From: Desulfobacterales bacterium
GTDB lineage: Bacteria; Desulfobacterota; Desulfobacteria; Desulfobacterales; SpSt-501
DNA length: 37,030 nt
Reading direction: 5' to 3'
NCBI GenBank assembly: GCA_025454255.1
Contig: JALOOU010000055.1
Span: 1-37,030, forward strand
The notes under the pieces were generated by a model. It worked only from the letters and a program-made list of their open reading frames with translations, had not been told where the DNA came from and did not search any database. A program made the position numbers and the translations under genes. Shown piece by piece: positions 1 through 37,030 of this stretch. The stretch's first letter is position 1. The number at the start of each line of letters is the position of its first letter.

Positions 1-792
1 GACGATCGCTCCGTGGCGCATCACCAGCGTGCGCGTCGTCAGCAGCCGGATCACGCCGAGGTCGTGCGAGACCACGATCGTGGCCACGTGCAGCTCGCGC
101 TGCAGCGAGCGGATGAGATCCAGCACCCGGGCCTGGACCGATACGTCCAGGCCGGTGGTCACCTCGTCGAGGAGCAGCAGGGCCGGGTAGGTGGAGAGCG
201 CCTTGGCGATCTGCACCCGCTGCTGCATGCCGCCCGAAAAATTGCGCGGCAGCTCGTCCATCCGCCCGATCGGAACCTCGGTGCGCCCGAGCAGCTCGGC
301 CGCGCGCTCACGCATGCGGCCGACCCGCCGCCAGCCCGCCATCAGCAGCCGCTCGGCAATGTTGCCGCCGGCGGTCACCTTCAGGCGCAACCCCAGCAGG
401 GCGTTCTGGTAGACGATGCCCATCAATCCGTTTCGGACTTGACGCTTCCGATGCGGCCCCAGGTCAAAAAGATTCTGGCTCGGGTCCAGCCCCGGAACGG
501 CGGACCCGGCCGCGCCGTTGAGGCGCAGGCGAAACTGGCCGGCCGTAGGCTCGATGTCGAAATGCAACAGGCGCACCACCGTGCTCTTGCCCGAGCCGCT
601 CTCCCCCACGATGCCCAACACCTCGTCGGCCTGCAGGTGGAAGGAGACCTCTCGGCAGCCGACGACCGTCCCGCAGCGGGGGCACTGGTTGGTCTCCTGG
701 TCCGGTCCGGTAAGCTGAAGACAATCGGCACACCCCCGGCCGAAGAAGCGCGTCAGGCCGCGGACCTGAACCATGGGCTGCGATTCAGTCAT
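1..792 (-). CDS. phnK: C-P lyase complex ATP-binding subunit PhnK (3' end outside window)
   Basis: ABC-type ATPase of the carbon-phosphorus lyase complex, which binds the PhnGHIJ core. The frame is open for 264 codons and runs off the left edge. Visible parts are Walker A GESGSGKST (residues 63-71), a Q-loop region with VYQNALLGLRL, the signature FSGGMQQR, Walker B LLLLDE and the H-loop VVSHDLGV. These match PhnK closely, including the LGLRLKV...GGNIAERL stretch. The start ATG overlaps the phnJ stop as ATGA, which implies translational coupling. Unlike E. coli PhnK, residues 20-46 form a cysteine-rich insertion (C21, C24, C37, C40, C46), probably a zinc ribbon placed before the P-loop. The rest of the phn operon (phnL, phnM and others) is expected to the left of the window. 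Confidence 0.93.
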   Translation of the reverse strand, partial: MTESQPMVQVRGLTRFFGRGCADCLQLTGPDQETNQCPRCGTVVGCREVSFHLQADEVLGIVGESGSGKSTVVRLLHFDIEPTAGQFRLRLNGAAGSAVPGLDPSQNLFDLGPHRKRQVRNGLMGIVYQNALLGLRLKVTAGGNIAERLLMAGWRRVGRMRERAAELLGRTEVPIGRMDELPRNFSGGMQQRVQIAKALSTYPALLLLDEVTTGLDVSVQARVLDLIRSLQRELHVATIVVSHDLGVIRLLTTRTLVMRHGAIV

Positions 793-1730
793 GGCGTCCG
801 GCCCCCGTCGGCCGGCCGATGCGTCAGCCCGCCGCCCGCCTTGCGGGTTTTCTGGCAGAAAGCGGAGTCCGAACAGGCATACCGGCGTCGGCCGGCGGCC
901 TCCGCGATGATTTCGTCCAGAAAGCTCTGCGTCGAGCCGCAGTGCATGCAGCGGCGGCCGGCAAACGACTCGGTCCGGAAGCCGAAATCCTCGAACTCCA
1001 GCGGCTCGACGAGCGTGTGCGGGGGCAGCGCGTAGATGCGCTTCTCCCGCCCGGCGCAAAAGAGCATCAGGGCCGGGTTGCGGTTCAGCCGGGCCACATC
1101 CCACCGCGGGATGGGGCTGGGATCCATCAGGTGGCGGCGGTTCACGAGCACCGGGTAGCGGGCCCCGATGGTGATCTCGCCGTAGGTCACGATGTCTTCG
1201 TACAGGTAGAGCCACATGCGGCTGTAATCGGCCTCGGCGTGCATGCGGCGGGTCTCCACCTCCGAAGGCTCCACCAAACGCAGCGGCTCCGGAATGGGCA
1301 CCTGGAAAACAAGGATCTGGTGGGGCCGCAGCGGCTCCTCGGGGACCCGGTGGCGGGTCTGGATCAGCGTCGCCGCCGGCGTGTCGGTGGTGGTCCGCAC
1401 GCCTGTGACCCGCGTGACGAATCGTCGGATGCTAACGGCATTGACGCTGTCGTCCGCGCCCTGGTCGATCACTTTGAGCACGTCCTCAGGCCCGATCAGC
1501 GCAAGGGTCAGCTGCAGGCCGCCCGTTCCCCAGCCGCGCGCAATCGGCATCTCCCGGGAGCCGAAGGGCACCTGGCAGCCGGGGATGGCCACCGCCTTCA
1601 ACATCCGGCGGCGGATTTCACGTTTGGCCCCCTCGTCCAGAAAGGCGAACGAAGTGCGGCCGTGGCCCGGCGCGCAGGACGCGCGCCAGTCGGCGGGAGG
1701 GGCCGGAGTCGGGTGGACGACCGTGCTCAT
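789..1730 (-). CDS. phnJ: alpha-D-ribose 1-methylphosphonate 5-phosphate C-P lyase PhnJ
   Basis: Radical-SAM enzyme that cleaves the C-P bond and releases alkane from the ribosylated phosphonate. The product is 313 aa (E. coli 281). The iron-sulfur/catalytic cysteines follow the exact PhnJ spacing C-x2-C-x21-C-x5-C near the C-terminus (CMHC ... CSDSAFC). The glycyl-radical glycine of E. coli (Gly32) corresponds to G51 in AIPGCQVPFGSREMP. Long identical blocks such as VIDQGADDSVNAVSIR and GAGREKRIYA-like CAGREKRIYA support the call. The frame is open up to 1994, but ATG 1730 overlaps the phnI stop (ATGA) and gives the expected N-terminus. The N-terminal 20 residues are longer than in E. coli. 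Because the enzyme consumes SAM, the metK-like gene at 10445-11623 is of interest. Confidence 0.97.
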   Translation of the reverse strand: MSTVVHPTPAPPADWRASCAPGHGRTSFAFLDEGAKREIRRRMLKAVAIPGCQVPFGSREMPIARGWGTGGLQLTLALIGPEDVLKVIDQGADDSVNAVSIRRFVTRVTGVRTTTDTPAATLIQTRHRVPEEPLRPHQILVFQVPIPEPLRLVEPSEVETRRMHAEADYSRMWLYLYEDIVTYGEITIGARYPVLVNRRHLMDPSPIPRWDVARLNRNPALMLFCAGREKRIYALPPHTLVEPLEFEDFGFRTESFAGRRCMHCGSTQSFLDEIIAEAAGRRRYACSDSAFCQKTRKAGGGLTHRPADGGRTP

Positions 1731-2854
1731 GAGGTACTCTTTTCCGGTTCGCGCCCGCCGGCCGTGCCGGGCGGCGGACTTGCGGCGCGCAGGTGCCGCA
1801 GACGGTCCAGATCGGACTGAAACGTCACGTAGTGCGGCAGCTTGTAGTGGTTGCAGAACCCCATGGACTCGATTCCGTCCACATGGGTCAGCACGAATTC
1901 CTGGTCTTCCGAGGGCGCCTCGGGCTCGGCGGCGCCCATGGCGCGATCGAGCACGGCCATGGCGATGGCCTTGGTCTCGTTGTGGCCGAAGCACACGCCA
2001 TAGCCCAGCGTGAAGCGCGGCTCCCCGTCGCTGAGGTCCAGGCGCGCGATGACCTCAGCCTCGGTCACCTTTATTTCGCCGACCCGCACCGGCGCCCCGC
2101 TGACCGGGTGTTTCATGGCCAGCGGCAGGTAGCCGACCCGCAGCTCTCCGATCACCGGATGGACCGATCCGTAGCCGCGCATGTTGGAATAGGCCAGCGC
2201 CAGGAGCCCGCCGGTCTCCCCGCGCGCCAAGGTCTGCAGCTGGGCGCTGCGGGGGGCTGGAAACGAGAGGGCCTGCCGAGTGATATCAAACGCGGGGGCG
2301 GCGGCATCCGCCGGCGCAGCGCGCGCCACCAGAAGCCCCTCGCGCCGCAGCGTTTCGACCACCTTGGGAAAGCTCTCCGGAAGCGGTTCGAGGTCCGCAA
2401 CCGCCTGATGCAGCTGCCGGATGGCGCGCGCGTTGCCCTGGGCGGACTCTTGTTCGAGGTCGAAATTAAGCAGCCGCAGGGTGTAATCCGCGGTGGGGCC
2501 GAGGATCTGGCCGCCGGGGATCTCCTTGAAGGCGGCCGAAATCCGCCGCACGATCCGCATCTGTTCCGTCGCGGCCGGCTCGGCGTAGCCGATGCGCGGC
2601 AGGGTGGTGCGGTAGGAGCGCAGGATGAACGCCGCTTCAAAAGTGTCGCCGGCGGCCTGCTTGAAGGCCAGTGCCGCAAGGTCCGGGGCATAGAGGGAGC
2701 CCTCGCCCATGACGCGGTCCACCGCCAGATAGAGCTGCTCACGGATCTGGCGCGGGTTCAGCAGCTCGGATGCGCCGCCGGCGCGCTCCATCAACAGCAG
2801 GGTTTCGGCGTTCGCAATCGCCTGCTCGCCGCCGCGGACCGCCACGTATCCCAT
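1727..2854 (-). CDS. phnI: C-P lyase subunit PhnI
   Basis: PhnI is the nucleosidase-type core subunit of C-P lyase. With PhnG, H and L it attaches the phosphonate to ribose from ATP. The product is 375 aa (E. coli 354) and starts MGYVAVRGGE as is typical for the family. Internal blocks GYGSVHPVIGELRVGYLP, GYGVCFGHNETKAIAMAVLD and the C-terminal FCNHYKLPHYVTFQSDLDR region are characteristic. A good ribosome site (GAGGTGA) lies 5 nt before the ATG. The gene begins 4 nt after the phnH stop and overlaps phnJ by 4 nt, so it is an internal gene of one operon. Confidence 0.97.
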   Translation of the reverse strand: MGYVAVRGGEQAIANAETLLLMERAGGASELLNPRQIREQLYLAVDRVMGEGSLYAPDLAALAFKQAAGDTFEAAFILRSYRTTLPRIGYAEPAATEQMRIVRRISAAFKEIPGGQILGPTADYTLRLLNFDLEQESAQGNARAIRQLHQAVADLEPLPESFPKVVETLRREGLLVARAAPADAAAPAFDITRQALSFPAPRSAQLQTLARGETGGLLALAYSNMRGYGSVHPVIGELRVGYLPLAMKHPVSGAPVRVGEIKVTEAEVIARLDLSDGEPRFTLGYGVCFGHNETKAIAMAVLDRAMGAAEPEAPSEDQEFVLTHVDGIESMGFCNHYKLPHYVTFQSDLDRLRHLRAASPPPGTAGGREPEKSTS

Positions 2855-2858
2855 GCAG

Positions 2859-3458
2859 TCACCTCAACCGGATGCGGGTCGATCGAGGCAGGGCCATCAG
2901 CTCCCCGTTCGGCCGCACGAAAAGGGCATCGATCCCAAGGGGGTAGTCGGCATTGGCCGTCTGCAGCGCCTGCAGCTCCGCGGCCGGGATCTCCCGCATG
3001 GCGGGGGCAATGCCGTCTTCTTCGGGGATCCCCGGGCCGCTCAGCCGAATGCGAAAGTGACCGGGATCACGGGCCGCTTGAGCATCGAGGCTGTACACCA
3101 GCGTGGCCCCTGCATCGGGGTAGTCGATGCTGCCCCGCCGGGCCGCCCCGGCCGCCCCGTGGCCGTCGGGGCCGGCGACGAAGACGAAATCCGCCTCGGG
3201 CAGACCGGCCTTGCGGGCGCCGGTGGCAGCGGCAACCGCCGCGGCGAAGGATTCGGTCGATTCGCGGCCGACCGTGCTGAACCCGACCTCGTGATCCAGC
3301 AGGCATTGGGCCACCGCCAGGGCGGCGGCATGGGCGCCAAACGGCTGGAGCGCCTCCAGCCGGAAAAGCCGGCCAGGCCGGGACATGGCCTGGAGCAGAA
3401 CCCGGAAGTTGCGCTGGTCGCGGATGATTCTGTTGCTCGGAGGCATTCGTGTTGGCAT
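2859..3458 (-). CDS. phnH: C-P lyase subunit PhnH
   Basis: Core subunit of the C-P lyase complex, forming the PhnG2H2I2J2 assembly. The product is 199 aa (E. coli 194). The N-terminus contains NFRVLLQAMSRPG, the usual PhnH opening (xxFRxxLxAMxxPG). The C-terminal half has RLSGPGI followed by YPLGIDALFV, also typical. The start lies 5 nt after the phnG stop. A second in-frame ATG four codons downstream (3446) is possible. Confidence 0.93.
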   Translation of the reverse strand: MPTRMPPSNRIIRDQRNFRVLLQAMSRPGRLFRLEALQPFGAHAAALAVAQCLLDHEVGFSTVGRESTESFAAAVAAATGARKAGLPEADFVFVAGPDGHGAAGAARRGSIDYPDAGATLVYSLDAQAARDPGHFRIRLSGPGIPEEDGIAPAMREIPAAELQALQTANADYPLGIDALFVRPNGELMALPRSTRIRLR

Positions 3459-3463
3459 CAGGG

Positions 3464-3967
3464 CTATCCCAGCGAGCCGAAGTCGACCCGCTCCTTTTTC
3501 ATGGACTCAAACTCCACCCGCGTGGCGGCTGCCAGCTTCGCCGCCAGCGCCTTGCGCTCGCAGGCCTCCCGCGACCATGCGGAGGCGGTCCGGACCAGGT
3601 TCTTCAGCAAATCGCTGCGGCCGGCGGCCAGAGCGGCATCCACCGCCGCCAGCAGCAGGGCCTTTTCCGGCTCCTCGCCGATGATCGCCCCGTGACCGGT
3701 CCGGCCTGCGCAGCCGACTGCGGCGGTGGTCGCCAGCACCTCGCCGAGAAAAAACTCGGTGCCGAAGGGATCGCGCACGGGACACATAAGAAGCCCCGGC
3801 AGCGGGGCCCGGCTGATTGTAAATTCCCCGCACGCCCACAGATCGTCCAGCACGGGGGCGAGCCGGTCGCGCTCGAACGCGGGCAGCACCTCGATCAGAA
3901 GGCGGTTCAGGGCGGCCGCGTCGAACGGGGGCTCAGGCGTATTTTTCGAGGAAGCGGTCGACGTCAT
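3464..3967 (-). CDS. phnG: C-P lyase subunit PhnG
   Basis: Smallest core subunit of C-P lyase. The product is 167 aa (E. coli about 150). Recognisable parts are the central GEFTISRAPLPGLLMCPVRDPFGTEFFLGEVL-type block and the following GHGAIIGEEPEKALLLA with a helical, alanine-rich C-terminus. The ATG at 3967 is preceded by GAGG at a normal distance. It overlaps the 3' end of the upstream transferase gene by 35 bp in a different frame, so the two are translationally coupled. Position before phnH supports the assignment. Confidence 0.93.
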   Translation of the reverse strand: MTSTASSKNTPEPPFDAAALNRLLIEVLPAFERDRLAPVLDDLWACGEFTISRAPLPGLLMCPVRDPFGTEFFLGEVLATTAAVGCAGRTGHGAIIGEEPEKALLLAAVDAALAAGRSDLLKNLVRTASAWSREACERKALAAKLAAATRVEFESMKKERVDFGSLG

Positions 3968-4562
3968 TCAAATCCTCAAATCGCTGCTCCAGCATAGTAC
4001 GATCCCACTCCCACCAGGCCACGGAGAGCAGCCCGGCAACCACATCGGCGGGAAAGCGCATGCGAATCGGCCTCGCCGGGACCCCGGCGACGACTTGGTA
4101 GGGCTGCACCTCTTTGGTCACCACGGCCCCGGCGCCGACCACGGCGCCCGTGCCGATCGTGACCCCGGCCATGACCATGGCGCTGGTGCCGATCCAAACA
4201 TCGTGCCCGATCCGGCATCTGCGGCTGCGGCGCCAGTTGAAAACGCCCTCGTCGTCCGCGCTGCCGAAGCCGTAGCGGCGGGGGCGGTAGGTGCAGTGGT
4301 GCTGGGTAACCCGCTGCATGGGGTGGTCGCCGGGGTTGATGACCGCATGCGAGGCGATCGAACAAAACCGGCCGATCTCCGTATAAATGACCGCGCCGTC
4401 CGTGCCGGCCAGATAGCTGTAGTCGTCTATCCGCGATTCCAAAACCGTCCAGTTCGGCCCGATATCCGTAAAGGCGCCGATCTCCGATTCGACCACCGTG
4501 GCGGAGGGATCGATCCGGGGCGCCGCTGTGCAGTCCAAGCTTGGTTGGATCGCGCGTGCCAT
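3933..4562 (-). CDS. phosphonate-operon hexapeptide-repeat acyltransferase
   Basis: Left-handed beta-helix acyltransferase (209 aa) of the kind repeatedly found in phn operons (the 'phosphonate metabolism protein, transferase hexapeptide repeat' family). Repeats of the [LIV]-G-x4 type run from about residue 15 to 165, for example IGAFTDIGPNWTV, IGRFCSIASHAVI, IGHDVWIGTSAMV and IGTGAVVGAGAVV, ending in the usual VAGVPARPIR cap. Its substrate is not established; acetylation of a phosphonate or its ribosyl intermediate is a guess from context. It is the first gene of the phn operon. AAGGAG precedes the ATG, and the tandem 11-bp sites at 4592-4641 lie directly upstream. Confidence 0.9.
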   Translation of the reverse strand: MARAIQPSLDCTAAPRIDPSATVVESEIGAFTDIGPNWTVLESRIDDYSYLAGTDGAVIYTEIGRFCSIASHAVINPGDHPMQRVTQHHCTYRPRRYGFGSADDEGVFNWRRSRRCRIGHDVWIGTSAMVMAGVTIGTGAVVGAGAVVTKEVQPYQVVAGVPARPIRMRFPADVVAGLLSVAWWEWDRTMLEQRFEDLNDVDRFLEKYA

Positions 4563-4591
4563 GGCGCTCCTTTCCTGCGAAGAGGGGAGCC

Positions 4592-4641
4592 TGACAGGCG
4601 CGGATGAGATTCCGATGAGAGGAGGGTTAGAAAATCAATAG
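4592..4641 (-). promoter_or_regulatory. Pho-box-like tandem repeat upstream of the phn operon (five 11-bp units)
   Basis: On the minus strand the hexamers CTATTG, CTAACC, CTCATC, CTCATC and CTGTCA occur exactly every 11 bp (plus-strand left ends 4636, 4625, 4614, 4603, 4592). This is the phasing of a PhoB box, and the last unit resembles the E. coli CTGTCAT half-site. The array sits between a gene end (4653) and the start of the phn operon (4562). No convincing -10 is found at the usual offset; CAGGCT at 4588-4593 is the best candidate. Function is inferred. Confidence 0.6.
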
Positions 4642-4652
4642 CGGCCGGGGGG

Positions 4653-4880
4653 CTACTGGACTTTGATCTTGGTCGCCCGCCGGCGCGCCCTGGGGCGGCT
4701 GCGCTTTTCGAGGGTCTCGACCCACTGGTCCACGACGATGCGCACGGCCTTCAGAAGCTGCAGCGCGCAGAGCGCCAGCTGCTCGCCGGTTTCGGTCCGC
4801 GGGGCGGATGCGCCCCACTGGCTGAAAAAACGCCCCACGGGGCACTCCGGGGAGGGGCAGGTGGATCTGGCTTTGCTCAT
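4653..4880 (-). CDS. small basic protein translationally coupled to ArsA-type ATPase
   Basis: Not a family I recognise. It is 75 aa, with an N-terminal CPSPECP motif, a central amphipathic/hydrophobic helix (ALCALQLLKAVRIVVDQWVE) and a strongly basic tail (RSRPRARRRATK). Its ATG at 4880 overlaps the stop of the ArsA gene as ATGA. The same coupling is used twice more in this cluster, which argues that it is real. An alternative 89-aa frame (4627-4896) has low-complexity Arg/Pro/Gly content and is probably a shadow. It is the last gene of the ATPase1-arsA unit. The C-x4-C pair could bind metal, which is speculative. Confidence 0.65.
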   Translation of the reverse strand: MSKARSTCPSPECPVGRFFSQWGASAPRTETGEQLALCALQLLKAVRIVVDQWVETLEKRSRPRARRRATKIKVQ

Positions 4881-6067
4881 GAGTCGATTCCTCCAAAGAG
4901 GATGTTCAGGTAAGGGGGGTCGACGCGCGCTGCAACCGTTTTCACGGAGACCAGGGGCTTGGGCAGCAGGATGTGCCGTTTGTAGCTGCCGATGCGCAGG
5001 ATCAGCTCGTCGGACACTTTGCTCAAATCGATGCTCTCCTTGACCACGAAGGGCAGCTTCAACTGCAGGCGATAGCGTCCATTCTCCTTGGTCAGCCGAT
5101 AGGGCTCCTCCTCGAAGAAGCGCTCCAGCGGGTTGCGCTCCGCGTAGAGTTCGGCCGCCAGGGCCGCGAGCCTCTCGGATCCGAGGATCTCCCCCTTGAA
5201 AAGGTTCACCGGGAGGACCGGCACGGGGTGGAAATAGCCCCGGGCAAGATCGGCGTAGCGGCCCTGGGAGGTGAGCCAGTCGCTGAAGAACTCCTCCCGA
5301 ATCCCGGAGGGCAGCAAGCGGTTCAGGATTACCGCGTCGATGCTCATCCGGTACAGATAAAAATACATGAACGCCCGCTGGGTCTCCTTGATCACCACCT
5401 TCTCGGGATTGGTGACCAGCCGCACCGTGGTGACCGCCGGGTCGGACAGGATGCGGTCCACTCCTTCCAGCCGGCTGAAGAGGCGCTCCAGCGCATTAAA
5501 GTAGTCCTCCCCCGGCAGGGGGACGTCGGTCAGCCGCTTGGCCAAGGGGCGTGCGCAGCGCACGATGGTGCGCTCGAGCTTGAAGAGTTTTTTCATGTAC
5601 CACTCGAGGGTGGTGGGAATGCTGATGAAGCGCAGGGACTCGCCGGTGGGAGCACAGTCGAGCAGCAGGGCGTCGAAGCGGCGCTGGCGCACGTACTGGT
5701 TGATGTAGAGCAGCAGGCTGACCTCCTCCATGCCGGGCAGGACCGCCAGCTCCTCGGCCAAGACCTCGTTCAGACCGGTCGTGTTCAAAAGGCCGGCGAG
5801 ATAGTGGTGGATGTCGCCCCAGTTGCGGTTGATCTCCTCCTGGATATCGAGCTCCTGAATCCACAGGTTGGGATGCACCTTGACGGGCCTGCCCCGCCCC
5901 TGGTCCAGCAGGCCTCGGTCAAGGTCGAAGATGTCCGCCAGGCTGTGGGCCACATCCAGGGACATGATCAGGGTTCGGCAGCCCTGATCGGCCGCACGGA
6001 CCCCGGTCGCGGCCGCCACTGAGGTTTTGCCGACCCCGCCCTTGCCCGCAAAAAAGATGATTCTCAT
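4877..6067 (-). CDS. ArsA/GET3-family ATPase with C-terminal HSP20-like domain
   Basis: Cytoplasmic anion-pump/tail-anchor type ATPase (396 aa). Residues 8-15 form the deviant Walker A GKGGVGKT. MSLDVAHSLADIFD and DCAPTGESLRFISIP are the family's switch regions. The last 80 residues (YRLQLKLPFVVKESIDLS... then LILRIGSYKRHILLP) look like the ArsA HSP20-like domain. I see no clear metalloid-binding cysteine set, so arsenite export is not supported, and there is no arsB beside it. The frame is open to 6235, but ATG 6067 begins MRIIFFAGKGG and overlaps the upstream P-type ATPase stop (ATGA). Coupling suggests it acts with that ATPase or chaperones a membrane client. Confidence 0.88.
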   Translation of the reverse strand: MRIIFFAGKGGVGKTSVAAATGVRAADQGCRTLIMSLDVAHSLADIFDLDRGLLDQGRGRPVKVHPNLWIQELDIQEEINRNWGDIHHYLAGLLNTTGLNEVLAEELAVLPGMEEVSLLLYINQYVRQRRFDALLLDCAPTGESLRFISIPTTLEWYMKKLFKLERTIVRCARPLAKRLTDVPLPGEDYFNALERLFSRLEGVDRILSDPAVTTVRLVTNPEKVVIKETQRAFMYFYLYRMSIDAVILNRLLPSGIREEFFSDWLTSQGRYADLARGYFHPVPVLPVNLFKGEILGSERLAALAAELYAERNPLERFFEEEPYRLTKENGRYRLQLKLPFVVKESIDLSKVSDELILRIGSYKRHILLPKPLVSVKTVAARVDPPYLNILFGGIDS

Positions 6068-9000
6068 TGAACGGCTCTCGAATGGGGCAGTTCCGTTCCG
6101 GGGCCACCCCGTGCCAGCAGCTGCCGGGCCAGCCACCCGCCCCCGGCCAAGGCCAGAAGATCCAGCATACCGCCGCCGGTCAGTGCAAACATCAGCAGCG
6201 GCGCAGCGGCCGCCCCCCAGAGCACCGGCGACCACCGCCGCGCGGCACCCGGCCGGCGTCCGGCCGGATTCTCCCCGAGAGCCAGCGTCAACTGGTTGAG
6301 TCCCACGCTGGCCCGGAAGAGGTCTTGCGCGGGCGCACCGCCGCCGTAGCGGCTGAACGCGTAGGCGCCGACCAGGCTAGAGGCGGCCATAACGGCCGCC
6401 GCGTCGGACAGCGAGCCGCTGATCTGCCCGCGGCCGATCACTGCCGTGCCTGCTTCCGGCAACCCGCCGACCTCATGGTCGTCGCCGGGGTCGACCGCAA
6501 GCGCCAGGGCCGCCGTATTGGCCCACACCGGCTGCAGCGGGTGCATACCCCCGGCCACGGCGCTTTTCGCGAGGGCGGCGGCGGCGAGGTCGACGTAGGT
6601 GGCGCCCGACAGAAACCTCAGGCTCTTGCGCATGTTCCCGTAAAACCGGCGGCCGCCTTGAATCGCGGCGCAGACCCCGCCGAGATCGTCGTTTTCCAGA
6701 ATCAGGTCGGCCGCCTTGCACGCCATGTCGGCGCCTTTCCGGCCCATGGCGATGCCCACATCCGCCACCTTGAGCGCCAGGACGTCGTTGAATCCGTCCC
6801 CGACCATGACGACGCTCAAACCGGCGCTCTGGTAGGCCTGGATGATTTGAAGCTTCTGCGCGGGGGTCAGCCGCGCGAACACGTGCGTGCGGGTGACGAT
6901 GCCGCTCATGCCGGAGAGCGCCACCCCGCGGAGTTCCGCGGCATCCAGGATCCTCAACGGCTCCGATCCGCTCAGCCCGAGCTGCGCGCCGATGTGCTGC
7001 GCGGTCAGGCCCTGGTCGCCGGTGAGCACGGCGGTCCGGATTCCGGAGCGGTGCAGCGTTTGCACCAGCTCCCGCGCTTCGCTGCGCACCGGGTCGGCCA
7101 GCCCCACCAGGCCGGCCCACACCAGGTTCGTGCCGTCCGTGTAGCGGCCCTCCTCGGTGCCCGCCCGCCCCCAGCCGAAGGCGAGCCCCAGCACCCGGAG
7201 ACCCTGGCCGGCCATACGAAAGTTTTCGGCCTCGATCCGTGCACGCGCGTCATCCGACAGAGGGTGCGTTTCTCCCCCCTGCCGGCAGTGGCGGCAGAGT
7301 TCCAGGACGTCGAAGGGGGCGCCCTTGATTGCGGTCAGCTCCTGGTCCTCGCTCCACTGGTGCACCGTCACCATGTAGGGGTGGTTTTCGGTGCGGTGGA
7401 AAATCTCCACGATGGGGTGCTCGCCCCGAAAGCGCGTGGAGTTGATCCCATTTTCTTCGGCGAAGTGAATCAGGGCTTTTTCGGTGGAGGAGCCCTCCAG
7501 GGACTGGGCTCCTTCGTGGATCATGAAGGCCTCGTTGCAGAGCACCCCCAGGCGGATGAGCCAATCGAGGTCCCCGCCCGCAGCCGACGGATGCGGGCCG
7601 ACGGCGGATCGCCCCCCGGCTGCGGCCGGGTCGACCCGGTCCCATCCGGCGCATAGGCCCGTCACGCTCATTTCGTTCAGGGTGAGGGTGCCGGTCTTGT
7701 CGAAGCAAACGATCTGGGTCGATGCCAGGTTGCCGAGGGCCCGCAGCCGGCGCACGAGGATTCGGCGGCGACCGAGGTCGCGATGGCCGAAGGCCAGGGC
7801 GCTGGCGCTGAGGGTCGAGAGCCCGGAGGGGATCGCGCCGGCCACGAGCGACAGGGCCTCTCTGAGCGCCGCGAAGAGCCCCTGGCCGCGCAGCAGTGAA
7901 AAGAGGCCGAACACCCCGCCCACTCCCATGCCCGCCATCAGGAAATGCCGGATCAGCCAGCGCATGTCCCGGGCGACTGCGGCCTCGGGCGGAAACACCG
8001 CCCCCAGGAAAACCTGCAGGCGGCCCAGGACGGTGTCGGTCCCGGTCGCAACCACCACGGCCCGGCCGGACCCCTCCACCACGAGGGTCCCGCGGTAGAC
8101 CATGTTGGAACGCTGGCTGAATAAGGGGTCGGGGTCGGCCGGAACCGCTGCCGATTTGAAGACCGGGATGCTCTCGCCGGTGAGGGCCGCTTCATCCACC
8201 GCGAGATGATCGGCTGCGACCAGGCGGGCGTCGGCGGGGATGCGCGAGCCGACCTGCAGATCCAGGATATCGCCGGGGACGAGCTCACCGAAGCCGATCT
8301 CAAACACCTTTCCGGTGCGGCAGACCCGGGCTTTCAGGTCGATGGCCGCTCGGACCTCGTCGAGCATGCGTTCGGCCCGGTTTTCGGCCACGCTCGATGC
8401 CAGGGCGTTGAAGAGGGCGATCGCCAGGGCCACCAGCCCCTCGGCCACGCCGCCGACCAGAATCGACAGAGCGGCGGCGGCGGCCACCAGAAAAACCGGC
8501 AATTCGGAGACCTGCCCTTTGAGGATGGCCGCAAAGGACCTGCCCGCCGTTGCCGGGAGCAGGTTGGCGCCGTGAAGGCGGTGGCGAAGCCCAGCTTCGC
8601 GCCGGGAAAGTCCGGAACGGGGCGAAACGTTGAAAACGCGAAGCACCTCGCCGGCTTTCATCCGGTGCCACGGCTGCGGGGATCCCTCCTCGCGCAGGGC
8701 CGGCGGCGGCGGGGGGCGTTGGGGCGCAGCCGGTCGCCCTTTCCGCCGCTGTTCGGGTTCCACCAACGCCCGGGCAATTAAGGCGCGCACCTCGGCCAGG
8801 GGCTGCGCGGGCCCGAATCGGACCAGGACGCTGCCCGTTGTCGGGCTGACGGCGACGTGGTGAACTCCCACCGCTGCCCGCAGGGCCTGATCGAGCAGGT
8901 TGGCCCGCTCGCGGTCCCGGCGGAGTTGCGGGATTCGGAACCGGGCCCGACCGGGCAGCGAATGAATCAGCTCCAGCATGGCGTGCGGCGCCTCCGTAGC

Positions 9001-9090
9001 GCAAGTTTCCCGCCCGGGTGAGCGAGCACCGTGGGGTTGTGCCACCGGGGGGTGAGGTGCCATAGCATGACCTTTCTCCCGATGGATCAT
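6064..9090 (-). CDS. P2-like P-type ATPase with N-terminal HMA_2-like domain and altered ion site (ATPase 1)
   Basis: Large membrane ATPase of about 1008 aa. Order (numbering from ATG 9090): HMA_2-like domain at 38-92 (SLPGRARFRIP ... TTGSVLVRF, no CxxC), proline-rich linker, M1-M2, actuator loop with TGES (304-307), M4, phosphorylation site DKTGTLT (D464), nucleotide domain with KGAPF, hinge TGDQ and VGDGFND (about 764), then C-terminal helices. Catalytic residues are intact. Ion-binding positions are not: M4 reads AIPSGLS instead of PEGL, and the M6 region reads WANTAALALAVDP, lacking the N-x3-D...P core. The transported ion, if any, is unknown. The start is uncertain: 9090 (after GAGGG), 9063 (after AAAGG) or 8979 (which matches the N-terminus of ATPase 2). 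A TTG at 9120 lies at the inferred transcription start and is rejected. Confidence 0.9.
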   Translation of the reverse strand: MIHREKGHAMAPHPPVAQPHGARSPGRETCATEAPHAMLELIHSLPGRARFRIPQLRRDRERANLLDQALRAAVGVHHVAVSPTTGSVLVRFGPAQPLAEVRALIARALVEPEQRRKGRPAAPQRPPPPPALREEGSPQPWHRMKAGEVLRVFNVSPRSGLSRREAGLRHRLHGANLLPATAGRSFAAILKGQVSELPVFLVAAAAALSILVGGVAEGLVALAIALFNALASSVAENRAERMLDEVRAAIDLKARVCRTGKVFEIGFGELVPGDILDLQVGSRIPADARLVAADHLAVDEAALTGESIPVFKSAAVPADPDPLFSQRSNMVYRGTLVVEGSGRAVVVATGTDTVLGRLQVFLGAVFPPEAAVARDMRWLIRHFLMAGMGVGGVFGLFSLLRGQGLFAALREALSLVAGAIPSGLSTLSASALAFGHRDLGRRRILVRRLRALGNLASTQIVCFDKTGTLTLNEMSVTGLCAGWDRVDPAAAGGRSAVGPHPSAAGGDLDWLIRLGVLCNEAFMIHEGAQSLEGSSTEKALIHFAEENGINSTRFRGEHPIVEIFHRTENHPYMVTVHQWSEDQELTAIKGAPFDVLELCRHCRQGGETHPLSDDARARIEAENFRMAGQGLRVLGLAFGWGRAGTEEGRYTDGTNLVWAGLVGLADPVRSEARELVQTLHRSGIRTAVLTGDQGLTAQHIGAQLGLSGSEPLRILDAAELRGVALSGMSGIVTRTHVFARLTPAQKLQIIQAYQSAGLSVVMVGDGFNDVLALKVADVGIAMGRKGADMACKAADLILENDDLGGVCAAIQGGRRFYGNMRKSLRFLSGATYVDLAAAALAKSAVAGGMHPLQPVWANTAALALAVDPGDDHEVGGLPEAGTAVIGRGQISGSLSDAAAVMAASSLVGAYAFSRYGGGAPAQDLFRASVGLNQLTLALGENPAGRRPGAARRWSPVLWGAAAAPLLMFALTGGGMLDLLALAGGGWLARQLLARGGPGTELPHSRAVQ

Positions 9091-9124
9091 TTTTTTTGTT
9101 CCCTCATAAAAATCTAACAAATCG

Positions 9125-9154
9125 ATTATAGGTTCATCCGCAGCCGGGATTCAA
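9125..9154 (-). promoter_or_regulatory. sigma70-type promoter for the ATPase1-arsA operon
   Basis: On the minus strand TTGAAT (9154-9149) and a perfect TATAAT (9130-9125) are separated by 18 bp. Transcription would start near 9118, just before the candidate starts of the ATPase gene. No 11-bp tandem site is present, so this unit may not share the Pho-like control of its neighbours. Confidence 0.6.
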
Positions 9155-9179
9155 ATCCTTTTTCCAGCCAAGGTGCCTC

Positions 9180-9470
9180 ATGATCTCCAAAGAATGCAAC
9201 CTGACCGATTTCGCCGGGGCCTTGCACGGCAAGGACTTTTTTGAGGTCATCCGCATGGCCGATCTCGAAGCGACCGAGGCCGAGCGGCTGGGTTTGAGAA
9301 CGCGTGTCGACTCCGCGCGGCGCCAGCGCTGCGGCAAGGAGTACGCCGAGCTCCTCAAGCAATTCATCGCCTATGTTCGGTATGGAGTGGTGCCGCGTGG
9401 GTTGAGCCGCCGCGACCTCGACATTTTCCGATCCCTGACCCCGGCCACCCGCCCCCCGCGCGGCCTGTAG
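9180..9470 (+). CDS. conserved-looking hypothetical protein, 96 aa
   Basis: Family not recognised. It is divergent from the ATPase1 operon. AAGGTG lies 7 nt before the ATG. The product is soluble and helical, rich in charged residues (DFFEVIRMADLEATEAERLG ... CGKEYAELLKQFIAYVRYG), with a Pro/Arg tail. There are no transmembrane segments and only two cysteines. The opposite-strand frame (9134-9367) is a shadow. It may be a regulator or partner of the ATPase cluster, but only position supports this. Confidence 0.6.
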   Translation: MISKECNLTDFAGALHGKDFFEVIRMADLEATEAERLGLRTRVDSARRQRCGKEYAELLKQFIAYVRYGVVPRGLSRRDLDIFRSLTPATRPPRGL

Positions 9471-9540
9471 CCGCGAGTTTAGGAAAGACGCCGCATTTAC
9501 CTCGCCTCGTTGTGGAGCTGTTCCCGTTCGTCACCGATTT

Positions 9541-9583
9541 CTAGTGCGGCGCTAATTCGCGGCTAACGCATGGCCGCCAGAAT
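9541..9583 (+). promoter_or_regulatory. Pho-box-like tandem site plus -10 for the zinc-ribbon/HMA_2 operon
   Basis: Cores CTAG (9541), CTAA (9552) and CTAA (9563) are spaced exactly 11 bp apart. CAGAAT (9578-9583), a 4/6 match to TATAAT, begins 15 bp after the first base of the last core, the same offset seen at the other sites. The first gene starts at 9614, giving a leader of about 25 nt. Confidence 0.65.
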
Positions 9584-9613
9584 CAGCCTGCCAATCTATC
9601 GGAAAGGACCACC

Positions 9614-9979
9614 GTGGTGACGACCGCCAGCCAGACGGCGAAAGGCAGGATCGGCAGCAGTCATCGATCGGTCCGGAAATTGCCCGAAGGGACCCGTCGC
9701 AAAATGATCAGCGGTGTGGTTTGCCCCAGATGCGCATCGGAAGCCATATACCGTTATGGGAAGACCGCAGCGGGGCATAAACGCTACCTCTGTCAGGCGT
9801 GCCGGCGTCAATTCACCCTGGCCGACCGCGTCTGGCTCAGCGCCGCCGAGCGCCCCGCCTGCCCCGTGTGCGGCAAGAAGATGCATGTCTACATGCGATC
9901 GGCCGGACTGACCCGTTTCCGCTGCAGCGATTATCCGGACTGCCACACCTTTCTCAAGCGCGCCCCGCTGGAGAGATGA
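9614..9979 (+). CDS. double zinc-ribbon protein
   Basis: The product is 121 aa with two cysteine clusters. The first, CPRCASEAIYRYGK then CQACRRQF (about residues 37-66), resembles the InsA/transposase-type zinc ribbon. The second, CPVCGKKM ... CSDYPDC (about residues 83-113), resembles topoisomerase C-terminal zinc fingers. It likely binds nucleic acid or zinc. No transposase, inverted repeat or target duplication is seen nearby, so I do not call it an insertion sequence. Start is GTG at 9614 after GGAAAGGA; GTG 9617 is an alternative. It ends 4 nt before the HMA_2-like gene and shares its promoter. Confidence 0.7.
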   Translation: MVTTASQTAKGRIGSSHRSVRKLPEGTRRKMISGVVCPRCASEAIYRYGKTAAGHKRYLCQACRRQFTLADRVWLSAAERPACPVCGKKMHVYMRSAGLTRFRCSDYPDCHTFLKRAPLER

Positions 9980-9983
9980 GGCC

Positions 9984-10355
9984 ATGCGATACTACTGCCA
10001 CCATGTACCGGGCAGACTTCGAGTCAAGCTTCCCGACCTCAAGCGGAAGCCGGCCGCGGCGGATCGCGTGCAAAAAATCCTGGACGGACTCAAGGGCGTA
10101 ATCGCCGTGAAGGTGACCCCGTTGACCGGAAGCGTCGTTGTGCACTACGACCCGGATCGAACCACTCATGATCGGATCCTGGCCCCCCTGCAGGATCACG
10201 GGTTGTTCGACGCCTCGCTGGCCATTTCCAACGACGAACAGGTGCAGGCCGCCGTGGCGGATGCCGGAATGCGGCTGGGACGGGCCGCACTGGGGTGGGC
10301 CGTGGGAAGAAGCTTGAACGCCGGCGGGTTCTCCCTGCTCGCCGCCTTTCTCTGA
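9984..10355 (+). CDS. stand-alone HMA_2-like protein
   Basis: The product is 123 aa. Residues 4-60 form the same HMA_2-like fold seen at the N-terminus of both ATPases: HHVPGRLRVKLPDL, then VKVTPLTGSVVVHYDP. The metal-binding CxxC of classical heavy-metal domains is absent; instead an R-x-R-[hydrophobic]-K/R motif is conserved. The C-terminal 35 residues (AGMRLGRAALGWAVGRSLNAGG) form a glycine-rich amphipathic or membrane-associating helix. The ATG follows GAGATGAGG from the preceding gene's end. A role as a partner or metallochaperone for the P-type ATPases is inferred from the shared domain and position. Confidence 0.75.
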   Translation: MRYYCHHVPGRLRVKLPDLKRKPAAADRVQKILDGLKGVIAVKVTPLTGSVVVHYDPDRTTHDRILAPLQDHGLFDASLAISNDEQVQAAVADAGMRLGRAALGWAVGRSLNAGGFSLLAAFL

Positions 10356-10444
10356 ACGAACCTTCAGCGGCGGACCGCCCCGGCAACCCAATACCCTCAG
10401 CGGCACGACCGGCGGGCCAACCCCTGTTCGCCCCTCGCCTGCGT

Positions 10445-11623
10445 TCATCCGGCTTTCAAGATCTCGACCTTGTCGTTCTTTTCCCAGGGCAGGTCCATGT
10501 CGGTGCGGCCGAAATGGCCGTAGCTCGCCAGGTTCTGGAAATAGCCGTTGGCATGCTTGGAGGGCAGGTGGCGCAGGCGGAAGTGCTTCATGATGCCCGC
10601 CAGCCGGAACTCGAAGCTGCGCTCGAGCAGGTCCCTGATCTTTTCATCGGGGAGCTTGCCCGTCCCGAAGGTCTGGACCTGCAGGCTGACCGGCCGGGTG
10701 ATGCCGATCGAGTAGCTGAGCATCACCTCGCAGGTGGAGGCCAACCCGGCCGCCACGATGTTGCGGGCGGCGTAGCGCGCCGCATAGGCCCCGACCCGGT
10801 CCACCCGCATCGGGTCCTTGCCGCTCAGGGCGTCGCCGCTGTGGCGCGCGTACTCGCCGTAGGTGTCGACGGCGCTCTTTCTGCCGGTCAGACCGGAGTG
10901 GTGGGAAGGGCCGCCCTGATAGGGGCCGTCGGGGTTGATCAGGATGCGGGTCTGCTTGTCGGGCCTGATTTTCTGCTTCTGAAAGACCGGGGTGATCACC
11001 GTCTCGAGGATGTCGGCCGTCAGCTTCTTCGCGTCCACCTGCTTGGGGTGCTCCAGGCTCGCCATCACGGTTAAACTGTGAATCCTGGCCGGCGTGTTGT
11101 CGCGATAGGCCACCGCCACCTGGACTTTCCCGTCCGGCAGCAGATAGGGCAGCAGTTTCTGGTGGCGGACCTCCGCCAGGCGCCGGGCCAGCTGGTTGGC
11201 CCGCATGATGGGCAGCGGCATCAACTCCGGGGTCTGGTCGCAGGCGAACCCGAAGAGCGTCACCTGGTTCTTGGCGGCCACCTTGTCTATCTCCTCGTCC
11301 GAGAGCTGGGTCTCGTCGAAGCGATGGGCCATGTTCAGGGGAAGCTCCTGGGGCGCCGAGAGGATGCTGCAGATCTTGGCGTTGAAGTCCGGCTGGTCGT
11401 AGCCGATCTTCTGGATCACCTTGCGCGCCAGGTAGGAGAAGTCCACCTTCGCCTCGGAAGCGTAGCGCACGGCGATGAAGATGATGGCGCTGGAGACCGC
11501 GCACTCGGCCCGCACGCGGGAAAAGGGATCCTGCTTCAAAAAATGGTCGACGATGCAGTCGCTGACCTGGTCGCACATCTTGTCCGGGTGGCCGTCGGTT
11601 ACCGATTCGGATGTGAAGATCAT
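10445..11623 (-). CDS. metK: divergent S-adenosylmethionine synthetase coupled to P-type ATPase
   Basis: Makes SAM from methionine and ATP by family membership. The product is 392 aa (E. coli MetK 384). Conserved blocks are ESVTDGHPDK near the N-terminus, SGLTGRKSAVDTYG, SGKDPMRVDRVGAYAARY, RNIVAAGL and the C-terminal YGHFGR...PWEK. Several positions usually invariant in MetK differ: the GAGDQGLMFGYA segment reads AAKNQVTLFGFA, the G-G-E-I loop that supplies a cation ligand is absent, and HGGGAFSGKDP reads HSGDALSGKDP. It is therefore a diverged paralogue and may differ in kinetics or substrate. The ATG overlaps the stop of ATPase 2 (ATGA). It would provide SAM for PhnJ if co-induced, which is an inference. 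Confidence 0.85.
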   Translation of the reverse strand: MIFTSESVTDGHPDKMCDQVSDCIVDHFLKQDPFSRVRAECAVSSAIIFIAVRYASEAKVDFSYLARKVIQKIGYDQPDFNAKICSILSAPQELPLNMAHRFDETQLSDEEIDKVAAKNQVTLFGFACDQTPELMPLPIMRANQLARRLAEVRHQKLLPYLLPDGKVQVAVAYRDNTPARIHSLTVMASLEHPKQVDAKKLTADILETVITPVFQKQKIRPDKQTRILINPDGPYQGGPSHHSGLTGRKSAVDTYGEYARHSGDALSGKDPMRVDRVGAYAARYAARNIVAAGLASTCEVMLSYSIGITRPVSLQVQTFGTGKLPDEKIRDLLERSFEFRLAGIMKHFRLRHLPSKHANGYFQNLASYGHFGRTDMDLPWEKNDKVEILKAG

Positions 11624-14600
11624 GGGCTTACCTCACCAGAGAGACGGGATTGTGCCAGTTTGCGGGTTTCGTTGAGCGCGAAGGGCCCCAGCGCGCAGGC
11701 GCCGATGACGGCGACATCGACGAGGGCCGGGGCCGCGGCCCCCAGGAATCCCCGCAGTCCGGGGAGCGCCAGGGTGAGCACCTGCAGCGCAAGGGAGCCG
11801 CCGATCGCCAGGTTGAGGTAGGGATTTTTCGGCGGCCGTCTGGCATCGAAGATGCTGCGCTGCTCCGTGCGGCAGCTGTAGGCATGCAGCAGCTGGCCGA
11901 AGACGAGGGCCTGGAAAGCCAGCGCGCCGGCCCGGGCCCCGCGGCCGTAGCGGCCGATCCCGTAGAGATAGGCGGCGAGGGCGCCGGTGCTGATGATGCC
12001 GGATTCCAGCGCCATGGCCCGAAAGTCCCGGCCCGAGAAGAGCGGAGCGCCGGCGGGCCGCGGCGGCAGGTCCATGAGGCCAGGCTCGGGCTCCTCGCGC
12101 GAGAGGGCCAGCCCCGGGAAGATGTCGGAGATGATGTTGATCCATAGCAGCTGCATGACGGTCAGCGGGAACCCCAGGCCGAGGGCCATGCAGGCGAACA
12201 TCACGATGATCTCGGTCAGGTTGGTGGAGAGGAAAAAATGGACCGACTTGCGGATGTTTCCGTAGGTGGTGCGCCCCCCGCGCAGCGCCTGGATCAACTG
12301 CTCGATGTTGTCGCCCGCGATGATGATGTCCGCCACCTCGCGGGCCACATCGGTGCCGGAATCGCCCATAGCGATGCCGATGTTGGCCGCCTTGAGGGCC
12401 GGGCCGTCGTTGATCCCATCCCCGGTCATGGCCACGACACGGCCGGCGTCCTGCAGGGCCTGAACGATCCGCAGCTTGTGCGCCGGGCTGACCCGCGAGT
12501 AGACGTGCACGTTCTTGGCGAGCGCCTGCAGCCGCTCGGGGTCGAGCGAGGTGAGCTCGGCCGAGTCCAGGATCTTGAGCGGCTTGTCGCCCCCGAGGTT
12601 CAGCTCGCGGGCCACGGCATAGGCCGTGGTGCTCTGGTCGCCGGTGATCATCACGGTTTCGATGCCCGCCCGCTGGAAGACCGCGATCAGCTCGGCCACC
12701 CCCGGCCGGATCGGGTCGGCCATCCCCGCCAGCCCCAGCCAGACCATCGGCGCCGACTCGTCGATCTCCGTCTTCATTGTGAAGCGATTGAAGGCGAAGC
12801 CCAGCACGCGCAGGCCGCGGCCGGCCATGCGGTCGTTTTCGATGTGGATCTCCTGCCGGCGCTCCTCGGTGAGGGCCTTCACCCGGCCCTTTACCATTTC
12901 ACGGTCGCACAGGTCGAGGACGTCGTGCGGGCTGCCCTTGGTGAAGATGTAGCGGCAGTCCTCGGAAGGGCACGAGTGCAGGCTGCTCATGTAAAGCCGG
13001 TTCTCCGACCGCAGGCGCAGGCCGACGAAGCGAAAATCCTCCTGCAGGCCGACGACATCGATGCCGGTCGCAGCCGCCACCCGCATCAGGGCCGTCTCCG
13101 TGGAGGAGCCGAAGAGGTCGACCGCGCCGCTCTCCGGGTCCACCGTGATCTTGATCTCGTTGCAAAGGGCGCAGACGATCAGCAGGTGCCGGATTTCGCC
13201 GACGGCGAGCAGATCGCGCCCCCCCGGCAAGGGCTCCGGCAAATCGTTGACCACGGCATGGCGCGTGCGACCGGCCAGGATCTCGGTCACCGTCATGCGA
13301 TTCTCGGTGATCGTCCCGGTCTTGTCCAGGCAGATGGTCTGGACGGCGCCCAGGGTCTCAACCGCCTGCAGCCTGCGCACGAGCACCCCATGGCGGCGCA
13401 GGTCGGTGATGCCCATGGCGAAGTTGATCGTCGCCGCGGCCGGAAGCCCCTCGGGCACGGCCGAAGCGGCCAGCGAGATCGACATCTGCAGCATCTGCAC
13501 CAGGCCGTAACCGCGCAAAAAACCGATCCCGAACACCACCCCGCAAATCGCCCCGCACGCCGCCACCAGCTGGTTTCCTATCAGTGCCAGCTGGAGCTCG
13601 ATCGGGGTGGACGGGGTCTGGGTGTCGGCGAGCATCGCCTGGAGCATGCCGACCTGAGTGAAGCGACCGACGGCCACCACCACCGCCAGGCCCTGTCCGC
13701 CGGTCACGAGCGTTCCCATGTAAACCATGTTGGTGCGGTCGGCGAGCGGCGTGTTCTCGTGCTTGAGCCGCTTGGCTTCCTTGTGCACCGGCATGCTCTC
13801 GCCGGTCAGCATGGACTCGTCGATGCTCAGCCGGTCGGCGGCGACGATCCGGCTGTCGGCGGCCACGTAGGTCCCGGGCTTGAGCACCAGGAGGTCGCCG
13901 ACCGTCACCTCCTCCACGGCCAGGTGGAGGGTGCGGCCCTCCCGGATGATTTCCGCCGTCGGGTGGACCAGATCCTTGAGGGACTCCATGGTTTTTTCGG
14001 CGCCGCTCTCCGTGAAGTAGCCGATGAGAGCGTTGGCCAGCACGACGCCGCCGATGACGGCCGCATCGAGGATGCCCCCGGTCAGAGCCGAAATGCCGGC
14101 CGCGGCCCCCAGCAGCATCACCGGCAGCGAGTTCAGCTGCCGGAAAAACAGCTCGGCCTTTGAGCGCGGCTCGGGCCTGGGCAGGAGGTTGGGACCGTAG
14201 GCCTTGAGCCGGTCGGCGGCTTCGCCTCCGGGGAGCCCGGAGCGGGCGTCGGTGCGCAGGATGGAGGCGGCCACGGCCGCCTCCAGCGTATGCCAGGGCT
14301 TGTCGAGCGGCGCCGCGCCCTCCGGCTCCGGTGACAGGAAGCGCTTGAGCGTCTCCACCGGCAAGCGCCGGGCGGGCGGGCGCTTCGCCGCCGGCTCGGC
14401 CTCCACCTCGGAGGCTGCGGCCTGCGGCAATCCGTCAGCGTGGATCTCCACCAGGATCTCTTCGATCAGAAACCGGATGGAGTGGTGGTCGTTGTTGGAG
14501 TTGAAATTGACCAGGATGTTGCCCGTAAGGGTGCTGGCCGATACCGCGAAAATCTCCCCCTCGCGCGCGAGCCTCTGCTCTAAGACCCGCTTGAGCATCT

Positions 14601-14670
14601 CCGAACCGAACAGCCCGTCGATCTTGAAACGGGCCCGGCCCTCCACCCGGGTGTGAATCGATTGAATCAT
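11620..14670 (-). CDS. P2-type cation ATPase with N-terminal HMA_2-like domain (ATPase 2)
   Basis: P-type ATPase of 1016 aa, probably for Ca2+ or a similar divalent cation. Order: HMA_2-like domain (residues 1-60, HTRVEGRARFKI ... TLTGNILVNF), linker, M1-M2, TGES (289-292), M4 with canonical AVPEGLPA (about 404-411), DKTGTIT (D449), KGSPHD, TGDQSTTA, TGDGINDGPALK, then M5-M10. M6 keeps NIISDIFPGLALS with the N-x3-D ion ligands. By motif this is a functional P2A-like pump, unlike ATPase 1. The frame is open from TTG 14703, but ATG 14670 has GGAG 6 nt upstream and opens directly into the HMA_2-like domain. It is coupled to metK by a 4-nt overlap. Confidence 0.93.
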   Translation of the reverse strand: MIQSIHTRVEGRARFKIDGLFGSEMLKRVLEQRLAREGEIFAVSASTLTGNILVNFNSNNDHHSIRFLIEEILVEIHADGLPQAAASEVEAEPAAKRPPARRLPVETLKRFLSPEPEGAAPLDKPWHTLEAAVAASILRTDARSGLPGGEAADRLKAYGPNLLPRPEPRSKAELFFRQLNSLPVMLLGAAAGISALTGGILDAAVIGGVVLANALIGYFTESGAEKTMESLKDLVHPTAEIIREGRTLHLAVEEVTVGDLLVLKPGTYVAADSRIVAADRLSIDESMLTGESMPVHKEAKRLKHENTPLADRTNMVYMGTLVTGGQGLAVVVAVGRFTQVGMLQAMLADTQTPSTPIELQLALIGNQLVAACGAICGVVFGIGFLRGYGLVQMLQMSISLAASAVPEGLPAAATINFAMGITDLRRHGVLVRRLQAVETLGAVQTICLDKTGTITENRMTVTEILAGRTRHAVVNDLPEPLPGGRDLLAVGEIRHLLIVCALCNEIKITVDPESGAVDLFGSSTETALMRVAAATGIDVVGLQEDFRFVGLRLRSENRLYMSSLHSCPSEDCRYIFTKGSPHDVLDLCDREMVKGRVKALTEERRQEIHIENDRMAGRGLRVLGFAFNRFTMKTEIDESAPMVWLGLAGMADPIRPGVAELIAVFQRAGIETVMITGDQSTTAYAVARELNLGGDKPLKILDSAELTSLDPERLQALAKNVHVYSRVSPAHKLRIVQALQDAGRVVAMTGDGINDGPALKAANIGIAMGDSGTDVAREVADIIIAGDNIEQLIQALRGGRTTYGNIRKSVHFFLSTNLTEIIVMFACMALGLGFPLTVMQLLWINIISDIFPGLALSREEPEPGLMDLPPRPAGAPLFSGRDFRAMALESGIISTGALAAYLYGIGRYGRGARAGALAFQALVFGQLLHAYSCRTEQRSIFDARRPPKNPYLNLAIGGSLALQVLTLALPGLRGFLGAAAPALVDVAVIGACALGPFALNETRKLAQSRLSGEVSP

Positions 14671-14773
14671 CTGCGCTCCGCTGCGAACCGCGGCAGTGGA
14701 CAAGGCGGATCGACAACTGGCCGCATGTCCTCGCTGCCAAGATGTACGCTGCGGTTCAGAATCCCCGCGGATG

Positions 14774-14811
14774 GTTATGGGGGCATTCGTGAAAGGTTAG
14801 AATTCGGCTAG
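14774..14811 (-). promoter_or_regulatory. short Pho-box-like site upstream of ATPase 2
   Basis: Two minus-strand cores, CTAG (14811-14808) and CTAA (14800-14797), are 11 bp apart. No good -10 lies at the 15-bp offset; CATAAC (14779-14774) is the nearest. This is weaker than the other sites, and the gene could instead be read from the upstream DUF5132 promoter, since only 190 bp separate the genes. Confidence 0.4.
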
Positions 14812-14860
14812 GGGCCCGTCTGCCGCCCGGCCGGCCGCTACCCGTTCTTCCACAGAAGGG

Positions 14861-15382
14861 TTACGACGAACGCGTCATGGCGTTTTCGCGATCCGGTGCG
14901 GTGCGAACCCCTTTTTCGATCACATACATCGAAACGAGCCCGAACGCGTACCAGAACGCGGTGTACCACGGTGGGGTGGAGAAGCGGCCGCGGAGAATTT
15001 CGTAGATGCCGAAGCCCATCAGCATCAGGAAGATGCCGCTGGGCAGATCGATCCTGCCCCCCGTCGCCAGCCGCAGGGAGCGGTCGAGGCCGGCCACCGG
15101 CTTGACCGCCGCGTGCATGAGGGGCCGATGGGGCGAAGCGTGGGTGCGCAGGTCGAAAAGAGCCTGCGCACGCCCGAACTCGGCAACCGCATCGATCGCG
15201 GCGGTTTCGCCGACAAACAACAGGCTGGCGGTCTCCGGGTTCGCCTCCGGCCGCTCGCCGCTTCGGGCGCAGACCTTCTGCACCGAAGCAAAGAAAGCGG
15301 CGTCCCCCCGTCGGGAGGGGATTCGAATCCTCAGCCGATGGGGGGAGTGATGGGCGATGAAGGCCTCGGGCGCTTCCAGCAT
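14861..15382 (-). CDS. membrane-anchored HMA_2-like protein
   Basis: The product is 173 aa. The N-terminal part (HHSPHRLRIRIPS ... ETASLLFVG) is a diverged member of the HMA_2-like domain shared with both ATPases and the 123-aa protein. Two C-terminal transmembrane segments follow: GIFLMLMGFGIYEILRG (about 115-131) and WYTAFWYAFGLVSMYVIEKG (about 138-157). The frame is open to 15529, but ATG 15382, preceded by GGGATC, gives the domain-based N-terminus; the longer version adds low-complexity Arg/Pro sequence. It starts 25 nt after the DUF5132-like gene stop, so the two are likely one operon. Function unknown. Confidence 0.75.
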   Translation of the reverse strand: MLEAPEAFIAHHSPHRLRIRIPSRRGDAAFFASVQKVCARSGERPEANPETASLLFVGETAAIDAVAEFGRAQALFDLRTHASPHRPLMHAAVKPVAGLDRSLRLATGGRIDLPSGIFLMLMGFGIYEILRGRFSTPPWYTAFWYAFGLVSMYVIEKGVRTAPDRENAMTRSS

Positions 15383-15407
15383 AAAGATCCCGTGCACCGT
15401 CTGTCGA

Positions 15408-15683
15408 TCAGGCCGCCTGCTTTTTGGTGGTCTTGGCCGGCACCTTGCGGCTTTCGGAAATTTCGGCCTTGGCCTCGGCCACGATGTCCTCGACCGTCTC
15501 CTGGGTTTCGGCCAGGGCCACCTTGGCACCCTCGAAGGCCATGATGCCGCCCTTGATGACCGACTTGGCCACCGGTTTCAGCACAGCGGCGACGATCGGC
15601 AGCACGACCGGCGCCAGCAGCACGGCCGCGGCGCCGATGGCCACCGCGCCTCCGAAGCGGATTCCGTTGGTGATACCGAACAT
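15408..15683 (-). CDS. DUF5132-like small membrane protein
   Basis: The product is 91 aa. The N-terminal half is a long apolar helix (GGAVAIGAAAVLLAPVVLP, IVAAVLKPVAKSVIKGG), followed by a charged coiled-coil-like segment (TQETVEDIVAEAKAEISES) and a lysine-rich tail. This layout (APVVLP, KPVAK, IKGG, then VEDIVAEA) matches what I know of DUF5132 proteins, which have no assigned function. ATG 15683 has an excellent AAGGAGG site; the longer frame from 15764 crosses the inferred promoter-proximal leader. It is the first gene of a unit with the membrane HMA_2-like protein and has the strongest tandem Pho-like site upstream. Confidence 0.75.
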   Translation of the reverse strand: MFGITNGIRFGGAVAIGAAAVLLAPVVLPIVAAVLKPVAKSVIKGGIMAFEGAKVALAETQETVEDIVAEAKAEISESRKVPAKTTKKQAA

Positions 15684-15848
15684 GGCTCCCTCCTTGTTCG
15701 ACCCGCTGAGATCGGGCCGTTGGTCATGGTTTGAACCCAGCCGCTGTGCCTTCGCGCAGGGCAACGAGCAGCATTTGCAGCAAAACTAACAAGAGCGGCG
15801 CCGCCATGTCGAGAAGAAAAGTCATTAATTTGCCTATAAAAGCTGCAC

Positions 15849-15902
15849 ATCCTAGCAGACGAAAATTAGCCTATCATTAAATTTGAGTTAGCAAATCGCT
15901 AG
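15849..15902 (-). promoter_or_regulatory. Pho-box-like tandem site (four units) plus -10 for the DUF5132 operon
   Basis: Minus-strand cores CTAG (from 15902), CTAA (15891), TTAA (15880) and CTAA (15869) are each exactly 11 bp apart. TAGGAT (15854-15849) starts 15 bp after the last core. The offset works only in the minus direction, so the site serves 15683 and not a plus-strand gene. It lies just downstream of the phoA terminator hairpin. Confidence 0.7.
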
Positions 15903-15917
15903 CCGCTTCAAAGCACG

Positions 15918-15944
15918 AGGGCCCGCTTCCGCGCAGCGGGCCCT
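15918..15944 (-). terminator. intrinsic-type hairpin after phoA
   Basis: Perfect 10-bp inverted repeat AGGGCCCGCT / AGCGGGCCCT with a 7-nt loop, 31 nt beyond the phoA stop codon. The following minus-strand sequence, CGTGCTTT, is only weakly T-rich, but a plus-strand A-run flanks the other side. It insulates phoA from the DUF5132 promoter. Confidence 0.65.
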
Positions 15945-15975
15945 GTTAAATAAAAACACCGAAAACGTTCGCGGG

Positions 15976-17463
15976 CTAATTCATGCGCATCCCCTGTTTC
16001 AGCTTCAGGAGGGAGGGCATCGGCTCTCCGGACGCCTCCATCATCATGTGGAAGAGCTGGGTGTTGTCCAGGATCCGGGTTCCCCGGTACCATTTGCCCT
16101 CGTAGCGGCTGAATTTTTGGATGCCGGCCCCCATGGCGTAAAGACGCACCAGTTCGTTGGTGTGATTGGTGGAGCCATAGGTCACCTCGCCATCGGGATA
16201 TCCGGGCAGGCTGCCGGTGGTGGTCTGCTTTGGCAAATCCCCCGCGCCGAGCACCCGCTGATTGCGCATGTAGCTGTTGCTGTGGTCGGAGGTGACGATC
16301 AGCAGGGTGTTGTCCCAGTCGATCTCGTCGTCGGGCTGGTTGACGAAGTCGATGATCGCCTGAGCGGCGTCGTGCAGGTCCTTGGTGGTGCCCACCATGC
16401 GCTGGAAGTCGTTGGCGTGGTTGGCCCAGTCGATGTCGCCCTGCTCGATCGCCACGAAAAAGCCGTCCGGGTCCTGGCCGAGCACTTTGAGGGCGGCAAG
16501 GCTGGCCTCGGCCAGGGTGGGGTTCTCCATGGAGACCGGCTTCACGGCCGGGGTCCCCGGAAAATCATAGGGCTTCAGGGATTCGAAGTGGCCGGCGGTC
16601 CCGCCGAAGAGCCCGAAGAGCTTGAGCCCCTGCGCCGCCGCCTCCTGCGCCGCCTGCAGCAGGGCGGTGCCGCCGTCGATGCCGGTCTGGCGCGTCACGA
16701 CTTTATAAGCAGGATCAGCGCAGACGTCGGCGTAGGTCTTCAAAGCGAGGTAGGACGACTCCATCGGTTGCAGGCAGCTCGATCCGGCCGGGTACCCGGC
16801 GCCGATCACCACCTCCGGCTTCACCGACCCGAGAATCTCCGCTCCGATCGCATGGTAGTTGTTGCGGCTCTTGTTGTGGCTGACGTGGGCCGCCGGTGTG
16901 GCGTGGGTGAAGGGGACCGTGCTCACCACTCCGATCGCAAAGCCCTTCTTTGCGCGCAGCCATTCGGCGATGGTCTTCAGGGCGCCGCCCTCCGGGTCGC
17001 CCGGCAGCCAGGCGATGTTGCCGTCGTCGGTCTTGTAGCCGGTGGCCCAGGCGGTGGCGGCAGAGGCCGAATCGGTCGCCTTGGCCGTGAGATAGGCCTG
17101 CGCGCCCGGCAGCTCCGGCCCCAGCGGGAAGGGTCTTTTTCCGCCCCGGTCCGGGTCATAGCCCAGCCTGGGGTCGATCGCGTTCGGATCGTAGCTGCCG
17201 CCCGACCAGTGTTTGTAGGTGGTGACATCCCAGGTGGCCACATCGGCCTGATAGGGCAGCTTGTGGAAGGAGAGGGCGAAATCCTCGCCGTAGAAATATC
17301 GGCTTGCGGCGACCTCATGCTCGATGTGCATGCCGTCGCCGATGAGCAGGATGATGTGTTTGGCCTCATGCCTGCCGCCTGCGACGGCGCCGGTGGCATG
17401 GGCAACCAACGACACCCCCAGTAGAAAAATCGAAACGGCTTTAACGGTACGCGCTGTTTTCAT
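15976..17463 (-). CDS. phoA: secreted alkaline phosphatase (PhoA family)
   Basis: Periplasmic phosphomonoesterase of 495 aa that releases phosphate from organic esters. Family motifs in order: LIGDGM (metal ligand Asp), TDSASAATAWATGYKT with the nucleophile serine in DSA, EQGDIDWANHANDF (Asp and His ligands), VTSDHSN (Asp-His) and STNHTNE (last His). An N-terminal signal peptide is clear: MKTARTVKAV, then SIFLLGVSLVAHATG, then a cleavage-like AVAGG. I chose ATG 17463, preceded by GAGGAG 7 nt upstream, over ATG 17484. It is a single-gene unit between its own tandem site (17643-17685) and the hairpin at 15918. The 287-bp gap to phnW holds only the promoter region. Confidence 0.93.
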   Translation of the reverse strand: MKTARTVKAVSIFLLGVSLVAHATGAVAGGRHEAKHIILLIGDGMHIEHEVAASRYFYGEDFALSFHKLPYQADVATWDVTTYKHWSGGSYDPNAIDPRLGYDPDRGGKRPFPLGPELPGAQAYLTAKATDSASAATAWATGYKTDDGNIAWLPGDPEGGALKTIAEWLRAKKGFAIGVVSTVPFTHATPAAHVSHNKSRNNYHAIGAEILGSVKPEVVIGAGYPAGSSCLQPMESSYLALKTYADVCADPAYKVVTRQTGIDGGTALLQAAQEAAAQGLKLFGLFGGTAGHFESLKPYDFPGTPAVKPVSMENPTLAEASLAALKVLGQDPDGFFVAIEQGDIDWANHANDFQRMVGTTKDLHDAAQAIIDFVNQPDDEIDWDNTLLIVTSDHSNSYMRNQRVLGAGDLPKQTTTGSLPGYPDGEVTYGSTNHTNELVRLYAMGAGIQKFSRYEGKWYRGTRILDNTQLFHMMMEASGEPMPSLLKLKQGMRMN

Positions 17464-17642
17464 CTTCGCACTCCTCGGATTCAAGGGTTGGTTTCGCTGT
17501 GACCAAAGAAAGGCTTGCCTGTTGCTGGATCCGCCGGATCGATGGATTCACCTCCTTTCGTTTTGAAATGCGCTGGGAGCGGCCCCCGGCGATGAGGAGC
17601 AACGGATGCCGGGAAATGAGCTGAGGCTGCTTATGCTGGGAA

Positions 17643-17685
17643 GAGTAGCGCGACTTTTTGAGGAGGTGGTGAGTGGAAAATTAGT
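17643..17685 (-). promoter_or_regulatory. Pho-box-like tandem site upstream of phoA
   Basis: Minus-strand cores CTAA (from 17685), CTCA (17674) and CTCA (17663) are 11 bp apart, and TACTCT (17648-17643) starts 15 bp after the last core. CATAAG (17636-17631) is an alternative -10. CTCA cores also occur in the phn and phoU sites. Confidence 0.5.
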
Positions 17686-17750
17686 TTTTCATCAATCGGG
17701 ACCGGCCCGGCGCCAGGCGGCAGCGCCTCTCTCATGGAACCGACGCGGCG

Positions 17751-18875
17751 TCATGTTCCGCGTTGTCTCCAGAACATGGAGGCAGCGACCGCCGTTAGCA
17801 GCCGCTCGATATCCGCGGGGTGGACGTCGCCGATGGTGCCGATGCGAAACGTATCCAGTTGCGTGACGTTTCCGGGGTAGATCACAAACCCCTGCTTTTT
17901 GAGCCGACCGTAGAATCGCTTGAAATCATAGGCCGGCTCCGCCGGGCTGTGGAACGCCGTGATGATGGGGGAGCGCCAGGCGGGCGGCAAAAGCGGCGCA
18001 AAGCCCATGGCCTGCATCCCGGCGACCAGTGCATCCCGGTTCTGGCGATAGCGCGCATGGCGGGCGGCGACGCCGCCTTCGGCCGCGAGCTCCTGCAGGG
18101 CCTGATAAAAGGCGCGCACCACGTGGGTGGGCGAGGTGAAGCGCCACTTCCCGTGGCGGTCTTCCATGGTCCGCCACTGGTCGTAGAGATCCAGGCTGAG
18201 CGAACGGGCGCGGCCCTTCGTCCTTTCAAGCTCCTGCCGGCGGGCCACCACGAAAGAGAACCCCGGCACCCCCTGGATGCATTTGTTGGCGCTGCTGACG
18301 AGATAGTCGGCTCCGATGGCGGCCGCATCCAGGGGGATGCCGCCGAAGCTGCTCATGGCGTCCACGATGAACACCCGGCCGCTCGATTTGACGGCGCGCC
18401 CGATGTCCTCGACCGGGTTCAACATCCCGGTGGTGGTTTCGCAGTGGACGACCGCCACGTGGGTGATGGCGGCCTCCGCCTGCAGGGCGGCCGAGACCCG
18501 ATCGATGTCCGGCGGAGCGGTTTCCCCGCTTTCCAACGCTCGAAAGGGGATGCCGGCGCGCTCCGCGATCTGGGCCATCCGGCGGCCGTAGGCGCCGTTG
18601 GCCAGCACCAGCAGCTTCCCCTCCCGGGGGACGGCCGTGGTCAGCGCCGCCTCCACCCCGAACGTGCCGCTGCCCTGCATCAGAACGGTGGTAAACCCCG
18701 GCTCGGCCGTGGCCAGCTCCGTCAGGTCGCGGCGGACCGCCTGGACGAGCCGGTGGTAGTCCTCGTCCCAGGTGCACCAGTCGCGCATCATGACGGCCTT
18801 GACGCTCGCCGTGGTGGTCAGGGGCCCGGGGGTGAGCAGCAGATAGGGATTCGGGGGCGATTCGGTGGAGTTCAC
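17751..18875 (-). CDS. phnW: 2-aminoethylphosphonate:pyruvate aminotransferase PhnW
   Basis: PLP enzyme converting 2-aminoethylphosphonate and pyruvate to phosphonoacetaldehyde and alanine, the first step of the PhnW-PhnX route. The product is 374 aa, the usual length. It has the typical N-terminus [19 protein letters not shown], followed by [31 protein letters not shown] and the PLP lysine in [14 protein letters not shown]. An open frame extends to 18929 and has an ATG at 18893, but GTG 18875 has a strong AAGGAG 5 nt upstream and gives the family N-terminus. It lies just downstream of phnX (stop 18907), so the two form one operon. Confidence 0.93.
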
Positions 18876-18906
18876 GGGCTCTCCTTCCGACATGAATTCC
18901 GTCGGC

Positions 18907-19740
18907 TCAGGGCTGCTCCCCGGCCGCAAGGCGGGTGGTGACCTCCTCGATGATCGGCAGCACCGCCCAGACGCCCTCCGCCGTATAGTGGGCGCCGGCT
19001 GCTTTCAATTCGCGCTCGGCGGACCCAAGACGGCGAGAGAGCTCGGTCGGCTCCAGGCGGTCGCACGCTTCAGCCGCCAGCCCCAGCAGGTTTCCGGACT
19101 TGGTCAGGCCGATGGTCCACATCCCGGCGTTGAGCCCCTCGTGGATATCGCTGGGCGTGTCGCCGATTTTCACCATGGCCTGCATGGGATAGACCCGCAG
19201 CTCAACGGCGTTCAGGTAGCACATCCAGGGACAGGGCCGCCCTTCGGGCACATCCGAAGAGGTGACCACGGCATCCGGAACGTATCCCCTGCGGCGGGCT
19301 TCCGGCACCAAGACCTCCATCATGGGACGCGTGTAGCCGGTCGAGGAACCGATCTTGATATTCTTCTCCCGCAGGGCCTGCACGAACGGGAGCAGCCCCG
19401 GGATGGGCTCGGCATGGCCGGCGATCGCGGAAACCATCAGCGGTTCGGTTTCCGCGTAAAGCGCAGCGACATCGCTCTCGTCCGGAGCGCGCCCGTGGGC
19501 GGATCGCCACGCGGCCACCACCGCCGGAAGCCGGCACATGCTGCGGATGTGGTCGATTTTCTTGAGGCCCATGAACCGGCGGGCCTCGGCCATGGCAACC
19601 GTGACGCCGAACCTCTTGAAAACCTCAACGAAAACGGCCGCGGGCCCGAGGCAGCCGTAATCGACGGCCGTTCCCGCCCAGTCCAGCACCACCGCGCGCA
19701 ACGGTCCGGTGTAAGGCGGTTTGCGAAAAGCGGTTGTCAT
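18907..19740 (-). CDS. phnX: phosphonoacetaldehyde hydrolase PhnX
   Basis: HAD-superfamily phosphonatase that cleaves phosphonoacetaldehyde to acetaldehyde and phosphate. The product is 277 aa. The nucleophile Asp20 sits in [13 protein letters not shown]. The Schiff-base lysine is K61 in [10 protein letters not shown], matching the B. cereus Lys53 context. [12 protein letters not shown] and [19 protein letters not shown] supply the other HAD motifs. GGAGGGAGG precedes the ATG. Transcription probably begins near 20004 from the tandem site at 20011-20053, leaving a leader of about 260 nt that holds a possible 56-aa frame. Confidence 0.95.
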
Positions 19741-19779
19741 GATGCGCCTCCCTCCTCCCTGTTCGCAGGCGGTTGCGGC

Positions 19780-19950
19780 TCAGCCCCTGGCCCAAGATAG
19801 GCTGCGCCGTTTGATGCCGCGGGCCAATCCCTCGTAGACCACACGGACCCCTATGTTGGCAAGCACGTTCAGCACCGACAAGGCCGCCGCAGGGGCCGTG
19901 TCGCCGGCATCATCGACGAAAAAGGCCTCCCCTGTGCCGTTTCCCTGCAT
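19780..19950 (-). CDS. possible 56-aa protein in the phnXW leader
   Basis: Family not recognised. The frame stays open upstream to about 20045. From ATG 19950 it encodes an acidic N-terminus (GEAFFVDDAGD), an apolar helix (APAAALSVLNVLANIGVRVV) and a basic end (GIKRRSLSW). Composition looks protein-like. I see no Shine-Dalgarno before the ATG, so translation is doubtful. It lies 39 nt upstream of phnX and downstream of that operon's inferred promoter. It could be a small membrane protein, a leader peptide or chance. Confidence 0.35.
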   Translation of the reverse strand: MQGNGTGEAFFVDDAGDTAPAAALSVLNVLANIGVRVVYEGLARGIKRRSLSWARG

Positions 19951-20010
19951 GCGCTGGTCGGTGGATGGTCCCAGGAGCGAGAGCTGACGGGCACCGGAGA
20001 AGGCCCCCCG

Positions 20011-20053
20011 ACAATGCCCGAAACTGGTTAAAGGTTGCTTAGCGTTGGGTTAA
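20011..20053 (-). promoter_or_regulatory. Pho-box-like tandem site plus -10 for phnXW
   Basis: Minus-strand cores TTAA (from 20053), CTAA (20042) and TTAA (20031) are exactly 11 bp apart. CATTGT (20016-20011), a weak -10, begins 15 bp after the last core. The nearest minus-strand genes downstream are the 56-aa frame and phnX. Confidence 0.6.
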
Positions 20054-20183
20054 ATTTTGATTCGGCGGGGCGCTGGGGCTTGTGTGACTTTTATGAAGCG
20101 GCCGAAAAATCAACCGTTCTGGTTGGTCAGGAGAAGACCGCGGCGGCAATCTGCCCGGCAGGCTGACATCGATGGGGGGGGCT

Positions 20184-20261
20184 TCAGCGGTTGGCTTGCA
20201 TGCCGATGATCGTGGTGAGGACGCAGCCGACGACGATGATCAGAAGAACAAGATCGTTCAT
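20184..20261 (-). CDS. 25-aa single-pass membrane peptide
   Basis: Too short for routine gene callers but well supported. A perfect AGGAGGT ribosome site lies 4 nt before ATG 20261. The frame encodes an acidic start (MNDLV), a continuous hydrophobic stretch (LLIIVVGCVLTTIIG) and a short polar end (MQANR), then TGA. This is the layout of small inner-membrane proteins that bind and tune larger transporters or enzymes. It starts 51 nt after the stop of the 103-aa gene on the same strand, so they are probably cotranscribed. Family and partner unknown. Confidence 0.6.
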   Translation of the reverse strand: MNDLVLLIIVVGCVLTTIIGMQANR

Positions 20262-20312
20262 TGCGACCTCCTGAGCCGTGGCAAATTGCGCTGCCGCGCG
20301 GAGAAAACCGCC

Positions 20313-20624
20313 TCAGGAGCAGACGTTTCCGGTGGAGTGGGCTTTCATCTTCTCGAGCTCTCGTTTCACGGAAACCATCAGCCTCCGATTTTCAGAATCC
20401 AGTTTCAAGGGCTTTGACTCGCTTCGCAAAAACTCGATCATGTCGACCAGCCTGCGGGAATAGTCGCACCAGTCCAGGGCGCCGAACCGCTCGCCCCGAC
20501 AAGGGCGCAACGCCCTGCGATACGCCCGAATGGACTCTCGCTCGGCCAACAGAATGACATCCTCAAAGCCCCTGCCCTTCAACGATTCCACGAATTCTTT
20601 CAAGAACACGGCCGGTGTTGTCAT
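20313..20624 (-). CDS. hypothetical protein, 103 aa
   Basis: Family not recognised. A GGAGGTGG ribosome site precedes ATG 20624. The product is soluble and mostly helical, with FLKEFVESLKGRGFEDVILL near the N-terminus, a central CDYSRRLVDMIEFLRSE and a basic helix NRRLMVSVKRELEKMKA. Three cysteines do not form a recognisable motif. No transmembrane segment is seen. It is divergent from the glycosyltransferase gene at 20900, and the 275-bp gap between them holds AT-rich sequence and the short direct repeats at 20770-20828. Confidence 0.65.
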   Translation of the reverse strand: MTTPAVFLKEFVESLKGRGFEDVILLAERESIRAYRRALRPCRGERFGALDWCDYSRRLVDMIEFLRSESKPLKLDSENRRLMVSVKRELEKMKAHSTGNVCS

Positions 20625-20769
20625 TTATGCCACCTCCGTTGATTTCAGGCAGGCCAATAGGCGAGCGCTGCGGGCAATGGTTCGCGTTCACGCTCTCGAA
20701 AAACGTCTTGACACGCAATGTTCTACGGAAAATGGTAAGGAGAAATATCCGCTCGGAATTCGGCGTAAC

Positions 20770-20828
20770 AATTAATGGGATTTATTGGGCCCGTCAAGGA
20801 TTTATTGGCATAACACTACGAATTAATG
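20770..20828. repeat. short direct repeats in the 20624/20900 divergent promoter region
   Basis: GGATTTATTGG occurs at 20778-20788 and again at 20798-20808 (20-bp period, about two helical turns). AATTAATG occurs at 20770-20777 and 20821-20828. The region is much more AT-rich than its surroundings. It could be an operator for the glycosyltransferase or for the 103-aa gene. It does not follow the 11-bp Pho-like pattern. Confidence 0.4.
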
Positions 20829-20899
20829 AAATTTTTTGGTATTGATGATTATTCATAGCCATCACACTATCTTGTGCAGCCAGAGATGGTAGGTATTTT

Positions 20900-22072
20900 T
20901 TGCGCCCGCACCTCACCCAACGCATTCTCATCCTTTCAGCCTCCGTCGGGGCCGGCCACGTGCGCGCGGCGGAGGCCATCGAACGGGCCCTGCAGGAGAC
21001 CGCCCCCGGCCTGATGCTCAAGAATGTGGACGTCTTGAGCCTGGCCAGCTCCGCCTTCCGACGGATATACGGCAAGGGCTACCTCGACGTGGCCCACCGG
21101 GCCCCCCACCTGCTCGGCTACGTCTATGACCTGCTGGACCGCCCCCAGGAGATGGAGGCGGATCGATTCCGGATCGCGCTGCAGCGGATGAATCTGAGGC
21201 CTTTCCTGAGGCTTTTGGAATCGGAGCGCTGGGACGTGGTGGTCAACACGCATTTTCTGCCGGCGGAAATCATCGGCTCGCTGCGGAGCGCCGGGAAAAT
21301 CAATGTGCGGCAGGTGACCGTCACCACCGATTTCATGACGCACCGGATGTGGGTTCAACCCCCGTGCGAGCACTACTTCGCGGCGACGGAGGAGAGCGCG
21401 GCGAATCTCGAATTTTGGGGGGTCCCGGCGCGGGATATTACGGTCAGCGGCATTCCCGTTCACCCGGAGTTCGGCAACCGCAAGGACCGCGGCCGCTGCC
21501 TCAGGGCCAGGGGGCTGCGGGGGGACCGGCCGATCCTGCTCTTGCTTTCCGGAGGGTTCGGGGTGGGGCCGATGGAGCAGATTTTTTCCGGCATGCTGGC
21601 GCTGGATACCGCCGCGGAGTTGGTGGTGGTGTGCGGGCGCAACGAAGCGCTCCGGGAGCGGCTGAACCGGGCATCCGCTCCACCCCGCCATCGCGTCACG
21701 ATCATCGGCTTCACGGAGGCGATCGATGAGCTCATGGCGGTGGCGGACGTGGTGATTTCCAAACCCGGCGGACTGACATCAGCGGAGGTTTTATGCTGCG
21801 GGGGCGCGATGCTGATCGTCAATCCGATCCCAGGCCAGGAGAGCCGCAACGCCGATTTCCTGTTGGAAAACGGTGCGGCGGTCAAGGTCGGCCATCTGGC
21901 GACCCTGCACTACAAATTGAATGCGCTGCTCTCCTCGCCGCGGCGGCTGGCTCGGCTCAAGGCCAACGCCCGGCGCATCGCCCGGCCGCAGGCGGCGTAT
22001 GAGGTCGCGACCAAGGTCCTCTCGATGCTCGACCCATCCGCCCGTGGTGCCCGCCGGCGCCGCAGCCCTTGA
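20900..22072 (+). CDS. MGDG-synthase-type diacylglycerol glycosyltransferase
   Basis: GT28-type enzyme (390 aa) of the plant MGDG synthase / bacterial UgtP family, which transfers hexose to diacylglycerol to make phosphate-free glycolipid at the inner membrane. N-terminal SASVGAGHVRAAEAI matches the G-x-GH-x2-AA motif. VVNTHFLPAEII and VTVTTDFMTHRMW are typical acceptor-domain blocks, and ISKPGGLTSAEVL plus NPIPGQESRNADFL form the nucleotide-sugar site near 285-315. There is no signal peptide. The only suitable start is TTG 20900 with a modest GGTAGG upstream; the ATG at 20886 is out of frame. Sugar identity cannot be told. Such lipids replace phospholipids in phosphate starvation in several bacteria, which fits the region. 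Confidence 0.85.
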   Translation: MRPHLTQRILILSASVGAGHVRAAEAIERALQETAPGLMLKNVDVLSLASSAFRRIYGKGYLDVAHRAPHLLGYVYDLLDRPQEMEADRFRIALQRMNLRPFLRLLESERWDVVVNTHFLPAEIIGSLRSAGKINVRQVTVTTDFMTHRMWVQPPCEHYFAATEESAANLEFWGVPARDITVSGIPVHPEFGNRKDRGRCLRARGLRGDRPILLLLSGGFGVGPMEQIFSGMLALDTAAELVVVCGRNEALRERLNRASAPPRHRVTIIGFTEAIDELMAVADVVISKPGGLTSAEVLCCGGAMLIVNPIPGQESRNADFLLENGAAVKVGHLATLHYKLNALLSSPRRLARLKANARRIARPQAAYEVATKVLSMLDPSARGARRRRSP

Positions 22073-22113
22073 GCCGGCTGATGTTCGGTTGTTTTCTTTT
22101 TGGGCGGCCGCCG

Positions 22114-22770
22114 CTAGGGGTTGCCCAAAATGAGCGGCAGGCCCTCCTTGCCCGCTCCGATGACAACCACTTTGGCGTTCTGGCTTCTGGCCAGCTCCCG
22201 CGTCGCTTCGATGCCTTTCCACCTCAGGAGATCGTCGTTGAGTCCCTGATGGATGATGACCCGGTAGTCGGCGATTCCCTGGGCTTCGATGCGCTTGCGC
22301 TCGGCCACCTGCTTCTCCTTGTCCAGAACATACCTCATCTGCTCGGCCTCCAGCTTGCTTTCGATCGCCCCGGCCAGCTTCGGGGGCAAAATGATTTTGC
22401 GCAACAGGATCGTTTCGCCCAGGATTCCACGCTCGGCGGTGTAGAGCGCCTTCGCGTCGTAGCCGGAGGTGGTGTTGCGCACGATCGCGCGCAGCTGCGG
22501 CACCACCACCACCTTTACGTACTCCGGTCCGATGCCGCGGAACACTTCGGCGGCGCGGACTCCGTTCAACCGAAAAAGAAGGGAGACATCCATGTTGACG
22601 TTCAACCCCTCCCGGGTGGGGATATCGGCGGTTTCCTTGACCTCCTGGGTTCGCACCGCGAGCTTGTGAATCGAGGCCAGCGGGTTGACGAGGTGAATGC
22701 CGGGAGCCATGCTCTGCTCGGCCACCTCGCCGAACAGATCGTAGACCCCCACATATCCGGCCGGAATCAC
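22114..22770 (-). CDS. SPFH/prohibitin-like membrane protein with damaged 5' end
   Basis: Prohibitin-family scaffold. Recognised from PAGYVGVYDLFGEV, GIHLVNPLASIHKLAVRTQEV, LNVNMDVSLLFRLN, the charged coiled-coil EAEQMRYVLDKEKQVAERK and the end VVIGAGKEGLPLILGNP. The longest frame with a start codon begins at GTG 22770 (218 aa), but that start falls inside the expected N-terminal transmembrane helix (PLVLIASALIVIPAG). The helix is encoded directly upstream in the same frame and is preceded by a TAA (22818-22816). Beyond that TAA the frame continues to an ATG at 22890 with a basic cytoplasmic-type N-terminus. The real start is therefore unclear: a nonsense mutation, a sequencing error or a non-ATG start such as CTG. 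Confidence 0.8.
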   Translation of the reverse strand: MIPAGYVGVYDLFGEVAEQSMAPGIHLVNPLASIHKLAVRTQEVKETADIPTREGLNVNMDVSLLFRLNGVRAAEVFRGIGPEYVKVVVVPQLRAIVRNTTSGYDAKALYTAERGILGETILLRKIILPPKLAGAIESKLEAEQMRYVLDKEKQVAERKRIEAQGIADYRVIIHQGLNDDLLRWKGIEATRELARSQNAKVVVIGAGKEGLPLILGNP

Positions 22771-22890
22771 GATCAGAGCGGATGCGATGAGAACCAGCGG
22801 CGCTGCGGCCGAACTTTACCCCCCTCGGGATAACACACGCTGCCGGCGTATTTTGCTGAACGGGAAACCGATTTCTAACCTGTTCCACAT
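22771..22890 (-). pseudogene. upstream in-frame remnant of the SPFH gene interrupted by TAA
   Basis: Minus-strand reading from ATG 22890 gives 24 codons (MWNRLEIGFPFSKIRR...), then TAA, then SSAAAPLVLIASALI, which joins the SPFH frame without a shift. Basic N-terminus followed by a hydrophobic helix is the normal prohibitin topology. No good ribosome site precedes 22890. A G-rich run (GAGGGGGG) lies just before the TAA. Confidence 0.35.
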
Positions 22891-23020
22891 CAAAGCCGAA
22901 CCGCCGGACCGGAAACTGTTTGAATATCCGGCGCCCGCCCCGTGCGAAGATTCTGCGGGCCACCACAACGTAACATCACGCCGCATCGTCGGCGTTCGCC
23001 ATCAGCGACATGGGACTGCG

Positions 23021-23130
23021 ATGACCTACCTCATCGGATTTCAGGACGATCGCGCGCTTGATGCGCGATGGGTCGGCCGAAAATTTTCCGCCTTGGCCGA
23101 CGCCGCCCGGCGGGGGTTTCCGGTGCCTCC
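23021..23130 (+). pseudogene. N-terminal fragment of the RPH/PEP-synthase-like gene, out of frame
   Basis: Reading from ATG 23021 gives DARWVGRKFSALADAARRG then FPVPPG, the canonical start of the ATP-grasp domain of PEP synthase / rifampin phosphotransferase enzymes. The frame then turns into Arg/Pro-rich nonsense, while the homologous continuation (LLEAARGLGLRRG, IRSSATREDG) is in another frame. The usual 50 or so residues between these blocks are missing. Confidence 0.55.
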
Positions 23131-25316
23131 TGGAAGCCGCCCGCGGTCTCGGCCTGCGCCGAGGCGTTTCCATCCGCTCCTCGGCGACCCGCGAGGACGG
23201 CCAGCGCCGGAGCTTCGCCGGCCAATACCAGAGCTTCCTGGAGGTCGACACCGAAGCGAGGCTTCTGCAGAGCATCGAAGCCTGTTGGGCCAGCGCCAGC
23301 TCCGTCAACCTGCCGGGCAGCAACGTCGAAACCCCGCTGATGGCCGTCGTCATCCAACGCATGGTGGAGTCGCACGCGGCCGGCGTGGCCTTCAGCCGCA
23401 ACCCGCTCGCCCCCGGCAGGGATGAGATGATCATCGAGGCCGTCCAGGGGCACGGCGACGGGTTGGTCAGCGGACACCGCACGCCCTGCCGCGCCGTTGT
23501 TCTCCGCAGCGGGCGGATCCAGCTGGAAGGAGGGAGTCGGCCGCGTTCGAAGCTGGCCCGGGAGGCTCCCTGGGAAGAGGTGGCTCGACTGCTGCAGCAG
23601 CTGGAGCATGCCTATGGTGGCGCCGCGCTCGACATGGAGTGGGCGATCGACCGGCGCCTGAAGCTCTGGCTGCTCCAGGTGCGGCCGATCACCGCCCTGG
23701 CCGGCGCGGGCATTCTGCCGCCGGCCGGGAGCTGGACGCGCAAGATCGCCGACGATCTCTGGGCCGACCGGCTGACCCCGTTCATGGCCGAGGTCATGCT
23801 GGCGCATGCCCCGCGCTTTGACCTCTCCTCCATCGCACGGCGGGTCGGCATCGTTCCGGCCGCCCCGGCCCTGGCGGTCGTCAACGGCTATCTCTATGTC
23901 AACTGCGAAGGGGTTCGCCGCCTCATCGCCGCCATACCGTGCCGGTTGCGGTTCAAGGAGCTTCAGTCCCTGCTGCCGGCGGGGTCGCGCCTAGAGGAGG
24001 TCCCCGCCCCCTCCGCCTGGACGCTGCTGCGCATCGGCCTCGGCCTGGCGCGCCTGCCTCTGAGGGAACCGGGCCTTCTGCCCTGGGTCTGCCTGGACCG
24101 CGCACCGCGAAACATGGAGCGCCTGCGGGCCCGGCTGCGAACGCCGGCCCGGCCGGCAGCGGGAGCTGGGACCGCCACCGACCTGATCGAGATCCTCCGC
24201 GCCGACCTGGAGACCCTGGCCTTGATCCAGGAAAACAACCAGTGGCCCTATTCCCACGCGACGTTCTTCACCTGGCTTCTGCGCTGGTGGGCCGTGGACC
24301 GGATGAAGCTTGCCGGGACCGAATTTTTGGAGCTCCTCGGCCGACGCGGCAACAACGTCACCCTGCGGATCGAGCAATGGTTCCGCGGCATGGCGGCGCG
24401 CATCGCCGCCGACGGCGCAGCCGGCGAACGCTTTCGAACCGAGCCTGCGGAGCGCCTGGCCCGTTCGCTGCCGCCCGAACTCCAGAATGAGCTCGACTCC
24501 TTCCTGAGCAGCTACGGGTGCCGCTCGCGCCACCGGACGCTCGCGGTGAAGCGCTGGATCGAGGCCCCCGAAGAGGTGGTCGCGATCCTCCAGTCGCTGG
24601 TGCGCCATGGCCAAACCGGCGCCATGCCGCCCGCAGGCCGCGGCCGGGAGGCGTCGCCGCCGAAGCCGCTGCCGGCGGTGCCCCGGATGGTGCTGAACCT
24701 GCTCGCGCGGCAGACCGGACGGTTTCTCGATCTGCGGGAGGAGCTGCGGTTTCTGCTGGATGAGGCCCTGCTCCATCTTCGCTCGGACCTGCTGGGGCTC
24801 GGCCGGCTCCTCGGGCTGGGGGAGTCGATTCTTTTCCTGACCCCCGTTGAGATCGAGCGACTGGCGGGGGGCCGCCTGCCCCTTGCAGAAGCGAGCCGAA
24901 TCGCCGGCGAGCGACGCGAGCGCTTTAACCAGCCGATCGAGCCCTGCGCCTTCTGGGTGGAAGGGCGGCCGGAATACGACCTCACGATCGACGGCACGGT
25001 GCTGCGCGGGATCGGGACCAGTCCGGGCCGGGCCACCGGAAGAGCGGTCATCGTCTCAGACCCTGCGGCGGCCGCCATCCGGCAGGGGGACGTCGTCGTG
25101 GCCCGGCACACGGATCCGGGCTGGACCCCCATTCTCAGTCTGGTGGGAGGCCTCGTGATGGAAGAGGGCGGGCTGCTCAACCACTGCTCTATTGTGGCGC
25201 GGGAGCTGGGGATCCCCTCGGTGGTCGGAATCCGCCGGGCGACCCGATTGATTCCGGAGGGCTCACGGGTGACGATCGATGGGGGGGCCGGCCGGGTCAT
25301 CATCGCCGCGAGCTAG
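23058..25316 (+). CDS. RPH/PEP-synthase-like phosphotransferase (5' frameshift/deletion)
   Basis: Uninterrupted frame of 752 codons, of which the first 22 or so are an out-of-frame shadow of the true N-terminus at 23021. Domains: partial ATP-grasp (RSSATREDGQRRSFAGQYQS, VIQRMVESHAAGVAFSRNP, ALDMEWAI...LWLLQVRPI), a central helical region of about 450 residues with no motif I recognise, and a C-terminal phosphohistidine domain (TDPGWTPI ... GLLNHCSIVARELGIPSVVG, catalytic His). The His domain is last and there is no PEP-binding barrel, as in rifampin phosphotransferase rather than PEP synthase. Substrate unknown. Either the N-terminal ATP site is lost or the sequence has an error. It converges with the glycosyltransferase at 25313, overlapping by 4 bp. 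Confidence 0.7.
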   Translation: MMRDGSAENFPPWPTPPGGGFRCLLEAARGLGLRRGVSIRSSATREDGQRRSFAGQYQSFLEVDTEARLLQSIEACWASASSVNLPGSNVETPLMAVVIQRMVESHAAGVAFSRNPLAPGRDEMIIEAVQGHGDGLVSGHRTPCRAVVLRSGRIQLEGGSRPRSKLAREAPWEEVARLLQQLEHAYGGAALDMEWAIDRRLKLWLLQVRPITALAGAGILPPAGSWTRKIADDLWADRLTPFMAEVMLAHAPRFDLSSIARRVGIVPAAPALAVVNGYLYVNCEGVRRLIAAIPCRLRFKELQSLLPAGSRLEEVPAPSAWTLLRIGLGLARLPLREPGLLPWVCLDRAPRNMERLRARLRTPARPAAGAGTATDLIEILRADLETLALIQENNQWPYSHATFFTWLLRWWAVDRMKLAGTEFLELLGRRGNNVTLRIEQWFRGMAARIAADGAAGERFRTEPAERLARSLPPELQNELDSFLSSYGCRSRHRTLAVKRWIEAPEEVVAILQSLVRHGQTGAMPPAGRGREASPPKPLPAVPRMVLNLLARQTGRFLDLREELRFLLDEALLHLRSDLLGLGRLLGLGESILFLTPVEIERLAGGRLPLAEASRIAGERRERFNQPIEPCAFWVEGRPEYDLTIDGTVLRGIGTSPGRATGRAVIVSDPAAAAIRQGDVVVARHTDPGWTPILSLVGGLVMEEGGLLNHCSIVARELGIPSVVGIRRATRLIPEGSRVTIDGGAGRVIIAAS

Positions 25317-26359
25317 CCCGAGGTGAAGCCTCCCGCGGAGCGGGTCTGCGCCCAGGCGTCGCGTGACAGTTCGACCGCGCTGCCCCAGTCGCGCTTTGAG
25401 ATCCAATCGGCCATCATCCTGGCCACGTTCGGGTAGTGCACCTGCACGCCGTCGGGCCGGCCTAAAAATCGGTCCACCGCGGCCGCATCGAGTTGCTTCA
25501 TCGCCAGTCCCAGGTTCAGCTCGGTCAGCGCCGCGGCATTGGAGAGCTGTTCCATCTGCCCGGCGAGCGGTTTGACCAGGATTTTCTTGCCCAGCGCCAG
25601 GGCCTCGCTGACCAGCTCGAACCCGGCGTTGGTGATGACCCCGCTGCAATCGGCCAAATCGTTGAGAAAACCGGCGCGCGAATAGGGCCTCAAATTCAAG
25701 TGGGACCTCTCCTCGGGCTGCTGCAGCTGATGGTAGATGAAAAACGCATGGGCCTCGAAGGGGCCGAGCAGCCGCAGGATATCGGCGAGCTCCTCGAACG
25801 GAAGATAGACGAGGATCTTATTCGGGACCGGCTCCGGCCGGGATGAAAATTGCGGCACCACCGGCGGCAGGATCGGCTGTCCGAAGTGGTGCCAGTGCAA
25901 TCCGATCGGATAATCCGCAGGGGCGAAGTGATCCAGGATGGTGCGCGCCAGGGGGTTTTGCCCGTTAACCGGAATGTCGTGGCAGAAGGCGTACTGGTGT
26001 CCGATCCCGATCGAGGGCAGCCGGTGGCGGCGGGCGATGCGCGCGCTTATCGGTTCATAGTCGGTGATGACCAGCTCGGTCCCGCGGGCATCGAAGGCGC
26101 GGATGTCAGCGTAGAAGCGGATCAGGTTCAACTGCCGCGCCGTGCGCAGATGTCGAATCCGCCCGCGGTGGGTGGCGAAGGTGAGCCCCCGCAACGCCGT
26201 GTAGGGCTCGAAGATTTCCATATCCCAGAGCAGCGACGGGTCGCGGCCGCTGACGATCACCTGGACCTCGTGACCGTCTTCCTTCAGATAGCGGACCAGT
26301 TCGCGGGAGCGGGAAATGTGGCCGTTGCCGGTGCCCTGGACGCCATAGAGGATCTTCAT
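25313..26359 (-). CDS. MJ1255/VC2487-type glycosyltransferase
   Basis: GT28-like glycosyltransferase of 348 aa. It starts MKILYGVQGTGNGHISRS, with the glycine-rich G-x-GH-x2-R acceptor motif of the MJ1255/VC2487 family. The C-terminal half has YSRAGFLNDLADCSGVITNAGFELVSEAL and KPLAGQMEQLSNA, the nucleotide-sugar site. No signal peptide or membrane helix is seen. It starts 14 nt after the PAP2 gene stop, so the two share the promoter at 26925-26956. Together they suggest glycolipid synthesis from dephosphorylated lipid, an inference; the acceptor and sugar are unknown. Confidence 0.85.
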   Translation of the reverse strand: MKILYGVQGTGNGHISRSRELVRYLKEDGHEVQVIVSGRDPSLLWDMEIFEPYTALRGLTFATHRGRIRHLRTARQLNLIRFYADIRAFDARGTELVITDYEPISARIARRHRLPSIGIGHQYAFCHDIPVNGQNPLARTILDHFAPADYPIGLHWHHFGQPILPPVVPQFSSRPEPVPNKILVYLPFEELADILRLLGPFEAHAFFIYHQLQQPEERSHLNLRPYSRAGFLNDLADCSGVITNAGFELVSEALALGKKILVKPLAGQMEQLSNAAALTELNLGLAMKQLDAAAVDRFLGRPDGVQVHYPNVARMMADWISKRDWGSAVELSRDAWAQTRSAGGFTSG

Positions 26360-26373
26360 GGCAGCCGTGCGGC

Positions 26374-26901
26374 TCAGGCCGTAAGCGCCATGCCGCAGAG
26401 GGCGCTCAGCATGCCGATGACCATGCCCGCCAGGACATCGGTGGGATAATGGACCCCCAGATAGACCCGCGAAAAGCCGACCGCCAGGGCCCAGGCGCCG
26501 GCCAGCGGAAAAACGACCGGCACCAGGTGGCAGAGAAGGGTTGCGATCAGGAAAGCGCCCGCGGCGTGGCCTGACGGAAAACTGAAACGGTCGCTGGGGA
26601 CGATGCGGCCGCGCACGGCCGGCAGCTTGTCGGCGGGCCGGTCACGCTTCACGCAGTTCTTGACCAGCTTGTATGCCGGCAGCTCCAGTGCGAAGGCCGC
26701 CAGGGCCGCGGTCAGGAAGCGCCGTCCCAGCGCATCGTCGACCGCCATCAGACCCATGGCCAGGAGGGGGTAGATGTAGCCGTCGCCGCTGCGCGACACC
26801 CACGGCATGAGAAGGGATAGGAGCCGTTTCCCGCCCAAACCGAAAATGGCGCTGAACCACAGGGTGTCCCACCGCGTGATGCTCTCAACCAGATAGCGCA
26901 T
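26374..26901 (-). CDS. PAP2-family membrane phosphatase
   Basis: Integral membrane acid phosphatase of 175 aa. All three catalytic motifs are intact: KNCVKRDRP (K-x6-RP), PSGH, and SRVYLGVHYPTD (SR-x5-H-x3-D). Five or six hydrophobic segments surround them, with the active site facing the periplasm as usual. Likely substrates are phosphatidate or undecaprenyl/isoprenoid diphosphates. In a lipid-remodelling setting, phosphatidate to diacylglycerol would feed the glycosyltransferases and release phosphate (inferred). AAAGGAG precedes the ATG. The inferred transcription start is only about 17 nt upstream. Confidence 0.9.
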   Translation of the reverse strand: MRYLVESITRWDTLWFSAIFGLGGKRLLSLLMPWVSRSGDGYIYPLLAMGLMAVDDALGRRFLTAALAAFALELPAYKLVKNCVKRDRPADKLPAVRGRIVPSDRFSFPSGHAAGAFLIATLLCHLVPVVFPLAGAWALAVGFSRVYLGVHYPTDVLAGMVIGMLSALCGMALTA

Positions 26902-26924
26902 AGGATTCTCCTTTGAATGCGCCG

Positions 26925-26956
26925 ATGATATCCTCGCAGCATTAACCCCCGGTTAG
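26925..26956 (-). promoter_or_regulatory. Pho-box-like site plus -10 for the PAP2-glycosyltransferase operon
   Basis: Minus-strand cores CTAA (from 26956) and TTAA (26945) are 11 bp apart, and TATCAT (26930-26925) begins 15 bp after the second core. TATCAT is also the -10 of phoU at the same offset. Confidence 0.65.
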
Positions 26957-27016
26957 CGCAGCGTTTCTTTTTCGTGAAACGCAAACCGCCGGCTGTGGGC
27001 CGGGATGAGGAACGCC

Positions 27017-28924
27017 TCAGGAGCGGGCGCCGGCCTGCCGCCGGAGAGGCTCCGGCGGCGGAGCGATGAAGCCGCCTGCGGGGAAGGTGCCGGCATCGCC
27101 CCGGAGCCCTTCCGACGCTGCCGGCTGCGGCGCCACCCGCAGTTTGGCGCGGGCAATGCCGCGCTGGACCAGCTCGGGCAGCTGTTCTTCGGACGAGACG
27201 TACACCGCATCCATCTGGCCGTAGAACCACAGGGTGTAGCGCCAGCACATCTCCTCGATGAACCCATCCCGCGTGATCTCCCGTGCCAGGCGCGGCAGCT
27301 GGTCGCTGAAGTCGGCCGTCATCGGCAGCTTCAAGAAGCGGCCGATGAACAGGCCGGCCAAACCCGCCGGGCCGGCGGAGGCCATGTGCACCCGGCCGAA
27401 ACGGCCCCTGTAGCAGTAGTCCAGCATCTCGAGCACCGGCGGGTAAACCATCCGGTCGTGCGGCAGCTCGTTGAATTCGTAGACCCCGATGGGGTCGAAG
27501 CGCTTGACCGCTTCGGAGTCAGCCGCGCCGGCCTCGCAGGTCAGGAGCATGGCGTGCGGCTGCGATCGGCCGAAGGCATGCGTGCGGATCGATTGCAGCC
27601 CGCCGGCATGCGTATCCGCAAAGAGTGCGCACGCCTGCGAGAGCAACCGCTCGTGCCGCCCGTTGTGGCCAAAGCGGTCCAACACGGCCTGGCTGAACTG
27701 CCGCTGCCGGTTGTAAATGGAGAAGGCCATCGCATAGGGGGTCAAGAGCGTGCAGAACCCGCCGGCGGAGCCGATGGTCTGAAAAATATTGAACAGATTG
27801 GCCCCCGATACATGGCCCATCAGGTGGTTGGCGCATCCCAGTAGAATCCGGTTGGACATCTTGTCCATGAAGCTGAACCAGCGCGTTTCCATCCGTTTGG
27901 ACATCCAGTCGCCGGCCTCCGGCAGGTCGAACAGCGCCGGGTCTTCGTGCAGCAGCCGCGATGTCTCCTGCTGCAGGAGCTCGACCAGGGGGCCCGGAAT
28001 GCTGCCCTGGATTTTGCGGATCCGGCGATACTGCCACAGGAAATGCAGCCGCGCCATGAATCCCGACTCGGCCCCCTCCGCCAGCCGCAGGCAGCGGTCG
28101 ACGAAGCGCAGCAGGAAATGCTGGGGCACCTCCCGGCTCACACCCAGCTTCTGACGATAAAACTGGTAGGCGATGCTGTAGAGGTTGTGCGCCACGGTCT
28201 GGGGCGAGGAGGGCCGCTGGATCACCTGCGCCCGCCCGGACTCTATCCCGGCCAGAAAATCGTCGACGCCCGCCGCGCCCTCCACCTGGGTGAAGCTGCG
28301 CGAGATGTTGAGGGAGCTATGATCGTCGGAGCCGCCGATCAGGTTCTTGCGCCAGGGATCCGGCCAGAGCGGAGAGATTCCATGGGTGTCGGCCAGACGC
28401 TCGATGTCGGCGGGCGTCAAGGCGGACAGGAGCGCCTCCAGGCTGCGGTTGGATTCCGGGTTGCTATCGCCGTTCAACTCGAAATTGCGGAACAGCAGCA
28501 GGAGCTTTTCGATGTGGGCCACCGTCAAGCGATCGTTGACCGCATACATCGGGTGGGCCAGGGCACAGGGGATGGCCGCCTCCTTCAGATAGCGGGCCAA
28601 GTCGTAGACATCGGCGCGGACCTTCTGGATCTCCGCGTGCTGGGCCTCGGTGATGCGATAGACCAGCACATGGACCTTGCAGCCGTCCTCGGGGAAATAG
28701 GCGGTCACCTCCTCGCTCACGAAGGTCCCGGGAAGATGCGCGATCTCGAGGGCGCCGTCGATCTTGTTGTGGTCCGTGATGGTCACCAGCGTCATGCCCC
28801 GCCGCCGGGCAATGTGGTAGAGCTGCAACGGGTCGGTAAAGCTCTCGGGGCAGCCGATCTTTTGCAGGAACCACTGGGAGGGCCGGGTCGAGTGCCGCGA
28901 ATGCACGTGCAGGTCCGCTTTCAT
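27017..28924 (-). CDS. PHP-domain hydrolase fused to an N-terminal half of a GT4 glycosyltransferase
   Basis: The product is 635 aa. Residues 1-230 are a PHP metal-dependent phosphoesterase domain: DLHVHSRHS, TITDHNKIDG, FVSEEVTAYFP, CALAHPMYAVND and GGSDDHSSLN carry the metal ligands. A helical middle follows. Residues from about 440 resemble the N-terminal Rossmann half of GT4 enzymes (YEFNELPHDRMVYPPVLEML, HMASAGPAGLAGLFIGRFLK, TADFSDQLPRLARE, WRYTLWFYGQMDAVYVSSEE). The nucleotide-sugar half that normally follows is absent: after RVAPQP the sequence turns Pro/Gly/Arg-rich and stops 116 nt before PAP2. I chose ATG 28924, with GAGGAG 5 nt upstream, over the longer frame to 28954. It may be a broken or regulatory glycosyltransferase. 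Confidence 0.8.
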   Translation of the reverse strand: MKADLHVHSRHSTRPSQWFLQKIGCPESFTDPLQLYHIARRRGMTLVTITDHNKIDGALEIAHLPGTFVSEEVTAYFPEDGCKVHVLVYRITEAQHAEIQKVRADVYDLARYLKEAAIPCALAHPMYAVNDRLTVAHIEKLLLLFRNFELNGDSNPESNRSLEALLSALTPADIERLADTHGISPLWPDPWRKNLIGGSDDHSSLNISRSFTQVEGAAGVDDFLAGIESGRAQVIQRPSSPQTVAHNLYSIAYQFYRQKLGVSREVPQHFLLRFVDRCLRLAEGAESGFMARLHFLWQYRRIRKIQGSIPGPLVELLQQETSRLLHEDPALFDLPEAGDWMSKRMETRWFSFMDKMSNRILLGCANHLMGHVSGANLFNIFQTIGSAGGFCTLLTPYAMAFSIYNRQRQFSQAVLDRFGHNGRHERLLSQACALFADTHAGGLQSIRTHAFGRSQPHAMLLTCEAGAADSEAVKRFDPIGVYEFNELPHDRMVYPPVLEMLDYCYRGRFGRVHMASAGPAGLAGLFIGRFLKLPMTADFSDQLPRLAREITRDGFIEEMCWRYTLWFYGQMDAVYVSSEEQLPELVQRGIARAKLRVAPQPAASEGLRGDAGTFPAGGFIAPPPEPLRRQAGARS

Positions 28925-28972
28925 CATCGCTCCTCTGGACAAGGGTTGGCGCAAACGCTCATGTCTAGGCGA

Positions 28973-29015
28973 AGTAAATCAACATGCTGTTAGTTCAAGA
29001 TTAAATCAGCGCTAA
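28973..29015 (-). promoter_or_regulatory. Pho-box-like tandem site plus -10 for the PHP/GT4 gene
   Basis: Minus-strand cores TTAG (from 29015), TTAA (29004) and CTAA (28993) are each 11 bp apart. TTTACT (28978-28973) starts 15 bp after the last core. Confidence 0.65.
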
Positions 29016-29114
29016 ATGTTGATGAAACCGGTCGATTTTGCCGCGCACCGGGCGAGGTGCGCGCGCAGCACGTTACCCGCCCGATCCAAAACGGCTGCGA
29101 GTGGTTTAAGCCGC

Positions 29115-29145
29115 CATGATCGCGGCAGGATGCCGCTCCCACAGG
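29115..29145. repeat. REP-like palindromic element, copy 1
   Basis: ATGATCGCGGC-AGGAT-GCCGCTCCCACAGG, containing the short stem GCGGC/GCCGC. Nearly the same sequence occurs at 34745-34776. The form (palindrome followed by CTCCCACA) resembles dispersed REP elements of GC-rich bacteria. It lies in the 262-bp gap between the LysE gene end and the PHP/GT4 gene, which otherwise contains only that gene's promoter. Confidence 0.6.
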
Positions 29146-29186
29146 ATGATTCGTCGCTATGCGCAACTATGTGCGAGGGCTCTGCT

Positions 29187-29822
29187 CTAAAACGAACCGG
29201 GTTGGCGAACAAAAGGAGTGATGCCGAGGAAAATCCCGCAGAGCAGCAATGCAATGCCGCTGGCGCGCTGCAGCCGCCGCAGGTGCTCGTGCTGCAGGAG
29301 CGGCTTGAGCATCGCAGCGCCGATGACCAGAATCGGCGCCCACAGGAGCGAGCCCAAGAAGACGCCCGCCATCAGCAGGGCGGCCGCCGCCGGCATCGAA
29401 ACCCACGCGGGACCGCTGAAGGCGGAAATGGCTGCGCTGATGATGAGGATCGGCAGCGGGTTTGAGAGCATCAGAAAGAAGGTCGAAAAAAGGGAGCCCA
29501 TCAGGTTCTGGCGCCGCCCCGAAGTGCCGCGTGCGCCGGAATGCTCCCGTGTCAGGTGGAAACCGACCAGGGCCAGCGCCAGCCCGCCGAGCGGCTGGAT
29601 CCAGGAGCGGCCCTCTTCCAAAAACCCCGAAACCAGCGTGATGCCCAACGCCGCGACGAGACAGTAGGCTGCGTCCACCACCGCTGCGCCCAGCACAGCG
29701 AGCGCCCCCGCCAGCCGGCCGTCCACAAGAGCGTGCCGGATGCACAGAATGCCGACCGGTCCGAGCGGGGCGCACAACAGAAAGCCCACGGCAACCCCTT
29801 TCCAGAACAAGGCAAACTCCAT
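29187..29822 (-). CDS. LysE/RhtB-family exporter
   Basis: Inner-membrane small-molecule exporter of 211 aa with six hydrophobic segments. The N-terminal motif LLCAPLGPVGILCIRHALVDGR is the LysE signature (GP-x-G...R-x2-L-x-GR). FFLMLSNPLPILIISA is the second conserved segment (NPxP). The frame is open to 29852 and beyond, but ATG 29822 with GGGAG 6 nt upstream gives the family N-terminus. The exported compound cannot be deduced; amino acids such as lysine, ornithine or threonine are typical. The divergent neighbour is an ornithine-lipid synthase. Its own tandem site lies at 29894-29936. Confidence 0.85.
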   Translation of the reverse strand: MEFALFWKGVAVGFLLCAPLGPVGILCIRHALVDGRLAGALAVLGAAVVDAAYCLVAALGITLVSGFLEEGRSWIQPLGGLALALVGFHLTREHSGARGTSGRRQNLMGSLFSTFFLMLSNPLPILIISAAISAFSGPAWVSMPAAAALLMAGVFLGSLLWAPILVIGAAMLKPLLQHEHLRRLQRASGIALLLCGIFLGITPFVRQPGSF

Positions 29823-29893
29823 AGCCGCTCCCGAGGCCCTCCGGCGCCGCACGGCTCGCTTGGCACGCCGGCAGGCGATGGTGCTTCCCGCCG

Positions 29894-29936
29894 ATCATGG
29901 CCCGGACCCGTTAGCAGCGCGTTAACCTGCGGCTAG
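29894..29936 (-). promoter_or_regulatory. Pho-box-like tandem site plus -10 for the LysE gene
   Basis: Minus-strand cores CTAG (from 29936), TTAA (29925) and CTAA (29914) are 11 bp apart. CATGAT (29899-29894) starts 15 bp after the last core. The plus direction gives no -10 at that offset. Confidence 0.65.
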
Positions 29937-30005
29937 ATTTGAATGCACCCTGCACCGCGCCGCTCGGCTCGAGCGATCCCCGCCCCGAATTCGGCCCACA
30001 AAAAA

Positions 30006-30048
30006 TTAGCAGCGCGCTAGCAGGATTCTAAAAACCGCCCGCTATGCT
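30006..30048 (+). promoter_or_regulatory. Pho-box-like tandem site plus -10 for the olsF-like gene
   Basis: Cores TTAG (30006), CTAG (30017) and CTAA (30028) are exactly 11 bp apart. TATGCT (30043-30048), a good -10, starts 15 bp after the last core. It is back-to-back with the LysE site, 70 bp away, on the other strand. Confidence 0.7.
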
Positions 30049-30199
30049 CACACTCCAACAGCGCCGGAAAAGAACCGCTGCCTCTGGGGGGCGGCGGCCG
30101 TCGCCCCCGAGCTCTGCCGGCCGGCCATCCGCCCTTTTCCGGTGCGAGGACGACATCGACGCCAACCCAACCAATCGTTCTGACTCGCAAGGAGACCCG

Positions 30200-32074
30200 A
30201 TGGAGAACTCTATTTCACATCCGCCCTCTTTTTCGATCGCACCGCGTTTGTCGGAGTCGAAGCATCACCCAATGGTCGCCCGCGGCGTGCATGCGGCCGA
30301 TCGCGTGTTGGGACTCACCGGCTGCGCTGCGCTCTACGATCGCATCTCGGGGGTCCAGGCGCCGGAGGGCTTCATGCGCGCCCTGCTGGCTAAAATGGAT
30401 GTGCGCTGCGAGCCCAGCCGGCAGGAAATAGAACAGATCCCTCGCAAGGGGCCGTTGGTGGTGGTCGCCAATCACCCCTTCGGCGGGATCGAGGGGATTG
30501 TCCTCGCGGATCTGCTGATCTCGGTTCGGCCGGACCTGAAAATCATGGCCAACTTCATGTTGAACCGCATACCTCAGCTTCGAGGCCTGACCATCCCGGT
30601 CGATCCGTTCAACCGGCCCGGGTCGGCCCGCAGCAACGCCGGGCCGATCCGTGCCGCGTTGCGCTGGGTTGAGGCCGGAGGGATGCTTTTGGTGTTTCCG
30701 GCAGGGGAAGTCGCGCACTTCAAACTGCGGCGCTGGGGGATCGCCGACAGCGCCTGGAGCCCGTCCGTCGGCCTCATCGTCCGCAGAGCCCGCGCCGCGG
30801 TTCTCCCCATTTTCGTGAGAGGCCGAAACGGGCTCGGCTTCCATGCCGCCGGCATGATCCACCCGCGCCTGCGCACCGCCCTGCTGGCCCGTGAGTTGAT
30901 CAACAAGCAGCGCCGGCGGGTCGACGTCAAAATCGGGGCGCCCATTGCGTTTCGCTGGACGCAGCGCTACCCGGATGATTCACGGCGGGTGGAGTACCTG
31001 CGGTGGAGAACCCTCATCCTGGGCTGCCGGCCGTCGGCGGGCATCCGCATGCCCGCCATCGTGAAGATGCCGCGCGCGCGCAAGGAGCAGCCGCTGGCCC
31101 GCCCCCAGGAGACCGACCTGTGCCGCCGCGAGATCGAACGCCTGCCTTTCTCCCAGCGTTTGGCGCAAAGCGGCGATTTCTCCGTCTGGCAGGCCGAGGC
31201 CGGGCAAATCCCCCACCTGTTGCAGGAGATCGGACGCCTGCGGGAAATCTCCTTCCGGGCGGCCTCCGAGGGGACCGGAAACCCTGTGGACCTGGACCGA
31301 TTCGACCCCCACTACCTGCACCTGTTTGTCTGGAACGAAGCCGCCGCCGAAATCGTCGGCGCCTACCGGCTCGGCCGGAGCGATATTCTCTTGAGCCGCT
31401 TTGGCCGCAAAGGCCTTTACACGAGCACCCTGTTCCACACCCAGGCGCAGTTTTTCAAAAGACTGGGGCCCGCGCTGGAGCTCGGCCGATCCTTCGTCCG
31501 GCCCGAATATCAGCGCTCCTATGCCCCCCTGCTGCTGCTGTGGAAGGGCATCGGTGGATTCATCGGGCGCCACCCCCGGTATCGACGGCTGTTCGGGCCG
31601 GTCAGCATCAGCCGCGACTACAGCGACCTCTCGCGGCGCCTGATCGCCACCACCCTGCTTCAGCACAGCCAGGCGAAGGACCTTGCGCTCATGGTCCGGC
31701 CGCGGCGTCCGGCCAAAATCGCCCCCATCCGCATACCCGGATGCGCGCCATCCGGGAAGACGCTGCACCTCGCGGATTTCAAGGAGGTGTGTGCGGTGAT
31801 CGCCGACATCGAATTCCAGAAGCGCGACGTCCCGGTTCTGCTGCGGCATTATCTCAACCTGGGCGGGCAGCTGCTCGGGTTCAACATCGACCGGGGTTTC
31901 GGCAACGTCATGGACGGACTGATCGTGGTGGACCTGCTTCAGACCGATCGCAAGACCCTTGAACGCTACATGGGGGAGGAGGGGGTCGCCGCGCTGATGG
32001 CCTGCCACGGGGCCTGCGCCGAGGCCGAATCACCGCCCGCCGCGCGCGAGGCGCAGAGGCCCCATGCAGGCTGA
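30200..32074 (+). CDS. olsF: bifunctional ornithine-lipid synthase (OlsF-like acyltransferase)
   Basis: The product is 624 aa with two acyltransferase domains. The N-terminal PlsC-type domain has NHPFGGIEG (91-99), a later FPAGEVAHFKLRRWG and a C-terminal region used for lyso-lipid O-acylation. The C-terminal domain (about 340-600) is OlsB/GNAT-like, with ELGRSFVRPEYQRSYAPLLL-type sequence then WKGIGGFIGRHP, expected to N-acylate ornithine. This order is that of OlsF, which makes phosphate-free ornithine lipid in one protein. ATG 30200 has AAGGAG 5 nt upstream; the longer frame from 30044 starts at the -10 box and is rejected. The 237 bp after it hold a hairpin (32154-32174) without a T-run and the phoH terminator. 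Confidence 0.8.
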   Translation: MENSISHPPSFSIAPRLSESKHHPMVARGVHAADRVLGLTGCAALYDRISGVQAPEGFMRALLAKMDVRCEPSRQEIEQIPRKGPLVVVANHPFGGIEGIVLADLLISVRPDLKIMANFMLNRIPQLRGLTIPVDPFNRPGSARSNAGPIRAALRWVEAGGMLLVFPAGEVAHFKLRRWGIADSAWSPSVGLIVRRARAAVLPIFVRGRNGLGFHAAGMIHPRLRTALLARELINKQRRRVDVKIGAPIAFRWTQRYPDDSRRVEYLRWRTLILGCRPSAGIRMPAIVKMPRARKEQPLARPQETDLCRREIERLPFSQRLAQSGDFSVWQAEAGQIPHLLQEIGRLREISFRAASEGTGNPVDLDRFDPHYLHLFVWNEAAAEIVGAYRLGRSDILLSRFGRKGLYTSTLFHTQAQFFKRLGPALELGRSFVRPEYQRSYAPLLLLWKGIGGFIGRHPRYRRLFGPVSISRDYSDLSRRLIATTLLQHSQAKDLALMVRPRRPAKIAPIRIPGCAPSGKTLHLADFKEVCAVIADIEFQKRDVPVLLRHYLNLGGQLLGFNIDRGFGNVMDGLIVVDLLQTDRKTLERYMGEEGVAALMACHGACAEAESPPAAREAQRPHAG

Positions 32075-32274
32075 TCGCAGTATTTATCTGGACGGCAACC
32101 CGGACAGCAGCGGGCTCGCCGGATAACGGGCGCGCTCCGCTTCAGGCCATTTTCCGCTGTCGCCCTCTCAGCGGCAGCGGAATAAAATGATCCGTTGCGG
32201 CGTTGAGGCCTCACTTCCACCGGGAGCGGCCGGAACGGAGGGGTCCCCATTTGAATATGTTTTATTGCCGGTTT

Positions 32275-32298
32275 AAAAAAACGCCTTCTGCTGGGCGC
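32275..32298 (-). terminator. intrinsic terminator of phoH
   Basis: On the minus strand GCGCC, an 8-nt loop and GGCG(T) are followed directly by seven T residues. It lies 14-37 nt beyond the phoH stop. Confidence 0.7.
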
Positions 32299-32311
32299 AT
32301 CCGTACTGACT

Positions 32312-33508
32312 TCAGAGTCCGGTGGAAATCACCAGGTCGGTGATGGGGCCGCGGGATTTGTCCCCCTTGAGCACGATGTGGGCGTAAATCCGGCTGCCCT
32401 TGAATTTCTTGACCACCCAGTTCAGGCCGTTGTTCTCCTGGTTGAGATAAAGGTTGTCCACCTGGCGGGTGTCCCCCAGGCACAGGCACTTCACCCCCTC
32501 CCCCATGCGGGAGAGCAGCGCGCGGCACTCCGAACGCGCCATGTTCTGCATCTCGTCGACGATGACCACGGCATTGTCGATGTTCATGCCCCGGATGTAG
32601 GCGAGCGGCAGAACCTCGAAGATCTTGGAGTTGAACTGCGGCGGGTAGGCGTCCGCCTCGACGAAAACCTTGTTGGCGGGCCGTAGCCGGTGCAGCTTTG
32701 CCAGCAGGTCGGCGATGTAGCGCATGTAGGGCTCCATCTTCTCTTCGATCCGGCCGGGCAGGAAGCCGAGCTTCTGGCCGATCTCGATGGTGGGCTTGAT
32801 CACGTAGACCTTCTGGTGGGACTTGCGTTCGAGCACCAGGTAAAGCGCCGCGGCGAGCGCCAGATAGCTCTTGCCGTAGCCGGCCTCGCTCTGCACCGAG
32901 ACGATGTCGATCCCCGGGTGGGTCATCAGCTCCATGGCCAAGTTCTGAAACACGTTCCGGGGTGCGACCTTCCAGACCTTGTGCTGGTAGTCGATCACCT
33001 TTTCCCCGTCGGGCCCGAAAAAGACGGGCTTGCCCTGTTCGTTCCACATGAAGGCGTTGGCCACCGCCTCCGCCCGGTCGGCCACGAAGCCGGTGAAGTA
33101 TTCCGCCTCCGACTTGAACGGCACCGACTCCTTGTAGATCTCGCTGGTGATGCCCCGCAGCCGCGCCTGGAGCTGGAAGATCTTGTCGTTGGTCACCAGG
33201 ATGGGCTTTTCCAAACCGCTGGACTGGATTTCGTCCAGAATGAAATTGTCCACCAGGTTCGCGTAGGGGTCGGCAACCGCGGTGGAGTGCAGAATCTTGA
33301 AAGCGTCCGGGTTTGCGACCAGGTACTCGATGACGCGGGCGACGATGTGGCGCAGCTTGGGGTCTTTTTTGATTTTGTTCAGCTCGAGAAGCACATGGTA
33401 AGGGATGAAGACGTGGTTTTCGTTGCCGTTTCTGAGCTTTACCAGCGAGTTGGGGTCCTCCAGGAGCACATTGGTGTCGATGATGTAGTTTTTCTGCTGA
33501 TCGAGCAT
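32312..33508 (-). CDS. phoH: PhoH-family ATPase with N-terminal PIN domain
   Basis: The product is 398 aa. Residues 1-140 are a PIN ribonuclease domain (YIIDTNVLLEDP with the first acidic residue, ILVTNDKIFQLQA with later ones). A linker follows, then a PhoH P-loop ATPase with Walker A SEAGYGKS (207-214) and Walker B VVIVDEMQN. This PhoH2-type fusion is a toxin-like RNA helicase/RNase in actinobacteria; phoH itself was first found as a phosphate-starvation gene in E. coli. I chose ATG 33508, preceded by GAGGTGA, over the start at 33532. The leader is about 260 nt if the promoter is at 33772. An 84-aa frame in that leader (33514-33768) is not supported. Confidence 0.92.
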   Translation of the reverse strand: MLDQQKNYIIDTNVLLEDPNSLVKLRNGNENHVFIPYHVLLELNKIKKDPKLRHIVARVIEYLVANPDAFKILHSTAVADPYANLVDNFILDEIQSSGLEKPILVTNDKIFQLQARLRGITSEIYKESVPFKSEAEYFTGFVADRAEAVANAFMWNEQGKPVFFGPDGEKVIDYQHKVWKVAPRNVFQNLAMELMTHPGIDIVSVQSEAGYGKSYLALAAALYLVLERKSHQKVYVIKPTIEIGQKLGFLPGRIEEKMEPYMRYIADLLAKLHRLRPANKVFVEADAYPPQFNSKIFEVLPLAYIRGMNIDNAVVIVDEMQNMARSECRALLSRMGEGVKCLCLGDTRQVDNLYLNQENNGLNWVVKKFKGSRIYAHIVLKGDKSRGPITDLVISTGL

Positions 33509-33771
33509 GCGTCTCACCTCAGATAAGCGCAAAATGGCGGTAAGCCTCCCCTTCTTGACGCGAGCGGCGAGGGAGGCCCAGAGACATCGGCTTCCGGAGC
33601 GTCGACCGAACGATTGTGGAACGGGTGCGGCCGGGCAATAGACAGCGAGCGATCGGTGGCGAAGATCCGGTGGGAGGGACAGGCGGATGGCCGGTTTAGC
33701 TCATGGAGATCGGCTATGGGCATCGTCGTATCCAAGACCAGTGTAGCCAAAATAGCCCCTGGGGTCAAGCC

Positions 33772-33814
33772 AATTCATCAACATATGGTTAGCCTGGTAT
33801 TAGCTTGCCACTAA
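33772..33814 (-). promoter_or_regulatory. Pho-box-like tandem site, probably for phoH
   Basis: Plus-strand cores TTAG (33789), TTAG (33800) and CTAA (33811) are exactly 11 bp apart. On the minus strand TGAATT (33777-33772) is at the 15-bp offset, a weak -10; the plus strand offers TTTTTG, which is worse. Assignment to phoH rather than phoU is tentative. Confidence 0.55.
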
Positions 33815-33928
33815 ATATTGATTATTTTTGACAACTTCTGTGGGCGCAGGAGCTCAGGTCGGAAATCAGGCTTTCCGCAGGAGCGCCGGATATGGTAGAA
33901 TCGAAATGTCGGAGCGGGGGGCTAAGCT

Positions 33929-33982
33929 TTAACAAAGGCCTAGCCGTTTCCTCACACAGCGCTAGCGCACGGTTTTTATCAT
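33929..33982 (+). promoter_or_regulatory. Pho-box-like tandem site (four units) plus -10 for phoU
   Basis: Cores TTAA (33929), CTAG (33940), CTCA (33951) and CTAG (33962) are each exactly 11 bp apart. TATCAT (33977-33982) starts 15 bp after the last core, 50 nt before the phoU ATG. The rest of the 523-bp phoH-phoU gap holds only this site, the phoH site and AT-rich spacer. Confidence 0.75.
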
Positions 33983-34031
33983 GCCGTTTTAGCACCGAAT
34001 CTGGTGAACACTCATTTTAGGGGGTCCCCCG

Positions 34032-34688
34032 ATGACCAAGCGCTTCCGCAGAGAGCTCGAGAGCATCAAGAAACGCATCCTCACCCTGGGGTCCCTGGTG
34101 GAGGACCTCGTGCACACGGCGACCAAGGCCGTCGACCAGATCGACTCGGAGCTGGCCGCGCGCATCATCGCCGCCGACCGCGAGGTCGACGCCATGGAGG
34201 TGGAGATCGAGGAGGAGTGCCTCAAGGTGTTGGCCCTGCACCAGCCGGTGGCCGTCGACCTGCGCTTCATCATCTCGGTCATCAAGATCAACAACGAGCT
34301 CGAGCGGATCGGCGACCAGGTCGTGAACATCGGCCAGCGGGTGAGCATCATCGCCAAGCGCCCCAAACCGCCCTTCATGTTCGACTACTCGGAGATGGGT
34401 GAAAAGGTCCAGCGGATGCTGAAAATGAGCCTGGACTCCCTGGTCAACACGGACGTGGATCTCGCCTACAAGGTCATCACCCTCGACGACGAGGTCGACC
34501 ACATCAAGAACGAAGCCTACGACCAGATCAAGCAGGCCATCAAGGAGCTTCCCGAGCGGGTGGGCTATTACATCAACCTGCTTCTGATCTCGCGCCACCT
34601 CGAGCGAATCTCGGACCACGCCACCAACATCGCCGAGGAGGTGATCTATCTGGTAGAGGGCGAAATCTACCGCCACGCGGAAAACTGA
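34032..34688 (+). CDS. phoU: phosphate signalling regulator PhoU
   Basis: Cytoplasmic negative regulator linking the Pst phosphate transporter to the PhoR/PhoB system. The product is 218 aa, usual length. Two repeated three-helix PhoU domains are visible, each with its metal-cluster motif: NELERIGDQVVNIG (about 96-109) and RHLERISDHATNIAEE (about 188-203). AVDLRFIISVIKIN is also typical. The ribosome site GGGGG lies 8 nt upstream. It appears monocistronic here, without pst genes in the window, and carries its own Pho-like promoter. Confidence 0.96.
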   Translation: MTKRFRRELESIKKRILTLGSLVEDLVHTATKAVDQIDSELAARIIAADREVDAMEVEIEEECLKVLALHQPVAVDLRFIISVIKINNELERIGDQVVNIGQRVSIIAKRPKPPFMFDYSEMGEKVQRMLKMSLDSLVNTDVDLAYKVITLDDEVDHIKNEAYDQIKQAIKELPERVGYYINLLLISRHLERISDHATNIAEEVIYLVEGEIYRHAEN

Positions 34689-34716
34689 CGGCCTAAAACA
34701 AGGCGGTCTATTTTTC

Positions 34717-34776
34717 TGTGGGAGTCCCGCCGTGGCGCGTGCGCGATGATCGCGGCTGGAAGCCGCTCCCACAAGG
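34717..34776. repeat. REP-like palindromic element, copy 2 (with inverted arm)
   Basis: GATGATCGCGGC-TGGAA-GCCGCTCCCACAAGG at 34745-34776 matches the copy at 29115 at nearly all positions. TGTGGGAG at 34717-34724 and CTCCCACA at 34766-34773 form a longer inverted repeat around it. It lies between phoU and the convergent parC end and may also act as a terminator. A weak hairpin (GCCT...AGGC then T-run, 34691-34715) directly follows phoU. Confidence 0.6.
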
Positions 34777-34861
34777 GCAACGCCTCATCACCGACAGGAT
34801 GGCGCCGTCCGAAAGAACCCGCATGCCGGAAGGCCATCCACTTATGGCCTTTAGGATTCGA

Positions 34862-37030
<2,169 letters not shown>

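Follow-up and report, generated by a model that had tools for sequence, protein, structure and literature searches.

A probable Pho-box promoter element with a variant half-site class in a Desulfobacterales bacterium

Introduction

The Pho box of Escherichia coli (CTGTCAT-N4) is built of 11-bp direct repeats, four of them in the pstS promoter, and the element reported here has the same period. In Bacillus subtilis, the PhoP box consists of TT(A/C/T)ACA repeats; among the forms this allows, TTAACA is similar to the TTAAC units of the present arrays and TTCACA to their degenerate first unit TTCAC. For Desulfovibrio vulgaris (DVU1083), the PhoB box is given as (c/t)GT(n)AC in an 18-bp site of two repeats, and the available parts of the reports describe binding of the PhoB orthologue by gel shift (PMC3333781, PMC6456213). 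As presented there, this box shares with ours a sulphate-reducer lineage, the direct repeat and a T-x-A-C core that fits the YTAAC frame, and differs in the first core base, which is G there and C or T here. The cyanobacterial SphR Pho box, CTTAACCT, is described in the accessible part of its source as 8-bp tandem repeats with a 3-bp linker in at least three copies (PMC1906773). It likewise has a period of 11 and a TTAAC core resembling the TTAAC units here, but belongs to another phylum and another regulator, and here the last two units more often begin with C than with T. According to the excerpted text of a study of Desulfovibrio alaskensis, cells under phosphate limitation use olsF and a glycolipid synthase to form lipids without phosphorus (PMC5193443). 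The genes of this response in strain G20 are agt and olsF, both of which have counterparts in the DNA analysed here; the same text does not contain the term 'binding site', whereas here olsF bears a promoter array (PMC5193443).

A YTAAC Pho box was not found described in the parts of the literature searched, a scope outside which subscription papers and RegPrecise lay. We report here an element that is a Pho-box promoter with a variant half-site class.

Repeat arrays in the window

The window is the whole stretch of DNA analysed, 37,030 nucleotides from a Desulfobacterales bacterium (contig JALOOU010000055.1, assembly GCA_025454255.1). An earlier note had described YTAR cores recurring every 11 bp before twelve genes or operons, and had taken them for the PhoB box of the host. 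All twelve places were read, and the cores lie where they had been placed:

4587..4641, minus strand: array of the phn operon; units CTATT, CTAAC, CTCAT, CTCAT and CTGTC, all five in register, without a clear -10; the genes downstream are a hexapeptide gene, then phnG-H-I-J
9530..9583, plus strand: array upstream of zinc-ribbon gene 9614; GTCAC-CTAGT-CTAAT-CTAAC, -10 CAGAAT at +15
14780..14811, minus strand: array upstream of P-type ATPase 2; two units CTAGC-CTAAC without a convincing -10
15849..15902, minus strand: array upstream of the DUF5132 gene; four units CTAGC-CTAAC-TTAAT-CTAAT, -10 TAGGAT
17642..17695, minus strand: array upstream of phoA (alkaline phosphatase); TTGAT-CTAAT-CTCAC-CTCAA, -10 TACTCT
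20011..20064, minus strand: array upstream of phnX-phnW; CGAAT-TTAAC-CTAAG-TTAAC, -10 CATTGT
26925..26978, minus strand: array upstream of the PAP2 phosphatase and glycosyltransferase genes; TTCAC-GAAAC-CTAAC-TTAAT, -10 TATCAT
28973..29026, minus strand: array upstream of the PHP/GT4 gene; TTCAT-TTAGC-TTAAT-CTAAC, -10 TTTACT
29894..29947, minus strand: array upstream of a LysE-type exporter gene; TGCAT-CTAGC-TTAAC-CTAAC, -10 CATGAT
29995..30048, plus strand: array upstream of olsF (ornithine lipid synthase); CCCAC-TTAGC-CTAGC-CTAAA, -10 TATGCT
33772..33825, minus strand: array upstream of the PhoH gene; ATAAT-TTAGT-CTAAT-CTAAC, weak -10 TGAATT
33929..33982, plus strand: array upstream of phoU; TTAAC-CTAGC-CTCAC-CTAGC, -10 TATCAT

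G is common at the fourth core base of these units. In two places the number of units held and the core did not: the five YTAR units reported before phn (CTAT, CTAA, CTCA, CTCA, CTGT) and the three before phoA are all in register, with one true YTAR in each case, and both sets match a looser core rather than YTAR. The array lies 291 bp from the listed start of phnX, 260 bp from that of phoH and 178 bp from that of phoA. No Rfam family reached its gathering score in the window.

When YTAR chains were counted at periods 5-30, period 11 gave 19 pairs, eight triples and one quadruple in the window. The remaining periods gave no triple and at most two pairs each, except for nine pairs at the harmonic, period 22. 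All eight triples are intergenic, within 3,861 intergenic bases. Sixteen background stretches of this genome, 320,000 bases in total, contained three pairs and no triple at period 11.

The cores are AT-rich and lie in DNA of 65% G+C in the window and 64% in the background, as would suit an accident of composition in which AT-rich intergenic DNA of a GC-rich genome yields TA-rich words. Against such an accident, enrichment is confined to period 11 and its double, the period-11 pattern recurs at the pst and phoB loci of relatives, and 1000 dinucleotide-preserving shuffles of the 3,861 intergenic bases gave a mean of 0.003 triples (maximum 2). The period control and the shuffles lead us to reject chance composition, to which we assign a negligible probability.

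The regulator and further sites in the same genome

In the genome, an assembly of 4.11 Mb in 194 contigs that is 87% complete, two proteins have the OmpR-type domain PF00486 (Trans_reg_C) at E<=0.001. One of them, P0001 (contig C91:2498-3187), has PhoB TIGR02154 as its best match, with 244 bits, under the NCBIfam cut-off of 296; the closest named PhoB proteins are those of a Desulfobacterales MAG (69%) and NaphS2 (62%). The kinase encoded directly downstream scores 403.7 bits with PnpS NF046044 (cut-off 400) and 312 with PhoR TIGR02966 (cut-off 334). This phoB is itself preceded by CTAAC-TTAAC-CTAGC-ACAAC (L010:2388), and counted from the fourth unit, TAATTT stands at +15. A pstS match to TIGR02136 at E<=1e-50 and a PstB over its cut-off are both absent from this genome, the one PstB fragment being at the end of C91; we read these absences as incompleteness of the assembly.

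For a search of the genome, MAFFT was applied to 11 sites of 54 bases and introduced gaps; a gap-free alignment, A2, held ten window sites, with ATPase 2 dropped (two units, no -10), phn omitted and the flanks trimmed, and the sequence-only model R1 was built on it. R1 gave nine matches in the genome at E<=10 (150 of 180 candidates scored), eight of them training sites. The sole new place, CTAAC-TTAGC-CTAAC-CTAAC with TATCCA at +15, lies upstream of pstC (TIGR02138, 284 bits, cut-off 196) and divergent from a phnC that is over its NCBIfam cut-off. The model misses the training sites of phoA and phoU and also the phoB array. With eight of ten training sites recovered and the phoB array missed, R1 is weak, and the lack of a match in 52 of 58 genomes therefore carries little information.

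The expected enrichment before pst and phoB is borne out by the arrays at phoB and pstC of this genome and at pst or phoB genes of many relatives. The marks of PhoB-dependent promoters are present: 11-bp direct repeats, sites before pst, phoB and phosphate genes, and PhoB and PhoR encoded in the genome. Binding to direct repeats is general in the OmpR/PhoB family, according to the part of the literature available (PMC4832192), the members include several envelope or metal genes and the assembly is 87% complete; the arrays might thus bind another regulator of this family, either the one on C188 or one encoded in the part that is missing, and define an envelope or stress regulon that overlaps phosphate genes. 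We consider this very unlikely, given that arrays precede phoB itself and pst genes in many genomes, that the box type tracks the PhoB helix in the loci compared (see below), and that just two Trans_reg_C proteins were found.

Arrays in relatives

Across 57 relatives, R1 gave 12 matches at E<=0.5 (70-109 candidates scored per genome), two of them near-identical (81 of 82 bases), leaving 11 distinct sites. Ten of these precede phoB, pstS, pstC (two), PPK2, olsF, PHP/GT4, LysE, DUF5132 and a zinc-ribbon gene. In five of the ten (olsF, PHP, LysE, DUF5132 and the zinc ribbon) the gene is of a kind also present in the window, which shows conservation; the remaining five sites lie at phosphate genes outside the training set. 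The eleventh site (G001:C100:57643) precedes only a 32-codon ORF for a membrane-like peptide.

Strict triples were then counted in phoB, pstS and phoU loci from 58 genomes including the present one, with the best 30 of 41 phoB, 46 pstS and 46 phoU matches taken. Among the best 30 of 46 pstS loci, 20 of the 30 relatives' loci contained triples: 32 at period 11, none at 10 and 12 and at most four elsewhere (mean 0.54 at other periods). For phoB (best 30 of 41), triples were found in nine of 29 loci of relatives and in the own locus, 11 at period 11 against a mean of 0.17 at other periods; a single site of G017 enters both the phoB and the pstS counts. A strict triple is absent from the other 20 of the 29 relatives' phoB loci in this set of the best 30 of 41, own locus included. 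For phoU (best 30 of 46), two of 29 loci of relatives had triples, and the own locus counts through the phoH array (four triples at period 11 vs a mean of 0.04 at other periods). That so few phoU loci have a triple argues against universality of the rule; phoU may in many cases be part of the pst operon.

PhoB also brought in 80 loci from GTDB, and among those reported (at least two triples, or one triple with a low background) the arrays are conspicuous in NaphS2, in a deltaproteobacterium and in one Spirochaetales genome. NaphS2 has arrays about 100 bp upstream of pstSCAB and upstream of a Porin_5 gene; the deltaproteobacterium has them between phoU and phoB and upstream of an ORF. Single triples also occur in the GTDB loci L064 (Marinobacter), L066 and L109.

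Distance to the -10 and the fourth unit

The nine -10-like hexamers that had been named at +15 from the first base of the last core are all found as listed, and the phoH site on re-reading shows the same weak TGAATT only. The own genome provides 13 sites for comparison, namely phoB, pstC and all window sites but phn (11 of twelve). Nine of the 13 have [TC]ANNNT at +15, and no other offset from 4 to 35 shows this pattern more than twice; the last unit of phoB is degenerate and was picked after its -10 was seen, and without phoB the count is 8 of 12. The array thus takes the place of the -35 at a fixed distance from the -10, as in PhoB-dependent promoters, with phn, ATPase 2 and phoH as exceptions.

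The 15-bp rule is repeated in other genomes. Relatives gave 36 arrays, 35 of them unique, since L145 and L152 share a site; L119, the phoB locus of the present genome, was excluded. Thirty of the 35 come from its order and five from GTDB loci, and all were oriented by core asymmetry alone. Seventeen of the 35 have TANNNT at +15, against 0-4 at every single other offset in the range 4-31; 29 have T at +15, and 32 have A at +16. By eye, a -10-like hexamer is at +12 rather than +15 at phoU of G001-G003 and phoB of L030. At phoB of genus mates, the hexamers at +15 after the last nnAAY are TAATTT (G001), CATCCT (G002), CAGAAT (G003) and TAAATT (G004, G005); the last unit was picked with the hexamers in view, so these are a description and not a test.

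When the 13 own-genome sites are aligned on the last core, 11 have an additional degenerate unit nnnAY in register at -33; the exceptions are DUF5132, which has CTAGC there, and ATPase 2, which has nothing. The A of nnnAY is found at -44 in none of the 13. In relatives the -33 unit appears as TTCAC or YTAAC. The array is therefore usually four half-sites, which, with the extra unit in register, correspond to two Pho boxes as defined in the available part of PMC4415409. The degenerate -33 unit had not been recorded in the earlier note.

The half-site and the PhoB recognition helix

In the stretch of E. coli K-12 that we read, the last CTGTCAC of the pstS promoter is at 141 and TATTTT at 158, such that the G of the last GTCAC lies 15 bp upstream of the -10, the spacing that is seen after YTAAC here. 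Judged by this register, it is the GTCAT of CTGTCAT that YTAAC replaces, and the T and A between the changed bases are kept. The half-site had been called unlike CTGTCAT: it is so in sequence, the window units being YTAR with a CTGTC unit in phn only, and in register it is a replacement of GTCAT by YTAAC.

The 35 arrays of relatives give the preferences at the remaining positions; they were searched with YTAR, which fixes the first and third bases and makes them uninformative on G. In the last two units the first base is C over T in 29 and 30 of 35. The fourth base is A over G in 34, 35 and 35, and the fifth is C over T in 26, 24 and 25.

The boxes differ (GTCAT in E. coli, YTA[A/G]C here), and so do the recognition helices: VDVQVVGLR in the present PhoB and VDVHIRRLR in E. 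coli and the enterobacterial loci fetched. The arginine lost in the DVQ helix is, we assume, the base-contacting one of E. coli PhoB. A VDVQ or IDVQ helix is found in all 30 PhoB proteins fetched from the own order (best 30 of 41) and in seven from GTDB; 29 GTDB proteins have D[VA]H[VI]RRLR. The DVQ loci contain 15 (own order) and seven (GTDB) YTAAC pairs at period 11, against means of 0.57 and 0.13 at other periods, and zero and one TGTCA pairs, 37 loci together. YTAAC pairs are present in 12 of the 30 own-order and four of the seven GTDB loci. In the RRLR set there are seven TGTCA pairs (mean 0.57), and the four YTAAC pairs are background (mean 1.57, maximum 5). The box type goes with the PhoB helix class in the loci compared. 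Of the 80 GTDB loci, 30 have an 'other' helix and no clear box (four TGTCA pairs, maximum elsewhere 3), and the helix pattern gave no class for 14. Three changes are required for the DVQ class on a 96-row tree of PhoB (FastTree only, helix columns left in); a single origin, though possible, is therefore not claimed.

The T-x-A-C in direct repeat is common to the present half-site and to the D. vulgaris box as given in the accessible parts of PMC3333781 and PMC6456213, so that YTAAC could be a relaxed form of (c/t)GT(n)AC rather than a specificity of its own. This is unlikely in view of the 37 DVQ-class loci, in which period 11 has no GTNAC pair (mean 1.1-1.5 at other periods) and 22 YTAAC pairs. 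We lean instead towards PhoB with VDVQ[VI]xGLR as a distinct specificity class that would read YTAAC with the promoter geometry kept, probably spanning this Desulfobacterota order and at least one Spirochaetales genome. Regulons would then be predictable, and the unexpected genes (P-type ATPase, zinc ribbon, LysE, DUF5132, PHP/GT4 and the 32-residue peptide of G001) would be true Pho members.

Gene content of the island

The window looks like a Pho island of phosphonate, phosphatase and ornithine-lipid genes, PhoH and PhoU, partly common to genus mates, in which the same gene kinds cluster in a partly rearranged order. In G002 this is ppdk-GT-PAP2-phoH-PHP-LysE-olsF-ATPase1-zinc ribbon-metK-ATPase2-HMA-DUF5132-arsA, then phn and phoU. 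In G002, G003 and G004, phoB is on one contig with olsF, about 16 kb away. Several genus mates have arrays upstream of phoB, phoU, olsF, LysE, PHP or ppdk. In G006 they precede zinc-ribbon, DUF5132, PHP and LysE genes and are also found at olsF; G001 has one upstream of olsF and two units upstream of phoU; G004 has a four-unit array upstream of phoU. No period-11 pair was found in the G002 and G003 stretches L219, L223 and L224 (phn, phoU, phoH, PAP2, ATPases), and conservation of the exact core is thus incomplete. Five control stretches held no period-11 triple.

Besides olsF, the window holds a gene for a glycosyltransferase like diglucosyl-DAG/MGDG synthases. No array was found upstream of it in the window; G002 and G003 have a two-unit array between this gene and phoB. 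Given the lipid response of D. alaskensis, as far as the source text at hand describes it (PMC5193443), the island looks like one for phosphate scavenging and lipid replacement. The P-type ATPase, zinc ribbon, LysE, DUF5132 and PHP/GT4 genes count as phosphate genes by their promoter only.

Discussion

We conclude, at a probability of about 0.92, that the arrays are the Pho boxes of this bacterium, bound by phosphorylated PhoB, and would give induction of the Pho island at low phosphate. The identification as the PhoB box of the host is supported by the arrays at its own phoB and pstC, the recurrence in relatives and the same -10 spacing. The proposed mechanism, drawn by analogy with E. coli PhoB, is well supported by the geometry and the gene context; PhoB as the binder, its phosphorylation and the induction at low phosphate are what we infer. 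Phosphorylated PhoB (C91:2498-3187) would sit head to tail on about four [C/T]TA[A/G][C/T] half-sites 11 bp apart, fill the -35 region and recruit sigma-70 RNA polymerase, which would meet a -10 hexamer whose start is 15 bp downstream of the first base of the final half-site. Low phosphate would then induce C-P lyase (phn), phosphonatase (phnWX), alkaline phosphatase and ornithine-lipid synthase, and also the PAP2 phosphatase, PhoH, PhoU and further genes.

For a group of mostly uncultivated anaerobes, in which searching with CTGTCAT would yield almost no sites, the element supplies a promoter code of phosphate starvation that can be put to use. It is also a natural case in which the recognition helix of a response regulator and its half-site differ with the promoter geometry the same, which makes the PhoB specificity code directly testable. 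Phosphonate use and ornithine-lipid synthesis are predicted to belong to one clustered regulon in this organism. If the specificity class is true, phosphate regulons would become predictable in many uncultivated relatives.

Promoter spacing and start sites

Upstream of phoU in three genus mates (G003, locus L219; G002, L224; G001, L232), the -10-like hexamer, as judged by eye, begins 12 and not 15 bp from the first base of the fourth unit of the predicted Pho box and comes after TGG or TTGG, and these promoters possibly represent a second spacing class. In the window itself, a two-unit YTAR pair with 11-bp period (34851-34865) coincides with the 3´ ends of two genes, phoU and that for topoisomerase, where a promoter is unexpected.

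The annotated ATG of olsF, the ornithine lipid synthase gene, falls within the -10 hexamer TATGCT (window 30044-30048) and the matches of relatives start at residues 10, 36, 47-49, 85 and 95, so that the real start is probably located downstream. In the relative G006, the olsF match (C222:1143-3143) includes two TGA and one TAG codon; since it partly overlaps the promoter array, these stops may precede the true start. The promoter of the PHP/GT4 gene is present in two nearly identical copies in G006 (81 of 82 bases alike on contigs C222 and C232; L244 and L246), reflecting either duplication or assembly overlap.

Additional candidate genes and distribution of the box

Arrays with a hexamer at +15 from the last half-site were found at two further loci in relatives:

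L245:1501-1540 (G001:C100:57643-57682), minus strand: array with TATCGA, only a 32-codon ORF downstream
L239 (G040:C4:325580-325620), minus strand: array with TAGATT, upstream of a polyphosphate kinase 2 gene (PF03976)

The product of the 32-codon ORF resembles a single membrane helix and may be a small protein under Pho control. For the PPDK-like gene (23058), a possible additional Pho promoter is located at 22864-22901 in the window, where CTAAC is seen by eye with the degenerate in-register neighbours GAAAC, CACAT and CGAAC; two-unit arrays are found upstream of this gene in genus mates (L222:19185, L229:545, L232:632). A two-unit array also occupies the gap between phoB and a divergent glycolipid glycosyltransferase gene in G003 (L217:13155) and G002 (L222:11199), and the glycosyltransferase may therefore share the phoB promoter in these genomes.

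Finally, the YTAAC box class extends outside Desulfobacterota, as a YTAAC-type array is positioned immediately upstream of phoB in Spirochaetales MAG.283 (L034:9918), the product of which carries the recognition helix VDVQILGIR. Its presence there may be due to shared descent or to transfer.
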